In this document: positions 1 to 64,000 of the stretch, in pieces
Layout of the letters: each line of letters begins with the position of its first letter
How positions within the stretch are numbered: the stretch's first letter is position 1
Notes under the pieces: generated by a model
The model's input: the letters and a program-made list of their open reading frames with translations, nothing else
What the model was told of the DNA's origin: nothing
The model's database searches: none
Made by a program: the position numbers and the translations under genes
Source: Blautia sp.
GTDB lineage: Bacteria; Bacillota; Clostridia; Lachnospirales; Lachnospiraceae
Direction of reading: 5' to 3'
DNA length: 64,000 nt
Assembly (NCBI GenBank): GCA_026169535.1
Contig: JAPFCU010000079.1
Coordinates: 124,001-188,000, forward strand

Positions 1-948
1 AGAAAGCAGCTGAAAATTTCTGAGCTTTTTCTTCATGGATATATTTTGCTTTTTGCAGTAATGGAAATTTTAGTTCTTCCCATGATATTATTAAAAATGC
101 CTCTTCATATTCTGACATCAGTATATGGAATTCTTGCTGCTGGATTTGCTGCAGGAGGCTTACTGCTCTGGAAAAAAAAGAACAGCAGTAAGAATCTGCT
201 GGGAAATATGGAACGGCCATCCATATATTTCTGGATGGCTGTTCTGGTGATTGTTCTTCAGGTACTTATGTGTGCAGCTATGGCACATATGGATGCAGAC
301 GATTGTTTTTATGTTGCGGCAGCGACAACAGATGTCCATACAGATTCTATTTTTGCTGTGGATCCTTATACGGGCTGTGAATACAGAGTTCTTCCCAGGC
401 GTTATGTACTTTCTCCGTTTCCGGTGTTCCTGGCAGTGGCAAGCCGGCTTAGCGGTGGAATGCACCCGGCGGTCATGGCTCATATGGTTTTTCCTGTGAT
501 CTTTCTGCCTATGGCATATATGGTGCAGTATTGTCTTGCAGAAAAAATGTTTTCAGGGGAAAGAAAAGCAAAAGATATCTATCTCCTTCTGACAGCATGT
601 ATATGCAGTTTCTCGGGATATTCTGTATACAATACAGGGAATTTTCAAATGGTTCGGATCTGGCAGGGAAAGGCTGTTCTGGCATCTGTTTTACTGCCTT
701 ACCTGCTGTACCTTTGTATCTCGATATTTTTGGGAGAAAAAAGAAAAAATTCATGGACAGCTCTTTTTCTGACCAATATCAGCTGCTGTCTTTTGTCCTC
801 CATGGGGATTATCCTGGCACCGCTTATGACAGGGTGTTTTCTGGCAGCATCCTTTGTAATGCAAAGAGAGTGGAAGACAGCGGCAAAAGGTTTTTTGTGC
901 TGTCTTCCCTCGATTGTTTTGGGTGTGGCATACATTTTGATAGGCTGA
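1..948 (+). CDS. polytopic membrane protein, DUF6077-like (5' end outside window)
   Basis: The reading frame is open from base 1, so the true start lies upstream; the TTG at 46 is only the first start-like codon in the window. The protein has several hydrophobic membrane spans, separated by a loop carrying an Ala-Asp-Asp-Cys-Phe-Tyr-Val motif and an Arg-rich segment before the next spans. This pattern recalls the DUF6077 membrane proteins of Lachnospiraceae, an assignment made from memory. It ends only 13 nt before the next gene, which has its own AGGAGG site, so the two are co-transcribed. No catalytic motif is visible and the function is unknown. Confidence 0.6.
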   Translation, partial: RKQLKISELFLHGYILLFAVMEILVLPMILLKMPLHILTSVYGILAAGFAAGGLLLWKKKNSSKNLLGNMERPSIYFWMAVLVIVLQVLMCAAMAHMDADDCFYVAAATTDVHTDSIFAVDPYTGCEYRVLPRRYVLSPFPVFLAVASRLSGGMHPAVMAHMVFPVIFLPMAYMVQYCLAEKMFSGERKAKDIYLLLTACICSFSGYSVYNTGNFQMVRIWQGKAVLASVLLPYLLYLCISIFLGEKRKNSWTALFLTNISCCLLSSMGIILAPLMTGCFLAASFVMQREWKTAAKGFLCCLPSIVLGVAYILIG

Positions 949-961
949 CAGGAGGGCAGAA

Positions 962-1780
962 ATGAAAGAAATATTTCAACAGACACAAATTTTCTGGAAG
1001 AATTACTGGGGGAAAGGTCTGGTCATATGGCTCCTTCTGGCCTCCATGCTGTTTCTTCTGATATTTCGCAGGAATAAAAAAAGTACGAAATATCTGATTC
1101 CATATACAGTAGTCGTGCTGGCCGTATTTTCTTGTCCAATATCTGCAAAGGTTATTCAAAAATGTATTGGAAGTACAGTATACTGGCGTGTGCTGTGGCT
1201 TCTCCCGGTAATTCCGTTAATCGCATCTGCCATGACAGAATTTCTGAAGGAACGAAAGAATAAAGGTATCCAGTTCGTGCTGGTTTTATTGTGTATAGCT
1301 GCAATTGTTTGTTCTGGAAAGGGGATATATAAGGCTGGAAATTATAAGCTGGTCAATAATTATCAGCAAGTGCCGGACGAGGTGGCTGCCATTTGTGAAA
1401 TGGTAAAAAAAGACGCAGGTGATTCGGAATTTCTTCTGGCAGCGGATAATTATATTGGACCCTATGTACGAGTGTACGATCCGTCTATCTGTATGATGTT
1501 TAACAGGGAGGGACGTGGAAATGCCGGAGCAGGAGCAAGACGGCTGTATCTGGAAATCAATGCACCGGTCTTTAATTACACTAATATAGGTGCAGTGGGA
1601 AAAAGCATTATGTGCAATTATCTTGTTGTAAAGATTCCGAACGAACAACAAAAAAAGGAAATAGAAGCACAAGACTATCAGGAAGTAGGAACAGCCGGCA
1701 ATTACAGTCTGTATCGTCTTGGAGAATCTGCCGGTGCAGTCAGAAGCCCTTTACTGGACCGGTGGGAGTGGGCAGCCTGA
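962..1780 (+). CDS. membrane protein with extracytoplasmic C-terminal domain, partner of the preceding gene
   Basis: The ATG at 962 follows an AGGAGGG site at 950-956. The 272-residue product has about four N-terminal hydrophobic segments (roughly residues 18-115) and then a soluble C-terminal half without Cys-rich or nucleotide-binding motifs. The content looks like the C-terminal half of the same kind of protein as the upstream gene, so the pair may be one ancestral protein now split into two translationally coupled genes, or two subunits. Function unknown. A strong terminator hairpin follows at 1830-1868. Confidence 0.6.
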   Translation: MKEIFQQTQIFWKNYWGKGLVIWLLLASMLFLLIFRRNKKSTKYLIPYTVVVLAVFSCPISAKVIQKCIGSTVYWRVLWLLPVIPLIASAMTEFLKERKNKGIQFVLVLLCIAAIVCSGKGIYKAGNYKLVNNYQQVPDEVAAICEMVKKDAGDSEFLLAADNYIGPYVRVYDPSICMMFNREGRGNAGAGARRLYLEINAPVFNYTNIGAVGKSIMCNYLVVKIPNEQQKKEIEAQDYQEVGTAGNYSLYRLGESAGAVRSPLLDRWEWAA

Positions 1781-1829
1781 TCATATATCAGATTGCTATG
1801 AATTGGAAATTTGATGAGTACGTGGCGTG

Positions 1830-1868
1830 AAAAATACCCTGAAGTATGTTCTGCTTCAGGGTATTTTT
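1830..1868. terminator. bidirectional intrinsic terminator
   Basis: A perfect 15-bp inverted repeat (arms 1830-1844 and 1854-1868, loop of 9) begins with an A run and ends with a T run, so it can stop transcription on both strands. It separates the converging membrane-protein operon and metA. Confidence 0.9.
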
Positions 1869-1887
1869 GCGTTGATATATAAATCCC

Positions 1888-2820
1888 TTAAATACAGCTG
1901 AAATCCGGTGTTCCCATCAGATCATACGGTGTACTCTGGTAAACGTAGTAATTCAGCCAGTTGGTATAGAGGTTGTTTGCGTGGGCACGCCACAAAAGCA
2001 GCGGTTTGTTCTGTGGATCATTATCCTGATAATAGTTTTCCGGGAGATCAATGGGGAGACCTTTATCAGAATCCCGCTTGTATTCTCCGTCAAGAGTAAT
2101 ACGGTCATATTCAGGATGTCCCATAACAAAGATCCTGCGGCCGTCCTCTGCCATAGCAAGGAAAAGACCGGCTTCTTTTGATTCGGCAAGGACGGTCAGT
2201 TCTTTACAGGCATGGATGTCGTCAATAGGAATTTCTGTATGTCTGGAATGGGGAGCAAGGAACATATCATCAAATCCTCTTACAAGAGGAACCTTACGGT
2301 TTAATACTTTGTGCCAGAAAAGACCGAACATTTTTTTGTCCAGCATTCTTTTTTTGAGTCCGTAAAAATGATAAAGACCGGCCTGAGCTGCCCAGCAGAG
2401 GAAAATTGTGGAAGTCACATGGGTTTCTGTCCAGTCCATAATATCTGTTAGTTCTTTCCAGTAATCCACTTTTTCAAAATCCATCTGTTCTACAGGGGCG
2501 CCGGTGATGATCATTCCGTCAAAACGCATATGCTTCAATTCGGAAAAGGTCTGATAAAATTTGTTTAAATGGCTTTTGGATGTATTTTTTGCCACGTGGC
2601 TTTCTACTGCCATGAAAGTAACGTCTACCTGCAGCGGAGTATTGGAAAGAGAACGGAGCAGCTGGAGTTCTGTTTCCTCTTTCAGAGGCATCAGGTTCAG
2701 TATCAGTATCTGGATCGGACGGATATCCTGATGGATGGCACGTCCTTCATCCATGACAAAAATATTTTCTTTTTCCAGAATTTCCTTTACAGGCAGATCG
2801 CTTTGTATTTTGATTGGCAT
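1888..2820 (-). CDS. metA: homoserine O-acetyltransferase (MetA family)
   Basis: This enzyme acylates homoserine in the first committed step of methionine synthesis in the cytoplasm. The 310-residue length is normal for MetA. The catalytic Cys142 sits in FLCWAAQAG, and His235 and Glu237 in GHPEYD. Residue 111 is Glu (GAPVEQ); in this family Glu111 marks acetyl-CoA users and Gly111 succinyl-CoA users, so acetyl-CoA is the likely donor despite the common 'succinyltransferase' label. It lies 21 nt after ligA on the same strand, so it is probably the last gene of a pseudouridine synthase-ligA-metA operon. No SAM riboswitch or T-box is seen directly upstream. Confidence 0.95.
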   Translation of the reverse strand: MPIKIQSDLPVKEILEKENIFVMDEGRAIHQDIRPIQILILNLMPLKEETELQLLRSLSNTPLQVDVTFMAVESHVAKNTSKSHLNKFYQTFSELKHMRFDGMIITGAPVEQMDFEKVDYWKELTDIMDWTETHVTSTIFLCWAAQAGLYHFYGLKKRMLDKKMFGLFWHKVLNRKVPLVRGFDDMFLAPHSRHTEIPIDDIHACKELTVLAESKEAGLFLAMAEDGRRIFVMGHPEYDRITLDGEYKRDSDKGLPIDLPENYYQDNDPQNKPLLLWRAHANNLYTNWLNYYVYQSTPYDLMGTPDFSCI

Positions 2821-2841
2821 GTTATGTTTCCTCCTGGTGTA

Positions 2842-4812
2842 TCATTTTGTTTGATAATCGGCCTGAGTGAGTTTCAAAAATTCTTCTTCTGACAGAATAG
2901 GAATTCCCAGTTCTCTGGCCTTTTTGTTTTTTGATGAATTAGATGCAGTATCATTATTGATAAGATAAGTTGTTTTTCTGGTTACAGAACCAGTTACTTT
3001 GCCTCCAAGAGATTCGATGAGATTTTTGGCCTCATTTCGATTGGAGAAATGGTTCAGGCTTCCTGTGATTACAAAATTCATTCCTGCAAAAATCTGCTGG
3101 CTTTTAATCTCTTCTTGCTGTATATGGAGGTGCTGCATAAGGTAGTCAAGTTTTTGATTGTTTTCTTCTTCGTGAAAATAGTTAACAAGGTTACGGGCGA
3201 TAACAGGCCCGATTCCGTCAATGGCGCTGATTTCTTCCAGATCGGCTTTGCGTATGGCGTCCAGACTGTTGTCAAAATGACGGCAGATGACTTTGGCATT
3301 AGCCAGGCCAATATTGGCAATTCCGAGACTGTAGATTACCTTAGCAAGAGTGGTTTTTCTTGCGTTTTCCAGACTTTCCATAAGATTATCAAAGGATTTT
3401 TGACCAAATCCTTCCATTTCCATAATCTCATCCTTATAACGGCTGATTTCAAAAATATCACCGAAAGTATGGATAAAACCTCTGGCAATAAACTTTTCAA
3501 GTGTGGCTTCTGAAAGACCATCAATATTCATGGCATCCCGACTGACAAAAAGTGTAAAGGCTTTGATTTTTTTTGCGGCACAGTCAGGATTTGTACAGTA
3601 GAGTGCTTCTACTTCATTTTCTTTGATGATCTTTGCTTCGCTTCCACAGGCCGGGCAGGTGTCCGGAATTTGGAGATTCCGGCTTCTTGTAAGATTTTCT
3701 GCAATCTGAGGAATGATCATATTTGCTTTATATACCTGCAGAGTATCTCCGATCCCCAATTCAAGTTCTTTCAGGATGCTGACATTGTGGACGCTGGCCC
3801 GGCTGACAGTTGTTCCCTCTAATTCTACAGGGTCAAATACAGCAATTGGATTGATCAGACCTGTTCGGGAAGGGCTCCATTCAATGCTGCGCAAGGTCGT
3901 TTCGCGGATCTCATCCGCCCACTTGAATGCAAATGCATTTCTTGGGAATTTTGTTGTAGATCCCAGAGATTCCCCGTAAGCAATATCGTCATAAAGAGCT
4001 ACAAGACCATCTGAAGGAAAAATATTCTTTTCCACAGCATCAGCAAAATAGTCCATGGCTTCATCCAGTGTATCTGCTGTAACAATACGATATTCTACAA
4101 CTTCAAATCCCTGATCCTTCAGCCATTCCATCTGGTATTCTCTGGAATTATGCATATCCACATTAGAAGCAGATACCAGAGAAAATGCATAAAAACGAAC
4201 ATTTCTTTCTGCAGTTATCTGATTGTTAAGCTGACGAACTGATCCGCTGCATAAATTTCTCGGGTTTTTGTATCGGGCATCTGCATCTTCAATAGAATTG
4301 TTGATCCGTTCAAAATCAGGATAGGTGATAACGGCTTCTCCTCGAAGAATCAGGCGGCCCTGATAGGAGATTTTTAAAGGGATATTCCGAAATACACGGG
4401 CATTGTTGGTAATGACTTCACCGACGGTACCGTTTCCTCTGGTAACAGCTTTTTGAAGTTCGCCATTTTCGTAGGTAAGGACAATGGTCAGCCCGTCCAT
4501 TTTCCAAGATAATAGTGTTTTGTGGTTTCCGATAAATTCTCTGAGAGTTTCTCTGTCCTTCGTTTTATCGAGAGAGAGCATAGGACTTTCATGAGTTTCC
4601 TTTGGCAGAAAATCAACGGCTTCGTAGCCTACGTTTACTGTGGGGCTGTCTGCCAGAGTGATCCCTGTCTCTTTTTCCAGCTTTTCCAGTTGATCGTACA
4701 GGGAATCGTACTCCCGGTTGTCCATGATTTCCCGGTCTTCCTGATAATAGGCTTTTGCTGCCTTGTTTAATATTTTTACCAGCTCTTTCATTTGCTGCAG
4801 GGCTGTTTCCAT
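2842..4812 (-). CDS. ligA: NAD-dependent DNA ligase
   Basis: LigA seals nicks in duplex DNA during replication and repair using NAD. The 656-residue protein shows the full domain order: an NAD-binding N-terminal Ia domain, the adenylation domain with Lys104 in a KMDG motif, an OB-fold, a zinc finger with Cys386, Cys389, Cys406 and Cys411, helix-hairpin-helix repeats (about 440-560) and a C-terminal BRCT domain (about 577-650). The ATG at 4812 has an AGGAGG site (4818-4823) at good spacing, which fixes the start even though the upstream pseudouridine synthase frame runs 200 nt into this gene. Confidence 0.97.
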   Translation of the reverse strand: METALQQMKELVKILNKAAKAYYQEDREIMDNREYDSLYDQLEKLEKETGITLADSPTVNVGYEAVDFLPKETHESPMLSLDKTKDRETLREFIGNHKTLLSWKMDGLTIVLTYENGELQKAVTRGNGTVGEVITNNARVFRNIPLKISYQGRLILRGEAVITYPDFERINNSIEDADARYKNPRNLCSGSVRQLNNQITAERNVRFYAFSLVSASNVDMHNSREYQMEWLKDQGFEVVEYRIVTADTLDEAMDYFADAVEKNIFPSDGLVALYDDIAYGESLGSTTKFPRNAFAFKWADEIRETTLRSIEWSPSRTGLINPIAVFDPVELEGTTVSRASVHNVSILKELELGIGDTLQVYKANMIIPQIAENLTRSRNLQIPDTCPACGSEAKIIKENEVEALYCTNPDCAAKKIKAFTLFVSRDAMNIDGLSEATLEKFIARGFIHTFGDIFEISRYKDEIMEMEGFGQKSFDNLMESLENARKTTLAKVIYSLGIANIGLANAKVICRHFDNSLDAIRKADLEEISAIDGIGPVIARNLVNYFHEEENNQKLDYLMQHLHIQQEEIKSQQIFAGMNFVITGSLNHFSNRNEAKNLIESLGGKVTGSVTRKTTYLINNDTASNSSKNKKARELGIPILSEEEFLKLTQADYQTK

Positions 4813-5557
4813 AATTACCTCCTGTAACTGTTTCGTTTGATGAATTCTTCAGCATCTGTTCCAGCTGTCGCTGTTCGTCAGGCCGGATGGTTCTGTATTC
4901 TCCAGATTTCAGGTTTCCTAATGTCAGATTCATGATCCGTATTCTTTTTAATGAGATGACCTCATAACCGAAATATGCGCACATGCGTCGAATCTGCCTG
5001 TTTAATCCCTGCGTCAGGATGATCCGGAAACTATTTTTACCTGTTTTTTCCAGAAAACACTTTCGGGTGACTGTATCCAGAACAGGGACGCCTGCCGCCA
5101 TTTTTTGGATGAATTCTGAAGAAACTTCCTTGTTTACAGTGACTAAATATTCTTTTTCGTGGTAGTTTCCCGCACGCATGATTCGATTGACCAGATCCCC
5201 CTGATTAGTCAGCAGAAGAAGGCCTTCTGATTCCTTATCAAGGCGTCCGATGGGATAAATGCGCAGAGGGTAATCCAGAAATTCTGTGACAGTCGTTTCC
5301 TGCCGCTGCTTTTTTGTGCTGCAGACAATTCCTCTGGGTTTGTAGAACAGGATCAGTACCTGCTGTTTTTCCTGCTGAATGGGTTTCCCGTCCAGACAGA
5401 CTTCTGTATCGGGAGAGATGCGCTCTCCGGTGGAAACCGGAGTCCCGTTTATTGTGATCCGTCCCGCATCTGTATACTGATCCGCTTCGCGTCTGGAACA
5501 GACTCCGGCATTGCTTAGATATTTGTTTATTCTTATAGTGTTCATTAATTTTTCCAT
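4613..5557 (-). CDS. pseudouridine synthase of the RsuA/RluB/RluF family
   Basis: Residues 1-60 form an S4 RNA-binding domain, followed by the synthase domain with catalytic Asp107 in GRLDKESEGL and a late RQIRRMC motif. It should isomerise a uridine in ribosomal RNA (RluB/RluF type, target not determinable here). The core ends near residue 248. The last 66 residues are translated out of frame from the start of ligA, giving an unusual 200-nt overlap and a basic tail rich in Gly, Arg and Ser. The start may be the ATG at 5557, which coincides with the predicted transcription start, or the ATG at 5545 (MNTIRI), which has a weak GGAAAA upstream. Confidence 0.88.
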   Translation of the reverse strand: MEKLMNTIRINKYLSNAGVCSRREADQYTDAGRITINGTPVSTGERISPDTEVCLDGKPIQQEKQQVLILFYKPRGIVCSTKKQRQETTVTEFLDYPLRIYPIGRLDKESEGLLLLTNQGDLVNRIMRAGNYHEKEYLVTVNKEVSSEFIQKMAAGVPVLDTVTRKCFLEKTGKNSFRIILTQGLNRQIRRMCAYFGYEVISLKRIRIMNLTLGNLKSGEYRTIRPDEQRQLEQMLKNSSNETVTGGNYGNSPAANERAGKNIKQGSKSLLSGRPGNHGQPGVRFPVRSTGKAGKRDRDHSGRQPHSKRRLRSR

Positions 5558-5563
5558 TTTTTC

Positions 5564-5592
5564 ATTATATAATTATTCTGATTTATTATCAA
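5564..5592 (-). promoter_or_regulatory. sigma-A promoter of the pseudouridine synthase-ligA-metA operon
   Basis: On the minus strand TTGATA (5587-5592) and a perfect TATAAT (5564-5569) are 17 bp apart. The predicted start of transcription falls at about 5557, on or next to the first ATG, so the leader would be absent or about 12 nt long. Confidence 0.75.
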
Positions 5593-5612
5593 CAAGCAAA
5601 TATAAGGCAGGG

Positions 5613-5641
5613 TTGTATTTTTTGGTCGGTTATTGTATGAT
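5613..5641 (+). promoter_or_regulatory. sigma-A promoter of the polysaccharide deacetylase gene
   Basis: TTGTAT (5613-5618), a 17-bp spacer and TATGAT (5636-5641) precede the gene by about 40 bp. It is back-to-back with the minus-strand promoter at 5564-5592. Confidence 0.65.
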
Positions 5642-5684
5642 AGGGAAAGACACGGTGGTGTAAAAAATAAGAGGAGGAAAGAAT

Positions 5685-6908
5685 ATGCCAGGCGGCAATA
5701 AGCGGATTAATATTTTCCTGCTTTTGCTTACTGTCCTGCTCTGTTTTGGATGCGGATATCTGTTTCGGCAGACAACAGCAGTTCCTTCAAAACTTGAGGA
5801 TGAAACCATTGAACTTTTTACGGCCGATGATACGGGAGAGCTTTTGTCTCACAAAAACGAAGCTCCGGAAGAAGAAAAGTCTTCTGTTCAGGTATCTCCT
5901 TCGCCTTCCGCAGAGCCTACAGCGACTCCGGCTTTGATTAAAGTATCTCCGGAAGCCAGCAGTGGTGTCTGGACGTCAAGCGGAAGCAGCTGGATGTTCA
6001 TGGTTAATGGCGCGCCTTACACAGGATGGCTTACGGATACAGACGGAAAAAGATACTTTTTTGATTCGAACGGGATCATGCAGACCGGATGGGTGGAAGA
6101 TAACGGAAAACGTTATTTCATGGATCTGGATGGGATCATGCAGACTGGTTTTGTTACTACAGGCGGAAAAAGCTATGAACTCTTAGCGGACGGATCATTA
6201 AAAGATTATCAGCCGGAAAAGGAACAGAAGAAAGAAGTACAAAAAGATACGAAAGCTTCAAAACAGACAAAAACATCAAAGGAAAAGCCTGCAAAAAAGG
6301 AAAAGAAATATGTTGCACTGACTTTTGATGATGGACCGAGTTCTTTTACAAACAGACTGCTGGATTGTCTGGAAAAAAATAAGGCAAAAGCTACATTTTT
6401 TATGGTAGGAAAAGAAATTGAATATTTTTCTGATGAAGTAAAACGGATGAAAAACTTAGGCTGTGAACTGGGAAATCATACATATTCTCATGCAGATCTT
6501 ACTGGATTGTCACCAGAGGATATATCTTCGGAAATTGGTGCGGTTGACAATCTCCTTATGGAACTTACAGGACAGGGAGCGTCAGTTGTACGTCCTCCAT
6601 ATGGTTCTGTCAATTCAACCGTAAAATCTGTTGTTGGAACACCTATGATTCTGTGGTCTATAGATACTCTGGATTGGGAAAGCCAGGATCCCCAGAAGAT
6701 TGCGGAGATTGTACGTTCTCAGGCTGAGGATGGATCAATCATCCTGTTGCATGATATTTTCAGTACATCTGTAGATGCTGCAGAAATTTTTATTCCGGAA
6801 ATGATCAAAGAAGGTTACCAATTTGTAACAGTTCATGAACTTGCAGAGAAGAATGGAATCAAACTGCAGACAGGAACGACCTACAGTGATCTGAAAAAAC
6901 AGTCCTGA
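5685..6908 (+). CDS. membrane-anchored polysaccharide deacetylase with cell-wall-binding repeats
   Basis: The 407-residue protein has an N-terminal hydrophobic anchor (about 9-27), a Ser/Pro/Thr stretch, aromatic/Gly-rich cell-wall-binding repeats of the choline/glucan-binding type (about 95-175), a Lys-rich linker and a NodB-type deacetylase domain (about 208-395). All five catalytic motifs are present: TFDDGPS with Asp215/Asp216, NHTYSH with metal-binding His265 and His269, RPPYG (303-307), a Trp-Ser-x-Asp-x-x-Asp-Trp stretch, and LLHD with His356. It should remove acetyl groups from peptidoglycan or another wall glycan outside the cell. An AGGAGG-type site precedes the ATG. Confidence 0.93.
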   Translation: MPGGNKRINIFLLLLTVLLCFGCGYLFRQTTAVPSKLEDETIELFTADDTGELLSHKNEAPEEEKSSVQVSPSPSAEPTATPALIKVSPEASSGVWTSSGSSWMFMVNGAPYTGWLTDTDGKRYFFDSNGIMQTGWVEDNGKRYFMDLDGIMQTGFVTTGGKSYELLADGSLKDYQPEKEQKKEVQKDTKASKQTKTSKEKPAKKEKKYVALTFDDGPSSFTNRLLDCLEKNKAKATFFMVGKEIEYFSDEVKRMKNLGCELGNHTYSHADLTGLSPEDISSEIGAVDNLLMELTGQGASVVRPPYGSVNSTVKSVVGTPMILWSIDTLDWESQDPQKIAEIVRSQAEDGSIILLHDIFSTSVDAAEIFIPEMIKEGYQFVTVHELAEKNGIKLQTGTTYSDLKKQS

Positions 6909-6918
6909 AAATTCATGT

Positions 6919-6950
6919 GAGGCACAGAGTTTTCTGTGCCTCGGCTTTTA
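6919..6950 (+). terminator. intrinsic terminator after the deacetylase gene
   Basis: Arms GAGGCACAGA (6919-6928) and TCTGTGCCTC (6933-6942) form a perfect 10-bp stem with a 4-nt loop, followed by a short T-rich stretch. Confidence 0.75.
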
Positions 6951-7020
6951 TGGAAACGAAAAAATGAAGTCTGAACAGCGGACGGAAAATTTCTGCAATT
7001 GTGCACAGAAAAGAAAAATC

Positions 7021-7049
7021 TTTACTTTTATAAATTAATGTGATATTAT
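7021..7049 (+). promoter_or_regulatory. promoter of the tRNA-Arg gene
   Basis: TTTACT (7021-7026) and TATTAT (7044-7049) are separated by 17 bp and lie 23 bp upstream of the mature tRNA 5' end. Confidence 0.7.
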
Positions 7050-7072
7050 ATATCTCAATGAAATATGTTTAT

Positions 7073-7144
7073 GCACCTGTAGCTCAGTGGATAGAGCAGT
7101 GGTTTCCGGTACCATGTGCGGGGGTTCGATTCCCTTCAGGTGTG
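7073..7144 (+). tRNA. tRNA-Arg (anticodon CCG)
   Basis: The cloverleaf folds fully: the acceptor arm GCACCTG pairs with CAGGTGT (one G-U), the D stem is GCTC/GAGC, the anticodon stem GTGGT/ACCAT encloses loop TTCCGGT with anticodon CCG at positions 34-36, and the T arm carries TTCGATT. It reads CGG codons. The 3' CCA is not encoded. No terminator separates it from the following SH3 gene, which begins 57 nt downstream, so the tRNA may be processed from a longer mRNA. Confidence 0.95.
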
Positions 7145-7200
7145 TTTGCGCAGGACAATTGGGAGGTTCCGGCGCGTTGTAATTTAAGGAGGACAAGAAC

Positions 7201-8112
7201 TTGGATAATTTCAGAGAATGGTTATCAGATAATCTCCGCTATTTTATGCTTGGCGGTGCGATTCTGGTGATCGTAGCTGTTTTGTTCTTCGGCATACGTG
7301 CTTGTGTAGGAAGCGGGAAGGGTGCTTCCGATGAAGATCAAAAAACAGTTCAGGACAACAGCCAGGGAAATGATCCTTCTTCTCCGGAAGATGATGGGGA
7401 GACAAACGACGGGAAGAAAGAAGATGCGAATCCCTTGGAAGAAGGCAGTGCAGATGTTACTGCGTTCATGCATAGCTATTACACAGCTTTAGGGGAAAGA
7501 GATATTGCAACATTAAGAACTTTGGTCAGTGATCTGACTGCATCTGATGAGTCAAGGATCACAAATGCCAAGGATTATATTGAAGCTTATACACCAGGCA
7601 ATGTCTACACAAAAAAGGGGTTGGATGATAATTCTTATGTAGTCTATACTTGTTACAGTTATGTCTGCACGGGGATTGATACGCCGGTACCTTCACTGGG
7701 ATATGCGTATGTTGTAAAAGACAGCAAAAATATTTATAAAATCCTGGGGGCAGCGGATCAGAATACAAAGATTTCTGCATATATGGAAAATCTTTTAAAT
7801 GATGCGGATGTCCAGCAGCTGAGAGCAAAGGTGCAGGCAGAGTATGATGCTGCACAGAAAAATGATCCGGGACTTGCGGAATTCCTTAATGGTCTGGGTG
7901 AAGATGCCAGTGTTTCCGGAAGTGCAGAAAATGGTGCAGTTCTGACAGTTACGGAAGGCTGCAATGTCAGAGCTGGAGCAGATGACGAGTCAGAGATCAT
8001 TGGAGGTCTGGATGAGGGAACAGAAGTAGAAAAGCTGGGCCAGGAAGGTGATTGGATACAAATTGAATATGAAGGACAGACAGGATATGTTTACAGTGGT
8101 CTGTTAGAGTAA
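7201..8112 (+). CDS. membrane-anchored protein with C-terminal SH3b domain
   Basis: The start is a TTG with an AAGGAGG site at 7187-7193. The 303-residue product has one membrane segment near residues 15-37, an acidic low-complexity linker (about 40-82), a middle domain of about 150 residues resembling an NTF2-like fold, and a C-terminal bacterial SH3 domain (about 243-303) with the usual NVRAGAD and GYV motifs. SH3b domains bind wall peptides, so a role at the cell wall is likely, but no catalytic residue is visible. A close terminator follows. Confidence 0.85.
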   Translation: MDNFREWLSDNLRYFMLGGAILVIVAVLFFGIRACVGSGKGASDEDQKTVQDNSQGNDPSSPEDDGETNDGKKEDANPLEEGSADVTAFMHSYYTALGERDIATLRTLVSDLTASDESRITNAKDYIEAYTPGNVYTKKGLDDNSYVVYTCYSYVCTGIDTPVPSLGYAYVVKDSKNIYKILGAADQNTKISAYMENLLNDADVQQLRAKVQAEYDAAQKNDPGLAEFLNGLGEDASVSGSAENGAVLTVTEGCNVRAGADDESEIIGGLDEGTEVEKLGQEGDWIQIEYEGQTGYVYSGLLE

Positions 8113-8143
8113 AAATAGGGTACGGTTTCCGTACCTTATTTTT
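8113..8143 (+). terminator. intrinsic terminator after the SH3 protein gene
   Basis: A 13-bp stem (8113-8125 with 8129-8141) closed by a 3-nt loop ends in a run of T. Confidence 0.85.
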
Positions 8144-8234
8144 GTGCGGAAGATTGAAAAAAAGTTTCTTCTGTGATAGGATTTTAAGAAGAAATTTGTC
8201 GAAATATAACTTAAAATATGAAAGGGAAGAGTAC

Positions 8235-9170
8235 ATGAGGAAAAGGATGAAATGGTTTGTTGTTTCAGCAATTATGGCGGGAATGCTTCTATGGGGAGAA
8301 GCAAGCATTCCGATGGAAACGTTGGAGATTTATGCGGCAGCAGATCTTGAGGAAATTCCCTCATACACAGGAGAGCCATATGCAGTGGTGAATGATAATA
8401 TTCCAGAGTTTGCAGAGGAGGATTTTGAGAAAGAATCTTTTGAAATCTATAGTGAATTTGATGAGCTGGGAAGATGCGGAGCGGCATATGCAAATATCGG
8501 ACCAGATCTGATGCCCCGAAAGGAAAGAGGGAAAATAGGACAGGTTCGTCCATCCGGATGGCAGACTGTGAAATATGATTGTGTAGATGGAAAATACCTT
8601 TATAACAGATGTCATCTTATTGGTTATCAGCTTACGGCAGAAAATGCGAATAAGAAGAACCTTATAACGGGGACAAGATATATGAATGTAGAAGGGATGC
8701 TTCCTTTTGAAAATATGACAGCAGACTATATCCATGAAACTGGAAATCATGTGCTTTACAGGGCAACACCTTTGTATCGAGATGATGATCTGGTTGCTTC
8801 CGGAGTACAAATGGAGGCAAAATCTGTAGAAGATGACGGAGAAGGAATCTCTTTTAATGTTTATTGTTATAACGTACAGCCGGGGATTATGATTGATTAC
8901 AGTACAGGCGACAGCTGGGAGGAATCAGATCCGGAAACAGAAAAAGAAACTGTACTGTCAGAGTTTTCAGATGGAGAAATGCAGGAACAGGAGGAAGTGC
9001 AGGGGTATTATCAGGAGACGTATATCATTAACACAAATTCTCGGGTTTTTCATAAACCAAAATGCTCAAGTGTTAAGAGGATGAAGGAAAAAAACAAAAT
9101 GGAATGTACAGGAACCAGAGAAGAGATTCTTGACCAGGGGTATTCCCCGTGTAAAAACTGCAATCCCTAG
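8235..9170 (+). CDS. secreted DNA/RNA non-specific endonuclease
   Basis: The ATG at 8235 is chosen because it opens a clear signal peptide (MRKRMKW, then a hydrophobic core ending near AAA), with a purine-rich site upstream. The 311-residue protein carries a beta-beta-alpha-metal nuclease domain of the EndA type: the motif NRCHLIG places the general-base His at residue 127 and a metal-binding Asn follows near 139. The C-terminal 45 residues form a small Cys-containing domain (KPKCSS and CKNC), probably a zinc knuckle. It is likely exported and degrades nucleic acid outside the cell, for nutrition or defence. Confidence 0.9.
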   Translation: MRKRMKWFVVSAIMAGMLLWGEASIPMETLEIYAAADLEEIPSYTGEPYAVVNDNIPEFAEEDFEKESFEIYSEFDELGRCGAAYANIGPDLMPRKERGKIGQVRPSGWQTVKYDCVDGKYLYNRCHLIGYQLTAENANKKNLITGTRYMNVEGMLPFENMTADYIHETGNHVLYRATPLYRDDDLVASGVQMEAKSVEDDGEGISFNVYCYNVQPGIMIDYSTGDSWEESDPETEKETVLSEFSDGEMQEQEEVQGYYQETYIINTNSRVFHKPKCSSVKRMKEKNKMECTGTREEILDQGYSPCKNCNP

Positions 9171-9232
9171 AAAAAACTTTCTCGAAACTGGAGGTCATAA
9201 GAAAATCCGGTGAAAGTTTAGAAAAATTTTAT

Positions 9233-9261
9233 TTGAAAAAAATTGAGTTTTCTGGTATAGT
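9233..9261 (+). promoter_or_regulatory. promoter of the phospholipase C-like gene
   Basis: TTGAAA (9233-9238), a 17-bp spacer and TATAGT (9256-9261). Confidence 0.7.
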
Positions 9262-9309
9262 ATGCCTTGGTTGCAGTAAACGGTTTCTTTAAGAAAGAGA
9301 GCAAAAGTT

Positions 9310-9894
9310 TTGAGAAAAAAATCACATATATTACTGGCAAGATATCTGGCTGATCAGATGAAAGCTTCTGAAAGCCTGCAGTCACATAGAAAAGCATTTT
9401 GCCTTGGGAGTATCCTTCCGGATATCCGACCTTCTTTTGTAACAAAGAGACATGAGTTTTTTGGAACCTTTGATGAAGTACAGGAAAAACTGGAGGCTCT
9501 TGTGGAATATGGAACTGAGCAGTATAAGGAGAGAGTGTTCTGGCGCAGACTGGGAGAAATTTTTCATTATATTGCAGATTATTTTACATTTCCTCATAAC
9601 AAGACATTTACAGGTTCTTTAGTGCAGCATAACAGTTATGAAAAAGAGTTAAAGAACAGACTGAAAAGCTATATCAGAAACGGGGAAGCGGACAGATATA
9701 CAGATCCGGCTATTTCTTTTGGGAATTTCGGACAGATTATAGAATATATTAAGATGCAGCATGAGACGTATCTGAAAAAAGAAAGAAATATCACAGATGA
9801 TATCAGATACATCTTAAATGTGTGCGGCCAGGTGTTTCAGGGAGTATGCCAGCTTTGTACAGGCTTGACTCTGACACAGATGCCAGCCTTTTAA
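9310..9894 (+). CDS. zinc-dependent phospholipase C family protein
   Basis: This 194-residue protein begins at a TTG and carries the His/Asp pattern of the bacterial zinc phospholipase C/S1-P1 nuclease fold: an N-terminal His-containing segment, GSILPDI, a HEFFG motif and FHYIADYFTFPHN. Proteins of this kind are common in Lachnospiraceae; whether they hydrolyse phospholipids is not established. No signal peptide is visible, so it is probably cytoplasmic or exported by another route. The ribosome site is weak (a purine run about 10 nt upstream). Confidence 0.75.
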   Translation: MRKKSHILLARYLADQMKASESLQSHRKAFCLGSILPDIRPSFVTKRHEFFGTFDEVQEKLEALVEYGTEQYKERVFWRRLGEIFHYIADYFTFPHNKTFTGSLVQHNSYEKELKNRLKSYIRNGEADRYTDPAISFGNFGQIIEYIKMQHETYLKKERNITDDIRYILNVCGQVFQGVCQLCTGLTLTQMPAF

Positions 9895-9933
9895 ATTTAT
9901 ATAAGTATGAAAAAAATATGAATTTTATGCTAA

Positions 9934-9968
9934 AACCGCCGGGGTGTAAACTCCGGCGGTTGATTTTG
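9934..9968 (+). terminator. intrinsic terminator
   Basis: Stem AACCGCCGG (9934-9942) pairs perfectly with CCGGCGGTT (9953-9961), followed by a T-rich tail. Confidence 0.85.
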
Positions 9969-10083
9969 GAAAAACTGTGTGCTAAAATGAAAAAGGTTAT
10001 ATGTAAGCATTTAGCATCTAGGAAGGCATACCTTTATGTAGGGGAATAAAGATATGTTCTTAGAAGGGAGTTATTCTACCAGA

Positions 10084-12177
10084 ATGAAGAACAAATATCT
10101 TACAAAATATTTATGTATTACTTTGATATCAGCTACGGTTTTATCGACACCGGTATCTGTAATGGCAGACGGTGCTGAGGGAACCGCACTTTTGGATATT
10201 GGAGATGGAAGTTCACAGGAACCGGCAAAGCCTGAACCAACTGCAGTGCCGCTGCCGACAGTGGCACCTGCACCGACAACGGCGCCTGCTCCTACGGAAG
10301 CACCGGTACCGACTGCTGCGCCTGTTCCTACGGAAGCACCGGTTCCTACTACAGCTCCTGAGCCCACAGGGACACCGGAACCTGACGTGACGCCTGTGCC
10401 AAGTGTAACACCGGAACCAAGTACAACACCTGCACCGACCATAACACCGGAACCAAGTGTGACACCTATGCCGAGTGTAACGCCAGGACCTACGGGAACA
10501 CCAACCCCGACTCCTGATGATCAGACTGTAAAAAAACTGATTTACGAGATTGAACAGCTGTCAAAAGAAACACTTACATTGAAACATGAGCCGAAAGTAG
10601 AAGCTCTGCGTAAGGCATATGATAAGCTTGCAGAAGAACAGAAAAAATTTATAACGAATTATGAAAAGCTTGTACAGATGGAAAAGAGGATAGCAGAGCT
10701 TAAGGAAGAAAACAGCAATGCTGACAGTGAGCAGCCGGATATTTCTGATGGAACAGAACCGGGACGGGAAGGTACTCCTGTGTATTACAGCAGTATGGTA
10801 GCGAATCTGCATGCCGGCCGTGAATTCTATCTGGATAGTCTGAAAAATAATTATCAGCTTTCTTTTTCTGAAGATTTTTCTTCTGTAATGGATGAGATAG
10901 AAAAAGAATATAAAGAAAAAAACAAACTTACGGATTCCAGTGATTCACGAAGCAATAAACTGACTGCTTCTTCAGATTCACTTCTTGTAAGAAACTGGCA
11001 GGATATTCTTGCTGTTTATGTATATGAAAAAAGTCAGGAAGGCGTGACAGAATTCAACCTTGATAGCAGTGCGAAAAATGATCTTGCAGAAATCTTTGCA
11101 GAACTGAATCCGCTTATAAGAGATGAAAAACAACCGTCACATGTTTCTTACGGAAATTATCATATCAATCATTACATAAAAGAAAATAAGATTAAACAGG
11201 AAGACAGGGCAATCCTGAAAAAATATGTAGAGACAGACTGTAAACTTTTGTGTGCTGTTGTTACGGACGCAAAAGGATTTGTGCGCCAGAGTGTGGGAGA
11301 AAATGTGTCGGAGGAACGAGTAAACGTTATTACGGCAGCCTATTCTCTTGTAGGAGAAGTCGGTTATTTCTGGGGCGGTAAATCAACAGTAATCGGTAAA
11401 GACTCCAGCTGGGGGAGTGCGGAAAAAGTATCTGCAGAGGGCAGTCCGAGTACAGGAACAGTAAGGGCTTACGGACTGGACTGCAGTGGTTTTGTTACCT
11501 GGGCGGTGATTAATGGCTATCTGGATCAGAATATGCAGGAAACGATTGGTGACGGGACATCTGCTCAATGGCTGAATGCCAATGTGGTAAGTGAGCAGGA
11601 TGCACAGCCGGGAGACCTGGTATTCCAAAGCGGGCCGGAGGCAGGAAGCAATAATCATGTAGGTATTATCTGCGGTCAGACGGATGCGGGAGACTGGATC
11701 GCAGTTCACTGTTCTTCCAGCAAAAATGGTGTAACAGTGGGTGAAGCATATGGTGCAAGTTTCCGGTACATCCGACAGCCTGATTTTTATCCTACAGAAG
11801 AAGAACTGGCACAGATGCTCAGCGATGGATCTTCAGCAGACAATTCAGAAGTTCCGGATGATTTTACACCAGCACAGGGAGCAGATACGGAATTAACTTC
11901 CGGAAGTTCTCAGGAGAACGAAGCTGGTACGGAAGCTTTGGAATCAGAAGAAATTTTTGTTTCCGGTGACGAAGATGACGATGTTATTGTTACTTTTGAG
12001 GATGCTGCAGATGACAGCAATGCTGCTCTTTCTGACGGCAGTGGGGACAATGGAAATGTAGAAGTGACAGATACTTTGCAGGCAATTCTTGACCAGAATG
12101 CTTCTGTTTATGGAACTTCGGAAATTCTTCCGGGAAAACCAGAAACAGATGACATTGAGATTGTGTTCAGTGACTGA
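10084..12177 (+). CDS. secreted NlpC/P60 cysteine peptidase with PT-rich region
   Basis: The ATG at 10084 is preferred over the one at 10054 because it gives a clean signal peptide (KNKYLTKYL, then a hydrophobic core to MADG) and has GAAGGGAG upstream. The 697-residue protein continues with a Pro/Thr repeat region (about 40-150), a helical segment, a middle domain of unknown type, and an NlpC/P60 domain with the triad Cys467 (GLDCSGF), His525 (NNHVGI) and His542 (AVHCSS). The C-terminal 120 residues are acidic and Ser-rich. It should cleave peptidoglycan stem peptides outside the cell. Confidence 0.92.
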   Translation: MKNKYLTKYLCITLISATVLSTPVSVMADGAEGTALLDIGDGSSQEPAKPEPTAVPLPTVAPAPTTAPAPTEAPVPTAAPVPTEAPVPTTAPEPTGTPEPDVTPVPSVTPEPSTTPAPTITPEPSVTPMPSVTPGPTGTPTPTPDDQTVKKLIYEIEQLSKETLTLKHEPKVEALRKAYDKLAEEQKKFITNYEKLVQMEKRIAELKEENSNADSEQPDISDGTEPGREGTPVYYSSMVANLHAGREFYLDSLKNNYQLSFSEDFSSVMDEIEKEYKEKNKLTDSSDSRSNKLTASSDSLLVRNWQDILAVYVYEKSQEGVTEFNLDSSAKNDLAEIFAELNPLIRDEKQPSHVSYGNYHINHYIKENKIKQEDRAILKKYVETDCKLLCAVVTDAKGFVRQSVGENVSEERVNVITAAYSLVGEVGYFWGGKSTVIGKDSSWGSAEKVSAEGSPSTGTVRAYGLDCSGFVTWAVINGYLDQNMQETIGDGTSAQWLNANVVSEQDAQPGDLVFQSGPEAGSNNHVGIICGQTDAGDWIAVHCSSSKNGVTVGEAYGASFRYIRQPDFYPTEEELAQMLSDGSSADNSEVPDDFTPAQGADTELTSGSSQENEAGTEALESEEIFVSGDEDDDVIVTFEDAADDSNAALSDGSGDNGNVEVTDTLQAILDQNASVYGTSEILPGKPETDDIEIVFSD

Positions 12178-12203
12178 TCACAGATATCTATAGAGATAAA
12201 AAT

Positions 12204-12246
12204 ATGCCCATGCGGATTGGAATACGGCCGCATGGGCATGATTTTT
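12204..12246 (+). terminator. intrinsic terminator after the NlpC/P60 gene
   Basis: A perfect 12-bp stem (12204-12215 with 12228-12239) and a run of five T. Confidence 0.9.
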
Positions 12247-12262
12247 CAAAAAGGAGAATCGG

Positions 12263-13495
12263 ATGAAGAGAAAACGATTTCCGAGTAAAGGATTCTTGAT
12301 TCTTATTTTGCTCCTGGCAGTTTTATGTTTTGCATCTTATTGTATACAGAGGGATAAATGGGTTGGAGAAGATGGAAATTCGGTCCTGAATTTTGCAGAA
12401 GCATTGTTAAATCCGGAACCGGAAGAAATGCAGAAGCTTAGAAAACAGAACATTGCACAGATGGATGAGGGACATCAGGAATACTATTTTTCTCTTTTGT
12501 CTGACAAAGAGAAAAGAGTGTACAGAGAAATGCTTCAGGGGATTCGGCAGCGGAAAGAAGAAATTTATCTGACCACAGCAGATGAAGCTCTGGTTGATAA
12601 AGTCTATCATGGAATACTGAAAGATCATCCGGAACTGTTTTGGATTCATAATCGTCAGCCGGTTTATCGGACTTCATATCCGGGAAAAGATTACTGCAGT
12701 TTTTCGCCGGGGTATACATATACTGAACAGGAGATGCAGGAAATTCAGCAGTCAATGGAGGCTGCGTTTCAGGAAATTTGTACACAAACCACAGGTATGA
12801 CAAATGATTATGAAAAGATCAAAGAAGTATATACTTACCTGATCGATACTGTAGATTATGTCTCTACAGAGGATGATCAGAATATTGCAGGAGTGTTCTG
12901 GAAAAAACAGGCGGTTTGTGCCGGGTATGCAAGGGCAGTTCAGTATATTTTGGAAAGACTTGGTATCCCTTGTATCTATGTGGAAGGAGATACAGCCGGA
13001 AGTACAGAGGGGCATGCATGGAATATTGTACGTCTTGACGGAAAATATTATTACGTAGATGCTACTAATGGAGACCAGCCGGAGTTTTTGGAAGGAGATG
13101 CAGTGGAACTGCTGGAACATAAGACCACCATGTATGATTATTTATGTCCTTTTCCAGAAGAGTATGAACGTATATATACAGCATCATCGGAATTTCCTGT
13201 GCCGGAGTGCACAGCAACTGACAAAAATTTTTATGTTTTAAATCAGGGATGTTTTGAGGATTATGACAGACAGGCTCTTTATGAATACTGTCAGATGCGT
13301 CTGGATAATGGTGCAGCAGTGGTTCGGTTTAAATTCAGCAGTCAGGAGGCGTATAATGAAGCTTACAGGGAATGGATCCAGGAAAGTTATATTAATCATA
13401 TAGCTGAATATTACCTTCAAATTTACGGGATTAGTTCAGTGGAATATCATTATGGGCTTCTTGAAAATATGAAGACCATGTATTTTATGTTTTGA
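12263..13495 (+). CDS. transglutaminase-like domain protein, membrane-anchored
   Basis: An AAGGAG site precedes the ATG. The 410-residue product has one N-terminal hydrophobic segment (about 8-24) and a transglutaminase-like (papain-fold) domain with the triad Cys219 (VCAGYA), His251 (GHAWN) and Asp266 (YYVDATNGD). The flanking regions are helical and Tyr-rich. Such proteins in clostridia are thought to act on wall or surface proteins as proteases or amidases, but the substrate is unknown. The stop overlaps the reading frame of the next gene, with which it is probably co-transcribed. Confidence 0.88.
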   Translation: MKRKRFPSKGFLILILLLAVLCFASYCIQRDKWVGEDGNSVLNFAEALLNPEPEEMQKLRKQNIAQMDEGHQEYYFSLLSDKEKRVYREMLQGIRQRKEEIYLTTADEALVDKVYHGILKDHPELFWIHNRQPVYRTSYPGKDYCSFSPGYTYTEQEMQEIQQSMEAAFQEICTQTTGMTNDYEKIKEVYTYLIDTVDYVSTEDDQNIAGVFWKKQAVCAGYARAVQYILERLGIPCIYVEGDTAGSTEGHAWNIVRLDGKYYYVDATNGDQPEFLEGDAVELLEHKTTMYDYLCPFPEEYERIYTASSEFPVPECTATDKNFYVLNQGCFEDYDRQALYEYCQMRLDNGAAVVRFKFSSQEAYNEAYREWIQESYINHIAEYYLQIYGISSVEYHYGLLENMKTMYFMF

Positions 13496-13521
13496 TTTTA
13501 TGTGTGATGGAGGAAAAGAGT

Positions 13522-14787
13522 ATGAATGCTATTCTGGATATCTTGCTTCGAGGTATGGATATTATAGAAAGACTTCGAACATCATCTGCTTTAACGGATA
13601 TTCAGATGATTATATTTGGAGTTTTGCTGGTGTTTGGTGTGATAAACTGTATTTTGGGGTATCGTCTGCTGCGGTTTTGGATGATGCTGTTTGGATTTGC
13701 GATAGGAGCGGGGCTGGGGTATGGAGCTTCGTTTTTAATGGGAATATGGGATACGACTATGCAGCTGGCAGTGTCAGCAGGAGTAGGCGTGGTTCTGGCG
13801 ATCATTGTGTTTATAAGCTATAAAGCCGGCATTTTTGTAATGGGTGCAGGTCTTGGATTGGGCATTGCTGTCTATGTGCTGCATCCGACTACTTCTCTGA
13901 TGTTTTTTGTGTGTCTGCTTGCAGGCGTAGGGATCGGAAGTCTTGCAATAAAGTGGGCAAGGGAAGTGATTATTACCGGAACAAGTCTCCTGGGAGGAGC
14001 TATGGCAGGTATGGCTCTGGCGAAACTGGGAGGACTTGCGGAATTTCCTTATGGGATTGGACTTAGTGCAGCATTTGCGGCATTGGGAATGCTGATCCAG
14101 TTTGCTACAAATAAGAAGAAATACATAGATGAGTATGAAGAAGAGGAAGAATATGTGAAACCTGTAAAGAAAAAGGTGAAAAAGTCTGTGGAAAAAGAAT
14201 ATGCAGACGACTTTGTTTACAGAGAGCCTTTGAGAAAAACGGAACCTCGTCCCAGAGGAAATTCTTCCCGGAGAGAAAGGCCTGTGGATATTCAAGTTGG
14301 TGAGGAGCATCCAAGGCGTGGAGAATATTATGGACTTGATTCAGATAAAACGATTATTTATCGTCCGCGTAAAAAATCAGAACCAGAATTTGATCTTCCG
14401 TTGGATTCTTATGCATATGATGACTCTTATGGAAGAAGACCCTATCCAAAAAATTCATCTAAGAAGAAAACCTATATGGTCAGGGTGGAAAATCCGGATT
14501 TTTCAGGCAGGGAAGAATGGAGAGGAAGCCGGAACGATCATTCTTCAGACAGTCATCGAAAAAACTCTTTTTATGCAGATCTGTATGATGAAGATTTCCG
14601 CGATAATGAGGAGTTTTATGATGATGCGGATTTATATGACGAGCTGGATCCTATTGACGAAGATGAACTGGATGAAGAGATTATAAGAGAAATGATGGAA
14701 GAAGAAGACAGAGAAAGTATTCTCCCATGGAAAAAGCATGGAGAGAAAAATTTTCGGAAAGAAGGACGCAATGGCAAAAGAGGCTAA
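13522..14787 (+). CDS. DUF4203/TMEM198-like membrane protein with charged tail
   Basis: The ATG at 13522 has GGAGG at the right distance; a slightly longer frame starting at 13492 lacks one. About seven hydrophobic, Gly-rich segments (residues 20-210) resemble the DUF4203 membrane domain. From about residue 215 a 200-residue hydrophilic tail follows: first Lys/Glu-rich, then Arg/Tyr-rich, then strongly acidic. The tail is presumably cytoplasmic and disordered. Function unknown. Its end overlaps the start of the YbaK-type gene by 17 nt, indicating translational coupling. Confidence 0.8.
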   Translation: MNAILDILLRGMDIIERLRTSSALTDIQMIIFGVLLVFGVINCILGYRLLRFWMMLFGFAIGAGLGYGASFLMGIWDTTMQLAVSAGVGVVLAIIVFISYKAGIFVMGAGLGLGIAVYVLHPTTSLMFFVCLLAGVGIGSLAIKWAREVIITGTSLLGGAMAGMALAKLGGLAEFPYGIGLSAAFAALGMLIQFATNKKKYIDEYEEEEEYVKPVKKKVKKSVEKEYADDFVYREPLRKTEPRPRGNSSRRERPVDIQVGEEHPRRGEYYGLDSDKTIIYRPRKKSEPEFDLPLDSYAYDDSYGRRPYPKNSSKKKTYMVRVENPDFSGREEWRGSRNDHSSDSHRKNSFYADLYDEDFRDNEEFYDDADLYDELDPIDEDELDEEIIREMMEEEDRESILPWKKHGEKNFRKEGRNGKRG

Positions 14788-15247
14788 AACAAATGCTATG
14801 AGATTACTGGATCGAAAGAAGGTGCCCTATGAGGCTTTTCCTTATGAGTGTGACGAATTTATTGATGGATGTCACAGTGCAGATCTTATTGGTGCACCCT
14901 ATGAACAGTCCTTTAAGACCCTTGTAATGGAGGGAAAAAGCGGTGCTTATTATGTGTTTGTGGTACCTATTGAAAAAGAAGTAGACAGGAAAGCTGCAGC
15001 CAGAGCAGTGGGAGAAAAGTCAGTAGATATGATCCATGTGAAAGATATCCTGAAGATTACGGGATATGTAAGAGGGGGCTGCAGTCCTTTGGGAATGAAA
15101 AAACAGTATCCGGTGATCTTTGATTCTTCGGCAGAGCAGTTTCAGGAAATATATGTCAGCGGAGGAAGAATTGGTCTGACTCTGAAGGTTCCTATAGAAA
15201 AATTATTGGAAGTTACAAATGGAAAAACAGCAGACATCACAGTTTGA
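14771..15247 (+). CDS. aminoacyl-tRNA deacylase, YbaK/EbsC family
   Basis: The 158-residue product is a single YbaK domain, the fold of Cys-tRNA(Pro) deacylases that hydrolyse mischarged tRNA. Visible motifs are KTNAMRLLD at the N-terminus, FKTLVM, the conserved Lys-rich stretch after VVP, and YVRGGCSPLGMKK, a hallmark of YbaK. The ATG at 14771, inside the end of the previous gene, is chosen for the AAGGA-type site and the MAKEAKTNAM start typical of the family. Its stop codon lies inside the terminator stem. Confidence 0.93.
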   Translation: MAKEAKTNAMRLLDRKKVPYEAFPYECDEFIDGCHSADLIGAPYEQSFKTLVMEGKSGAYYVFVVPIEKEVDRKAAARAVGEKSVDMIHVKDILKITGYVRGGCSPLGMKKQYPVIFDSSAEQFQEIYVSGGRIGLTLKVPIEKLLEVTNGKTADITV

Positions 15248-15266
15248 GTGGTGTCTGCTGTTTTTT
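15223..15266 (+). terminator. intrinsic terminator overlapping the ybaK-type stop codon
   Basis: A 13-bp stem (15228-15240 with 15248-15260, one G-U) has the TGA stop in its loop and is followed by six T. The 5' A run also makes it usable from the other strand. Confidence 0.88.
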
Positions 15267-15302
15267 GGACTTCAGCACGGACTGGTCTGTCTGTACTGAA
15301 TA

Positions 15303-16943
15303 TCAGTTGTCGTTTGCGTCATCCTCATTCATAGTATAAACATGACGTTTCTTGGCCATTTCATCGCTTGCCAGATATTCGTCATAGGTAGTGATTTTAT
15401 CGATCAGCTTACCGTCAGGAAGGATTTCCATGATACGGTTAGCTGTAGTCTGCACAAACTGGTGATCGTGGGAAGTGAAAAGAATAACTCCCGGGAATTT
15501 GATCAAACCGTTGTTTAAAGCTGTGATTGATTCCATGTCCAGATGGTTGGTAGGCTCGTCAAGAAGAAGAATGTTGGCTCCGGAGATCATCATCTTGGAG
15601 AGGAGACAACGGACTTTTTCTCCACCGGAAAGAACTCTGACACGTTTTACACCGTCTTCTCCAGGGAAGAGCATACGTCCAAGGAAACCGCGGACATAAG
15701 TAGCATCTTTGATCTCGGAATATTGTGTCAGCCAGTCTGTAATTGTTAAATCATTATCAAATTCGGCTGTGTTATCCTTTGGAAAATATGCCTGAGAAGT
15801 TGTAACACCCCATTTATAATTTCCTTCGTCCGGCTCCATTTCGCCCATAAGGATTTTGAAGAAGGTGGTGATAGCCTGTTCGTTTGCTCCTACAAAGGCA
15901 ACTTTATCGTCATGTCCAAGGGTAAAGGAAATATTGTCCAGGACTTTTACGCCGTCAATAGTTTTAGAAAGGTTTTCTACCATAAGTACTTCGTTTCCAA
16001 TCTCACGGTTAGGACGGAAGTCGATGTATGGATATTTACGGCTGGAAGGACGCATTTCATCCAATTGAATTTTTTCAAGTGCACGTTTTCGGGAAGTTGC
16101 CTGTTTGGATTTGGAGGCATTGGCACTGAAACGGGAGATAAATTCCTGGAGTTCTTTGATTTTTTCTTCTTTTTTCTTGTTTGCTTCTTTCATCTGCTTG
16201 ATCAGAAGCTGACTGGATTCGAACCAGAAATCGTAGTTTCCGGCATAAAGCTGAATCTTTCCATAGTCAATGTCGGCAGTATGGGTGCAGACTTTGTTAA
16301 GGAAATATCGGTCATGGGATACTACAATGATAGTGTTTTCAAAATTAATCAGGAATTCTTCCAGCCATTCGATAGCCGGGAGATCCAGATGGTTGGTAGG
16401 CTCGTCAAGGAGAAGGATATCAGGATTTCCAAAAAGAGCCTGTGCAAGAAGAACTTTTACCTTCTGGCTTCCGGTAAGTTCTGACATTAAAGTATAGTGA
16501 AGATCAGTTTCGATGCCAAGACCGTTAAGAAGGGTTGCGGCATCGGATTCCGCCTCCCATCCGTTCATCTCTGCAAATTCACCTTCCAGTTCACTTGCGC
16601 GGATGCCGTCTTCGTCTGTAAAGTCTTCCTTGGCATAAATGGCTTCTTTTTCTTTCATGATATCATACAGTCTTGCGTTTCCCATGATGACTGTATCAAG
16701 TACAGGATAAGTGTCATACTTGAAATGATCCTGCTGCAGGAAAGAAAGTCTCTGACCTGGAGTGATGACGATATCTCCGTTGGTGGGCTCAAGCTGACCG
16801 GAAAGGATTTTAAGGAAGGTGGATTTTCCGGCGCCGTTAGCGCCGATGAGACCGTAACAGTTTCCCTCTGTAAATTTGATGTTTACATCTTCAAACAGAG
16901 CTTTTTTACCAACTCTCAGTGTGATGTTATTTGCTGAAATCAT
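15303..16943 (-). CDS. ABC-F family ATPase (YkpA/YbiT type)
   Basis: The 546-residue protein has two ABC ATPase domains and no membrane spans, the ABC-F layout; such proteins act on the ribosome. The first domain has a normal Walker A (GANGAGKST, 34-42), an LTGSQ signature and LLLDEPTNHLD. In the second domain the Walker A position reads GANEQAITT, so the Gly-Lys pair is replaced and Ile358 sits where Lys is expected, while its LSGGEK signature and DEPTNHLD Walker B remain. An arm-like linker rich in Lys and Glu lies at about 240-300. The length and second-domain features fit the YkpA/YbiT subgroup rather than antibiotic-resistance ABC-F types. Confidence 0.9.
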   Translation of the reverse strand: MISANNITLRVGKKALFEDVNIKFTEGNCYGLIGANGAGKSTFLKILSGQLEPTNGDIVITPGQRLSFLQQDHFKYDTYPVLDTVIMGNARLYDIMKEKEAIYAKEDFTDEDGIRASELEGEFAEMNGWEAESDAATLLNGLGIETDLHYTLMSELTGSQKVKVLLAQALFGNPDILLLDEPTNHLDLPAIEWLEEFLINFENTIIVVSHDRYFLNKVCTHTADIDYGKIQLYAGNYDFWFESSQLLIKQMKEANKKKEEKIKELQEFISRFSANASKSKQATSRKRALEKIQLDEMRPSSRKYPYIDFRPNREIGNEVLMVENLSKTIDGVKVLDNISFTLGHDDKVAFVGANEQAITTFFKILMGEMEPDEGNYKWGVTTSQAYFPKDNTAEFDNDLTITDWLTQYSEIKDATYVRGFLGRMLFPGEDGVKRVRVLSGGEKVRCLLSKMMISGANILLLDEPTNHLDMESITALNNGLIKFPGVILFTSHDHQFVQTTANRIMEILPDGKLIDKITTYDEYLASDEMAKKRHVYTMNEDDANDN

Positions 16944-17052
16944 AAGGTACCTCTTTTCTTCATTATGGTTTCGTTGATGTTTTTATATAATGCTGTTTTT
17001 GCAGCTCATTCCCATTGTACCTTAAAGTGTGGATTTTGCAAGCCTTATTTTC

Positions 17053-17081
17053 TTGAAAAATAAAAGAGATACTGCTATAAT
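17053..17081 (+). promoter_or_regulatory. promoter of the ccdA-like gene
   Basis: TTGAAA (17053-17058), 17-bp spacer, TATAAT (17076-17081). Confidence 0.8.
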
Positions 17082-17149
17082 CATCTTTCAAAAGGAAATG
17101 AACGAGAAAAATACAGATTCATTATTATAAAGAAGGGAGTTTGTTGTAC

Positions 17150-17839
17150 ATGACGGAAATTATAAATACACTTACTGAGCTGATGACAGAAAACCTCTGG
17201 GCGGCTCCGCTGTTAAGCCTGGCAGCAGGGATACTAACCTCCTTTACTCCGTGTTCCCTGGCGTCAGTTCCTATGCTTTTGGCATGTGTAGGTGCAGTGA
17301 ATGCTGACCGTAAAAAGGCGGTGCGTCTTTCTCTTTCCATGGCAGCCGGTATGGCTGTGACTTTTGGAATATTTGGTTCGGCAGCCTCTTTCATCGGGCA
17401 TCTTCTGCATGAGGCAGGACACTGGTGGACATTTTTGATGGGGATTCTAATGATCTTTATGTCTCTGCAGGTTTTTGGGATAGTAAATATCATACCTCAT
17501 ATCCATATGTCAGAACATATGACAAAAAAAGGATATGCAGGGGCATTTCTGACCGGAGCTGTCGGAGGTGTTTTTGCTTCTCACTGTGCAATTCCGGTTA
17601 TGGTTGCGCTTTTGGCGTTAGTAGCCAGACTGGGAAGAAATGCCTGGTGGGGAGTATTTCTGATGGTACTTTATGCATTGGGGCACAGCGTGCTTTTAGT
17701 AGGCACCGGGATCGGCTATAGTTATGTAGACCGTTTGATCAAAAATCCGGCCTATGCGTCAGTTGGTGTATGGCTTAGACGTATACTTGGTATTCTGATC
17801 CTGCTTTTTGGACTTTTGTTGATATTTGCAGAAAAATAA
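17150..17839 (+). CDS. CcdA/DsbD-type membrane thiol-disulfide transporter
   Basis: The ATG at 17150 lies 10 nt after AAGGGAG. The 229-residue protein has six hydrophobic helices. Two conserved half-sites that carry the redox cysteines of CcdA are visible: SFTPCSLASVP in helix 1 and FASHCAIPV in helix 4. CcdA moves reducing equivalents from cytoplasmic thioredoxin across the membrane. No cytochrome c maturation gene or extracytoplasmic thioredoxin is adjacent, so the receiving partner is not known. It is followed by the Rrf2 regulator with its own promoter. Confidence 0.9.
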   Translation: MTEIINTLTELMTENLWAAPLLSLAAGILTSFTPCSLASVPMLLACVGAVNADRKKAVRLSLSMAAGMAVTFGIFGSAASFIGHLLHEAGHWWTFLMGILMIFMSLQVFGIVNIIPHIHMSEHMTKKGYAGAFLTGAVGGVFASHCAIPVMVALLALVARLGRNAWWGVFLMVLYALGHSVLLVGTGIGYSYVDRLIKNPAYASVGVWLRRILGILILLFGLLLIFAEK

Positions 17840-17860
17840 TGATGATTATTCAAAAAAATG

Positions 17861-17889
17861 TTGTATTTTTACAAGGCTGTTGTTATAAT
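17861..17889 (+). promoter_or_regulatory. promoter of the Rrf2 regulator gene
   Basis: TTGTAT (17861-17866), 17-bp spacer, TATAAT (17884-17889). It implies a leader of about 125 nt before the ATG at 18021. Confidence 0.75.
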
Positions 17890-18020
17890 CAAAATTGCAG
17901 TAACGTTAGATGCCATATATAAATGGCAGCAGTACGGACAAAAAATAGATACAGTTTGTATGAAAAAACTGGCAGAACATAAGAGGCAGGACATAAGAGA
18001 CATTAGAGAGGACAGTAGAT

Positions 18021-18428
18021 ATGTTGATTACAAGAGAATGTGATTATGCAGTAAGGGTTATCCGTGCTTTGGCAGGAGAAGAGAGACTCAGCGTAGGAGA
18101 AATCTGCGAAAAAGAACAGATCACGGCTCCCTTTGCTTATAAGATACTGAAAAAACTTCAGAAGGCAAAGCTTGTAAAGGGATTCAGAGGCGTTCATGGG
18201 GGATATTCTCTTGACAGAAAAACGGAAGAGATCACATTGTTTGATGTGTATACAGCCATTGATCCGGAACTTATGATTATTGAGTGTATGGATCCTCATT
18301 ATCAGTGTGTGAGAGATGACAGGGATAAGACTCCGTGTGTTGTTCACAGAGAACTGGCGGATATTCAGCAGGAACTGTGGAAGATGCTGAGACGCAGATC
18401 CCTGCAGGAACTTTTTGACAATATATAA
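18021..18428 (+). CDS. Rrf2 family transcriptional regulator
   Basis: The 135-residue protein starts with a winged helix-turn-helix (about 1-70, with the Rrf2-typical RECDYAVRVIRALA and GFRGVHGGYSL) and continues with a C-terminal dimer helix. Cys89, Cys96 and Cys106 are placed like the three iron-sulfur ligands of IscR/NsrR proteins, so it may sense iron-sulfur status, oxygen or NO. It sits directly upstream of the PFOR gene, which suggests redox control of that gene, but this is inference. Confidence 0.92.
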   Translation: MLITRECDYAVRVIRALAGEERLSVGEICEKEQITAPFAYKILKKLQKAKLVKGFRGVHGGYSLDRKTEEITLFDVYTAIDPELMIIECMDPHYQCVRDDRDKTPCVVHRELADIQQELWKMLRRRSLQELFDNI

Positions 18429-18433
18429 AATGA

Positions 18434-18495
18434 ACAAAAGAGAGAGGTCTGCACATGGCATATTTTCATGCGGAAAGGGCGGAACTCTCTTTTGT
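18434..18495 (+). terminator. probable terminator after the Rrf2 gene
   Basis: Arms 18434-18444 and 18485-18495 (ACAAAAGAGAG / CTCTCTTTTGT) form a perfect 11-bp stem around a 40-nt loop, with only a weak T run after it. Confidence 0.6.
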
Positions 18496-18521
18496 TGTAT
18501 ACAAAAAAAATCAGAATCCAG

Positions 18522-18551
18522 TTGGACAATAATATTATTATATGGTATAAT
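18522..18551 (+). promoter_or_regulatory. promoter of the pyruvate:ferredoxin oxidoreductase gene
   Basis: TTGGAC (18522-18527) and TATAAT (18546-18551) are 18 bp apart. The predicted start of transcription is near 18558. Confidence 0.75.
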
Positions 18552-18565
18552 CAAATACGGAATTT

Positions 18566-18584
18566 TAGATCGCTTAACGGTCTA
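18566..18584. promoter_or_regulatory. candidate operator, interrupted palindrome in the PFOR leader
   Basis: TAGATCG and CGGTCTA are inverted around CTTAA (7-5-7, one mismatched pair). The site covers about +8 to +26 of the predicted transcript, a classic repressor position. The adjacent Rrf2 protein is the obvious candidate ligand; no second copy was seen in the window. Confidence 0.4.
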
Positions 18585-18625
18585 GAAATAATTTTCATCA
18601 TACCTTTAAGGAGGAAAAGAAAACT

Positions 18626-21600
18626 ATGGCAAGAAAGATGAAAACCATGGATGGTAATCATGCAGCCGCTCATGCATCATATGCTTATTCTGATGTAGCT
18701 GCTATTTATCCGATCACCCCTTCATCTGTTATGGCTGAAGCTACAGACGAGTGGGCAACCCAGGGAAGAAAGAACATCTTCGGACAGGAAGTACAGGTTA
18801 CAGAGATGCAGTCTGAGGCAGGTGCTGCAGGTGCAGTTCACGGTTCTTTGGCAGCTGGTGCTCTTACAACTACTTACACAGCATCTCAGGGTCTTCTTCT
18901 GATGATCCCGAACCTTTATAAGATCGCAGGCGAGCAGCTTCCGGGCGTTATCAATGTATCTGCCCGTGCACTTGCTTCTCACGCACTTTCTATCTTTGGA
19001 GATCACTCTGATGTTATGGCATGCCGTCAGACAGGATGTGCTATGCTCTGTGAATCTTCCGTACAGGAAGTAATGGACCTGACACCGGTTGCTCACCTTG
19101 CAGCAATCAAGGGAAAAGTTCCGTTCATCAACTTCTTTGATGGATTCCGTACTTCCCATGAAATCCAGAAAATCGAGACATGGGATTATGAAGATCTGAA
19201 AGATATGGCTGATATGGATGCTATCGCAGAGTTCCGTAAACATGCTCTGAATCCGAACCATCCATGCCAGAGAGGTTCTGCACAGAACCCGGATATCTTC
19301 TTCCAGGCAAGAGAAGCATGTAACCCGTATTACGATGCTCTTCCGGCAGTTGTACAGGAGTACATGGATAAAGTTAATGAGAAGATTGGAACAGACTACA
19401 AACTTTTCAACTACTATGGTGCAGAAGATGCAGAGCATGTAGTGGTAGCTATGGGTTCTGTAAACGATACCATTGAAGAAACTATTGATTACCTTGCAGC
19501 AGCAGGCAAAAAAGTCGGTGTTGTTAAGGTTCGTCTTTACAGACCATTCAGCGCAGAAGCTTTGATCGCAGCATTCCCTGCATCTGTAAAGCAGATTACT
19601 GTTCTTGACAGAACAAAAGAGCCTGGTGCTCTTGGTGAGCCGCTGTGGTTAGATGTTGTTGCAGCTCTGAAGAACAGCCAGTTCAAGGATGTTCCGGTAT
19701 TCTCCGGACGTTATGGCCTTGGTTCCAAAGATACAACTCCGGCACAGATCGTAGCTGTATTTGAGAACACAACAAAAGAGAAATTTACTCTTGGTATCGT
19801 TGATGACGTTACAAATCTTTCTCTTGAGACAGGTGCTGCACTTGTTACTACTCCGGAAGGAACAACAAACTGTAAATTCTGGGGACTTGGTGCTGACGGT
19901 ACTGTCGGAGCAAACAAAAACTCCATCAAGATCATCGGTGACAATACAGACATGTATGCACAGGCTTACTTTGATTATGACTCCAAGAAGTCAGGCGGTG
20001 TTACTATGTCCCACCTGCGTTTTGGTAAAAAACCGATCAAATCCACATACCTGATCCATACAGCAGACTTTGTTGCATGTCACAATCCTTCTTATGTGAA
20101 CAAATACAACATGGTTCAGGAGCTGGTAGATGGCGGTACATTCCTTCTGAACTGCCCATGGGATATGGAAGGACTTGAGAAACACCTTCCGGGTCAGGTG
20201 AAAGCATTCATCGCCAACCACGATATTAAATTCTACACCATCGACGGTGTTAAGATTGGTATTGAGACAGGCATGGGACCGACACGTATCAATACAATTC
20301 TTCAGTCTGCATTCTTCAAGCTTACAGGAATCATTCCTGAAGAGCAGGCAATCGACCTTATGAAAGCAGCAGCAAAGGCTACTTACGGACGTAAGGGTGA
20401 TGACGTTGTTCAGAAAAACTGGGCAGCTATCGATGCAGGTGCAAAACAGGTTGTTGAGATCCAGGTTCCGGAAAGCTGGAAAGATGCTGAGGATGAAGGT
20501 CTTCATATGACTCATGCAGAAGAGGGAAGAGCAGACGTTGTTGACTTCGTTAACAACATCCAGGCTAAGGTAAACGCTCAGGAAGGTAATTCCCTGCCTG
20601 TATCTGCATTCAAAGATTATGTAGATGGTACTACTCCGTCCGGTTCATCCGCATACGAGAAACGTGGTATCGCTGTAAATATTCCGGTATGGCAGCCAGA
20701 GAACTGTATCCAGTGTAACCGTTGTGCATATGTATGTCCACATGCAGTTATCCGTCCGGTAGCTCTTACTGAGGAAGAGGCAGCAAATGCACCAGAAGGT
20801 ATGGTTACTCTGCCGATGACTGGTATGAAAGATTATAAATTTACAATGACTGTTTCTGCTTATGACTGTACAGGCTGCGGTTCCTGTGCAAATGTATGTC
20901 CTGGCAAGAAGGGAGCTAAGGCTCTTGTTATGGAAAACATGGAAGCAAACGCAGGCGCACAGAAATTCTTTGATTATGGTGTACAGCTTCCGGTTAAAGA
21001 AGATGTAATTGAGAAATTCAAAGAGACAACTGTTAAGGGAAGCCAGTTCAAACAGCCGCTGCTTGAGTTCTCCGGAGCTTGTGCAGGATGTGGTGAGACA
21101 CCATATGCAAAACTGATCACTCAGCTTTTCGGTGACAGAATGTACATTGCAAATGCAACAGGATGTTCCTCTATCTGGGGTAACTCTTCACCGTCCACAC
21201 CATACACAGTAAATGCTAAGGGACAGGGTCCGGCATGGTCCAACTCTCTGTTCGAAGATAACGCTGAGTTTGGTTATGGTATGCTTCTTGCACAGAAAGC
21301 AATCCGTGACGGTCTGAAAGATAAAGTTGAGGCTCTTGCTGCAGCTACAGATAAAGAAGATGTGAAAGCAGCTGCTCAGGAATGGCTGGATACATTCTCT
21401 GTAGGTGCTACAAACGGAACAGCTACAGATAAACTGGTAGCAGCTCTGGAAGCATGCGGATGTGATGCAGCTCAGGAAATCCTTGTACAGAAAGATTATC
21501 TGTCCAAGAAATCCCAGTGGATCTTCGGTGGTGACGGATGGGCTTACGATATCGGATTTGGCGGTGTTGACCATGTTCTCGCAAGCGGACGTGACATCAA

Positions 21601-22165
21601 CGTTATGGTATTCGACACAGAGGCTTATTCCAATACTGGCGGACAGTCCTCCAAATCTACACCGACAGGTGCAATTGCTCAGTTCGCTGCAGGCGGTAAA
21701 GAAGTGAAGAAGAAAGATATGGCTTCCATCGCTATGAGCTATGGCTATGTATATGTAGCACAGATCTCTATGGGCGCTGACTTCAACCAGACTGTAAAAG
21801 CAATTGCTGAGGCTGAGGCTTATCCGGGACCGTCTCTGATCATTGCATATGCTCCATGTATCAACCATGGTATCAAGAAGGGTATGTCCAAGGCTCAGAC
21901 CGAGGAAGAACTGGCAGTTAAGTGCGGATACTGGCACAACTTCCGCTTCAACCCGGCAGCAGAGAACAAGTTCACACTTGATTCCAAAGCTCCGAATATG
22001 GAAGACTATCAGGCATTCCTTGACGGTGAGGTTCGTTACAACTCTCTGAAACGTCAGAATCCTGAAAAGGCTGAAAGACTGTTTGCTAAGAATGAGGCAG
22101 AGGCTAAGGCTAGATATGAATATCTGAACAAACTCATCACTCTTTATGGAGCAGATGCTGAATAA
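18626..22165 (+). CDS. nifJ: pyruvate:ferredoxin (flavodoxin) oxidoreductase
   Basis: This cytoplasmic enzyme oxidises pyruvate to acetyl-CoA and CO2 and reduces ferredoxin, a central step in clostridial fermentation. The 1179-residue single chain is full length for the NifJ/PorA type: N-terminal pyrophosphate/TPP domains, a CoA-binding part, two [4Fe-4S] motifs (first from Cys694 in NCIQCNRCAYVCP, second in CTGCGSCANVCP near 750), the conserved CAGCGETPY (about 819) that holds the third cluster, and the TPP/Mg motif GDGWAYDIG near 969. AAGGAGG (18608-18614) precedes the ATG, and the codon use looks highly biased, as expected for an abundant enzyme. Confidence 0.98.
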   Translation: MARKMKTMDGNHAAAHASYAYSDVAAIYPITPSSVMAEATDEWATQGRKNIFGQEVQVTEMQSEAGAAGAVHGSLAAGALTTTYTASQGLLLMIPNLYKIAGEQLPGVINVSARALASHALSIFGDHSDVMACRQTGCAMLCESSVQEVMDLTPVAHLAAIKGKVPFINFFDGFRTSHEIQKIETWDYEDLKDMADMDAIAEFRKHALNPNHPCQRGSAQNPDIFFQAREACNPYYDALPAVVQEYMDKVNEKIGTDYKLFNYYGAEDAEHVVVAMGSVNDTIEETIDYLAAAGKKVGVVKVRLYRPFSAEALIAAFPASVKQITVLDRTKEPGALGEPLWLDVVAALKNSQFKDVPVFSGRYGLGSKDTTPAQIVAVFENTTKEKFTLGIVDDVTNLSLETGAALVTTPEGTTNCKFWGLGADGTVGANKNSIKIIGDNTDMYAQAYFDYDSKKSGGVTMSHLRFGKKPIKSTYLIHTADFVACHNPSYVNKYNMVQELVDGGTFLLNCPWDMEGLEKHLPGQVKAFIANHDIKFYTIDGVKIGIETGMGPTRINTILQSAFFKLTGIIPEEQAIDLMKAAAKATYGRKGDDVVQKNWAAIDAGAKQVVEIQVPESWKDAEDEGLHMTHAEEGRADVVDFVNNIQAKVNAQEGNSLPVSAFKDYVDGTTPSGSSAYEKRGIAVNIPVWQPENCIQCNRCAYVCPHAVIRPVALTEEEAANAPEGMVTLPMTGMKDYKFTMTVSAYDCTGCGSCANVCPGKKGAKALVMENMEANAGAQKFFDYGVQLPVKEDVIEKFKETTVKGSQFKQPLLEFSGACAGCGETPYAKLITQLFGDRMYIANATGCSSIWGNSSPSTPYTVNAKGQGPAWSNSLFEDNAEFGYGMLLAQKAIRDGLKDKVEALAAATDKEDVKAAAQEWLDTFSVGATNGTATDKLVAALEACGCDAAQEILVQKDYLSKKSQWIFGGDGWAYDIGFGGVDHVLASGRDINVMVFDTEAYSNTGGQSSKSTPTGAIAQFAAGGKEVKKKDMASIAMSYGYVYVAQISMGADFNQTVKAIAEAEAYPGPSLIIAYAPCINHGIKKGMSKAQTEEELAVKCGYWHNFRFNPAAENKFTLDSKAPNMEDYQAFLDGEVRYNSLKRQNPEKAERLFAKNEAEAKARYEYLNKLITLYGADAE

Positions 22166-22178
22166 TTTCAGATCAGGA

Positions 22179-22210
22179 GCCGCGGTACAATATTGTACCG
22201 CGGCTTTTTT
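22179..22210 (+). terminator. strong intrinsic terminator after nifJ
   Basis: A 26-bp perfect palindrome (22179-22204) is followed by six T. It ends immediately before the ribosome site of the next gene. Confidence 0.92.
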
Positions 22211-22225
22211 AGAGGAAATATTATT

Positions 22226-25000
22226 ATGATGAGAATGAAAAAAAAGATTTCTACGGAAAGAAGAACAACATATTATCTGGTCTATACCCTTGCATTTGGG
22301 GTTATTGCATTAATTCTTTATATGCATTTTTTTCTGAATGGAAAATCACTGATCTGGAGTCATGACGGAGTTCCTCAGCATTTGAATTCTCTGGCATATT
22401 ATGGAGATTATCTGAGAGAGATCCTGCAGCAGCTGTTTATAGAACATAAACTGGAAATCCCCATGTGGGATATGCATATAGGATATGGATCTGACATTCT
22501 GACAACGCTTCATTATTATGTGATTGGAGATCCGCTGACTTTATTATCTGTGCTGGTACCGGCAGATAAGACAGAGTATCTGTATGCTTTTTTGATATTT
22601 TTACGGATTTATCTGGCAGGGATCGCTTTCAGCAGATATTGCTTTTATCATAAAAACTCAAATCAGGCAACTTTGCTGGGATCGCTTGTTTATATTTTTG
22701 CCGGGTGGACAATTTATGCATCTATGAAGCATCCGTATTTTGCAAATCCCATGATTTATCTTCCCTTGATACTTCTTGGAATAGATAAAATATACAGAAA
22801 AGAAAAGCCTTATGTATTTATCTGGTCCGTAGCGCTTGCAGGAGTATCGAATTTTTATTTCTTTTATATGCTGGGAATCTTTATGGTACTTTATGCAGCA
22901 TTTGATTATTTTGTAGTATTTACCAGTAAACAGGACAGAAGTCTTTTATGTATTGGTAAATGGCTGGCTGTTTTTGCGGGATATTCGATGATCGCAGTAC
23001 TATTGGCTGCTGTGATCCTTCTTCCGGTGATCCTTCCTGTATTTGGAACAGGGCGTTTTCAGGCAGAAAACTATGTTCCCATACTTTATGACAAAATCTA
23101 TTATGAAAAATACCTGACATGCCTGATTGGTGAAAATATGATCCAGTGGGGAGTTGCCGGATATACGGCAATTGCTATGACAGGCGTTTTTGTTCTGTTT
23201 TCAAAACGAAAGAAAAATACAGCTCTGAAATGGGGCTTTGTACTTTTAAATATATTTTTGCTCCTGCCTTTTGCCGGACATGTATTAAATGGCTTTTCTT
23301 ATGTATCCAATCGATGGATTTGGGCATATGGCATGATGATCGCCTATATTTTTGTAAAGGCATATCCTGAATTCTATCTTTTAGACAGAGTGGAAAAAAG
23401 GCGGGTATTTGTTTTTCTTATGATTTATTGCTGTATGGCGTTGTTTCCGGAAGCGGCACGGACAGAAAGAAATATGTCTGCAATGATTCTGCTTGTATTT
23501 TCTACAGCAGTGATCCTGCTGTATGGTTCGATATTCGTAAGAAAAAGAAACCTTTGTATGATGATCAGTGTCCTGCTGACTGCCGGGATTGTTTTTAATA
23601 TTTATTATCAGTATTCCTATGAAAAGAATTATCTTTCTGAGTTTACAGACAGAGGAAAAGCTATGGAAAAACTGGAGTCCGGCACAGATCTTGCAGTTCT
23701 GGATACAGATGATCAGTCAATTTTCAGATATGATCAGCAGGATGCGCTTTCTTATGATAATTCAGCTATGCAGATGGGGACAAACAGTACGGCATATTAC
23801 TTCAGCGTAGCCAGCGGAAGTATTGGAAAATATTTTGATGAAATGTATCTGAATACTCCCTGGGAGCAGCATTATGATAATTTGGATGGAAGGACCATTC
23901 TTGACAGGCTTGCCTCTGTAAAATATTTTGTGACAAAAAATGGGGAATACCGTTATCTTCCGTATAGTTATTACTGGCTGACCGGAAGTGCAGAGAAAAA
24001 CAGCAATATCTATGAGGCGTTTGAAAGCAGGGACAGCTTACCGTTGGGTTATACGTATGACTCGTTTATTCCACGAGAAAAATACGATAAGATGAGCGTG
24101 ACGGAAAAACAGCAGGCACTTCTTCAGGGAGTTATTGTGGAAGAAGCTGTGCTTTCAGAAGCAGATCTGGAATTTACAGATCAGGAGATCCCGTTTGAGA
24201 TAAAAAAGGGGAAGGGATGCAGTCTGAAGGATGGAAAGATTAAAGTAACAAAAGAAGGGGCAGAACTGGAACTGGTCTTTCAGGGGCTGGATAACAGTGA
24301 AACCTATCTGATTGCAGAAGGTCTTGATTATGATGGGCTTTCTCCTCGAGAGACAGTCAGTGAGAAAAAATGGGAAAAAATGTCCCGATATGAAAAAAAT
24401 CAGGTCATTCATCAGGACAGTCATTGGAGATACTGGAAAGAAAGCCAGAAAGCATCGGTAAATGTGGGAGGTCAGTTTCCAGACAAAACTATTCGTATTT
24501 TTACAGATAAATATAATGCTTACAGTGGAAAACACAATTTCCTCTGTAATACGGGATATGGAAAAAAAGGAAAAACCTCGATAACGCTTACGTTTGAAAA
24601 GACAGGAGTCTATACATTTGAAGATCTTCGCATTGTCTGCCAGCCTATGGATAAGATTACAGAACAGACAGAAAAGCTGAAGGAGGATATCCTTACAGAT
24701 ATTTCCGTAGATACAAATAGAATAACCGGAAAAATTTCTTTATCAGAACCAAAGGCGTTGGTACTGTCACTTCCGTACAGTAAAGGCTTCCGTGCCTATG
24801 TAGATGGAAAAGAGACTGACTTGATCCAGGCAAATACTATGTATATGGGATTAATGCTGGAGGCAGGAGAACATGAGATTCAGCTGGCGTACTGTACACC
24901 GTTTTTGATCCCGGGGCTGTGCTTGACTTTTGCAGGGGCTCTGTGTTACATTGGTCTGGTATTTTTTAGAAGAAATAAAAAGAAGGTACAGAAACTATGA
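22226..25000 (+). CDS. YfhO family membrane protein (putative glycosyltransferase)
   Basis: The ATG at 22226 follows AGAGGAAA (22211-22218). The 924-residue protein has about 12-13 membrane spans in its first 480 residues, a long extracytoplasmic region, and one final span near residue 900, with the conserved SHDGVPQH motif early on. This is the PF09586 (YfhO) layout, related to GT-C lipid-dependent glycosyltransferases that glycosylate wall teichoic or lipoteichoic acids. Its stop overlaps the next start by 4 nt (ATGA), and the following GT2 and GtrA genes provide the lipid-linked sugar such an enzyme would need. Confidence 0.9.
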   Translation: MMRMKKKISTERRTTYYLVYTLAFGVIALILYMHFFLNGKSLIWSHDGVPQHLNSLAYYGDYLREILQQLFIEHKLEIPMWDMHIGYGSDILTTLHYYVIGDPLTLLSVLVPADKTEYLYAFLIFLRIYLAGIAFSRYCFYHKNSNQATLLGSLVYIFAGWTIYASMKHPYFANPMIYLPLILLGIDKIYRKEKPYVFIWSVALAGVSNFYFFYMLGIFMVLYAAFDYFVVFTSKQDRSLLCIGKWLAVFAGYSMIAVLLAAVILLPVILPVFGTGRFQAENYVPILYDKIYYEKYLTCLIGENMIQWGVAGYTAIAMTGVFVLFSKRKKNTALKWGFVLLNIFLLLPFAGHVLNGFSYVSNRWIWAYGMMIAYIFVKAYPEFYLLDRVEKRRVFVFLMIYCCMALFPEAARTERNMSAMILLVFSTAVILLYGSIFVRKRNLCMMISVLLTAGIVFNIYYQYSYEKNYLSEFTDRGKAMEKLESGTDLAVLDTDDQSIFRYDQQDALSYDNSAMQMGTNSTAYYFSVASGSIGKYFDEMYLNTPWEQHYDNLDGRTILDRLASVKYFVTKNGEYRYLPYSYYWLTGSAEKNSNIYEAFESRDSLPLGYTYDSFIPREKYDKMSVTEKQQALLQGVIVEEAVLSEADLEFTDQEIPFEIKKGKGCSLKDGKIKVTKEGAELELVFQGLDNSETYLIAEGLDYDGLSPRETVSEKKWEKMSRYEKNQVIHQDSHWRYWKESQKASVNVGGQFPDKTIRIFTDKYNAYSGKHNFLCNTGYGKKGKTSITLTFEKTGVYTFEDLRIVCQPMDKITEQTEKLKEDILTDISVDTNRITGKISLSEPKALVLSLPYSKGFRAYVDGKETDLIQANTMYMGLMLEAGEHEIQLAYCTPFLIPGLCLTFAGALCYIGLVFFRRNKKKVQKL

Positions 25001-25956
25001 GCGTTTTATCAGTAGTGCTTCCGGCATATAACGAAGAGCTTATGATTCAAAAAACCTGCAGCGTTTTACGCCAGATACTTACGGAAGCAGAAATTGAGTA
25101 CGAACTGGTGCTGGTGGATGATGGTTCCCGGGACCGTACCTGGAATGAGATTGAGAAAGCAGGGGCAGAGGATCCACATATCCTTGGTGTTCATTTTTCC
25201 AGAAATTTTGGTAAGGAAGCGGCTGTTTTCGCAGGTCTTGCCCAGGCATCCGGTGATGCGGTGGCAGTGATGGACTGTGATCTTCAGCATCCGCCTCAGA
25301 CATTAGTAGAAATGTATCATCTCTGGAAGCAGGGCTATGAGGTGATTGAAGGTGTAAAATCCACCAGAGGAAAGGAAAGTCTGATCCACAAAAAATGTGC
25401 AGGATTTTTTTATGGGATCATGTCAAAGGCGACTAAAGTAAATATGCAGAATGCCTCGGATTTTAAACTGATGGACCGGAAAGCTGTTAACAGTATTCTT
25501 TCCATGCCGGAGAGAAATATGTTTTTCCGCGCAACTTCCTCCTGGGTGGGATATAAAACAACATCTGTTCAGTTTGAGGTACGGGAGAGAGAGGCAGGAG
25601 AATCCAAATGGTCTGCCTGGTCTCTGGTAAAATATGCTTTTACCAATATTGTGGCATTTACTACAGTTCCCCTGCAGTTTGTAACCGTGGGAGGCGGCAT
25701 CTGCTTTCTTCTGTCTCTGGCGTTGATCGTATACTCGTTGATCCAGTATTTTACCGGTCATGCAGTGGAGGGATATACAACGATCATGATGGTGCTGCTT
25801 CTAATAGGCAGTGCGATCATGCTGAGTCTGGGAATCATTGGATATTATATTGCCAAGATTTATGAGGAGATAAAACGGCGTCCTCGTTATATTATTTCAC
25901 AGATCATCAGAGGAAGTAAGGACGTGTCGGAACATGCACGGCATGATTCTGTATAA
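24997..25956 (+). CDS. family 2 glycosyltransferase, GtrB/dolichol-phosphate-sugar synthase type
   Basis: The 319-residue protein has a GT-A domain (about 1-225) with VLPAYNEE, a nucleotide-binding VDDGSRDRT and the metal-binding DCDLQHPP, then two membrane helices at about 230-255 and 265-292 and a short basic tail. This layout matches GtrB/Csb-type enzymes that move a sugar from a nucleotide donor to undecaprenyl phosphate at the inner membrane face. It is coupled to YfhO by an ATGA overlap and followed by gtrA, so the three form a flip-and-transfer glycosylation set. Confidence 0.94.
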   Translation: MSVLSVVLPAYNEELMIQKTCSVLRQILTEAEIEYELVLVDDGSRDRTWNEIEKAGAEDPHILGVHFSRNFGKEAAVFAGLAQASGDAVAVMDCDLQHPPQTLVEMYHLWKQGYEVIEGVKSTRGKESLIHKKCAGFFYGIMSKATKVNMQNASDFKLMDRKAVNSILSMPERNMFFRATSSWVGYKTTSVQFEVREREAGESKWSAWSLVKYAFTNIVAFTTVPLQFVTVGGGICFLLSLALIVYSLIQYFTGHAVEGYTTIMMVLLLIGSAIMLSLGIIGYYIAKIYEEIKRRPRYIISQIIRGSKDVSEHARHDSV

Positions 25957-26013
25957 TCGTTTACCAATGTGAAAATACAGGCAGAGTGAACAACAGTGAT
26001 ACAGGAGCAGAAG

Positions 26014-26433
26014 ATGGATAAAATAAAGAATATGATCCTTCGGTTTTACAGGAATGATGTAATAAGGTATGTGTTTTTTGGCGGGTGTACGACGCTGGTA
26101 AATCTGATTTGTTTTTATGTGCTGAGAAAGCTGAATGTACAGCTGACCGCTGCAAATGTGATATCGATTATTACAGCAATCCTGTTTGCCTATGTGGTGA
26201 ATTCAAAATTTGTTTTTCAGGATAAGTGTAAAACCATAAAAGATCATGTGCAGCCTTTTATAAAATTTATAAGTGCCCGTCTTGTTACTATGGTCATAGA
26301 GGTGGGCGGTGTATGGCTGCTGGTGGAGATCATACATATGAATGATATGCTGGGAAAATTTGCAACACAGTTTATTGTCCTTGCACTGAACTATATATTC
26401 AGTAAATTTTTTGTTTTTACTACAGGAAAATAA
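26014..26433 (+). CDS. GtrA family membrane protein
   Basis: The ATG at 26014 with CAGGAG upstream is preferred over the in-frame GTG at 25996. The 139-residue product is a single GtrA domain with four membrane helices and the usual RYVFFGG start and NSKFVF motif. GtrA proteins are believed to flip undecaprenyl-phosphate-linked sugars made by a GtrB-like enzyme, here the gene just upstream, so that a GT-C enzyme (here YfhO) can use them outside. Confidence 0.92.
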   Translation: MDKIKNMILRFYRNDVIRYVFFGGCTTLVNLICFYVLRKLNVQLTAANVISIITAILFAYVVNSKFVFQDKCKTIKDHVQPFIKFISARLVTMVIEVGGVWLLVEIIHMNDMLGKFATQFIVLALNYIFSKFFVFTTGK

Positions 26434-26493
26434 AAGATATTGTAAACAGAGTGGAAAGCAGTAAATACAGTGCAGAAGGGAAGGAAACAGAAA

Positions 26494-27546
26494 ATGACAC
26501 TTGAGGAAATAAAGGAACAGATTTGTCCGATTGACGAGCAGGCAGTCTCAGCGGCGCAGAAAAGATGGGACAGTATTGCAAAGCCCCTTCATTCTCTGGG
26601 AAAAATGGAGGAGCTGGTCATGCAGATCGCGGGGATCACAGGTTCTGCAGACATCAATATAAAAAAGCGGGCTCTTGTGGCAATGTGTGCGGATAATGGC
26701 GTTGTGGAAGAAGGTGTGACTCAGACTGGACAGGAAGTGACAGCTATTGTTGCAGAGAATTTTCTGCAGGGAGATACGTCTGCCTGTGTCATGTGCCGAC
26801 AATGCGGAACGGACGTTTTTCCGGTAGATGTAGGTATGGTTTCTGATACTAAGGTTCCAAAAGATCTGAAGGTTATGAATGGAACCAGAAATATGGCAAA
26901 AGAGCCTGCTATGACAAGGGAAGAGGCTGTGCGGGGAATTGAGGCCGGTATTGAAATGGTAAGGCGGCTGAAGGAACAGGGATATGCTCTGATCGCAACC
27001 GGGGAGATGGGAATTGGAAATACTACCACCAGCAGTGCGGTAGCCTCTGTTCTTCTGGACCAGCCGGTTGAAACAATGACTGGACGGGGAGCTGGTCTTT
27101 CCAGCGAAGGCCTGAAGCGAAAAGTGAATGCAATAAAAAAAGCAGTGGAGCTGAACCGGCCGGATCCTCAGGATCCTATAGATGTACTTGCAAAAGTGGG
27201 AGGACTGGATATTGCAGGAATGGCAGGTGTGTTCCTGGGAGGAGCAGCCATGCACATCCCGGTGGTGATCGACGGATTTATTTCCTGTGTGGCAGCCCTT
27301 GCAGCACAGAGAATCTGTCCTCTTACCAGAGATTATATGATTGCATCTCATGTTTCTAAGGAGCCTGCAGCGGTTCTGATCCTGAAAGCACTGAAGAAAG
27401 AGGCAGTGATCCACGGAGATCTGTGTCTTGGAGAAGGGAGCGGAGCAGTAGCTTTATTCCCGTTTATGGATATGGGAATAGCGGTATATGAATCTATGAG
27501 TACCTTTGAGGAAATCAAAGTAGAGCAGTATGAGGAGTTTACTTAA
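26494..27546 (+). CDS. cobT: nicotinate-nucleotide--dimethylbenzimidazole phosphoribosyltransferase
   Basis: CobT makes alpha-ribazole phosphate, the lower ligand of cobalamin, from nicotinate mononucleotide and a benzimidazole. The ATG at 26494 follows AAGGGAAGG; the frame also offers a GTG at 26470 without a site. The 350-residue length, the N-terminal PLHSLGKME, MCADNGVVEEGV, GEMGIGNTT and the C-terminal HGDLCLGEGSGA (with the catalytic Glu) are typical. It opens a compact cob operon. No cobalamin riboswitch is seen in the 60 nt upstream. Confidence 0.96.
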   Translation: MTLEEIKEQICPIDEQAVSAAQKRWDSIAKPLHSLGKMEELVMQIAGITGSADINIKKRALVAMCADNGVVEEGVTQTGQEVTAIVAENFLQGDTSACVMCRQCGTDVFPVDVGMVSDTKVPKDLKVMNGTRNMAKEPAMTREEAVRGIEAGIEMVRRLKEQGYALIATGEMGIGNTTTSSAVASVLLDQPVETMTGRGAGLSSEGLKRKVNAIKKAVELNRPDPQDPIDVLAKVGGLDIAGMAGVFLGGAAMHIPVVIDGFISCVAALAAQRICPLTRDYMIASHVSKEPAAVLILKALKKEAVIHGDLCLGEGSGAVALFPFMDMGIAVYESMSTFEEIKVEQYEEFT

Positions 27547-28098
27547 ATGATGATTCTTGTAACCGGCGGAAGTGGAAGCGGAAAATCGGCTTTTGCTGAA
27601 GACTGTGTACTTGCCTGCGGAGAAAAAAAACGAATATATATTGCGACGATGTACCCTTTTGACCAGGAAAGCAAAAAAAGGGTACTTCGCCACAGGAAGA
27701 TGCGCGCAGGTAAGGGGTTTGATACAGAAGAGTGTTATGTGGGATTGAAAAATGTACAGATCCCTTCCGGATGTACAGTTCTTTTGGAATGTATGTCCAA
27801 TCTGACTGCCAATGAAATTTTTCGGGAAGATGGTGCAGGAGAAAAAACAGAGGACGAGATTCTCCAGGGAGTGGAAAGTCTGAAAAACCAGGCGGAAGAT
27901 CTGATCATTGTAACAAATGAGATTTTTTCTGAAGCTGATACCTACGAAGAAGAGACAGAAAACTATCGGCGTGTACTGGGAAATATTAACCGGAGACTTG
28001 CCAGGATGGCAGATACGGTGGTAGAGGTTGTCTATGGAATTCCTGTATATTATAAGAAGGGAGAGGATTTTTGTGAAAAGTCTGTGGAACAGTTTTAA
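27547..28098 (+). CDS. cobU: adenosylcobinamide kinase / guanylyltransferase
   Basis: CobU phosphorylates adenosylcobinamide and then links GMP to give AdoCbi-GDP. The 183-residue protein starts with a P-loop GGSGSGKS (7-14), has the RHRKMR region, and ends with VTNEIF followed by the conserved NRRLARMADTVVEVVYGIP. It starts directly after the cobT stop and overlaps cobS by 26 nt, so expression is coupled. Confidence 0.93.
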   Translation: MMILVTGGSGSGKSAFAEDCVLACGEKKRIYIATMYPFDQESKKRVLRHRKMRAGKGFDTEECYVGLKNVQIPSGCTVLLECMSNLTANEIFREDGAGEKTEDEILQGVESLKNQAEDLIIVTNEIFSEADTYEEETENYRRVLGNINRRLARMADTVVEVVYGIPVYYKKGEDFCEKSVEQF

Positions 28099-28846
28099 GA
28101 TTGCATTTTCCATGTTTTCCAAAATTCCCATGCCTCAGGCAGAGTGGACAAAAGAAAATATGAAGTATATGTTCTGTTTTTTTCCATTTATTGGTACAGC
28201 CATTGGAGCACTGATTCTTGCGGCATCCTGGGCAGCTGGATATCTGGGGATAAACGTTTTGTTTCTGTCTGTGATCCTGACGGTGCTTCCTGTACTGGTA
28301 ACAGGAGGAATCCATGTAGACGGACTTCTGGATACAGCAGATGCTTTAAGCTCCTGGCAGGAGAGGAAAAGGCGGTTGGAAATCCTGAAAGATTCCCATG
28401 CAGGGGCTTTTGCGGTGATCACTGCCTGTGTCTATTTTCTTTGTTGGCTGGGAGCCTGGAGTGAGATTTGTTTTGATGTTCGCCTGACTATGATAATGGC
28501 ATTAGGATTTATGGTATCACGCTGTTTTTCAGGAATCGGCGTGCTTACACTTCCAAAGGCAAAAGAAGAGGGGACTGTGGCGGAATTTTCCAGAAAATCA
28601 GAGGATGGGATTGTGCGCAATATACTGGTGGTGTATTTAGTGATTCTTTGTGGACTGATGATCTGGATTTATCCGGTAATCGGAGGTGCAGCATTTCTGA
28701 CTGCCTGCCTGGTGTATTTTTATTACAGATATATGGCGATGAAGTATTTTGGAGGTACTACAGGAGATCTTTCCGGCTGGTTTCTCTGTCTCTGTGAGGT
28801 GGGGATGGCTCTGGTGATCGCGGTGGCATCTGCTTTTCCACTATAA
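28073..28846 (+). CDS. cobS: adenosylcobinamide-GDP ribazoletransferase
   Basis: CobS is the membrane enzyme that joins AdoCbi-GDP to alpha-ribazole (or its phosphate). The start is taken as the GTG at 28073, which has GAAGGGAGAGG upstream and gives the family-typical VKSLWNSFKIAFSMFSKIPMP; the product is then 257 residues. The GGIHVDGLLDTADAL motif, a catalytic acidic patch of CobS, and about six membrane helices are visible. Confidence 0.93.
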   Translation: MKSLWNSFKIAFSMFSKIPMPQAEWTKENMKYMFCFFPFIGTAIGALILAASWAAGYLGINVLFLSVILTVLPVLVTGGIHVDGLLDTADALSSWQERKRRLEILKDSHAGAFAVITACVYFLCWLGAWSEICFDVRLTMIMALGFMVSRCFSGIGVLTLPKAKEEGTVAEFSRKSEDGIVRNILVVYLVILCGLMIWIYPVIGGAAFLTACLVYFYYRYMAMKYFGGTTGDLSGWFLCLCEVGMALVIAVASAFPL

Positions 28847-28857
28847 AGGAGTTTGTT

Positions 28858-29238
28858 ATGGAAATGATGATCGGAGGCGCTTTTCAGGGAAAAGCGGATC
28901 TTGCAAAAAAAACATATCCTGGAATCCAATGGATCCAGGGAGAGAAAATGACAGAAGAAGAACTGATGAACGCTCAGGGGGTTCTGGGTTTCCATCAATT
29001 CATTAAAAAAGAACTGGAACAGGGCAGAGAAGTACAGCATCTGGCAGCGGCGTTAATACGGAACAATCCTGATGTTATTCTGGTATCTGATGAGGTAGGT
29101 TACGGTGTGGTTCCTGTAGATGCCTTTGATCGTGCGTATCGGGAAGCTGTAGGAAGAGTCTGTACAGATCTGGCTGCTTACAGTAAAAGAGTGATCAGGG
29201 TGGTCTGCGGTATAGGGATGGTGATCAAGAATGCCTGA
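28858..29238 (+). CDS. short CobU-like protein
   Basis: This 126-residue protein aligns by eye with CobU at both ends: an N-terminal GGAFQGKAD resembling a P-loop but without the following Ser/Thr, and a C-terminal SDEVGYGVVPVDAFDRAYREAVGR that matches the second half of CobU. It is about 55 residues shorter than a full CobU, and a complete cobU is two genes upstream. It may supply part of the activity, act on a different corrinoid intermediate, or be a regulatory subunit. It overlaps cobC by 8 nt. Confidence 0.75.
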   Translation: MEMMIGGAFQGKADLAKKTYPGIQWIQGEKMTEEELMNAQGVLGFHQFIKKELEQGREVQHLAAALIRNNPDVILVSDEVGYGVVPVDAFDRAYREAVGRVCTDLAAYSKRVIRVVCGIGMVIKNA

Positions 29239-29821
29239 TATTTATCTGATTCGTCATGGAATGACAGAAGGTAATAAATACCAACGGTATATTGGGACAA
29301 CAGACGAGCCGCTGTGCCCGGAAGGACGAGAAGAGATAAAAAAAATTTCCTATGGCGTTCCGGATGAGGTGTTTGTAAGTCCAATGATCCGGTGCCGGGA
29401 AACGGCAGAGCTGCTTTTTCCTCAAAAAAGACTGCGGATCATAGATCAGCTTTCAGAGTGTGATTTTGGAACTTTCGAAAATAAAAATTATCGCGAATTG
29501 TCAGGAAATCAGGAATATCAGGATTGGATAGACAGTGGCGGAACACTTCCTTTTCCTGGGGGGGAAAGCAGAGAGAGTTTTAGGAGAAGGACGCTGGAAG
29601 GTTTCTCACGGGTAGTGACAGCCTGTATACGAGAAAAGGTAAATGCTGTAGCCGTAGTAGTCCATGGAGGGAGTATTATGAATATAATGGAAGCCTACGG
29701 ACATCCGGAAAGAAATTTTTATAGCTGGCATGTAAAAAATGCTCATGGGTATCTGGTACAGGTGGATGCGTCTTTGTGGATGAAAAATAGAAAGCTTCTG
29801 GAATTGAAAAAAGAACTGTAA
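29231..29821 (+). CDS. cobC: histidine phosphatase, probable alpha-ribazole phosphatase
   Basis: The 196-residue protein belongs to the phosphoglycerate-mutase-like histidine phosphatases: the RHGMTEGN motif near residue 8 holds the phospho-His, a second Arg follows in SPMIRCRETAE, Glu in SECDFGTFE, and the second His in VVHGGSIM. In a cob operon it most likely removes phosphate from alpha-ribazole 5'-phosphate or adenosylcobalamin phosphate. It ends the operon and is followed by a terminator. Confidence 0.88.
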   Translation: MPDIYLIRHGMTEGNKYQRYIGTTDEPLCPEGREEIKKISYGVPDEVFVSPMIRCRETAELLFPQKRLRIIDQLSECDFGTFENKNYRELSGNQEYQDWIDSGGTLPFPGGESRESFRRRTLEGFSRVVTACIREKVNAVAVVVHGGSIMNIMEAYGHPERNFYSWHVKNAHGYLVQVDASLWMKNRKLLELKKEL

Positions 29822-29832
29822 AAAAATAAAAG

Positions 29833-29886
29833 CTGTGTGCAGAAAGCATTTTCTATATAAAAACTGCTTTCTGGCACAGTTTTTTT
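29833..29886 (+). terminator. intrinsic terminator after the cob operon
   Basis: An imperfect 15-bp stem (from 29833 to 29879) around an A/T-rich loop is followed by seven T. Confidence 0.85.
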
Positions 29887-29896
29887 GTTTGAAAAT

Positions 29897-29913
29897 AATA
29901 CAAAATTTTTTAG
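29897..29913. promoter_or_regulatory. 17-mer shared with the ygeX/DUF1015 intergenic region
   Basis: AATACAAAATTTTTTAG occurs here, 28 bp before the -35 box of ssnA, and again, identical, at 51036-51052. Its centre lies about 70 bp before the predicted transcription start, where an activator would bind. Confidence 0.45.
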
Positions 29914-29941
29914 AATAAAAAAATATTTTTAAGATTTACTA

Positions 29942-29970
29942 TTGAAATGGAATAAAAAATGTGATACATT
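29942..29970 (+). promoter_or_regulatory. promoter of the ssnA-ygfK operon
   Basis: TTGAAA (29942-29947), 17-bp spacer, TACATT (29965-29970). The leader is about 75 nt. Confidence 0.65.
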
Positions 29971-30050
29971 AATAGTATAAAATTCCTAAAAGAACTGAAC
30001 GATAACAGAAAGTAGTTAGAAGAATTATACAAGTTAAGGAGGGTTATATT

Positions 30051-31388
30051 ATGCTTATTATTGGTAATGGCAGAATGATTACAAGAGATGCATCCAATCC
30101 TTTTATTGAAAATGGTGCAGTTGCTATGGATGGAAATACAATTGTCATGGTGGGAGAACTGGAGACTGTAAAGGCTGCTTATCCGGATGCGGAATTTATT
30201 GATGCGAAGGGCGGAGTGATCATGCCGGCGTATATTAACGCTCATGAGCATATTTACAGTGCTTTTGCCAGAGGTCTGAGCATTAAAGGATACAACCCAC
30301 AGGGATTTCTGGATATACTTGATGGACAATGGTGGACCATCGACCGTCATCTGACACTGGAACAGACAAAATTGTCTGCATATGCCACATACATTGATTC
30401 TATTAAAAACGGTGTGACAACTGTATTTGACCATCATGCAAGCTTCGGACATATCACAGGTTCCCTGTTTGCAATTGAGGAGGCTGCAAAGGATCTGGGA
30501 ATTCGTACCTGTCTCTGCTATGAGATCTCAGACCGTGACGGTATGGAGAAATCCAGAGAATCTGTAATGGAAAACGTAAACTTTATCAAACATGCTCTTG
30601 CAGATGACAGCGATATGATTGCAGGAATGATGGGTATGCATGCATCCTTTACCATTTCTGATGAAACCATGGCTCTGTGCAATGAGCTGAAACCGGAAGG
30701 TGTTGGTTATCATATTCATGTGGCAGAAGGAATCTATGATCTTCATCAGTGCCTGAAAGAGCACAGCAAACGGATTGTGGACCGCCTTTATGACTGGAAT
30801 ATCCTTGGACCAAAAACTCTTCTGGGTCACTGTATCTATATCAATGAGCATGAAATGGATCTTATCAAAGATACAGATACCATGGTGGTACATAATCCGG
30901 AATCTAATATGGGCAATGCCTGCGGATGTCCTCCAACCATGGCACTGGTTCACAAGGGGGTTCTTACCGGTCTTGGTACAGACGGCTACACCCATGATAT
31001 GACAGAATCCTGGAAGGTGGCAAACATTCTGCATAAACATCATCTCTGCGATCCGAACGCTGCATGGGGAGAGGTTCCGCAGATGCTGTTTGAAGGAAAT
31101 GCAAAGATTGCAAACCGTTACTTTAAAAAAGAACTGGGCGTTCTGAAAAACGGTGCGGCAGCAGATGTGATCGTTGTTGACTATGATCCTTTGACACCGA
31201 TGCGTGCGGATAATGTAAACGGACATCTTCTTTTCGGTACTACAGGAGCAATGGTGCAGACTACCGTATGTAACGGAAAGGTTCTGATGAAAGACCGTGA
31301 AGTTCTTGTCTGTGACGAGGCGAAGATGATGGCGGATTGCCGTCAGGCTGCAAAAGAGCTTGCTGACGACATTAACGCTGGTAAATAA
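30051..31388 (+). CDS. ssnA: SsnA-type amidohydrolase (purine aminohydrolase family)
   Basis: The 445-residue protein is a metal-dependent amidohydrolase related to guanine deaminase and chlorohydrolases: HxH at His65/His67 (NAHEHIYS), HIHVAEG, LGHCIYI and the metal-binding Asp in LGTDGYTHD. Its length and sequence match the SsnA proteins found beside ygfK and xanthine dehydrogenase genes. In gut-bacterial urate degradation it is one of the genes reported as required; the exact reaction (deamination or ring hydrolysis) is not settled by the sequence. A GGAGG site precedes the ATG, and ygfK follows after 31 nt. Confidence 0.93.
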   Translation: MLIIGNGRMITRDASNPFIENGAVAMDGNTIVMVGELETVKAAYPDAEFIDAKGGVIMPAYINAHEHIYSAFARGLSIKGYNPQGFLDILDGQWWTIDRHLTLEQTKLSAYATYIDSIKNGVTTVFDHHASFGHITGSLFAIEEAAKDLGIRTCLCYEISDRDGMEKSRESVMENVNFIKHALADDSDMIAGMMGMHASFTISDETMALCNELKPEGVGYHIHVAEGIYDLHQCLKEHSKRIVDRLYDWNILGPKTLLGHCIYINEHEMDLIKDTDTMVVHNPESNMGNACGCPPTMALVHKGVLTGLGTDGYTHDMTESWKVANILHKHHLCDPNAAWGEVPQMLFEGNAKIANRYFKKELGVLKNGAAADVIVVDYDPLTPMRADNVNGHLLFGTTGAMVQTTVCNGKVLMKDREVLVCDEAKMMADCRQAAKELADDINAGK

Positions 31389-31419
31389 ATATAGAACTAT
31401 CATCTGGGAGGTAAAAACA

Positions 31420-34419
31420 ATGAGTGAAAAAATGACCTGTATGTCCTTTGGACAGTTAATGGACTGGGTTTTAACTGAGCATAAAGAAAAAAATACTGTA
31501 TTTGGCGTACACAGAGCATATCAGGCAGATACTGCCAAGGCTATGGAGATTTTCGGAAGAAATCTGGAAACGCCTATTGGACCTGCGGCAGGCCCGAACA
31601 CCCAGCTTGCACAGAATATTGTTGCTTCCTATTACGCAGGAGCAAGATTCTTTGAACTGAAGACTGTTCAGAAAATGGACGGAGACGAACTGGCTGCATG
31701 TATCAGCAGACCATGTATCCTTGCAGAAGACGAATGTTATAACTGTGAGTGGTCTACAGAACTTTATGTTCCGCAGGCTATGGGAGAGTATATTAAGGCA
31801 TGGTTCATCCTTCATGTAATGGCAAAGGAATTCGGCCTTGGAGGAACAGACGGATTTCAATTTAACATTTCTGTAGGTTATGACCTTGCAGGCATAAAGG
31901 AGAAAAAGATCGATACCTTTATCAACAGCATGAAAGATGCAAAGGATACAGATATATTCAAAGAATGCAGACAGTGGCTTCTTGATAATGCAGATAAATT
32001 TGAAAAGGTGACAAAAGAAGATATTGAAGCAATTCCTTCAGAAATCTGTAATTCTGCTACAATCTCTACACTTCATGGATGTCCTCCAAATGAGATCGAG
32101 AGTATTGCAAATCATCTTTTTAAAGAAAAACACCTGAACACCTTTATTAAATGTAATCCGACTCTTCTTGGCTATGAATTTGCAAGAAAGACCATGGATG
32201 ACATGGGCTACGATTACATGATGTTTGGTGATTTCCACTTTAAGGATGACCTTCAGTATAAGGATGCCATTCCGATGTTCAAACGTCTTCAGGCTCTGGC
32301 AGATGAGCTGAACCTTGCCTTTGGCGTTAAGATCACAAACACCTTCCCGGTAGACGTGACCAGAAATGAGCTTCCAAGCGAAGAAATGTATATGTCCGGA
32401 AAATCTCTATTCCCGCTTTCTATTTCTCTGGCAGCCATGCTTTCCAGAGAATTTGACGGAAAACTGCGTATTGCATATTCCGGTGGTGCAGACTTCTATA
32501 ACATTGACAGAATCGTAGGCTGCGGTGTATGGCCAGTAACAGTTGCCACAACAATCCTCAAGACCGGAGGATATCAGAGATTCACCCAGATGGCAAAAAA
32601 GGTTATGGCAGACGGTGTGAAACCATGGACAGGAATTGACGTAGAGGCTCTGGAAAAACTTGCTGAGGATGCAAAAAAAGATCCTCATCATGTAAAGAAT
32701 ATCAAACCTCTTCCAAACAGAAAGAGCGATGAGACAGTTCCTCTTCTGAACTGCTATTTTGCTCCATGTCAGGGAGGATGTCCAATCCATCAGGATATTC
32801 CGGAATATATCGCGCTTGCAGGAGAAGAGAAATATGCGGAAGCTCTCCGTGTGATCCTTGACAAAAATGCGCTTCCGTTTATTACAGGTACTCTGTGCGC
32901 GCATAACTGCATGTATAAATGTACCAGAAATTTCTATGAAGAATCTGTAAATATCCGCGGAACCAAACTTCTTGCAGCGGAAAAAGGTTATGATGAAGTG
33001 ATCGGAGAGATCCATGCAGGAGAGAGAAATAGTAAGAAGGTTGCCATCGTAGGCGGCGGCCCTGCAGGTATTGCAGCAGCTTATTTCCTTGCAAGAGCAG
33101 GCGCTTCTGTTACAATTTTTGAAAAAGAAGCCAAACTTGGTGGTGTGATCCGTTATGTGATCCCGGGATTCCGTATTCCGGAAGCAGCTATTGACAAAGA
33201 TATTTCCTTTATCGAAAAAATGGGCGTGGAGATCCGCACGAATACAGAGATAACTTCTGTGGCAGATATCAAAGCAGAAGGATATGATGCGGTGATCCTT
33301 GCAACAGGTGCAAACAAACCTGGCACACTGAAACTGGAAAAAGGGGAAACAGTAAATGCTCTGAAATTCCTGGCAGACTTTAAGGCAAATGACGGTAAGG
33401 TTGACCTTGGAAAGAACGTAGTTGTTATTGGCGGCGGTAATACAGCCATGGATACTGCAAGAGCAGCCAAACGCACCGAAGGCGTTGAGCATGTTTATCT
33501 GGTATACAGAAGGACCAAACGCTATATGCCTGCTGCAGAAGATGAGCTTCTGGAGGTTCTGGAAGAAGGAGTAGAATTTAAAGAACTCCTTTCTCCGGTA
33601 AGTCTGGAAAACGGAACTCTGATCTGCAAGAAGATGGAGCTTGGCGCTGTGGACGCTTCCGGAAGAGCCGGTGTAACAGAGACAGACGAGATCGTTGAGG
33701 TACCTGCAGATACTGTGATCGTAGCAGTTGGTGAAAAAGTTCCTACAGAGTTCTATGAAGCAAACGGTATCAATGTAAATGAAAGAGGAAAAGCAAAACT
33801 GAATCAGGAAACTCTGGAAACCAGTGTGAAAGACGTATATCTGGCAGGTGACGGAGCAAAAGGCGCTGCTACCATCGTTGAGGCGATCCGCGATGTACAG
33901 ATCGTTGCAAAAGCAATTCTGGGTACCTCTGTTGTTTCTGACAGAGCAGTTACCGGTACAGACGCAGAATGCTACGAAAAGAAAGGTATTCTGAAAGAAG
34001 AGAAAGAAGCTGAAAAAGAAAGTCAGAGATGTCTTTCCTGCAGCAAAGTCTGCGAGAACTGTGTAGATGTATGTCCAAACAGAGCAAATATTTCCATTAA
34101 GGTTCCCGGAATGGAAATGGCACAGGTGATCCATGTAGATTATATGTGTAATGAATGCGGTAACTGTAAGACCTTCTGCCCATATGCAAGCGCTCCTTAT
34201 AAAGACAAATTTACACTGTTTGCAAAGGCTGAGGACATGGATGACAGTACAAACGACGGTTTCGCCGTACTGAATGCAGAAACAAAGGAATGCAGAGTAA
34301 GATTCCTTGGAAACACCACAGACTGCAAAGTTGACGATCCGGCAGACACTGTTCCGGCAGGAATCCGCGACCTGATCCTGGCTGTGATCAATGACTATTC
34401 CTATCTGTTGTACAAATAA
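31420..34419 (+). CDS. ygfK: YgfK, multidomain iron-sulfur flavoprotein oxidoreductase
   Basis: The ATG at 31420, after GGGAGG, is preferred over an upstream in-frame start inside ssnA. The 999-residue protein has a dihydroorotate-dehydrogenase-like barrel (about 1-430), a GltD-type [4Fe-4S] region (Cys from about 445), an FAD site (GGGPAGIAAA, about 544), an NAD(P) site (GGGNTAMD, about 671) and a C-terminal ferredoxin domain (Cys groups near 870 and 909). The database name 'putative selenate reductase subunit' is misleading. In purine clusters it probably passes electrons between NAD(P)H or ferredoxin and a purine intermediate. It follows ssnA in one operon. Confidence 0.95.
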   Translation: MSEKMTCMSFGQLMDWVLTEHKEKNTVFGVHRAYQADTAKAMEIFGRNLETPIGPAAGPNTQLAQNIVASYYAGARFFELKTVQKMDGDELAACISRPCILAEDECYNCEWSTELYVPQAMGEYIKAWFILHVMAKEFGLGGTDGFQFNISVGYDLAGIKEKKIDTFINSMKDAKDTDIFKECRQWLLDNADKFEKVTKEDIEAIPSEICNSATISTLHGCPPNEIESIANHLFKEKHLNTFIKCNPTLLGYEFARKTMDDMGYDYMMFGDFHFKDDLQYKDAIPMFKRLQALADELNLAFGVKITNTFPVDVTRNELPSEEMYMSGKSLFPLSISLAAMLSREFDGKLRIAYSGGADFYNIDRIVGCGVWPVTVATTILKTGGYQRFTQMAKKVMADGVKPWTGIDVEALEKLAEDAKKDPHHVKNIKPLPNRKSDETVPLLNCYFAPCQGGCPIHQDIPEYIALAGEEKYAEALRVILDKNALPFITGTLCAHNCMYKCTRNFYEESVNIRGTKLLAAEKGYDEVIGEIHAGERNSKKVAIVGGGPAGIAAAYFLARAGASVTIFEKEAKLGGVIRYVIPGFRIPEAAIDKDISFIEKMGVEIRTNTEITSVADIKAEGYDAVILATGANKPGTLKLEKGETVNALKFLADFKANDGKVDLGKNVVVIGGGNTAMDTARAAKRTEGVEHVYLVYRRTKRYMPAAEDELLEVLEEGVEFKELLSPVSLENGTLICKKMELGAVDASGRAGVTETDEIVEVPADTVIVAVGEKVPTEFYEANGINVNERGKAKLNQETLETSVKDVYLAGDGAKGAATIVEAIRDVQIVAKAILGTSVVSDRAVTGTDAECYEKKGILKEEKEAEKESQRCLSCSKVCENCVDVCPNRANISIKVPGMEMAQVIHVDYMCNECGNCKTFCPYASAPYKDKFTLFAKAEDMDDSTNDGFAVLNAETKECRVRFLGNTTDCKVDDPADTVPAGIRDLILAVINDYSYLLYK

Positions 34420-34449
34420 ATAATCTGATCAGAAAGTAAAGAAAAGTGA

Positions 34450-34480
34450 GCGCGTCTCTGTGTTCTGCACAGGGATGCGC
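34450..34480 (+). other. intergenic hairpin between ygfK and the selenium-dependent xdh
   Basis: A 13-bp stem (34450-34462 with 34468-34480, two G-U pairs) closes a 5-nt loop but has no T run after it. It may be a processing or mRNA-stability element, or a weak attenuator within the operon. Confidence 0.5.
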
Positions 34481-34510
34481 TTATGCTGAATATATGTTAG
34501 GAGGAATTCT

Positions 34511-37075
34511 ATGTTCAGTTTTTATGTAAATGGAAAAGAATATCAGGAAGAGCAGGATATGAAACTTCTCCGTTTCCTTCGCGACAGACTCCACCTTACT
34601 TCGGTAAAAGACGGTTGCAGCGAAGGCGCCTGCGGAACCTGTCATGTGCTGATCGATGGAAAACCGCAAAAAGCCTGTATTCCCTCTCTTTCTATGATGG
34701 AAGGCCGACATATACTTACTGTAGAAGGATTTTCAGAAGAAGAAAAAGAGATTTATGACCGTGCCTTTGGAGAGGCAGGGGCAGTGCAGTGCGGCTTCTG
34801 TATACCGGGTATGGTCATTAGTGCCAAAGGTCTGATCGACCAGAATCCAGATCCTACCCGTGCTCAGGCAGCTCATGCGATCCGAAATAATATCTGCCGC
34901 TGTACAGGATACAAAAAGATCATTGACGGTATCCTGCTTGCTGCAAAATACAAAAGAGAAGGGCTTCCTGAGAAAAAAGAATATACATGGAAACTGGGAG
35001 ACCGTGTTCCCAGAGTGGATGTCCGCGAAAAGGTTCTGGGTTACGGACAGTATCCGGACGATGTTTACGAAGAGGACATGATCTATGGAAGCGCTCTTCG
35101 TTCCGCTTATCCAAGAGCACTTGTAAAATCTATTGATACGGAGAAAGCAAAGGCTCTTCCGGGAGTGGTCGGCGTATTTACTGCAGAAGACATTCCGGGA
35201 AGCGTAAAGGTAGGTCATCTGAAACAGGACTGGGATGGTCTGATCCCCGTTGGCAAGATCACCCATTATCTGGGAGATGCCATTGCACTTGTGGCGGCAG
35301 AGACTCCGGAAATTGTAGAAAAAGCAAAGAAACTTATCAAGATAGAATATGAAGAACTTCCCATGGTCCGTGATCCCTATGAAGCTATGAAGGAAGATGC
35401 GCCTCTGGTGCATGGGGATGGAAATCTTCTTGCTCACTGGCATGTACATCGTGGGGATGCAGATAAAGCGATTGAAGAATCTAAATATGTACTTAGTGAA
35501 AAATTCCATACACCATGGACAGAACATGCCTTTCTGGAGCCGGAATGCGCGGTAGCTAAACCGGACGGAGAGGACGGTGTGATCATTTATTCTACAGACC
35601 AGGGCGTATACGATACACAGCATGAATGTATGGCGTTTCTGGGACTTCCTGCGGAAAAAGTAAAGGTACGCAATAAACTGGTAGGAGGCGGATTTGGCGG
35701 AAAAGAAGATGTGACTGTTCAGCATCATGCCGGAATGATTGCTTATCTTACCAAACGTCCGGTGAAGGTAAAACTTACCAGAGAGGAAAGCATCCTGATT
35801 CATCCCAAGCGTCACCCTATGGATATGGAATTTACTATGGGCTGTGATGAAAACGGAATCATCCGGGGAGTAAAAGCCACAGTTATTGCTGATACGGGAG
35901 CATATGCATCTCTTGGAGGCCCGGTACTTCAGAGAGCGTGTACACATGCCTCCGGTCCTTACAATTACCAGAATTTTGACATTGATGGAAAGGCATATTA
36001 TACAAACAATCCGCCGGCAGGCGCCTTCCGGGGATTTGGCGTGACACAGACTTGCTTCGGCGTGGAAATGCTGTTGACAAAAATGGCGGAAAAAGTGGGG
36101 ATTTCTCCATGGGAGATCCGTTACCGCAATGCTATCCGCCCAGGCCAGGAGCTTCCTAACGGTCAGCTGGTAGATGATTCTACAGGGCTTGCAGAAACGC
36201 TGGAAGCAGTGAAAGATGTTTACGAAAGCCATCCTTATGCCGGAATTGCCTGTGCAATGAAAAACGCCGGAGTGGGTGTAGGACTTCCGGATTGGGGACG
36301 CTGTAAATTATATGTCCATGACGGAAGAGTAGAAATCCATTCCGGAGCCTCCTGCATCGGTCAGGGACTTGGAACGGTACTGGTACAGATGGTAACAGAA
36401 CAGCTTGGACTGAAACGGAATCAGATCTATTATGATGCTTCCAATACCTATAACGCACCGGATTCCGGAACTACTTCCGGATCCCGTCAGACTCTTGTTA
36501 CCGGTGAAGCGTGCCGTCGGGCATGTGAGAAGCTTCGCGAAGATCTGAAAGAAAAAAGCCTTCAGGAACTGGAAGGTTGTGAGTATCTGGGAGAATATCT
36601 GGCAAAGACAGACGCAATGGGATCCGATGTAAAAAATCCCGTTTCTCATGTGGCTTACGGTTATGCAACTCAGGTATGTATCCTGGATAAAAATGGAAAG
36701 ATTGAAAAAATTGTTGCAGCCCATGATGTAGGCCGTGCGGTGAATCCTCTTTCTGTGGAAGGACAGATCGAGGGCGGCGTGGTAATGTCAGCAGGCTTTG
36801 CTCTTACAGAGGAGTATGGGCTGAAGGACTGCAAACCTCAGAATAAATATGGTACACTCGGTCTTTTCCGTGCCAACCAGGCGCCGGAAGTAGAAAGCAT
36901 CATTGTGGAAAAAGAAGGGCTGAAAGTAGCGGAGGGAGCTATCGGTATCGGCGAGATCACTTCTATCCCTACAGCGCCGGCTATTGCAGGAGCATATTAT
37001 AAATATGACGGACAGTACCGTACCAGCCTTCCTCTTGTAAATACACCATATGAAAGAAAAAAGAAGGGGGAATGA
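34511..37075 (+). CDS. selenium-dependent xanthine dehydrogenase, fused iron-sulfur and molybdenum chain
   Basis: The 854-residue chain fuses a two-cluster [2Fe-2S] domain (Cys36, 41, 44, 56 and Cys94, 97, 129, 131) to a complete molybdopterin hydroxylase domain. GGGFGGKED (about 392), FRGFG and a late GIGEIT (about 812-817, with the catalytic Glu) mark the active site. No FAD domain is present. This matches the family annotated as selenium-dependent xanthine dehydrogenase, whose Mo site carries a labile selenium rather than a selenocysteine. A TAGGAGG site precedes the ATG. The polyferredoxin gene follows after 3 nt, and the Se/Mo maturation genes yqeB and yqeC lie downstream. Confidence 0.94.
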   Translation: MFSFYVNGKEYQEEQDMKLLRFLRDRLHLTSVKDGCSEGACGTCHVLIDGKPQKACIPSLSMMEGRHILTVEGFSEEEKEIYDRAFGEAGAVQCGFCIPGMVISAKGLIDQNPDPTRAQAAHAIRNNICRCTGYKKIIDGILLAAKYKREGLPEKKEYTWKLGDRVPRVDVREKVLGYGQYPDDVYEEDMIYGSALRSAYPRALVKSIDTEKAKALPGVVGVFTAEDIPGSVKVGHLKQDWDGLIPVGKITHYLGDAIALVAAETPEIVEKAKKLIKIEYEELPMVRDPYEAMKEDAPLVHGDGNLLAHWHVHRGDADKAIEESKYVLSEKFHTPWTEHAFLEPECAVAKPDGEDGVIIYSTDQGVYDTQHECMAFLGLPAEKVKVRNKLVGGGFGGKEDVTVQHHAGMIAYLTKRPVKVKLTREESILIHPKRHPMDMEFTMGCDENGIIRGVKATVIADTGAYASLGGPVLQRACTHASGPYNYQNFDIDGKAYYTNNPPAGAFRGFGVTQTCFGVEMLLTKMAEKVGISPWEIRYRNAIRPGQELPNGQLVDDSTGLAETLEAVKDVYESHPYAGIACAMKNAGVGVGLPDWGRCKLYVHDGRVEIHSGASCIGQGLGTVLVQMVTEQLGLKRNQIYYDASNTYNAPDSGTTSGSRQTLVTGEACRRACEKLREDLKEKSLQELEGCEYLGEYLAKTDAMGSDVKNPVSHVAYGYATQVCILDKNGKIEKIVAAHDVGRAVNPLSVEGQIEGGVVMSAGFALTEEYGLKDCKPQNKYGTLGLFRANQAPEVESIIVEKEGLKVAEGAIGIGEITSIPTAPAIAGAYYKYDGQYRTSLPLVNTPYERKKKGE

Positions 37076-37078
37076 TCA

Positions 37079-37543
37079 ATGGCAAGATTTCCAAAAAAGA
37101 CGGCCTATGTTGCATGTAACGGCGGGGAACGCTGTCAGAGCTGTTCCTATGGCTGTATGACTTGTTCCTCCTGCATGGAGGCCTGCAGAAAGGATGCTGT
37201 TTTTTATAATGCATATGGGGTGGCTGAAATAGATGAAACCAAATGTATTGGCTGTGGCCTTTGTGTGAAAGCATGTCCCCAGGATATCATTCACATTCAT
37301 CTCACGGATAATCCGTTCCTTGTGAAATGTTCCAATAAGGATAAGGGAGCGGTGGCGAGGAAGGTCTGTGAAGTCAGCTGTATCGGCTGTGGGATCTGTG
37401 CAAAAAACTGTCCGGCAGATGCAGTTGCAGTTACAGACAATGTTGTAGCGATCAATGACGAGCTTTGTCTTGCCTGTGGAAACTGTGCTGTAAAATGTCC
37501 GCGGAATGTGATTGCAGATACACGTGGGATTATTTTAAAATAA
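37079..37543 (+). CDS. polyferredoxin, electron partner of the fused xanthine dehydrogenase
   Basis: The 154-residue protein has about 20 cysteines: an unusual N-terminal group (Cys13, 19, 22, 26, 29, 32, 36), two standard [4Fe-4S] motifs (Cys56-66 and Cys130-140) and a third (Cys101-111, with an extra Cys97). It resembles the ferredoxin part of RnfB-like proteins and lacks membrane spans. Its tight coupling to an FAD-less xanthine dehydrogenase suggests that electrons from purine oxidation go to this protein and then to ferredoxin, hydrogenase or YgfK rather than to NAD. Confidence 0.9.
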   Translation: MARFPKKTAYVACNGGERCQSCSYGCMTCSSCMEACRKDAVFYNAYGVAEIDETKCIGCGLCVKACPQDIIHIHLTDNPFLVKCSNKDKGAVARKVCEVSCIGCGICAKNCPADAVAVTDNVVAINDELCLACGNCAVKCPRNVIADTRGIILK

Positions 37544-37569
37544 ATTAATAAAAAGTTCACAAAAATCAA

Positions 37570-37598
37570 TGGAAAATCCACTTATAATATGCTAAAAT
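37570..37598 (+). promoter_or_regulatory. possible promoter of the xdhABC operon
   Basis: TGGAAA (37570-37575), 17-bp spacer, TAAAAT (37593-37598); the -35 box is a 4 of 6 match. It would give a leader of nearly 200 nt containing the folded RNA at 37658-37752. Confidence 0.5.
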
Positions 37599-37657
37599 GA
37601 ATAAAAGTCAAATGTTCCTGATGTTTTACAGAAATTCAGGATACGCATTATAAGAAA

Positions 37658-37752
37658 GTAGCATGGTTCGGAGCCGGACGATCGTCCTGAGGGGAACACA
37701 AACTCCTGGGATGTAGTCCGGCTTTTTATATCCGAACAGAGATAAGAGCTAC
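37658..37752 (+). ncRNA. structured leader RNA with intrinsic terminator, riboswitch candidate
   Basis: Three perfect helices are nested: GTAGC/GCTAC (37658-37662 with 37748-37752), GTTCGGA/TCCGAAC (37666-37672 with 37731-37737) and GCCGGAC/GTCCGGC (37673-37679 with 37716-37722). The innermost stem encloses a 36-nt loop that can fold further (TCC-GAG with CTC-GGGA) and is followed directly by five T, so it is also a terminator. The element lies 50 nt before xdhA, inside a Mo/Se hydroxylase cluster. A ligand such as molybdenum cofactor or a purine is plausible, but I cannot match it to a named class with certainty. Confidence 0.65.
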
Positions 37753-37801
37753 AGGGACAGTCCGTCGGAATTTATGCAAAAAAAGAAAAGAAGGTGAAGA
37801 G

Positions 37802-40078
37802 ATGGTTGGAAAGAGTATTCCAAGAGTAGATGCTTATGAAAAAGTTACAGGAAGAGCAAAGTTTACAGATGATTTGATTCTTGACCGATGCCTGGTTGCC
37901 AAGATCCTTCATTCTACCATTGGAAACGGGATTGTAACATCTATCGACACCAGTGAGGCGGAGGCACTTCCAGGTGTGGTAAAGGTGGTTACCTTTCAGG
38001 ATGTGCCGGATCATTGTTATCCTACACCGGGACATCCGTGGTCTGTAGAGCCGGCTCATCAGGATATAGCAGACAGAAATATTCTTACCGGACGTATCCG
38101 CTACTATGGGGATGATATTGCAGCAGTGGTGGCAGAGGATGAAGTGACTGCATCCCGTGCACTGAAGCTGATCAAAGTAGAATATGAAGAATATCCGGTG
38201 GAAATTCACCCGCGTAAATCCATGTATGGAAGCAACCCGCCTATTCACTTTGATAAAAAAGACAACGTATTGGCACGTTCAAACTTTTTTATCGGGGATG
38301 TCGACAAGGGGCTGGAGGAATCTGAAACTGTTGTAAAAAGAAGCTATAAAACTCCGATCGTACAGCATTGTCATATTGAAAACCCGATTTCCTTTGCCTA
38401 TATGGAAAAGGGAAGGGTTGTGGTAGTTACTTCCACTCAGATTCCCCATATTGTAAGGCGTGTGATCGGTCAGGCTCTGGGTATTCCCTGGGGCAGGGTA
38501 AGAGTGATTAAACCTTATATTGGCGGAGGCTTCGGAAACAAACAGGATGTGCTGTATGAGCCGCTGAACGCTTTTTTGACGATGCAGGTGGGAGGCCGTC
38601 CGGTGAAGCTGGATATTTCCAGAGAAGAGACGTTCCGAAATACCAGAACACGTCACTCAATTGAATATGATCTGACTGCGGGAGTAGATAAAGATGGACG
38701 TCTTGTGGCAAAAGAGATGAACGCATACTCTAATCAGGGTGCTTATGCTTCTCATGGTCATGCAATTGCTGCCAATGGATTAACCGCCTGGAGACTGCAG
38801 TATGCCTGCCCGAATATAAGAGGAGAAGCGTATACCATTTATACAAACAGCCCGACAGCAGGCGCTATGCGTGCTTACGGAATTCCGCAGGCTGCTTTTG
38901 CTATTGAGTGCTTTATGGATGATATAGCAAAAGAAATCCATATGGATCCGCTGGAATTCCGAAAGAAAAACCTGATCCACGGATACTATGAGGACGCATA
39001 CCTGAAACCGATCGCCGCAAATACAAATGGTATTTTTGAATGTCTGGAAAAGGGTGCTGAATATATACACTGGGATGAAAAACGGAAAGAATATGCGGAT
39101 CAGACAGGGGATATCCGAAGAGGTGTCGGTGTTTCTGTATTTTCATATAAGACAGGTGTATGGCCTATTTCTCTGGAAATTGCAGGTTGCCGCCTTTCTC
39201 TTAACCAGGACGGAAGCGTACAGATGCAGATTGGCGCTACAGAGATCGGGCAGGGAGCAGATACGGTATTTTCTCAGATGGCGGCAGAGACTCTTCATAT
39301 GGATGTAGAAAATATTCATATTGTGACGGTACAGGATACAGATGTAACACCATTTGATACAGGTGCTTATGCGTCCAGACAGTCTTTTGTTACCGGAACT
39401 GCAGTAAAACAGTGTGCAGAACTGCTTTATGATAAAATCCTTGCCTATGCAAAGACGCTTCTGCCAGAGCAGGAGACCAGAGAACTGTCTATGGATCATG
39501 GGTGGATCTATGCGGGAGATGAAGAGGCAATTTCTCTGGAGGCAGTTGCACAGGAGGCGTACTACAGTCTTTCAAATTCTTCGGTACTTACCGCAGAGGT
39601 TTCTACCCAGGTAAAGAAAAACACACTTGCTTCCGGCTGCTGTTTTGCAGAGGTGGAAGTAGATATGAAACTGGGAACGATCAAGATCCTTCATATTATC
39701 AATGTCCATGACAGCGGAAAACTTCTGAATCCTCAGCTGGCAGAGATGCAGGTGCATGGAGGCATGTCCATGGGTATGGGCTATGGAATCAGCGAGCAGA
39801 TCGTGCTGGATGAAAAAACAGGCAGGATGCTGAACGGCAACCTTCTTGACTATAAACTTATGACAGCTCTGGATACACCGGACATTAAAGCAGATTTTGT
39901 GGAGCTTGACGATCCTGAGGGACCATACGGAAACAAGGCTCTTGGAGAGCCGCCTGCAATTCCGGGAGCACCTGCTATCCGAAATGCAGTTCTTCACGCA
40001 ACAGGCGTGGCATTTAATGAGAATCCTCTCACACCTCAGAAACTGATCGATGGATTCAAAAAAGCCGGACTGATCTGA
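37802..40078 (+). CDS. xdhA: xanthine dehydrogenase, molybdenum-binding subunit
   Basis: The 758-residue protein is the large Mo subunit of a three-part purine hydroxylase, like E. coli XdhA. IGGGFGNKQD (about 240), MRAYGIPQ and ALGEPPAIPGAP (about 713-724, with the catalytic Glu near 716) form the molybdopterin site. It has no iron-sulfur or FAD domain; these come from the next two genes. AAGGTGAAGAG precedes the ATG at 37802. It heads xdhA-xdhB-xdhC-yqeB-yqeC/mocA, which all lie within 30 nt of one another. Confidence 0.94.
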   Translation: MVGKSIPRVDAYEKVTGRAKFTDDLILDRCLVAKILHSTIGNGIVTSIDTSEAEALPGVVKVVTFQDVPDHCYPTPGHPWSVEPAHQDIADRNILTGRIRYYGDDIAAVVAEDEVTASRALKLIKVEYEEYPVEIHPRKSMYGSNPPIHFDKKDNVLARSNFFIGDVDKGLEESETVVKRSYKTPIVQHCHIENPISFAYMEKGRVVVVTSTQIPHIVRRVIGQALGIPWGRVRVIKPYIGGGFGNKQDVLYEPLNAFLTMQVGGRPVKLDISREETFRNTRTRHSIEYDLTAGVDKDGRLVAKEMNAYSNQGAYASHGHAIAANGLTAWRLQYACPNIRGEAYTIYTNSPTAGAMRAYGIPQAAFAIECFMDDIAKEIHMDPLEFRKKNLIHGYYEDAYLKPIAANTNGIFECLEKGAEYIHWDEKRKEYADQTGDIRRGVGVSVFSYKTGVWPISLEIAGCRLSLNQDGSVQMQIGATEIGQGADTVFSQMAAETLHMDVENIHIVTVQDTDVTPFDTGAYASRQSFVTGTAVKQCAELLYDKILAYAKTLLPEQETRELSMDHGWIYAGDEEAISLEAVAQEAYYSLSNSSVLTAEVSTQVKKNTLASGCCFAEVEVDMKLGTIKILHIINVHDSGKLLNPQLAEMQVHGGMSMGMGYGISEQIVLDEKTGRMLNGNLLDYKLMTALDTPDIKADFVELDDPEGPYGNKALGEPPAIPGAPAIRNAVLHATGVAFNENPLTPQKLIDGFKKAGLI

Positions 40079-40094
40079 AAGGGGGAACTGTTTT

Positions 40095-40979
40095 ATGTAT
40101 GATATTGAAAATTACTATAATGCAAAATCTGTTGAGGAGGCAGCGGCTCTTCTGAAGGAGCATCCGGATACCCGGATCATTTCCGGGGGAAGCGATGTTC
40201 TGATCAAGATCCGGGAAGGAAAGATGGCGGGAACCTCGCTTGTCTGTATCCGAGATATTAAAGAAATACAGGGTGTAAGCAAAAAAGACAACGGAGATAT
40301 TTATATTGGAGCGGGAACGACTTTTTCACATATTACCAATGATCCCATCATACAGGAGTGTATTCCGGTTCTTGGAGAAGCAGTAGACCAGGTTGGAGGT
40401 CCTCAGATCCGCAATATCGGCACGATTGGAGGAAACATCTGTAATGGTGCAGTCAGCGCAGACAGTGCCCCTACGGTATTTTCCCTGAATGCTCTTCTTC
40501 GTATTGAAGACGGAAACGGCGGAAGAACAGTTCCGGTAAAAGAGTTTTATCTGGGACCGGGCCGTGTAGATCTGAAGAGAGGAGAAATTCTGACTCATGT
40601 GATCATTCCGGCAGAAGAATATCAGGGATATCGAGGTCATTATATAAAATATTCTATGCGTAAAGCCATGGATATCGCTACTCTGAGCTGTTCTGTGGTA
40701 AGCAGAGTAAATATGGAAAAAAACATACTGGAAGATGTACGTATTACTTTTGGCGTAGCGGCTCCGGTACCTTTCCGATGTGAAAAAACAGAAGCTGCTT
40801 TAAAGGGGATGTCTGTCAGCGAAGAACTGTATCAGACAATAGAAGAAAGCGTTCGTCAGGAAATCAGTCCCAGAGATTCCTGGAGGGCCTCCAGAGAATT
40901 TCGTCTCCAGATTGGCGGAGAGATTGCAAAAAGGGCACTGATCCGCACTGTAGAGCTTGCAGGAGGTGACAGACAATGA
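40095..40979 (+). CDS. xdhB: xanthine dehydrogenase, FAD-binding subunit
   Basis: The 294-residue protein has the vanillyl-oxidase-like FAD fold of Mo hydroxylase medium subunits: ISGGSDVLIKIREG near residue 31, IGAGTTF, and GGPQIRNIGTIGGNICN with the conserved Gly-rich flavin loop, then a C-terminal CO-dehydrogenase flavoprotein domain. It should pass electrons from the iron-sulfur subunit to NAD or another acceptor. It overlaps xdhC by 4 nt. Confidence 0.95.
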   Translation: MYDIENYYNAKSVEEAAALLKEHPDTRIISGGSDVLIKIREGKMAGTSLVCIRDIKEIQGVSKKDNGDIYIGAGTTFSHITNDPIIQECIPVLGEAVDQVGGPQIRNIGTIGGNICNGAVSADSAPTVFSLNALLRIEDGNGGRTVPVKEFYLGPGRVDLKRGEILTHVIIPAEEYQGYRGHYIKYSMRKAMDIATLSCSVVSRVNMEKNILEDVRITFGVAAPVPFRCEKTEAALKGMSVSEELYQTIEESVRQEISPRDSWRASREFRLQIGGEIAKRALIRTVELAGGDRQ

Positions 40980-41470
40980 TCAGGGATAAAGTATTAGTAA
41001 AATGCATTGTAAATGGAAAGGAAGTAGCGGAGTATGTAGATCCAAGAGAATCTCTTCTTGATATGCTGAGAAACCGTCTGGGGCTTACTTCTGTTAAAAA
41101 AGGCTGTGAGGTTGGAGAATGCGGAGCCTGTACAGTCATTATTGACGGTGAAACCGTAGATTCCTGTATTTATCTGGCCGTATGGGCAGAGGGAAAAAAC
41201 ATCCGTACATTGGAAGGGCTTGAGAAGAATGGAGACCTGACACGCATTCAGGAGGCTTTTATTGAGGAAGGGGCTATCCAGTGTGGATTTTGTACTCCGG
41301 GATTTGTTATGTCAGCCACTGTACTTCTGGAAAGAGGAGAAGTTCTTACAAGAGAGGCAATCAAAAAACATATGTCGGGTAATCTGTGCCGTTGTACCGG
41401 CTATCAGAATATAGTAAATGCCGTAGAAAAAGTTATGAAAGAAAATGCGGCAGAGAATGAAGGAGCTTAA
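40976..41470 (+). CDS. xdhC: xanthine dehydrogenase, [2Fe-2S] subunit
   Basis: This 164-residue small subunit binds two [2Fe-2S] clusters: plant-type ligands Cys44, Cys49, Cys52 and Cys64, and the all-helical domain ligands Cys103, Cys106, Cys138 and Cys140 (CRC). It carries electrons from the Mo site of XdhA to the FAD of XdhB. The start codon overlaps the xdhB stop (ATGA), and yqeB begins 3 nt after its stop. Confidence 0.96.
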   Translation: MIRDKVLVKCIVNGKEVAEYVDPRESLLDMLRNRLGLTSVKKGCEVGECGACTVIIDGETVDSCIYLAVWAEGKNIRTLEGLEKNGDLTRIQEAFIEEGAIQCGFCTPGFVMSATVLLERGEVLTREAIKKHMSGNLCRCTGYQNIVNAVEKVMKENAAENEGA

Positions 41471-41473
41471 GCT

Positions 41474-42292
41474 ATGCCGCAGAACAGTATACTGGTTGTC
41501 CGGGGTGGAGGAGATCTTGCCAGTGGAGTGATCCATCGGCTTTTCCGCTGCGGATACCGGGTTCTTATATTAGAAAGCAGAAAACCAAGCGCAATCCGCA
41601 GGGAAGTATCCTTCTGTGAAGCAGTTTATGACGGAGAGGCATTTGTGGAGGGAGTTCTGAGCCACCGTATCCATCATGTGGATCAGTGTGAAGAAATCTG
41701 GAAGCTGGGAGAAATCCCCCTTCTGGTGGATGAAGAGGGAACTGCAATCCGTACTTTAAAGCCGGATGCTGTGATCGATGGGATCCTTGCAAAAAAAAAT
41801 ATGGGTACCAGCCGGGAAATGGCGCCGGTGACGATAGCCCTTGGCCCGGGATTTCTGGCCGGGGCAGACGCTGATTATGTGATCGAGACAAAAAGAGGAC
41901 ATGATCTTGGCAGGATCATCGAGGAAGGCTGGGCAATCCCAAATACAGGGATTCCAGGTGAAATCGGCGGTTATGGAAGAGAGCGGGTAATCCACTCTCC
42001 GGCAACCGGAGCGATCCATAATAAAGCAAAGATCAGTGATCTGGTAGAGAAGGGGCAGGAGATTGCTGTAATCCGGACAGAAGAAGGTCATGAAATTCCG
42101 GTAACTGCATCTCTGACAGGGGTGCTGCGCGGTATTATCCGGGAAGGTTATGAAGTATTCCAGGGAATGAAGATTGCGGATATTGACCCCAGAAAAGAAC
42201 AGAAAAAGAACTGCAATACCATTTCGGACAAGGCAAGATGCATTGCGGGCAGTGTAGTAGAGATTCTTTTAGCAGAAGGTGTTCTTCCATGA
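41474..42292 (+). CDS. yqeB: YqeB, selenium-dependent molybdenum hydroxylase maturation protein
   Basis: The 272-residue protein starts with a Rossmann-like VVRGGGDLASGV and continues with the conserved ETKRGHDLGRII and IHSPATG motifs of the EF2563 family. Genome comparisons use yqeB together with yqeC as markers of selenium-dependent molybdenum hydroxylases that carry a non-selenocysteine Se cofactor. Its biochemical step is not known. AAGGAG lies upstream, overlapping the end of xdhC. Confidence 0.92.
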   Translation: MPQNSILVVRGGGDLASGVIHRLFRCGYRVLILESRKPSAIRREVSFCEAVYDGEAFVEGVLSHRIHHVDQCEEIWKLGEIPLLVDEEGTAIRTLKPDAVIDGILAKKNMGTSREMAPVTIALGPGFLAGADADYVIETKRGHDLGRIIEEGWAIPNTGIPGEIGGYGRERVIHSPATGAIHNKAKISDLVEKGQEIAVIRTEEGHEIPVTASLTGVLRGIIREGYEVFQGMKIADIDPRKEQKKNCNTISDKARCIAGSVVEILLAEGVLP

Positions 42293-42318
42293 ATCACAGC
42301 TTATGAATGGAGACGAAG

Positions 42319-43662
42319 ATGAAAGTTCTGGAGCTTCTGGATATTGATATAAAAAAGAGCAGAGTTATTTCTGTTGTGGGAGGCGGCGGTAAGACGAGTC
42401 TGATCTTTCAGATGGCAGAGGAACTGGTCGCATTTGAAAAAAAGGTGATCGTTACTACCACCACACATATGGCTTATGAACAGGGAAGACCCTTTGTGGG
42501 AGACGGAAATCTGAGAAAAATCAGAGAAAATATCAGGAAATTCGGCTATACGGTAGTGGGAGTTATTGAAGAAAAAAAGAATTCTCATGGAATTTGTGAT
42601 GCAGAAAGAGCTGATTTCGGCGACAGAATGGAAAGTAAACAGCCTTTTAGCCGTAAAATACAGGGACTTGCGGAAGAGAAAATTCGGGAGCTGCAAAAGG
42701 AATGCGATGTGCTTCTGATTGAGGCAGACGGTGCAAAGTGTCTTCCATTAAAAGTTCCCGCAGGCTGGGAGCCGGTGATACCGGAAATGACAGACCTGGT
42801 TATTGGAGTGATAGGCCTGGATTGTCTGGGAAAAAGAATTCTGGATACCTGTCACAGACCGGAACTGACGGCAGAGTTTCTTGGAAAGGACATCTGCGAA
42901 AAAGTGACAGAAGAGGATGCAGCCAAAATTGCAGCCTCATCTTCAGGACTTCGCAAAAATGTAGGAAACCGGGAATACAGGGTGCTTTTGAATAAGACGG
43001 ATGTTCTGGAGGATCCAAAAGCAGCAGACCGGATCCTGGAAAAAATTAAAAAAGAAAAAATTTATGCAGCTGCTGGAAGTTTGAAACACAAAAGGCAGTA
43101 CAAGCTGGCAATCGTAATTCTTGCAGCGGGAAACAGCCGGAGATTTGGAGATAATAAGCTTATGTATCCTGTTGAAGGAATTCCTATGTACCGCAGAGCT
43201 CTGGACAGAGCGCTTCTGGTACAGGAAAAAATGAAAGGGCTTATTTTTTCGGCTGCAATCGTCACACAGTATCCGGAAATACAGAAAGAAGCAACAAAAC
43301 TTGGTGTAAAAACAGTATTTAATTCTCATCCGGAAACTGGGATTTCTTCTTCTATGAAGCTGGGGCTTCTTCCTGAAGCAGATGCCTGTCTTTTTATGGT
43401 GGCAGATCAGCCCTGGTTAAGGGCAGAAACTCTGGAGGGGCTGATTCTGAGATTCCTGGACAGCAGCAAAGGGATGGCGGCAGTATCAAAAAATGGTGAA
43501 CCGGGAAATCCATGTATTTTCAGTCGGAAGTATTATGACAGCCTGATGGAGCTTACCGGAGATAAAGGGGGAAAAAGAGTGCTGAAAGCCCATCCGGAGG
43601 ATGTGGTCTTATATGAAATTGAAAATGAAAAAGAGCTTACAGATGTGGACAGGCCTCTGTAG
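42319..43662 (+). CDS. fusion of YqeC (selenium cofactor protein) and MocA-like nucleotidyltransferase
   Basis: The ATG at 42319 has GGAG six bases upstream; an ATG four codons earlier does not. Residues 1-250 are YqeC, with a P-loop GGGGKT (21-26), TTTTHM and LLIEADGAK. Residues 264-447 are a MocA/MobA-type nucleotidyltransferase with VILAAGNSRRFGDNKL, the Asp-containing MVADQPWL and GNPCIF. YqeC belongs to the selenium Mo-hydroxylase system; MocA attaches CMP to molybdopterin to give the dinucleotide cofactor. In E. coli these are separate genes; here one chain links both steps for the adjacent hydroxylases. Confidence 0.93.
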   Translation: MKVLELLDIDIKKSRVISVVGGGGKTSLIFQMAEELVAFEKKVIVTTTTHMAYEQGRPFVGDGNLRKIRENIRKFGYTVVGVIEEKKNSHGICDAERADFGDRMESKQPFSRKIQGLAEEKIRELQKECDVLLIEADGAKCLPLKVPAGWEPVIPEMTDLVIGVIGLDCLGKRILDTCHRPELTAEFLGKDICEKVTEEDAAKIAASSSGLRKNVGNREYRVLLNKTDVLEDPKAADRILEKIKKEKIYAAAGSLKHKRQYKLAIVILAAGNSRRFGDNKLMYPVEGIPMYRRALDRALLVQEKMKGLIFSAAIVTQYPEIQKEATKLGVKTVFNSHPETGISSSMKLGLLPEADACLFMVADQPWLRAETLEGLILRFLDSSKGMAAVSKNGEPGNPCIFSRKYYDSLMELTGDKGGKRVLKAHPEDVVLYEIENEKELTDVDRPL

Positions 43663-43708
43663 GCTCTTCTTTTTGCCAGGACTGAGCCGGTGTCTGGGAC
43701 CGCCCGGA

Positions 43709-45076
43709 TCATTTTGTTTTAGTAGTTTTATTCAGTTCCGGAAGTACGGTCAGCATCATTGTCAGGAAACAGGCACAGCCACCGATCAGGTTAGAAACAG
43801 GCTCTGCCCAGAATACACCGTTTACTCCTAAATTTCCAATGTGAGGCAGAAGTACGGTAAGGGGAACTACAATGATCACCTTTCTGAAAATAGAGAAAAA
43901 GGTGGCGTACCGGGCTTTTCCCAGAGCTACGAACACACTTTGTCCGGCAAACTGCAAAGCCATAAAGCAAAATCCGAAAAAGTAGATGTGGAGAGCAGGA
44001 ACACCTTCAGTGATCAGTTCAGACTGATTGTTAAAAATACGGATAAAAAATTCCGGGAATAACTTAAGAATTCCCCATATGACAAGTGTATAAGAAATAC
44101 AAAGCAGGGTAACAAAGCCAATGGCTTTTTTTACCCGATGATAAGCCTGCTCTCCATAATTGAAACTCATAACTGGAGAGGCGCCGCTGGTAAGGCCGTT
44201 AACCGGAGTTGTGGTGATCTCCCGGATGGAATTCAGTACTGTCATGATTCCCACATAAAGATCTCCGCCCCAGGTCTGCAGGGTGGCATTGCAGAAAATC
44301 TGAACCAGACTGTTGGTGAAGGCCATCATAAATCCGGAAATTCCCAGAGACATGATATTTTTAACCCGTGACCATTTTAATTTCATAGCATCTTTTTTTA
44401 AATGAAGGACAGCTTTTTTTCCGGTGAGAAATTTCAGAACCCACAGAGCAGAACACATCTGAGAAAGAACAGTTGCCGTGGCCGCTCCCTTTACACCCAT
44501 ACCGAATACAAAAATAAACAAAGGATCCAGAAGAATGTTCAGGATAGCGCCGATCAGAATGGTCAGCATTCCCATGTTTCCGAAGCCCTGACTGTTGATA
44601 AAGGGGTTCATTCCCAGAGTGACCATTACAAACAGAGTCCCAAGAAGATAGATACGTATATAATCCCGGGCATAGGGATAGGTAATGTCACTGGCGCCAA
44701 AGGCATAGAGAACTGGACGGTAAAACAGATATCCGAGAAGCATAAGAACGGTTCCTGTCAGAATCAGCATGGAAAAGGTATTTCCCATAAGGCATTCAGC
44801 TTCTTTTTGGTTTCCACGGCCTCGTTCCATGGAACATAGAGGGCTTCCCCCATTTCCAAAAAGATAGGTGAAAGCGGTGATCAGTGTGATTACAGGAAAG
44901 CAGATCCCCACACCGGTCAGAGCTGTAGTCCCCACATGTGGTATTCGTCCGATATAGATCCGGTCTACGATATTATAAAGGAGGTTCAGAAGCTGAGCCA
45001 GTGTCATGGGAACAGCAACCTCCAGAATGTTTCGATATACATTTCCCCTGGAAAAATCAGTCTGATGTATGTTCAT
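43709..45076 (-). CDS. MATE family efflux transporter
   Basis: The start at 45076 (MNIHQTDF) is chosen for GAGGTG upstream; the frame is open 42 codons further but without a site. The 455-residue product has 12 predicted helices in two MATE repeats (AVPMTLAQLLNLLYNIVDRIYIG in part, and a second half after about 230). Substrates of such clostridial MATE proteins are mostly unknown, often cationic drugs or metabolites. It is transcribed against the purine genes on either side and next to the shell genes, so it may export a pathway product, but it could equally be unrelated. Confidence 0.92.
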   Translation of the reverse strand: MNIHQTDFSRGNVYRNILEVAVPMTLAQLLNLLYNIVDRIYIGRIPHVGTTALTGVGICFPVITLITAFTYLFGNGGSPLCSMERGRGNQKEAECLMGNTFSMLILTGTVLMLLGYLFYRPVLYAFGASDITYPYARDYIRIYLLGTLFVMVTLGMNPFINSQGFGNMGMLTILIGAILNILLDPLFIFVFGMGVKGAATATVLSQMCSALWVLKFLTGKKAVLHLKKDAMKLKWSRVKNIMSLGISGFMMAFTNSLVQIFCNATLQTWGGDLYVGIMTVLNSIREITTTPVNGLTSGASPVMSFNYGEQAYHRVKKAIGFVTLLCISYTLVIWGILKLFPEFFIRIFNNQSELITEGVPALHIYFFGFCFMALQFAGQSVFVALGKARYATFFSIFRKVIIVVPLTVLLPHIGNLGVNGVFWAEPVSNLIGGCACFLTMMLTVLPELNKTTKTK

Positions 45077-45232
45077 AAGTTCACCTCGGGTAAAATCTTT
45101 CTTTCTATTATATACCATATAAATGAAAAAACAAGAATTCCCAAAAAGCTTAGGGTGAAAAATAACCACATCAGTCCACAAGAAAAAACAAATAAAAACC
45201 ACATATGATTTCTTTTTTCTTGTTGTTTTTAC

Positions 45233-45261
45233 TTGTATTTTTATTGAAAAACAGGTATACT
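45233..45261 (+). promoter_or_regulatory. promoter of the microcompartment shell genes
   Basis: TTGTAT (45233-45238), 17-bp spacer, TATACT (45256-45261). The shell genes thus have their own transcription start, near 45268. Confidence 0.55.
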
Positions 45262-45314
45262 GGTATTAAATACAACAATAGAGAAATTTTCTGGTAAGAA
45301 AAGTGGGAGGTATT

Positions 45315-45614
45315 ATGGCTGAGAAATATAACGGCATGGCAGTGGGTGTATTTGAACTGGATAATCTGGTTGCCTGCTTTGTAGCTCTTGACGCTGCATC
45401 CAAGGCAGCAAATGTAAAGATCCAGAGTGTGGAACGTAACCGTCTGAAAAGCGGCGCCTGTGTGAAGATAAGAGGTTCTGTTTCTGATGTAAATGCAGCT
45501 ATGGAGGTGGCGCTTGAGACAGCGAAGCCTCTTGGAGAGGTTGTAAGCCACACCATCATTGCTTCTCCGACAGAAGATACGGAAACAGCGCTTGCAATGA
45601 CTATTAACAAATAA
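45315..45614 (+). CDS. bacterial microcompartment shell protein, BMC-H type (1)
   Basis: GGGAGG precedes the ATG at 45315. The 99-residue product is one BMC domain: an N-terminal AVGVFELDNLVACFVALDAASKAANV, a KIQSVERNR strand, the pore-region GACVKIRGSVSDVNAAM, and a SHTIIASP end strand. Such proteins form flat hexamers that tile the shell of a microcompartment. The charged residues of the pore loop (Lys-Ser-Gly-Ala-Cys) differ from the more common KIGS, so the pore may suit another metabolite. A second shell gene follows after 25 nt. Confidence 0.93.
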   Translation: MAEKYNGMAVGVFELDNLVACFVALDAASKAANVKIQSVERNRLKSGACVKIRGSVSDVNAAMEVALETAKPLGEVVSHTIIASPTEDTETALAMTINK

Positions 45615-45639
45615 TTCTGGATAAAGTGAGGAAATCAAT

Positions 45640-45930
45640 ATGAGATATGGAGCATTCGGACTGGTAGAAGTGCTGGGAAGCAGCAATGCCATCCTGGTGA
45701 TCGATCAGATGCTGAAGACATCTGATGTAGCTTTTCGTACCTGGAATACAAAATGCGGCGGTCACGCCACTGTGTTTTTAAGTGGTGATGTTTCTGCTGT
45801 GACAGCAGCTGTAGAAAGTGTAAAGGGTAATCCTCCCTGTGAAGTCATTGCTGCAGCGGTAATTTCCAATCCTTCTGAGGAGACTATACGTCTGGTAGAA
45901 GAGGAAGCGGAAAAACATCATTTTTCTTAA
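45640..45930 (+). CDS. bacterial microcompartment shell protein, BMC-H type (2)
   Basis: The 96-residue product is a second single BMC domain (FGLVEVLGSSNAILVIDQMLKTSD start, GGHATVFLSGDVSAVTAAV, VIAAAVISNP end), clearly different in sequence from its neighbour, including a Cys-Gly-Gly-His pore loop. Two different hexamers in tandem imply a mixed shell. No pentamer (BMC-P) or tandem-domain (BMC-T) gene is in the window, so vertices must come from a gene elsewhere or the shell is incomplete. GTGAGG lies upstream of the ATG. Confidence 0.93.
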   Translation: MRYGAFGLVEVLGSSNAILVIDQMLKTSDVAFRTWNTKCGGHATVFLSGDVSAVTAAVESVKGNPPCEVIAAAVISNPSEETIRLVEEEAEKHHFS

Positions 45931-45953
45931 AAGAACAGAATATATATAATAAA

Positions 45954-46030
45954 ATAAGATCCAGCGGATCATTCTGCTTTTTCCGGGCATCTGTCCTGAA
46001 AAAAGTATGGAAAGTTCGCTGGATCTTTAT
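45954..46030. terminator. bidirectional terminator between shell genes and arcC
   Basis: An outer perfect 13-bp stem (45954-45966 with 46017-46029) encloses a second hairpin at about 45978-46005 whose arms are CTTTTTC and GAAAAAAG. It separates converging genes. Confidence 0.75.
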
Positions 46031-46035
46031 TATGT

Positions 46036-46980
46036 TTACAGATGGATCGTGGTACCTGTTTTTCCCTGGATTCCGTCTTTGGCTTTTTCCAGAAGTGTGA
46101 TCATAGCGGTACGCCCTTTGCCGGAAGAGGCGAAGTCCATGGCTGCCTGAACCTTTGGAAGCATGGAGCCGGCGGCAAAGTGTCCTTCGTCCACATATTT
46201 TTTGGCTTCCTTTACTGTAAGATCACTGAGCCATTCCTCATTTTCCTTACCAAAGTTAATAGCAACCTTTTCTACTGCAGTCAGGATAATCAGCATATCT
46301 GCATCCAGTTCTTTGGCGAGAAGGCAGCTGGCAAAATCCTTGTCGATCACGGCAGAAGCGCCCTTCAGATGGTCTCCCTGAAGCGTCACAGGGATTCCGC
46401 CGCCTCCGCAGCAGATGACGATTTTATTAGCGTCAACCAGGCTGTTTATGGCATCCTGCTCTACGATTTCTACAGGTTTGGGAGAAGCTACTACACGTCG
46501 GTATCCACGGCCGGAATCTTCTTTTGTGATGTATCCATATGCTTTTTCAGCATGTTCCGCCTCTTCCTTTGTCATAAAATGGCCAATAGGTTTGCTGGGA
46601 TTCTGGAAAGCGGGATCCTCTGGATCAACCCGTACCTGTGTGACTACAGTGACGACCGGGGTGCGTACAAATCCTCTTTTGCGAAGCTCCTCGCGGAGTG
46701 CATTCTGAAGATCATATCCGATATAGGCCTGGCTCATTGCCACGCATACGGAAAGGGGTGTATTTGGCTGGCTGGCATCTTCTCGGGAAAGTGCTGCCAT
46801 AGCGTTGTTGATCATACCTACCTGGGGTCCGTTCCCATGGACCACAACTACCTGATGTCCGTCTTCGATCAGATCGCAGAGAGCCTTTGCTGTTGTTTTT
46901 ACAGCAACCATCTGTTCCGGGAGAGTATTCCCCAATGCATTTCCTCCCAGTGCAATAACGATTCGTTTACGCTTATACAT
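46036..46980 (-). CDS. arcC: carbamate kinase
   Basis: The start at 46980 (MYKRKRIVIALGGNALG) is chosen for AGGAGG directly upstream. The 314-residue enzyme has the amino-acid-kinase fold with IALGGNALG, VVVHGNGPQVGMI and ICCGGGGIPV. It converts carbamoyl phosphate and ADP to ATP, CO2 and ammonia. Directly downstream of ygeW on the same strand, it most likely harvests ATP from carbamoyl phosphate released from a ureido intermediate of purine breakdown. A terminator-like hairpin lies between it and ygeW. Confidence 0.96.
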   Translation of the reverse strand: MYKRKRIVIALGGNALGNTLPEQMVAVKTTAKALCDLIEDGHQVVVVHGNGPQVGMINNAMAALSREDASQPNTPLSVCVAMSQAYIGYDLQNALREELRKRGFVRTPVVTVVTQVRVDPEDPAFQNPSKPIGHFMTKEEAEHAEKAYGYITKEDSGRGYRRVVASPKPVEIVEQDAINSLVDANKIVICCGGGGIPVTLQGDHLKGASAVIDKDFASCLLAKELDADMLIILTAVEKVAINFGKENEEWLSDLTVKEAKKYVDEGHFAAGSMLPKVQAAMDFASSGKGRTAMITLLEKAKDGIQGKTGTTIHL

Positions 46981-47003
46981 GTAAAAACCTCCTGAATGAT
47001 AAG

Positions 47004-47054
47004 AAAAGAGAAGGGCCTTGCAGAACAATGCTCCACAGGCCCTGTTACTCTTTT
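47004..47054 (-). terminator. hairpin terminator or attenuator between ygeW and arcC
   Basis: Outer arms AAAAGAG/CTCTTTT (47004-47010 with 47048-47054) and inner AGGGCCT/AGGCCCT form a nested stem with a T run on the minus strand. It should partly stop ygeXYW transcription before arcC. Confidence 0.7.
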
Positions 47055-47062
47055 AGAAGAAT

Positions 47063-48256
47063 TTATTTAAGGATTCTCGGCGCTGCTTTTACTTCCAGTT
47101 TTTTGAGGATATCCTGAGGTTTCTCAAACTTGGACAGCATAATCATAGCGGCGATTACATATGGTTTAAAGCTTGCTTCTTTATAAAGCGGGATTCTGTA
47201 GCGGTCAAATACACTTGCATCAACTTCGCCTGTCTCGCAGCTTACGCCTGTGATGTCAGCCGGCAGGCAGTGGAGATAGAGTGCTTTACCGTCTTTTGTT
47301 GTTTTCATAAGCTCTTCGGTACAAGCCCAGTCTTTGTGCTGTGCGTTCTGAGCAAGAAGCTCTTTTTCCAGTTTGTCGATCCCGTCGAAATCGCCTTCGC
47401 CGTAAAGATCGGTACGTTTTTCCATAGCTGCGAAAGGAGCCCAGCTCTTCGGATAAACGATATCAGCATCCTTGAATGCTTCTTCCATGCTGTTTGTCTT
47501 TGTGAAGGAACCGCCGGTAGCTTCAGCATTTTTCTTTGCGATCTCTTCGATTTCAGGCATTACGTCATATCCTTCCGGATGAGCAAGGACAACGTCCATA
47601 CCGAAACGTGTCATAAGACCGATAACACCCTGAGGAACAGAAAGCGGTTTTCCGTAGGAAGGAGAGTATGCCCATGTCATGGCAAGCTTTTTGCCTTTCA
47701 GGTTTTCAACACCGCCGAATTCATGGATGATGTGGAGCATATCAGCCATACACTGTGTCGGATGGTCAACGTCACACTGAAGGTTTACAAGAGTCGGTCT
47801 CTGCTCCAGGATACCGTCGTTATTTCCCTCTGTTACAGCGTCCATAAACTCTTTCTGGTAAGCATGTCCTTTGCCGATATACATATCATCACGGATACCG
47901 ATCACATCAGCCATAAAGGAAACCATGTTTGCAGTTTCACGAACTGTTTCACCATGAGCGATCTGAGATTTTTTCTCATCCAGATCCTGAACTTCAAGAC
48001 CAAGAAGGTTGCATGCAGATGCAAAAGAGAAACGTGTTCTGGTAGAGTTGTCACGGAAGATAGAGATTCCAAGACCGCTTTCGAATACTTTGGTGGAAAT
48101 ATTGTTTTCCCTCATGAAACGAAGAGCGTCAGCAACGGTAAATACAGCCTCAAGCTCGTCATCTGTCTTATCCCATGTCCAGAAGAAATCGTTGTTGTAC
48201 ATTTCTTTGAAGTTAAGGCTGTTTAATTTGTCGATATAATCCTGTAATGTTTTCAT
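47063..48256 (-). CDS. ygeW: YgeW, knotted carbamoyltransferase-family protein
   Basis: The 397-residue protein belongs to the aspartate/ornithine carbamoyltransferase superfamily: STRTR (71-75) binds carbamoyl phosphate, HPTQ lies in DVDHPTQCMAD, and HCLP in YLHCLPADITG. The YgeW branch is not a normal ornithine or aspartate enzyme; its substrate is not firmly established, and in this setting it probably cleaves a carbamoyl (ureido) group with phosphate to give carbamoyl phosphate and 2,3-diaminopropionate or a relative. It is in the order ygeX-ygeY-ygeW-arcC, the classical cluster order. Confidence 0.95.
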   Translation of the reverse strand: MKTLQDYIDKLNSLNFKEMYNNDFFWTWDKTDDELEAVFTVADALRFMRENNISTKVFESGLGISIFRDNSTRTRFSFASACNLLGLEVQDLDEKKSQIAHGETVRETANMVSFMADVIGIRDDMYIGKGHAYQKEFMDAVTEGNNDGILEQRPTLVNLQCDVDHPTQCMADMLHIIHEFGGVENLKGKKLAMTWAYSPSYGKPLSVPQGVIGLMTRFGMDVVLAHPEGYDVMPEIEEIAKKNAEATGGSFTKTNSMEEAFKDADIVYPKSWAPFAAMEKRTDLYGEGDFDGIDKLEKELLAQNAQHKDWACTEELMKTTKDGKALYLHCLPADITGVSCETGEVDASVFDRYRIPLYKEASFKPYVIAAMIMLSKFEKPQDILKKLEVKAAPRILK

Positions 48257-48340
48257 GTAAAATCTCCTTTATTTATATAGTTTAATTAATATTTATATTT
48301 AGATAATACAATTAAATGCGGAGCTCGCTTTTCTGTAAAA

Positions 48341-49651
48341 TCACTTGCAGTAGGAAGCTGGAAGTGCAGCGTAAACGGCAGCACATCTTACCAGGTCGAT
48401 TTTCCATGTTTTTTCGTTTGGAGCATGAGCCTGTGCCTCGGCGCCCGGTCCGAAACCGATGCACGGGATTCCATTACGTCCCATAATAGAAACACCGTTT
48501 GTAGAGAAAGTCCACTTATCTGTAAGAGGACGGGCCTTTCTCATTGCCTCTGTCTCAGCATTTCCAAGTCTTGTTTCACCGTAAAGATTCTTATAAGCAT
48601 CCTCGAGTGCTTTTGTTACCTTGTGATCTTTTGGAATTGCCCATGTGGGGAAGTAGCATTCAATCTCATATACACATCCGGTGTAGGATGGACGGTCATA
48701 GTTGTACATGGAAACAACAACGTCATCGCCGTATTTCTGAACGCTTGGCAGAGCACGGATCTCGTCCAGACAGCTTTCCCATGTTTCGCCAAAGGTCATA
48801 CGCCTGTCAAGAGACACTGCACAGGAGTCTGCAACTGCACAGCGGCTTGGAGAGGTGTAGAAGATCTGGGAGCAGGTAACAGTACCGCGTCCAAGGAATC
48901 TTGCCTCTTCCCAGTCCGGATTGTATTTTGGATTCAGCATTTTTACAAGACCTTTGATTTCGGTTTCATCAGCATCATCGTTTTCGTTAAGAGCACGAAC
49001 ATCCTGAAGGATATCAGCCATTTTGTAGATTGCGTTGTCACCGCGTTCCGGAGCAGAACCGTGGCAAGAAACACCTTTGACATCAATGCGGATTTCCATA
49101 CGTCCGCGCTGTCCTCTGTAGATGCCGCCGTCAGTTGGTTCTGTGGAAACTACGAATTCCGGACGAACTTTATCTTCGTTGATGATGTACTGCCAGCAGA
49201 GACCGTCGCAGTCTTCTTCCTGAACGGTTCCAACAACCATGATCTTGCAGCCTTCCGGGATCAGATCCAGGTCTTTCATGATTCTTGCACCGTAAACAGC
49301 AGATACAAGTCCGCCGCACTGGTCAGATACACCGCGGCCGCCAATCTCTTCATCTGTTTCATAGCCGTCGTAAGGATCGAATGTCCAGTTTTCAATGTTT
49401 CCGATACCTACGGTATCGATATGTGCATCATAAGCAATAATCTTGTCACCGGTACCCATGTATCCGATAACGTTGCCCTGAGGATCGATCACAACCTCGT
49501 CAAAGTCCAGCTTTTTCATCTCGGCAGCAATTGTTTCGATGTGTGCTTTTTCATCGCAGCTTTCTCCCGGTTTTTTTACGATAGCCCGTAAAAATCTGGT
49601 CATATCCTCCAGATAATTCTGAGCAGCTTCGTTTATTCTTGCATAGTCCAT
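48341..49651 (-). CDS. ygeY: YgeY, M20 family metallohydrolase
   Basis: The 436-residue protein is a two-domain M20 peptidase/deacylase: YDAHIDTVG (His77, Asp79), [10 protein letters not shown] with the bridging Asp, and [10 protein letters not shown] with the catalytic Glu, then a dimerisation domain and the C-terminal metal site. M20 enzymes cut amide bonds of small acyl or carbamoyl amino acids. In the urate cluster it is among the genes reported as required, probably acting on a ureido or acyl intermediate before YgeW. GGGAGG is upstream. Confidence 0.94.
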
Positions 49652-49713
49652 TGTAAATACCTCCCATAATAAATTGCTAAATTAGTAAGTTTTAATTTAT
49701 GATCGCTCTGCAG

Positions 49714-50943
49714 TTATCTGCTTAAGGATTCGTCTGTTCCATAAAGACCGTCCCATACGATTTCGCGATAGCGGACAGGATCGGTATCACCCTCTGTAGA
49801 GATCACAAGAACATTGGAGTTTTCGTCCAGCTTCAATGCTTCCTTAAGATCAGCTGCATCTGCATCATGAAGCGCTGTATAACAAAGTCCAAGAGGAACG
49901 GAACCGGATTCACCGGAAACGATATGCGGGTCATTTTCCAGAGGATTCGCATAAATTCTGGTTGCTTTTGCACTCATCCAGTCCGGACAAGATGCAAATA
50001 CAGTTACATGATTTCGTAAAATATCCCATCCGATAGTATTTCCCTCACCGCAGGCAAGACCGGCCATAATGGTCTGAAGATCTCCGGTAACGTTTACAAG
50101 CTCGCCGGTTTTTTTTATGGCAGAACGATAGAGACAGTCCGCAGCGCCGGCTTCACAAACTACCATAACCGGAGGATTTTCTTTGTATTTGTTGGCAAAG
50201 TATCCGACAACCGCGCCTGCCAGAGAGCCGACACCTGCCTGTACAAACACATGGGTCGGACGATCGATGCCCTGTTCCTTCAGCTGCTGGTCCGCCTCTC
50301 TTACCATAGTGCCGTAACCCTGCATGATCCAGGAAGGGATTTCTTCATAACCATCCCATGCTGTATCCTGAACGATGATACCGTGTTCTGTTTTGGAAGC
50401 TTCTGCAGCAGCCATTCTTACACAGTCGTCATAGTTGCATTCTTCTATGGTAACAGCAGCACCTTCTTTGGCAATGTTGTCAAATCTTGTTTTTGTGGTT
50501 CCCTTCGGCATTCTTACAACCGCTTTCTGACCCAGACGGTTGGCAGCCCATGCAACGCCTCGTCCGTGATTTCCGTCGGTGGCAGTAAAGAAAGTTGCCT
50601 GACCGAATTCTTCTCTTAATTTTTCAGAAGAAAGAACGTTGAAAGGAAGCTCGCTGATGTCACGTCCAAGTTCTTTTGCAATATAGCGTCCCATTGCGTA
50701 GGAACCGCCCAGAACCTTAAATGCGTTTAAGCCAAAACGATAAGATTCATCTTTACAGAAAATATTTTTTACTCCAAGATAGGATGCAAGAGCGGAAAGC
50801 TTCTGGAGTGGAGTTACTGTATACTGTGGGAAGCTTTTGTGAAATTCATTTGCTTTTGCTACATTTTCCTCGGACATCAGATCCAGGAATTTATCATCAG
50901 ATTTTGGTATCTGATTCACAGTCCATTTTAATCCTTTCGTCAT
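49714..50943 (-). CDS. ygeX: diaminopropionate ammonia-lyase
   Basis: YgeX is a PLP enzyme that splits 2,3-diaminopropionate into pyruvate and two ammonia. The 409-residue sequence has the PLP Lys76 in LNAFKVLGG, TDGNHGRGVAW, and a Gly-rich phosphate loop region (QAGVGSLAGAV), typical of the fold-type II family. AAGGAGGG precedes the ATG. It is first in the ygeX-ygeY-ygeW run and delivers pyruvate, so it links purine carbon to PFOR and fermentation. Confidence 0.97.
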   Translation of the reverse strand: MTKGLKWTVNQIPKSDDKFLDLMSEENVAKANEFHKSFPQYTVTPLQKLSALASYLGVKNIFCKDESYRFGLNAFKVLGGSYAMGRYIAKELGRDISELPFNVLSSEKLREEFGQATFFTATDGNHGRGVAWAANRLGQKAVVRMPKGTTKTRFDNIAKEGAAVTIEECNYDDCVRMAAAEASKTEHGIIVQDTAWDGYEEIPSWIMQGYGTMVREADQQLKEQGIDRPTHVFVQAGVGSLAGAVVGYFANKYKENPPVMVVCEAGAADCLYRSAIKKTGELVNVTGDLQTIMAGLACGEGNTIGWDILRNHVTVFASCPDWMSAKATRIYANPLENDPHIVSGESGSVPLGLCYTALHDADAADLKEALKLDENSNVLVISTEGDTDPVRYREIVWDGLYGTDESLSR

Positions 50944-51002
50944 TTGAAAACCCTCCTTAAAAATTTTAATTTGTACTAATTAATTTCTGTTTGCTTACAC
51001 AT

Positions 51003-51030
51003 ATCATACCATATTTACAGGATTTTGCAA
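51003..51030 (-). promoter_or_regulatory. promoter of ygeX
   Basis: On the minus strand TTGCAA (51025-51030) and TATGAT (51003-51008) are 16 bp apart. The shared 17-mer begins 5 bp upstream of the -35 box. Confidence 0.6.
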
Positions 51031-51035
51031 TAGAA

Positions 51036-51052
51036 AATACAAAATTTTTTAG
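51036..51052. promoter_or_regulatory. 17-mer shared with the ssnA upstream region
   Basis: AATACAAAATTTTTTAG, identical to 29897-29913 and in the same orientation relative to the plus-strand gene. It lies 25 bp before the -35 box of the DUF1015 gene and next to the -35 box of ygeX, so one regulator could control both divergent units. Confidence 0.45.
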
Positions 51053-51077
51053 GTTTTTCAAAAAAGATTTAGCAATC

Positions 51078-51106
51078 TTGAAGAGACGGTATTGCTATGT
51101 TAAAAT
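51078..51106 (+). promoter_or_regulatory. promoter of the DUF1015 gene
   Basis: TTGAAG (51078-51083), 17-bp spacer, TAAAAT (51101-51106). Confidence 0.65.
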
Positions 51107-51149
51107 AAGAATAAATTCAGGGCAGAAAAAAGGAGGAAAAGAAAACGGC

Positions 51150-52394
51150 ATGGCAGTTTTTCGGGCATTTCGGGCATTGCGTCCCACTACAGAAAAAGCG
51201 GCAGAAGTAGCAGCACTTCCCTATGATGTGGTTGGCAGGGAAGATGCTCGTCTTATTGGAGAAAAGAATCCGGATTCGTTTCTTCATGTGGATCGTGCAG
51301 AGATGGACCTTCCGGAAGATACGGATCTTTATGATGATCGCGTATATGAAAAAGCAGCAGAGAATCTGAAAAAAATGGAAGAGAGCGGAATCCTTATTCA
51401 GGATGAAACCCCCTGTTATTATATTTATGAGCTGACCAGAAAGGGAAAAATACAGACAGGTATTGCAGGCTGCTGTTCCATTGATGAGTATATGGAGGGA
51501 ACGATAAAAAGGCATGAACTTACCAGAGAGGATAAGGAACAGGATCGTATCCGGCATGTGGATGCGTGTGATGCAAATACAGGTCCCATTTTTCTGGCAT
51601 GCAGGTATTCAGACAGGCTTCTTGATCTGATCGCAGAATGGAAAGAGGAGCACAGTCCGGTATATGATTTTACAGCGGAAGATGAAATAGGACATCGTGT
51701 ATGGGTGATCGATGAAAAAGATCAGTGTGAAATTATAAAAACAGAATTTCAGGAGATTCCTTCTCTTTATATTGCAGACGGTCACCATCGTGCAGCATCA
51801 GCGGTAAAGGTAGGACAGCAAAGAAGAACAGAACATCCTGACTATACCGGGGAGGAAGAATTTAATTATTTTCTGTCTGTAGTTTTTCCGGCAGATCAGC
51901 TTACGATTCTTTCGTATCACCGTGTAGTAAAAGATCTGAATGGTCTTACAGAAAAAGCTTTTCTTGGAGGTCTGAAGTATAATTTTGAACTGATGATCAT
52001 GCCGGGATTTCCATGCAAGCCTGTGGAAAAGCATTGTATGGGAATGTATGCAGGAGGTGAATGGTACCATCTGAAAGCCTGGGAGGATATTTATAAAGAT
52101 CTGGATATTGTAAAACAGCTGGATGTATCTCTTCTTCAGGAAAAGGTTCTGGATCCGGTATTGGGGATCAAAGATCCAAGGACAGATGAACGGATCCGGT
52201 TTGTGGGAGGAAATCATAAGCTGAAAGAATTGCAGAAAATGGCAGATGAAACAGGCGGTGTGGCTTTTGCCATGTATCCTACATCTATGGATGATCTGAT
52301 GCAGATCGCAGATGAGGGAAAACTTATGCCTCCAAAGTCTACATGGTTTGAACCGAAGCTGAGAAGCGGACTTTTTATCCATAAGCTGAGTTGA
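51150..52394 (+). CDS. DUF1015 family protein
   Basis: The ATG at 51150 follows AGGAGG (51131-51136); a longer in-frame start at 50991 would lie upstream of the promoter. The 414-residue protein is a complete DUF1015 member. It begins with FRAFRALRPT and ALPYDVV, has a KRHELTREDKEQDRI segment and the motif ADGHHR (209-214). A similar Asp-Gly-His-His motif occurs in the ParB/sulfiredoxin fold, including serine kinases, so a phosphotransfer role is possible but unproven. DUF1015 genes often neighbour serine-synthesis genes; here it faces ygeX. Confidence 0.88.
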   Translation: MAVFRAFRALRPTTEKAAEVAALPYDVVGREDARLIGEKNPDSFLHVDRAEMDLPEDTDLYDDRVYEKAAENLKKMEESGILIQDETPCYYIYELTRKGKIQTGIAGCCSIDEYMEGTIKRHELTREDKEQDRIRHVDACDANTGPIFLACRYSDRLLDLIAEWKEEHSPVYDFTAEDEIGHRVWVIDEKDQCEIIKTEFQEIPSLYIADGHHRAASAVKVGQQRRTEHPDYTGEEEFNYFLSVVFPADQLTILSYHRVVKDLNGLTEKAFLGGLKYNFELMIMPGFPCKPVEKHCMGMYAGGEWYHLKAWEDIYKDLDIVKQLDVSLLQEKVLDPVLGIKDPRTDERIRFVGGNHKLKELQKMADETGGVAFAMYPTSMDDLMQIADEGKLMPPKSTWFEPKLRSGLFIHKLS

Positions 52395-52430
52395 TATGCA
52401 TTATAATCAGTAGATAATGATATATAAGAG

Positions 52431-52482
52431 AAAAGTCACAAATCTTTTTCCTATAATTGGAAACAGATTGGTGACTTTTTTT
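52431..52482 (+). terminator. intrinsic terminator after the DUF1015 gene
   Basis: AAAAGTCAC pairs with GTGACTTTT at the base, continues through AATCT/AGATT and TCC/GGA, and ends in seven T. Confidence 0.85.
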
Positions 52483-52545
52483 GATTATACAAAATTTGCA
52501 CAAAAATTAAAACAACTTTTTATAGCAATTTTCATATTTTTACGA

Positions 52546-52573
52546 TTGATTTTTGGATTTCATATGCTATAAT
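52546..52573 (+). promoter_or_regulatory. promoter of the antiporter-kinase operon
   Basis: TTGATT (52546-52551), 16-bp spacer, TATAAT (52568-52573). ATTATACAAAA at 52484-52494 resembles the core of the shared 17-mer and recurs at 60282-60292 beside the cyuA promoter. Confidence 0.65.
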
Positions 52574-52609
52574 TCCGATAGCAAAAAAACAAAGATGGGG
52601 GTGTTGTTA

Positions 52610-53950
52610 TTGGAGATGTTGTTATGCATTCCGTTTGCAGGTCTTCTGCTGTGTATCGCGGTTATGCCGCTTATCAAAGGTGAGTGGTGGGAATCACATC
52701 AGCCGTTGGTGGTTGGTTTCTGGATCCTTCTTATGATTGTGCCATTTGCTTTTGTTTACGGACCGGGCAGAGCAGCGGAAACAGTACTGGAATGTACGGT
52801 AAATGATTATCTGACATTTATTATCCTTTTGTTCGGACTTTTCTGTGTGTCCGGCAATATAACAATGGAGGGAGATTTTGCAGGCTCTCCAAGGATCAAC
52901 GTATGTCTGCTTGCACTGGGAACACTTCTTTCAAGCTGTATCGGAACCACAGGAGCAAGTATGCTGATGGTGCGTCCTGTGATCAAAATGAATTCCTGGA
53001 GAAAGCGGAAAAGCCATATCATGGTTTTCTTTATTTTTATGGTATCGAATATGGGAGGATGCCTGACTCCTATTGGGGATCCGCCGCTTCTGATGGGATT
53101 TATGAGAGGGGTGCCTTTTTTCTGGAGTATGCATCTGTTTCCGGTTTTGATCTTTAATATGGTGCTTCTTTTGTTTGTCTTTTATCACCTTGATAAATGG
53201 GCTTATCGAAAGGATATTGCCCGGGGAAGAAAACCGGATATCAGTAAACCGGGTACAGAATTCCATATTGACGGACTGCATAATATTGTCTTTTTGGTTA
53301 TGATCGTAGCAGCAGTGATCTTAAGCGGTGTACTTCCGGGAATGCCGGCATTTCAGGATGCCGCAGGTAATGTAAGAGGAATCCATATTTTTGGAGAGGT
53401 TACTCTGACATTTCCGGCTTTGATTGAATGTGTCCTGATTCTCCTTGCTGCATGGCTTTCTTTTAAAACCACAAAAAGTGAGATCAGAAGAAGAAACCAC
53501 TTTACCTGGGGGGCCATTAAAGAAGTGGCAGTTTTGTTTATCGGTATTTTTATCACTATGCAGCCGGCACTGATGCTTCTGAAGGCAGTGGGACCGGAAC
53601 TGGGCGTAACAGAACCATCCCAGATGTTCTGGGCTACAGGAGCTCTTTCCAGTTTTCTGGATAATACGCCTACATACCTGGTATTCCTGACAACTGCAGG
53701 AACCCTGGGCTTCAGCAATGGGATTATGACTTCTCTTGGAACTGTTCCTGTAAAAATTCTTTCTGCAATTTCCTGCGGAGCCGTATTTATGGGAGCTAAT
53801 ACTTATATTGGAAATGCGCCGAATTTCATGGTAAAATCCATTTCGGACGAGAATGGTGTAAATATGCCGTCATTTTTCGGATATATGCTCTGGTCTCTGG
53901 TATTTCTGGTACCTGTATTTATAATTGATATGCTGGTATTCTTTATGTAA
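52610..53950 (+). CDS. sodium/proton antiporter-like transporter of the ion transporter superfamily
   Basis: Transcription should begin near 52580, so the start is one of ATG 52595, TTG 52610 or ATG 52616; TTG 52610 has the best site (GGGGGTG). The product of about 446 residues has 11-12 membrane helices and the paired re-entrant motifs of NhaD/CitM-type carriers: GTTGASMLMVRP, MGGCLTPIGDPPLL and SSFLDNTPTYL. Family members move Na+/H+ or organic acids. In this island it could take up a purine-derived acid or export a product, or keep ion balance. It is followed after 15 nt by the kinase-like gene. Confidence 0.88.
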   Translation: MEMLLCIPFAGLLLCIAVMPLIKGEWWESHQPLVVGFWILLMIVPFAFVYGPGRAAETVLECTVNDYLTFIILLFGLFCVSGNITMEGDFAGSPRINVCLLALGTLLSSCIGTTGASMLMVRPVIKMNSWRKRKSHIMVFFIFMVSNMGGCLTPIGDPPLLMGFMRGVPFFWSMHLFPVLIFNMVLLLFVFYHLDKWAYRKDIARGRKPDISKPGTEFHIDGLHNIVFLVMIVAAVILSGVLPGMPAFQDAAGNVRGIHIFGEVTLTFPALIECVLILLAAWLSFKTTKSEIRRRNHFTWGAIKEVAVLFIGIFITMQPALMLLKAVGPELGVTEPSQMFWATGALSSFLDNTPTYLVFLTTAGTLGFSNGIMTSLGTVPVKILSAISCGAVFMGANTYIGNAPNFMVKSISDENGVNMPSFFGYMLWSLVFLVPVFIIDMLVFFM

Positions 53951-53965
53951 GGAGGGCGGACAGAT

Positions 53966-54952
53966 ATGGAAGAAAAACAGAAAAAATATACAGAACTTGC
54001 CAATCAGATTTATGATCTGGATGGCGAGGTTTATGAAAGTGTAGGATCTTCTCTTGGCCGTACTTTTACCGGAGGGAGAGAAGCGACTGTCCGTACCCTG
54101 AGCATGCTGATGTACACCAAGCCGGATGGTCATCTCCTTCGAAGCGAGCTGGCTTTGATCAGCAATATGGCTCGTACTATTCAGGATAAGGAAGAAAAAT
54201 CCCGTTTGATGAGGAAATATAATGACATCCTCAAAGAAGTAGAAGCTCTTCCGGATGGATTTGGAAAAGTGGACATTCTGGATCAGGACAGACTTTCTCT
54301 GAATCTTGCAGCTGGAAGTGAAAAGATGTCCAAAGACGATCATCTGGTAATCTGTATCAGCCGTACGCATGGCAGTGCAGGAAATGATATTGGATTTGAA
54401 CTGGCAGATGAACTGAAGATCAATTATTATGATGTAGAAATATTTAACCAGGTTCTGAAACGCCTTGAGGCAGATAAAGATGCGGTCAATGACGCAGAGA
54501 ATTTTGTGGAATTTAATAAGTACACAAAGAAAAAAAAGCTGACGATGAAAGAAAGATTTCGGGAGTTCAGTCGTTATCACGGACTTAAAAAGCAGGATGC
54601 TGTGTTTTTTAATATGAGTGACCTGATCTGCAGCCTGGCAAAAACAGAAGACTGTATCATTATGGGTCGCTGTGCGGATATGATCCTGAAAAACAATCAT
54701 ATTCCTCATATCAGTCTTTTTATCAGCGCACCATTTTCTGTGCGTGTGCAGCATACAATGGAAGTACGAAATATGAATCTGAAACAGGCGGTTCACTTTC
54801 TGAAGAAAATGGATCGCCAGCACAGAAAGTACTATCAGTTTTATACAGGTGAAAAATGGGGGAAACCTGAGAATTATGACCTGTGTATCAACAGTGCCAA
54901 TTATGGAATGAGAGAAACGATAGATATGATAAAAAGAATGATCACGAGATAA
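53966..54952 (+). CDS. cytidylate kinase-like family protein
   Basis: AAGGAGG precedes the ATG. The 328-residue protein has an N-terminal helical extension (about 1-115) and a C-terminal cytidylate-kinase-like domain (PF13189 type) with ICISRTHGSAGNDIG at the nucleotide-binding loop, YYDVEIF, and IIMGRCADMIL. The loop lacks the canonical Gly-Lys-Ser, as is common in this family, whose substrate is unknown. Its pairing with a transporter in one operon suggests a sensor or regulatory role more than CMP phosphorylation. Confidence 0.85.
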   Translation: MEEKQKKYTELANQIYDLDGEVYESVGSSLGRTFTGGREATVRTLSMLMYTKPDGHLLRSELALISNMARTIQDKEEKSRLMRKYNDILKEVEALPDGFGKVDILDQDRLSLNLAAGSEKMSKDDHLVICISRTHGSAGNDIGFELADELKINYYDVEIFNQVLKRLEADKDAVNDAENFVEFNKYTKKKKLTMKERFREFSRYHGLKKQDAVFFNMSDLICSLAKTEDCIIMGRCADMILKNNHIPHISLFISAPFSVRVQHTMEVRNMNLKQAVHFLKKMDRQHRKYYQFYTGEKWGKPENYDLCINSANYGMRETIDMIKRMITR

Positions 54953-55029
54953 AAGATCCCCGGTAAACGAATGAGAGGATTTCTGGTAAGTATCAGAAAA
55001 ATATCATTCATTTGCCGGGGGATTTTTAT
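54951..55029. terminator. bidirectional terminator between kinase-like and regulator genes
   Basis: A long imperfect stem (54951-54974 with 55004-55027) has an A run on one side and a T run on the other, between converging genes. Confidence 0.8.
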
Positions 55030-55682
55030 TTATTTACATCAATATAACTGTAAAGTGTATACTTGGAAATTCCGAAATAATTAGCAACCTTGTCACCAGA
55101 CTTGGTGATCAGGAAAGCACCGGAATCATTCAGGAACTGGATGGCAGTTACTTTGTCATCTTTGTTCATCAGAGCCACAGGTTTTCCTACAAGAGCTACA
55201 GATTCTTCAATCAGATGATCCAGAAGATCATTGACATTATGGGTGATCTCCTTTGGTTTTTCTTCTGTGTTTACAGGTGTCACCAGATCATGAAGCGCAC
55301 TTTCAACCATGGTCAGTCTGGAAATATCATAATTGATACCAAATACATAGTGCAGACTTCCGTCATCATCACGGATATAGGAGGTGCTGCACTTAAGAAT
55401 CTTGCCGTCAGAGGTTTTCATTAAATAACCGGCATGATCTTTTAAATCATCAGGATGGATATCATCCGGGTTTTTGTTTTTGTGGATATGACGGATCACA
55501 TCAAAAACTGCATTGGATGGTCCGTCTCCAACCCCTCTGTTTGTTACATGACCGTTTTCAATATATACGATGGAAGTTTCCGGATCATTTGTTTTCAGGT
55601 CATGTATGACTACCTCGCAGTCAGGACCGAACTGACAGGCAATATCGTGAGCAATCTGTTTTAATACAGTAAGCCGTCCCAT
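55026..55682 (-). CDS. YheO-type PAS/helix-turn-helix transcriptional regulator
   Basis: The 218-residue protein has an N-terminal YheO-like PAS domain (about 5-125; GPDCEVVIHDL, GHVTNRGVGD, SYIRDDDGSLHYVFGINYD) and a C-terminal helix-turn-helix (about 165-218; KSGDKVANYFGISKYTLYSYI). Such regulators (DauR is one) sense a small molecule through the PAS domain. It is transcribed away from hyuA, at the edge of the purine island, which makes it the prime candidate for controlling the island. A relative of the shared 17-mer lies in the intergenic space at 55750-55766. Confidence 0.92.
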   Translation of the reverse strand: MGRLTVLKQIAHDIACQFGPDCEVVIHDLKTNDPETSIVYIENGHVTNRGVGDGPSNAVFDVIRHIHKNKNPDDIHPDDLKDHAGYLMKTSDGKILKCSTSYIRDDDGSLHYVFGINYDISRLTMVESALHDLVTPVNTEEKPKEITHNVNDLLDHLIEESVALVGKPVALMNKDDKVTAIQFLNDSGAFLITKSGDKVANYFGISKYTLYSYIDVNK

Positions 55683-55749
55683 ATACTTACCTCCTCCTTT
55701 TTCTTATCTCTAATATAACATAATAAAATGAAAATAAAAAGTTTTTTTA

Positions 55750-55766
55750 CGAAAAAATTTATGTAA
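55750..55766. promoter_or_regulatory. imperfect copy of the shared 17-mer between regulator and hyuA
   Basis: CGAAAAAATTTATGTAA matches the reverse complement of AATACAAAATTTTTTAG with one inserted base and a few changes. Its centre is about 80 bp before the hyuA transcription start. Confidence 0.3.
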
Positions 55767-55801
55767 GCCTGAATAATTTTGAATCTGTGCCGGTGAAAAG
55801 G

Positions 55802-55830
55802 TTGAAGGAAAGAGAAAAGAATGGTATATT
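55802..55830 (+). promoter_or_regulatory. promoter of hyuA
   Basis: TTGAAG (55802-55807), 17-bp spacer, TATATT (55825-55830), giving a leader of about 23 nt. Confidence 0.65.
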
Positions 55831-55859
55831 GAAAAAAACAGAAATTGGGGGTTGATCTT

Positions 55860-57233
55860 ATGAAATTTTTGCTGAAAAATGGTACAGTTGTTTCTGGAGA
55901 AGGATGCAGACAGGAAGATGTTTTGATCGATGGCGAAAAGATTGTTAAAGTAGGCAGAAATCTGGAAGCTGAGGGAGCGGAAATCCTGGATGCAGCCGGC
56001 AAGCTTCTTTTTCCGGGCTTTATTGACGGACACACCCATTTTGATCTGGAAGTGGCGGGAACAGTTACAGCAGATGATTTTGAAACCGGAACAAGGGCGG
56101 CTCTCCTTGGAGGAACTACTTTTGTGATTGATTATGCATCACAGGATAAAGGCGGTCACACCTTAAAGGAAGGGCTGAAAAAGTGGCATGACAAGGCTGA
56201 TGGAAAATGCTCCTGTGATTATTCTTTTCACATGTCTGTAGTTGAATGGAATTCAGAAACAGAAGCAGAAATCCAGGAGATGATCGATGAGGGTATTACA
56301 AGCTTTAAACTTTATATGACATATCCGGCTATGATTGTCGATGACTGTGACCTTTATAAGATTCTGAAAAAACTGGGACAGTGCGGCTGCTTTGCAGGTG
56401 TTCATTGTGAGAATGCAGGTGTGATCGATGCATTGATAGCGGAAGCAAAGAAGGAAGGACGCCTGGGGCCGGAAAATCATCCACTGGTTCGGCCGGATAC
56501 CATGGAGGCAGAGGCTGTTCACAGACTATTGGCAATTGCAAAAGAAGCAGATGCTCCGGTTATGATTGTTCATCTTACAAACAAAAAAGCCTATGAGGAA
56601 GTGATGGCTGCAAGAGAAAAAGGTCAGACAGTCTATGCGGAAACCTGTCCTCAGTATCTGCTTCTGGAGGACAGTGTTTATTCTAAACCGGATTTTGAGG
56701 GGGCTGTTTATGTATGTGCACCACCTATCCGTAAAAAAGAAGATCAGGACTGTTTGTGGGAAGCACTTGGAAAAGAAGAAATTCAGACTGTTGCTACAGA
56801 CCAGTGCAGCTTCAGCTTAGAGCAAAAAGCATTAGGCAGAGAGGATTTTACGAAGATTCCGGGGGGACTTCCAGGAGTGCAGACACGAGGAACACTTCTT
56901 TATACGTACGGGGTCCGGGAAGGAAAGATCACGGAAGCCCAGATGTGCAAGCTGTTAAGTGAAAATCCGGCAAAACTTTACGGTGTTTATCCAAGAAAAG
57001 GTGTGATCCAGCCTGGAAGCGATGCAGATATTGTCATTCTGGATCCTTCTAAGGAAGATGTGATCTCTGCCAAAACCCATGCATATAATACAGATAACAA
57101 CCCATTTGAAGGCTTTAAGCTTGGCTGTACGATTGATGACGTATTCTTAAGAGGCCATCACGCAGTAGAAGAAGGAAAACTGAAAGAAGAAAAATTGGGA
57201 ACCTTTATCCGGAGACAAAAAAATATGCTGTAA
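55860..57233 (+). CDS. hyuA: dihydropyrimidinase / hydantoinase family amidohydrolase
   Basis: The ATG at 55860 with a GGGGG site is preferred over the TTG at 55845. The 457-residue protein is a cyclic amidohydrolase: DGHTHFD gives metal ligands His58 and His60, SFKLYM gives the Lys150 that is carboxylated in this family, with later His in GVHCENA and IVHLTN and the Asp in ATDQCSF. It opens cyclic amides such as dihydropyrimidines or hydantoins. In purine-degrading bacteria hyuA belongs to the set reported as required for urate use, so the substrate is likely an imidazole or pyrimidine ring intermediate. Confidence 0.93.
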   Translation: MKFLLKNGTVVSGEGCRQEDVLIDGEKIVKVGRNLEAEGAEILDAAGKLLFPGFIDGHTHFDLEVAGTVTADDFETGTRAALLGGTTFVIDYASQDKGGHTLKEGLKKWHDKADGKCSCDYSFHMSVVEWNSETEAEIQEMIDEGITSFKLYMTYPAMIVDDCDLYKILKKLGQCGCFAGVHCENAGVIDALIAEAKKEGRLGPENHPLVRPDTMEAEAVHRLLAIAKEADAPVMIVHLTNKKAYEEVMAAREKGQTVYAETCPQYLLLEDSVYSKPDFEGAVYVCAPPIRKKEDQDCLWEALGKEEIQTVATDQCSFSLEQKALGREDFTKIPGGLPGVQTRGTLLYTYGVREGKITEAQMCKLLSENPAKLYGVYPRKGVIQPGSDADIVILDPSKEDVISAKTHAYNTDNNPFEGFKLGCTIDDVFLRGHHAVEEGKLKEEKLGTFIRRQKNML

Positions 57234-57278
57234 ATTTTGTTTTTATACAGTGGATTTATATTCCTGCTGCTTTTTGTT

Positions 57279-57563
57279 CTCGGGAGGGATGCCGCAAAGT
57301 GCCGCACTGCTAACCCGCCTGCGGTCGGCAGCCGGCCAAAGGCCGGAATTAGCGGCGGATTTGAAATTTGGCTATTGCTCATATTCAGGTGCAAAAGGAA
57401 AAAGGCAGATCATAGTGCCTTGTGAGGCTTCCGTAGGTAAGCCTGTGTCAGCTGCTGCCGCCGAGCACGTTGTCTGAGCCGTCAGGCGAGTTCGTGCGAA
57501 TGGCAGCAAATCAGCGCACAGGTTTACCAGGAAACGCAGCACAGTACATGATCTGCCTTTTTT
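57279..57563. repeat. GC-rich folded intergenic element (rod hairpin, bidirectional terminator)
   Basis: This 285-bp stretch without a gene is much richer in GC than its surroundings. The left part has a GCTAA/TTAGC stem around CCGGCC-AAA-GGCCGG. The right part folds into one long rod: a perfect 13-bp base (57401-57413 with 57548-57560), GGTAAGCCTGTG/CACAGGTTTACC (57436-57447 with 57517-57528), GCTGCC/GGCAGC, GCACG/CGTGC, and a CTGA-GCCG-TCAG tip. T runs flank it on both strands, so it ends both converging transcripts. It may be a dispersed repeat of the genome or a structured RNA. Confidence 0.7.
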
Positions 57564-57622
57564 ATATGCATCGTCTATGGGAAATAAGAAACTGAAATCC
57601 GTCTGTCTCCACAAACAAAAAT

Positions 57623-58843
57623 TTAAAGATTTACATTAATATTCTGCTCTTTGATCTTATGTTTCTTCGCATATCCGGTAAGGATCAGTGTCAGGGCGCC
57701 GTCGCCGGTAACGTTACATGCAGTACCGAAGCTGTCCTGAAGTGCAAAGATGGTGAGCATCAGAGCGGTACCGGTCTCGTTGAATCCAAGAACACCGGTG
57801 ATGATGCCAAGGGATGCCATAACAGTACCTCCTGGAACACCGGGAGCTCCAATAGCAAATATTCCGAGAAGTACACAGAAGAGGATCATGGTTCCTGTTG
57901 ACGGAATAGAGCCATACAGAATCTTGGAGATCGTCATACAGAAGAATACTTCTGTAAGAACAGAACCGCAAAGATGAATGTTTGCAAAAAGAGGAATACC
58001 AAACTGTACCATATCCTTACGAAGCGGTTTGGCCTTGCCTGCACACTGAAGAGCAACAGCAAGTGTTGCGGCAGAGGACATGGTTCCTACAGCAGTAAGG
58101 TATGCAGGACCGTAATAGCGTACAACATCCCATGGATTTTCTTTGGAATATACACCTGCCAGTATATAAAGCAGTGCCATCCAGATAAAATGTCCGATCA
58201 GTACGATCACAATAACCTGCAGGAATACAGGAAGCTGCTTGGTAATGGAGCCCTCATATGCCAGACTGCAGAAAGTAAGAGCGATGAAGAATGGAAGGAT
58301 CGGGATGATCACCTTGGATACGATTGAAAGGACAATGGCCTGAAATTCATCCAGGATTCCGGTGATCATTTTTGACTTATTCCAGGTAGCGGCAAGTCCG
58401 ATCATAATGGAAAATACCAGGGCGCTCATAACAGACATAATCTGTGGGATCGCCAGCTCAAATACAACCGGAGGGAGCTCTTTGAGACCCTCAACATCTG
58501 TGACAATGGAAAGATGCGGGATCAGCGCATAGCCTGCTGCAGTAGAAAAAAGAGCTGCACCGATAGAGGATGCATATGCGATCACAATGGCAACGCCCAG
58601 CATACGGGAAGCACTGTTACCAAGTTTGGTAATGGACGGGGCGATAAAGCCGATGATGATCAGTGGTACGCAGAAATTGATCACCTGTCCGAGAATATAT
58701 TTCAGTGTGACAACAACGTTAAGAATGCTGACGGTGATACCGGAACCGTCTGTAGCGTTAAGAACGAGTCCGATCACGATTCCGAGTACAACTCCTACAA
58801 GAAGCTTAAACGGAAGGCTTTTAAAAAAACTGTTTTCTTTCAT
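57623..58843 (-). CDS. dicarboxylate/amino acid:cation symporter (DAACS family)
   Basis: The 406-residue protein is a glutamate-transporter-fold carrier with about eight membrane helices and two re-entrant loops; visible are an N-terminal LPFKLLVGVVLGIVIGL, an AIPQIMSVMSALVF segment and a Gly/Ser-rich late loop (GAPGVPGGTVMAS) in the position of the substrate site. It imports an amino acid or dicarboxylate with Na+ or H+. The upstream gene in the same direction is a CyuA-type desulfidase, so cysteine or serine is a reasonable substrate guess. Confidence 0.9.
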   Translation of the reverse strand: MKENSFFKSLPFKLLVGVVLGIVIGLVLNATDGSGITVSILNVVVTLKYILGQVINFCVPLIIIGFIAPSITKLGNSASRMLGVAIVIAYASSIGAALFSTAAGYALIPHLSIVTDVEGLKELPPVVFELAIPQIMSVMSALVFSIMIGLAATWNKSKMITGILDEFQAIVLSIVSKVIIPILPFFIALTFCSLAYEGSITKQLPVFLQVIVIVLIGHFIWMALLYILAGVYSKENPWDVVRYYGPAYLTAVGTMSSAATLAVALQCAGKAKPLRKDMVQFGIPLFANIHLCGSVLTEVFFCMTISKILYGSIPSTGTMILFCVLLGIFAIGAPGVPGGTVMASLGIITGVLGFNETGTALMLTIFALQDSFGTACNVTGDGALTLILTGYAKKHKIKEQNINVNL

Positions 58844-58890
58844 AAGACTAAAATTCCCCCTTCAAAATGAGTGTCAGATCAGCCGCTGCA

Positions 58891-60183
58891 TCAGCATTCC
58901 TGATCTACATTTACACGGTCGATCATAATATTTAATATTTCGGTATCTGTAGAGCGCATGCCTACACGACCGATATATCCCATACTTTTGATGGTTTCTT
59001 CCACATCGCCGCGGATAATGCCCTCGCCGGGCAGGAAGCTTTTGTTCTGAATACTCAGATGGAATGCCATAAGAGCCGCATCTACAGAGGATGCGATCTT
59101 TGCCGCGCAGGATGGTTTTGCCCCGTCACATACGATGCCTCCGATATTACCAAGTGTGTTGATGATCGTCAGAGATACCTGCTGATAGCTTCCTCCATAC
59201 ATGTAAGTGATCCCGGCACCGGCACCGCAGGCTGCACTGACAGCGCCGCAGTATGCGGAAAGACTTCCGATATAAAATTTCTGATGGATGGCGATCAGAT
59301 TGCTGACTACAAGAGAACGGTAAAGCTTTTCTCTGGAAACCTCCCATTCCTCGGCATAAGCGATTACAGGAAGGGAAACGGTCATTCCCTGATTTCCGCT
59401 GCCGGAGTTGATCACAACCGGCATAGAACAGCCGCCCATACGGGCATCGCTTCCGGCTGCTGCTCTGGCACAGGCCCTGGTGGTAATGCCTTTGCCCCAG
59501 ACATGCATGAGCGTTTTGCCGATCTGAGCACCGTAATTATTGTCAAGTCCCTCCTGAGAAATAGCCGTGTTCATACGGATCTGCCGCTCCAGGATTTCTT
59601 TGACATCTTCGATTTTTACCTGGTCGGCAAAATCCAGGATATCTTTTACAGTAAGTTTAGATTTGTCAATGGCAGAATCAATCTTTTTTTCTTCTGTTTC
59701 TCTGGAGAGGATCACCTGGTCATCTTTTACGATCTGTATAATGTTGGTATGCTGATCTACAATGGTAACCTCGGCAAAATGATCTCCTTTGACTACTTTG
59801 GCAACAATATAAAGATTGGATACCCCTTCTGCCAGAGAACAGGAACAGATTTTCTTTTCTACCAGCTCTTTAGTTTTTTCAATATGTTCCGGACGGATCT
59901 CTTCCAGAACCTCCAGAGTCTTGTCTGCATTGCCGCCGACAACTCCCAGAACAGCTGCCACGTCGATTCCCTTCAGCCCTCCTGAATTAGGTACGGTAAC
60001 GCCTTTAACGTTTTTGATGATGTTTCCGCTTAACTGCATTTCGATGGTATCTGGAAACTCTCCCAGAACCTGTCTGGCTTTTGCTGCCGCATAGGCAATG
60101 GCAATAGGCTCCGTACATCCCAGAGCGGGAACAAGTTCATGTTTCAGAATAGCCAGATAGTTTGCATATAATGCAGAATCCAT
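58891..60183 (-). CDS. L-cysteine desulfidase / serine dehydratase alpha family (UPF0597)
   Basis: The start at 60183 (MDSALYANYLAIL) is chosen for AAAGGAG just upstream. The 430-residue protein is a UPF0597/CyuA member: ALGCTEPIAIAYAAAKAR at the N-terminus, the GSGNQGM motif, and Cys residues in CTEP, CSCSL, GAVSAACGAG and IVCDGAK that can hold a [4Fe-4S] cluster. Known members turn cysteine into pyruvate, ammonia and sulfide. With the downstream symporter it forms an amino-acid uptake and breakdown pair. The start of transcription is near 60245. Confidence 0.9.
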   Translation of the reverse strand: MDSALYANYLAILKHELVPALGCTEPIAIAYAAAKARQVLGEFPDTIEMQLSGNIIKNVKGVTVPNSGGLKGIDVAAVLGVVGGNADKTLEVLEEIRPEHIEKTKELVEKKICSCSLAEGVSNLYIVAKVVKGDHFAEVTIVDQHTNIIQIVKDDQVILSRETEEKKIDSAIDKSKLTVKDILDFADQVKIEDVKEILERQIRMNTAISQEGLDNNYGAQIGKTLMHVWGKGITTRACARAAAGSDARMGGCSMPVVINSGSGNQGMTVSLPVIAYAEEWEVSREKLYRSLVVSNLIAIHQKFYIGSLSAYCGAVSAACGAGAGITYMYGGSYQQVSLTIINTLGNIGGIVCDGAKPSCAAKIASSVDAALMAFHLSIQNKSFLPGEGIIRGDVEETIKSMGYIGRVGMRSTDTEILNIMIDRVNVDQEC

Positions 60184-60250
60184 ATTTTTCTCCTTTCCGT
60201 GAGTCATGTTCAGCCAGCTGGCTGCATACCGCACTAAGCATTATGGAACT

Positions 60251-60279
60251 AGTATAATATAAAATGTATTCTAAATCAA
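60251..60279 (-). promoter_or_regulatory. promoter of the desulfidase-symporter operon
   Basis: On the minus strand TTGATT (60274-60279), 17-bp spacer, TATACT (60251-60256). ATTATACAAAA (60282-60292) lies directly upstream of the -35 box. Confidence 0.65.
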
Positions 60280-60333
60280 TAATTATACAAAACAACCATA
60301 AAAAAATGAAAAACATGCATTTGCTTGTGCGTT

Positions 60334-60361
60334 TTGCTTGTTTCTGGGCGAATGATATGAT
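60334..60361 (+). promoter_or_regulatory. promoter of the hydrogenase maturation operon
   Basis: TTGCTT (60334-60339), 16-bp spacer, TATGAT (60356-60361). The leader to the first ATG is about 190 nt. Confidence 0.55.
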
Positions 60362-60440
60362 AAAATAAAAATATTCACCGGACTTTTAAGGACAAACCTG
60401 CGAAGAATGGATGTGAGAGAGAAACAGAAAAAAGAGTATT

Positions 60441-60528
60441 ACTGCAGAAAAATGCAGTATTTCTGTACATATCCCCGGTGTCTGTCTGACATCGGGTTTT
60501 ATTTTGTATAAAAAATGATCAGACACCG
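60441..60528 (+). promoter_or_regulatory. folded leader with internal terminator before the hydrogenase maturation genes
   Basis: An ACTGCA/TGCAGT hairpin (60441-60458) is followed by a 9-bp stem (60474-60482 with 60488-60496) and a T-rich tail, a terminator shape. The 5' arm CGGTGTCTG (60476-60484) is also perfectly complementary to CAGACACCG (60520-60528), so two folds exclude each other in the full-length leader. Part of the 372-bp gap between gene starts; the remainder holds the two promoters and nothing else recognised. Confidence 0.5.
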
Positions 60529-60555
60529 ATAGAAAAACAGGAGAGGAGATGTGAT

Positions 60556-60816
60556 ATGGAAACAAGAATCGCAGTAATTGCCATTATTGTAGAAGACAGG
60601 GAGAAAAGTGAAGAACTGAACCGGATCCTGCATGATTATGGAGAGTATATAGTTGGAAGGATGGGGATTCCCTATCGTTCAAAAGGTGTTTCTGTGATCA
60701 GTGTGATTCTGGATGCACCCCAGGAAAAAATCAGTGCGCTGTCTGGTAAGCTGGGAATGTTGAAGGGTGTGTCCAGTAAAACTGTATATTCAAAAATACC
60801 GGAGAAAAATCAATGA
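60556..60816 (+). CDS. TM1266-type putative iron-only hydrogenase system regulator
   Basis: The 86-residue protein matches the small ACT-like TM1266 family (METRIAVIAIIVEDREKS start, GRMGIPYRSKGVSVISV in the middle). The family is found beside HydE/HydF/HydG genes, is thought to bind a ligand like an ACT/NikR domain, and has no DNA-binding domain here. AGGAGA lies upstream of the ATG, and its stop overlaps the hydE start by 4 nt. Confidence 0.9.
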   Translation: METRIAVIAIIVEDREKSEELNRILHDYGEYIVGRMGIPYRSKGVSVISVILDAPQEKISALSGKLGMLKGVSSKTVYSKIPEKNQ

Positions 60817-61853
60817 GAGAGCTGATCGATAAACTTTATCAAACACAGGTCCTGAACAGAGAAGAACTGATCTTTCTTATATCAGAAAGAAGCAGGGAAA
60901 CGGAGTTGTATGCCAGGGAACTGGCGTGTAAAGTCAGGGAAAATATTTACGGAAAAAAGATTTTTATCAGAGGTCTGATCGAATTTACCAATTACTGTAA
61001 AAATGACTGTTATTACTGTGGCATCAGAAGAAGCAATAAAAATGCAGCCAGATACCGTCTTACAAAAGAGGATATTCTTGACTGCTGCCGGCAGGGATAC
61101 GATCTGGGCTTCCGCACCTTTGTACTGCAGGGGGGAGAGGATGGATATTTTACGAAGGAAAGACTTACCGATCTGATCTGCCAGATAAAAGAAACTTATG
61201 CAGATTGTGCCCTGACACTTTCTGTTGGGGAAAAATCAGAAGCAGAATACAGGGCTTTCCGTGAGGCCGGGGCAGATCGCTATCTTCTCCGGCATGAAAC
61301 AGCAGATAAGGATCATTACCGTATCCTTCATCCGGAACCTCTTTCACTGGAAAACAGAAAACACTGCCTTGAGACACTTAAAAAGATCGGATTTCAGACA
61401 GGTGCAGGATTCATGGTAGGTTCCCCGGGACAGACGCCGGAAACACTGGCAGAGGATTTTCTGTTTTTAAAGAATCTTGATCCGGAAATGGTGGGGATCG
61501 GACCTTTTATTTCTCATGGGGACACCCCTTTCAGGGATAAGGCTGACGGTACACTGGAAGATACCCTTTTTTACCTGGCGCTTCTGCGTCTGATGCTTCC
61601 GGGTGTTCTTCTTCCGGCTACCACAGCACTTGGAACGATCCATCCTTCTGGAAGAGAATTGGGAATTCTTTCCGGCGCCAATGTGGTGATGCCAAATCTG
61701 TCACCTCTTTCGGTCAGAAAAAAATATATGCTTTATGACGGGAAAATTTCCACAGGAGACGAGGCGGCAGAAGGAATAAAAAATTTAAAAAAGCGTATGG
61801 AAACTATCGGCTGTCAGATTGTAACAGACCGCGGAGATTATTACAAAAAATAA
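60813..61853 (+). CDS. hydE: [FeFe]-hydrogenase H-cluster maturase HydE
   Basis: HydE is a radical SAM enzyme that helps build the dithiomethylamine-bridged diiron subcluster of [FeFe] hydrogenase. The 346-residue protein has the CX3CX2C motif at Cys62, Cys66 and Cys69 (NYCKNDCYYCGIR), GGEDGYF, and a MVGSPGQTPE strand of the barrel. It overlaps the TM1266-type gene and is followed by hydG after 36 nt. HydF and the hydrogenase itself are not in the window. Confidence 0.96.
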   Translation: MRELIDKLYQTQVLNREELIFLISERSRETELYARELACKVRENIYGKKIFIRGLIEFTNYCKNDCYYCGIRRSNKNAARYRLTKEDILDCCRQGYDLGFRTFVLQGGEDGYFTKERLTDLICQIKETYADCALTLSVGEKSEAEYRAFREAGADRYLLRHETADKDHYRILHPEPLSLENRKHCLETLKKIGFQTGAGFMVGSPGQTPETLAEDFLFLKNLDPEMVGIGPFISHGDTPFRDKADGTLEDTLFYLALLRLMLPGVLLPATTALGTIHPSGRELGILSGANVVMPNLSPLSVRKKYMLYDGKISTGDEAAEGIKNLKKRMETIGCQIVTDRGDYYKK

Positions 61854-61889
61854 AAGTGCTGCTGATGAAGCGGCAAAAAGGAGGAAATC

Positions 61890-63308
61890 ATGTACGATCC
61901 GAAATCAACAAAAGCAACAGAATTTATCGATCATCAGGAGATACTGGATTCTCTTGCTTATGCAAAAGAAAATAAAAATAATACAGAACTGATTGAAAAT
62001 CTGATCGAAAGAGCCAGAGACTGCAAGGGGCTCAGTCACAGAGAAGCAGCGCTTCTGCTGGAGTGCGAAGATCCTCGTCTGATCGACAAAATGTATCATG
62101 TGGCAAAGGAGATTAAACAGAAATTTTATGGAAACCGAATCGTAATGTTTGCACCTTTGTATCTTTCTAATTACTGCATCAACGGATGTGTTTACTGTCC
62201 TTATCATGCAAAAAACAAACATATCCGGCGGAAAAAACTGACACAGGAAGAAATTCGACAGGAAGTGATCGCACTTCAGGATATGGGGCATAAACGTCTT
62301 GCTCTGGAAACAGGAGAAGATCCTAAAAATAATCCGATCGAGTATATCCTGGAGAGCATTAAAACTATTTACAGTATCAAACATAAAAACGGAGCAATCC
62401 GACGGGTCAACGTAAATATTGCGGCAACCACTGTAGAAAACTACCGCAGACTGAAAGAAGCCGGTATCGGAACATACATCCTTTTCCAGGAGACTTATAA
62501 TAAAGAAAGTTATGAGGCTCTTCATCCCACAGGACCAAAGAGCGATTATGCATATCATACAGAGGCTATGGATCGTGCTATGGAGGCGGGTATTGATGAC
62601 GTAGGCTGCGGCGTACTTTTTGGACTGGAAACCTATCGCTATGATTTTGTGGGTATCCTTATGCATGCGGAGCACCTGGAGGCAAGATTCGGAGTAGGAC
62701 CTCATACCATCAGTGTACCCCGTATCTGTCCGGCAGATGATATTGATACGAAAGATTTCACAAATGCGGTACCGGATGAGATTTTTCAGAAGATTGTTGC
62801 TGTGATCCGCATTGCAGTTCCATATACAGGAATGATCATTTCTACTCGCGAGAGCCAGAAGTGCAGAGAAAAGGTTCTGGACCTTGGTGTTTCTCAGATC
62901 AGCGGCGGTTCAAGGACTTCTGTGGGCGGCTATGCAGAGGAGGAAGCCCGGGAGGAAAATTCTTCTCAGTTTGATGTCAGTGACAGACGGACATTGGACG
63001 AAGTGGTAAACTGGCTCCTGGAGCTGGGCTATATTCCCAGTTTCTGCACTGCATGCTACAGGGAAGGACGTACCGGAGACCGCTTTATGTCTCTTGTAAA
63101 AGGCGGACAGATCGCAAACTGCTGCCACCCCAATGCACTGATGACCTTGAAAGAATATCTGGAGGACTATGCTTCTCCTGATACAAGAGAAAAGGGACTG
63201 AAGGTGATCGAACGAGAACTTCAGAATGTAGGCCGGGAAAAGACAAGAGAAATCTGTGCAAGGAATCTTAAAGAGATTGAAAATGGCAGGAGAGACTTCC
63301 GTTTCTGA
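61890..63308 (+). CDS. hydG: [FeFe]-hydrogenase H-cluster maturase HydG (tyrosine lyase)
   Basis: HydG cleaves tyrosine to p-cresol, CO and cyanide for the Fe(CO)2(CN) synthon of the H-cluster. The 472-residue protein has the radical SAM cysteines Cys96, Cys100 and Cys103 (NYCINGCVYCPY) and the C-terminal second-cluster motif Cys386-x2-Cys389-x22-Cys412, which distinguishes HydG from ThiH. AAAGGAGG precedes the ATG. Together with hydE it shows that the organism makes an [FeFe] hydrogenase, the natural outlet for ferredoxin reduced by PFOR and perhaps by purine oxidation. Confidence 0.97.
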   Translation: MYDPKSTKATEFIDHQEILDSLAYAKENKNNTELIENLIERARDCKGLSHREAALLLECEDPRLIDKMYHVAKEIKQKFYGNRIVMFAPLYLSNYCINGCVYCPYHAKNKHIRRKKLTQEEIRQEVIALQDMGHKRLALETGEDPKNNPIEYILESIKTIYSIKHKNGAIRRVNVNIAATTVENYRRLKEAGIGTYILFQETYNKESYEALHPTGPKSDYAYHTEAMDRAMEAGIDDVGCGVLFGLETYRYDFVGILMHAEHLEARFGVGPHTISVPRICPADDIDTKDFTNAVPDEIFQKIVAVIRIAVPYTGMIISTRESQKCREKVLDLGVSQISGGSRTSVGGYAEEEAREENSSQFDVSDRRTLDEVVNWLLELGYIPSFCTACYREGRTGDRFMSLVKGGQIANCCHPNALMTLKEYLEDYASPDTREKGLKVIERELQNVGREKTREICARNLKEIENGRRDFRF

Positions 63309-63327
63309 TGTTAATAGCAAAAAACAC

Positions 63328-63357
63328 TTGCATAACATGCCTGTGATGGGGTATAGT
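63328..63357 (+). promoter_or_regulatory. promoter of the SH3 lipoprotein gene
   Basis: TTGCAT (63328-63333), 18-bp spacer, TATAGT (63352-63357). Confidence 0.6.
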
Positions 63358-63387
63358 GGTGGTATGCGATAAAGGAGGAAAATTCTT

Positions 63388-63855
63388 ATGAAGAAATCCA
63401 GATTACTGATTGCACTGGCAGGTCTTACTCTTATTGCTTCCGGCTGTGGATACAGCACAGGAGGAGAGGACTCTACCGTGACTGTGATAAAAGCAACCCC
63501 TACACCAACTGCAACTCCAACACCGATTGCAACTCCAACACCGGCAGTAACCGCAACGCCTGTACCTGAAACTTCACAGACGGCAAGCGGCGTGAAGATC
63601 ATAAAGAAGGATGCCACCTATTATGCAAATAATGAGGCAAATATCCGTACAGACTGCGTGACGACAGACCAGACAAATATCATCCAGAGCACCAAGGTAG
63701 GCGATCAGCTTACCGGTACAGGTGTCAGTGAGGATGGTCAGTGGATCGAAGTTGATATCAATGGACAGAAGGGCTATGTAAGCGCTCAGTATGTGACAAC
63801 AGAGGCTCCGGCCGGAACAGCAGCACCTGCTGCAGATCAGGCCGCAGCTCAGTAA
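63388..63855 (+). CDS. SH3-domain lipoprotein
   Basis: AAAGGAGG lies upstream of the ATG. The 155-residue protein has a lipoprotein signal ending in LIASGC with the lipidated Cys20, a Pro/Thr repeat (about 34-60), one SH3b domain (about 70-138; NIRTDCVTTDQTN, GQWIEVDINGQKGYV) and an Ala/Pro tail. It is probably tethered outside the membrane and binds the wall. It resembles the SH3 protein at 7201-8112 in its SH3 domain. Confidence 0.9.
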   Translation: MKKSRLLIALAGLTLIASGCGYSTGGEDSTVTVIKATPTPTATPTPIATPTPAVTATPVPETSQTASGVKIIKKDATYYANNEANIRTDCVTTDQTNIIQSTKVGDQLTGTGVSEDGQWIEVDINGQKGYVSAQYVTTEAPAGTAAPAADQAAAQ

Positions 63856-63870
63856 ACAGAAGTAAAAAAG

Positions 63871-63914
63871 AAACCAGAGATGATTTCCGTCAGGAAAAGA
63901 ATCTCTGGTTTTTT
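63871..63914. terminator. terminator between the lipoprotein gene and the converging gene
   Basis: AAACCAGAGAT (63871-63881) pairs perfectly with ATCTCTGGTTT (63901-63911), with an inner TTTCC/GGAAA stem and a T run; it works on both strands. Confidence 0.85.
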
Positions 63915-63940
63915 GTACGGCTGATTTTGAATGGAGCAGA

Positions 63941-64000
63941 TTATTCCGGATATACCAGGCGGTCTTCTTTGATATCATAAAGGACTTCCTTCAGATATTT
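63941..64000 (-). CDS. C-terminal end of a minus-strand gene
   Basis: Reading the minus strand from the window edge gives 19 sense codons (KYLKEVLYDIKEDRLVYPE) and a TAA at 63941-63943. The composition is that of a real protein end, and a terminator follows directly, but the family cannot be told from this much. Confidence 0.5.
   Translation of the reverse strand, partial: KYLKEVLYDIKEDRLVYPE

Follow-up and report, generated by a model that had tools for sequence, protein, structure and literature searches.

The window, the whole 64,000-nucleotide stretch of Blautia sp. DNA analyzed here, contains a purine/urate gene island between positions 30051 and 57233, within which two BMC-H genes were found by profile matches. 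NCBIfam matches over curated cut-offs identified SsnA, YgfK, a TIGR03311 xanthine dehydrogenase, XdhA, XdhB, XdhC, YqeB, YqeC, YgeW, YgeX, and HyuA; carbamate kinase and YgeY likewise passed their cut-offs (TIGR00746 and TIGR03526). A preliminary description of the window had claimed this gene set, ssnA through hyuA, together with the two BMC-H genes, and all were recovered at or very near the positions it gave. Annotation of the region from 1 to 26469 consisted of ORFs, one tRNA, and an Rfam scan. The island features are as follows.

30051..31388, +, ssnA, aminohydrolase (NF005540, 671 bits; cut-off 444)
31420..34419, +, ygfK, flavin/Fe-S reductase (TIGR03315, 1399 bits; cut-off 835)
34511..37075, +, selenium-dependent xanthine dehydrogenase family (TIGR03311, 1320 bits; cut-off 830)
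37079..37543, +, polyferredoxin, several 4Fe-4S motifs
37802..40078, +, xdhA (NF043082, 1225 bits)
40095..40979, +, xdhB, FAD subunit
40976..41470, +, xdhC, 2Fe-2S subunit
41474..42292, +, yqeB, selenium-dependent Mo cofactor maturation
42307..43662, +, yqeC-mocA fusion, a single 451-aa ORF with YqeC and NTP_transf_3 domains
43709..45202, -, MATE transporter, divergent neighbor of the shell pair, outside the urate pathway
45315..45614, +, BMC1, BMC-H shell protein (PF00936, 64.5 bits; cut-off 24.5)
45640..45930, +, BMC2, BMC-H shell protein (PF00936, 63.4 bits; cut-off 24.5)
46036..46980, -, arcC, carbamate kinase (TIGR00746, 389 bits)
47063..48256, -, ygeW, carbamoyltransferase (TIGR03316, 801 bits)
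48341..49651, -, ygeY, hydrolase (TIGR03526, 657 bits)
49714..50943, -, ygeX, diaminopropionate ammonia-lyase (TIGR03528, 612 bits)
55026..55682, -, YheO-type PAS/HTH regulator
55845..57233, +, hyuA, dihydropyrimidinase/phenylhydantoinase type (TIGR02033, 564 bits; first ATG at 55860)

Relatives align to YgfK from the ATG at 31420, which was therefore taken as its start in place of the ORF opening listed at 31360; for arcC, whose listed ORF extends to 47028, an internal ATG at 46980 was used. The MocA half of the fusion scored 125.6 bits against TIGR03310, below the model cut-off of 186. The interval between ygeX and hyuA holds a DUF1015 gene, a citrate-type transporter, a cytidylate-kinase-like gene, and the YheO-type regulator; relatives of the latter occur in 15 of the 20 islands with ygfK sampled from other genera, and it is therefore likely to be an island regulator. 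The minus-strand MATE gene lies between the shell pair and yqeC-mocA, and arcC-ygeW-ygeY-ygeX run convergent to the pair. Judging from this gene order, the pair appears to stand outside any island operon and would be transcribed apart from the island.

The clustering of ssnA, ygfK, hyuA, ygeW, the carbamate kinase gene, ygeY, and ygeX matches the gene set of the reductive uric acid pathway as characterized in 2025 (PMC12507026), in agreement with the purine/urate assignment made earlier. In the available text of that study, steps were shown with E. coli or C. difficile proteins, and the purified enzymes were active in vitro: SsnA and YgfK convert yanthine to ureidomethyl-hydantoin, YgeW converts diureidopropionate to carbamoyl phosphate and albizziin (3-ureido-2-aminopropionate), and YgeY converts albizziin to diaminopropionate. 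The steps in this genome are assigned by family membership and are putative. Urate degradation by the island would be cytosolic and reductive: XdhABC would act on xanthine and urate, the selenium-type xanthine dehydrogenase would, to judge by position, reduce urate to yanthine (perhaps fed by the polyferredoxin as a possible electron donor), YgfK and SsnA would reduce and open the ring, and HyuA would open the hydantoin. YgeW would then phosphorolyze one ureido group to carbamoyl phosphate, from which ArcC would form ATP, YgeY would remove the other ureido group, and YgeX would yield pyruvate and ammonia. The route proposed in the preliminary description is supported except in one detail: it derives carbamoyl phosphate plus diaminopropionate from ureido-diaminopropionate, whereas in PMC12507026 YgeW acts on diureidopropionate and YgeY forms diaminopropionate afterward; a commentary mentions that two orders have been proposed (PMC12990295, in the part available). 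Of the 64 genomes compared from the window's genus, 38 carry ygfK (2 of the 38 with a partial form only, under the cut-off), and the island places reductive urate degradation in part of Blautia.

The selenium-type enzyme is a candidate urate-to-yanthine dehydroxylase. It has 2Fe-2S and Mo domains and no FAD domain, has relatives in 15 of the 20 ygfK islands of other genera, and scored only 237 bits against TIGR03313 (cut-off 1102), of which we take E. coli XdhD to be a member. The E. coli and C. difficile clusters, as far as described in PMC12507026, share with the island the pathway genes named above and an adjoining molybdenum hydroxylase; however, the Blautia hydroxylase belongs to TIGR03311, far below the TIGR03313 cut-off, has no FAD partner, lies beside a polyferredoxin gene, and is accompanied by an extra XdhABC.

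The preliminary description had further proposed that the two BMC-H proteins enclose some urate-degrading steps. The pair is central to the island in part of Blautia, and the one BMC-P detected in this genome could be shared, so that vertices would be borrowed from a GRM5 compartment. Comparison across genomes points elsewhere. We kept 80 pair loci from 122 relatives; 25 of these are "Blautia-like" (L035 to L058 plus L104, some of them MAGs), among them L052 from Blautia schinkii DSM 10518 and L053 from Blautia caecimuris DSM 29492, cultured strains that have both systems. BMC1 and BMC2 are in tandem in 79 of the 80. Within the fetched flanks, core purine genes were near the pair in 18 of the 25 Blautia-like loci, compared to 0 of the 55 others. 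Flanks of 12 Blautia-like loci contained purine genes of both island halves, with the pair between them, and among the 7 without core purine genes, L045 to L047 retain yqeC and yqeB nearby. The position of the pair varies from lineage to lineage, and its neighbors across genera are very different (wall hydrolases, flavin reductase, MATE). Relatives of a polysaccharide deacetylase, a HAD hydrolase, and a 2-hydroxyacid dehydrogenase recur (at 28, 22, and 21 loci, respectively, none of these being Blautia-like), and clustering of neighbors over the 80 loci gave no nameable pathway theme among the recurrent non-Blautia ones.

A profile search detected no BMC gene in any of the 20 ygfK islands of other genera, which were hand-picked as full-length, high-scoring matches from 29 other ygfK genomes. 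The profile was built from the proteins of the window and of contig C3 of the same genome, and five of its seven control regions were independent (L029, L030, L031, L033, and L034). The preliminary description had itself named, as an outcome counting against enclosure, a separation of shell genes from purine genes in relatives, and such a separation was observed. Within the genus, the pair and ygfK were distributed independently (24/12/14/14 of 64 genomes; P = 0.21; high-quality subset of 31 genomes from rounded values, 34 by the tool's own count); they lay at most 32 kb apart in 15 of the 24 genomes with both. More broadly, ygfK occurred in 35 of 51 pair-carriers, 2 of these below the model cut-off. 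In an even sample of 150 genomes, 10 matched the pair, of which G051, G110, and G144 (52 to 54% identity, multi-BMC loci) were not counted as carriers; ygfK was present in 5 of 7 carriers versus 25 of 143 noncarriers (P = 0.004) before conditioning on the GRM5 aldolase, and P was 0.14 among aldolase carriers only. The aldolase-positive set comprised 28 of 47 listed genomes (at least 71% identity, reaching query residue 244 or beyond) and leaves out G023, in which the gene is split over two contigs. In addition, the eight purine enzymes tested lacked encapsulation-type extensions, and the purified pathway enzymes of PMC12507026 run their steps in vitro. Given the absence of core purine genes at the 55 other loci, the 20 islands free of BMC genes, and the independence within the genus, we rejected the pair as part of the urate island, and we regard enclosure of urate steps as very unlikely. 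A urate-degrading organelle would, if true, change the picture of gut urate metabolism, but the comparative data give it no support.

A xanthine-utilization locus type, which the preliminary description mentioned as listed in a shell-protein catalogue, does exist (Xau, PMC6620236; BUF1, PMC8156839). Like the Blautia locus, it brings shell genes and xanthine dehydrogenase into one neighborhood, and Xau is a predicted xanthine utilization locus; however, the enzymes given for it in those papers are not the ones of the island, comprising ring hydrolases, amidohydrolases, and a decarboxylase with formiminoglycine as the product. BUF loci are said in the same sources to encode shell-forming proteins. 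By these partial descriptions, the Blautia locus is set apart by two BMC-H genes only, the lack of BMC-P at the locus, and a reductive pathway, and no decarboxylase or formiminotransferase family was among the matches shown for island proteins. The combination of BMC-H with BMC-P by which main loci are recognized (PMC4207490 and PMC8217296, as far as available) was absent from the island; the only BMC-P found in this genome, which is about 90% complete, lies on C3. Given the C3-only BMC-P and the published Xau description, we rejected the pair as Xau/BUF1.

The C3 locus encodes a glycyl radical enzyme, its activase, a class II aldolase, AldDH, a zinc alcohol dehydrogenase, PduL, PduS, a tandem BMC protein, DeoR, and the B12 diol dehydratase large subunit. 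The glycyl radical enzyme, aldolase, zinc-type alcohol dehydrogenase, PduS, tandem BMC protein, and DeoR are shared with GRM5, whereas B12-dependent PduCDE is an addition relative to GRM5 as described in the available parts of PMC4207490 and PMC6325248. The genome has further satellites, one on C48 (a permuted, PduU-like pair and PduV beside three alpha-L-fucosidases) and one near the end of contig C63 (tandem BMC). BMC1-BMC2 is likewise a satellite locus in the terms given in PMC4207490, with contiguous shell genes of PF00936 only, an insufficient complement. In a tree of single-domain proteins taken from the window and from hand-chosen regions (19 of GRM5-type operons and 16 satellite loci), BMC1 and BMC2 nested in two different GRM5 BMC-H clades (few columns, long joining branches); BMC1 is paralogous to the first BMC-H protein encoded in the GRM5 operon and BMC2 to the third.

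The pair also keeps company with GRM5 across genomes. BMC-P was counted in the genomes of 50 of the 80 loci, and the window's own genome was added for the aldolase and ygfK (n = 51). The GRM5 aldolase was present in 48 of 51 carriers (lacking in G160, G177, and G179) and BMC-P in 45 of 50 (lacking in the same three, G152, and G174). These five are all MAGs with further shell genes, which in G179 look like satellites only. Where both were present, aldolase and BMC-P were 4.3 to 6.6 kb apart in 42 of 46 genomes. In the 150-genome sample, all 7 carriers had BMC-P (versus 32 of 143 noncarriers; P = 5 × 10−5) and the aldolase (versus 21 of 143; P = 4 × 10−6). The GRM5 operon adjoins the pair in only 3 of 80 loci (L072, L079, and L081), with the pair 1.4 to 1.5 kb upstream. 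An AT-rich motif was obtained by EM from 65 nonredundant pair upstream regions and refined on 81. Its scores upstream of GRM5 operons (n = 9) exceeded those in control upstream regions (n = 145; P = 4 × 10−4) and in shuffles (P = 8 × 10−5), but we give it little weight because of its low complexity and the relatedness of the sequences. Branching inside the GRM5 shell families and co-occurrence with GRM5 mark the pair as probable GRM5 shell components, although the genes lie outside the operon.

The strong differences in neighborhood between genera would also suit a general add-on usable by any microcompartment, for which genome position is immaterial. However, most carriers (41 of 50) have one BMC-P only, and both the aldolase counts and the tree tie the pair to GRM5, making a general add-on as improbable as enclosure. 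Still less credible is a functionless, decaying leftover: the lineage-dependent position would fit, but the tandem arrangement is nearly universal and the pore cysteine of BMC2 is invariant. We put at roughly 0.86 the probability that a cytosolic urate island here lies beside a functionally separate, two-gene satellite shell locus of the GRM5 compartment. BMC1-BMC2 would supply two accessory hexamers to a fucose/rhamnose/1,2-propanediol (GRM5-type) compartment on another contig, and in part of Blautia this satellite lies within the urate island. The paralogy, co-occurrence, and three locations beside the operon are observed, and incorporation into the GRM5 shell is predicted from them. Since the shell genes most likely serve a sugar-degrading compartment encoded elsewhere, they are no evidence for a urate-degrading organelle, and the case cautions that the function of satellite shell genes is not readable from proximity.

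BMC2 carries an unexpected pore motif, KCGGH (TKCGGH), with Cys39 invariant in 80 of 80 rows and absent from the GRM5 paralogue, whose family has Leu at this position. This suggests an Fe-S or metal pore. GrpU and PduT, the Fe-S pore shell proteins covered in the available text of PMC6325248, likewise have Cys at the aligned central-pore position; however, TKCGGH departs from the GrpU motif G-X-C-P-Q-N/H, and BMC2 has a single BMC domain where PduT is tandem. A review reports GrpU in 0 of 57 GRM5 loci. It is possible, although we lean against it, that BMC2 represents an unrecorded class of redox-active hexamer, in which a (Lys/Arg)-Cys-Gly-Gly-(His) pore holds Fe-S or metal and conducts electrons across the fucose/propanediol shell. 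This putative redox clade would be a satellite one, nested in the Leu-pore GRM5 hexamer family, and, if true, a GrpU-like function would be hidden in satellite loci. A bolder and more speculative extension, prompted by proximity alone, is that in Blautia the island location would couple urate reduction to electrons leaving the GRM5 shell. With the conserved pore Cys, whether electrons cross the shells of fucose/propanediol compartments could be tested specifically and at low cost.

The window (contig C11, 124001 to 188000) comes from a draft genome of 2.6 Mb in 85 contigs, with a completeness of 89.75%, and the named records nearest to the window's shell gene are from Lachnospiraceae and Blautia. 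G202, a genome of the same genus, shares the contig position of its match with Blautia caecimuris DSM 29492 (L053), which makes Blautia the probable genus. The gene list in the preliminary description was right: all named genes gave strong family matches, save the MocA half of the yqeC-mocA fusion, which scores below the cutoff of its model.

Features of the urate island and the two shell genes located there
Island, strong family matches: ssnA, ygfK, selenium-type xanthine dehydrogenase, xdhABC, yqeB, yqeC-mocA (MocA half below its cutoff)
Island, strong family matches: ygeW, ygeX, hyuA, arcC, ygeY
45315 to 45614: BMC1, PF00936 protein
45640 to 45930: BMC2, PF00936 protein

The purine reading was likewise sound, for the island set is that of the reductive uric acid pathway, whose genes were demonstrated in 2025, according to the available text of PMC12507026; the pathway itself is thus already characterised. 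In that text, yanthine arises from urate through reduction by XdhD, ring opening falls to YgfK and SsnA, HyuA yields diureidopropionate, YgeW or UacY yields albizziin, and YgeY followed by YgeX gives pyruvate and ammonia. The TIGR03311 enzyme of the island (854 aa, no FAD domain, adjoining a polyferredoxin) is likely the urate dehydroxylase; together with the polyferredoxin, it appears to resemble the ferredoxin-type variant that the same authors proposed for C. difficile. Two genomes (G223, C4 100570 to 101904; G244, C2 106230 to 107564) hold YgfK matches covering only the first 443 of 1,012 positions, in open frames of 585 to 600 aa; these are perhaps a short form that lacks the FAD half, like UacX.

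The preliminary description also proposed that the two shell genes (the pair) enclose urate steps, a proposal that shell genes straying from purine genes in relatives would count against. By gene order, the pair is not cotranscribed with the pathway, since it is flanked on one side by a MATE gene that diverges from it and on the other by the convergent arcC-ygeW-ygeY-ygeX unit. BMC2 lies directly behind BMC1 in 79 of the 80 loci encoding BMC1 relatives; in the remaining one (L104), BMC1 is cut off by the end of the fetched contig. Core purine genes were present in the fetched flanks of 18/25 Blautia-like loci, and yqeC and yqeB were kept in 3 of the other 7. No core purine gene was found in the fetched flanks of the 55 remaining loci, 38 of which have at least 5 kb of flank on each side. 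Around ygfK in other genera the island genes recur in a different order (20 regions; ssnA in 20, ygeX and ygeY in 18 each, ygeW and arcC in 17 each, selenium-type xanthine dehydrogenase in 15). These regions (∼20 kb each, from 20 of 29 other genomes with ygfK) gave no match to a BMC profile that found BMC genes in 7/7 control regions, 5 of them independent of the profile. Of 64 genomes of the genus, 24 carry both the pair and ygfK, 12 have the pair without ygfK, 14 have ygfK without the pair, and 14 have neither (Fisher P = 0.21; 13, 8, 6, and 4, respectively, among 31 high-quality genomes; P = 1.0). Where both occur (n = 24), they lie within 32 kb of each other in 15 genomes, 617 kb apart in 1, and on different contigs in 8. 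Proximity is therefore common in part of the genus, while presence is independent. Taken together, the 0/55 loci outside the Blautia-like group, the 20/20 BMC-free islands, and the independence within the genus leave enclosure of urate steps unsupported. In three genomes outside Blautia (G104, G113, and G148), the genes that precede the pair (L025, 14183 to 19225, and relatives in L024 and L027) encode proteins related to diaminopimelate dehydrogenase, to an XdhC-type molybdenum chaperone, and to a MATE transporter.

The pair instead follows the glycyl-radical-enzyme compartment type GRM5. The sole BMC-P found in the window's own genome is on contig C3, in a locus (L032, 447 to 18487) encoding a glycyl radical enzyme, activase, class II aldolase, aldehyde dehydrogenase (AldDH), zinc-type alcohol dehydrogenase (ADH), PduL, PduS, a tandem BMC, a DeoR regulator, and the large subunit of a B12 diol dehydratase. 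Because this set matches the description of GRM5 in the available text of PMC4207490 and PMC6325248, with PduCDE as an extra, a fucose/rhamnose function is probable. The GRM5 aldolase was found in 48 of 51 pair-carrying genomes (this one and 50 from the 80 loci; 73 to 100% identity), and BMC-P in 45 of the 50 others, as a single copy in 41; where a genome has both (n = 46), the two genes are separated by 4.3 to 6.6 kb in 42 cases. YgfK was found in 35/51, two of them under the cutoff, and was absent from five Blautia genomes (G154 and G156 to G159) that carry the pair together with the aldolase and BMC-P. In an even sample of the family (n = 150), pair carriers exceeded noncarriers in BMC-P (7/7 versus 32/143; Fisher P = 5 × 10−5), aldolase (7/7 versus 21/143; P = 4 × 10−6), and ygfK (5/7 versus 25/143; P = 0.004; among aldolase carriers, P = 0.14), P values being guides only, since the genomes are related. 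The pair carriers without aldolase (G160, G177, and G179) and the further ones without BMC-P (G152 and G174) are metagenome-assembled genomes, each with other shell genes; those of G179 look like satellites only, by length and score.

Glycyl radical enzyme and B12-dependent diol dehydratase occur together in the C3 locus (Pfam identified the large subunit of the latter, whereas its small subunits and the reactivase were assigned by eye), which perhaps holds two alternative propanediol dehydratases. Cobalamin lower-ligand genes (cobT, cobU-like, and cobS) lie directly upstream of the urate island (26470 to 28846).

In 3/80 loci (L072, L079, and L081, the last from Schaedlerella arabinosiphila), the pair lies ∼1.4 to 1.5 kb upstream of the GRM5 glycyl radical enzyme gene. 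In a tree of 115 rows, BMC1 groups within the clade formed by the first BMC-H of GRM5 operons and BMC2 within the clade of the third, each satellite clade having support of 100/100; the finer order is unsure, as the alignment is only 95 columns long and long joining branches were flagged by the tree tool. The region upstream of BMC1 (45115 to 45294) and that upstream of the glycyl radical enzyme gene on C3 have in common an AT-rich motif around ACAAnAAAAA, which exceeds controls but has low complexity. The genome has two other satellites. One, on C48 (L033, 8887 to 16581), is a PduU-like pair of permuted type accompanied by PduV and lies a few genes away from three alpha-L-fucosidases; the other is a tandem BMC close to the end of contig C63. 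As satellite loci are defined in the available text of PMC4207490, the pair is one. Enclosure of urate steps thus explains the presence of shell genes among urate genes less well than does a GRM5 satellite located, in part of Blautia, within the urate island.

Eight window enzymes (SsnA, YgfK, selenium-type xanthine dehydrogenase, YgeW, YgeY, YgeX, ArcC, and HyuA) showed no terminal extension of encapsulation type against 12 to 20 orthologues each from shell-free islands. The apparent 16 to 20 extra residues of ArcC precede its likely internal start, and YgeX is longer by ∼4 to 6 residues N-terminally and by 10 to 12 C-terminally. Terminal helix-like stretches of known kind were judged, by eye only, to be present on the C3 aldolase, AldDH, and ADH. 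The predicted xanthine compartment, Xau (PMC6620236) or BUF1 (PMC8156839), differs in its enzymes from the Blautia island, as far as the available text of both papers goes. The term "microcompartment" is absent from the text of PMC12507026, and within the literature searched, with partial coverage, no publication that we found assigns a compartment to the reductive urate pathway.

In BMC2, residue 39 is Cys in 80/80 rows and residue 42 is His in 78/80, where the GRM5 parent proteins have Leu and Arg (18/18). Cys39 aligns with the pore-position Cys in the first domain of the genome's own PduT-like tandem BMC, and the same pairing is given by the profile match to 3nwg, a tandem BMC protein of solved structure. 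At a pore cysteine of this kind PduT holds an Fe-S cluster, as GrpU probably does, and 0/57 GRM5 loci encode GrpU, according to the available text of the review PMC6325248; the GrpU motif is absent from BMC2. Given this conservation, alignment, and precedent, we put forward as a testable proposal that the BMC2 pore may hold an Fe-S cluster or metal. Within our search, GrpU, microcompartment, pore, and cysteine occurred together only in PMC6325248, and neither GrpU nor cysteine appears in the main text of the 2021 catalogue.

A dicarboxylate symporter (SDF) gene and one for a serine-dehydratase-alpha-like protein adjoin hyuA (57623 to 60234); SDF relatives lie near the pair in 5/80 loci (L037, L046, L047, L090, and L095). 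Downstream of the island (60813 to 63308) are genes for the [FeFe] hydrogenase maturases HydE and HydG.
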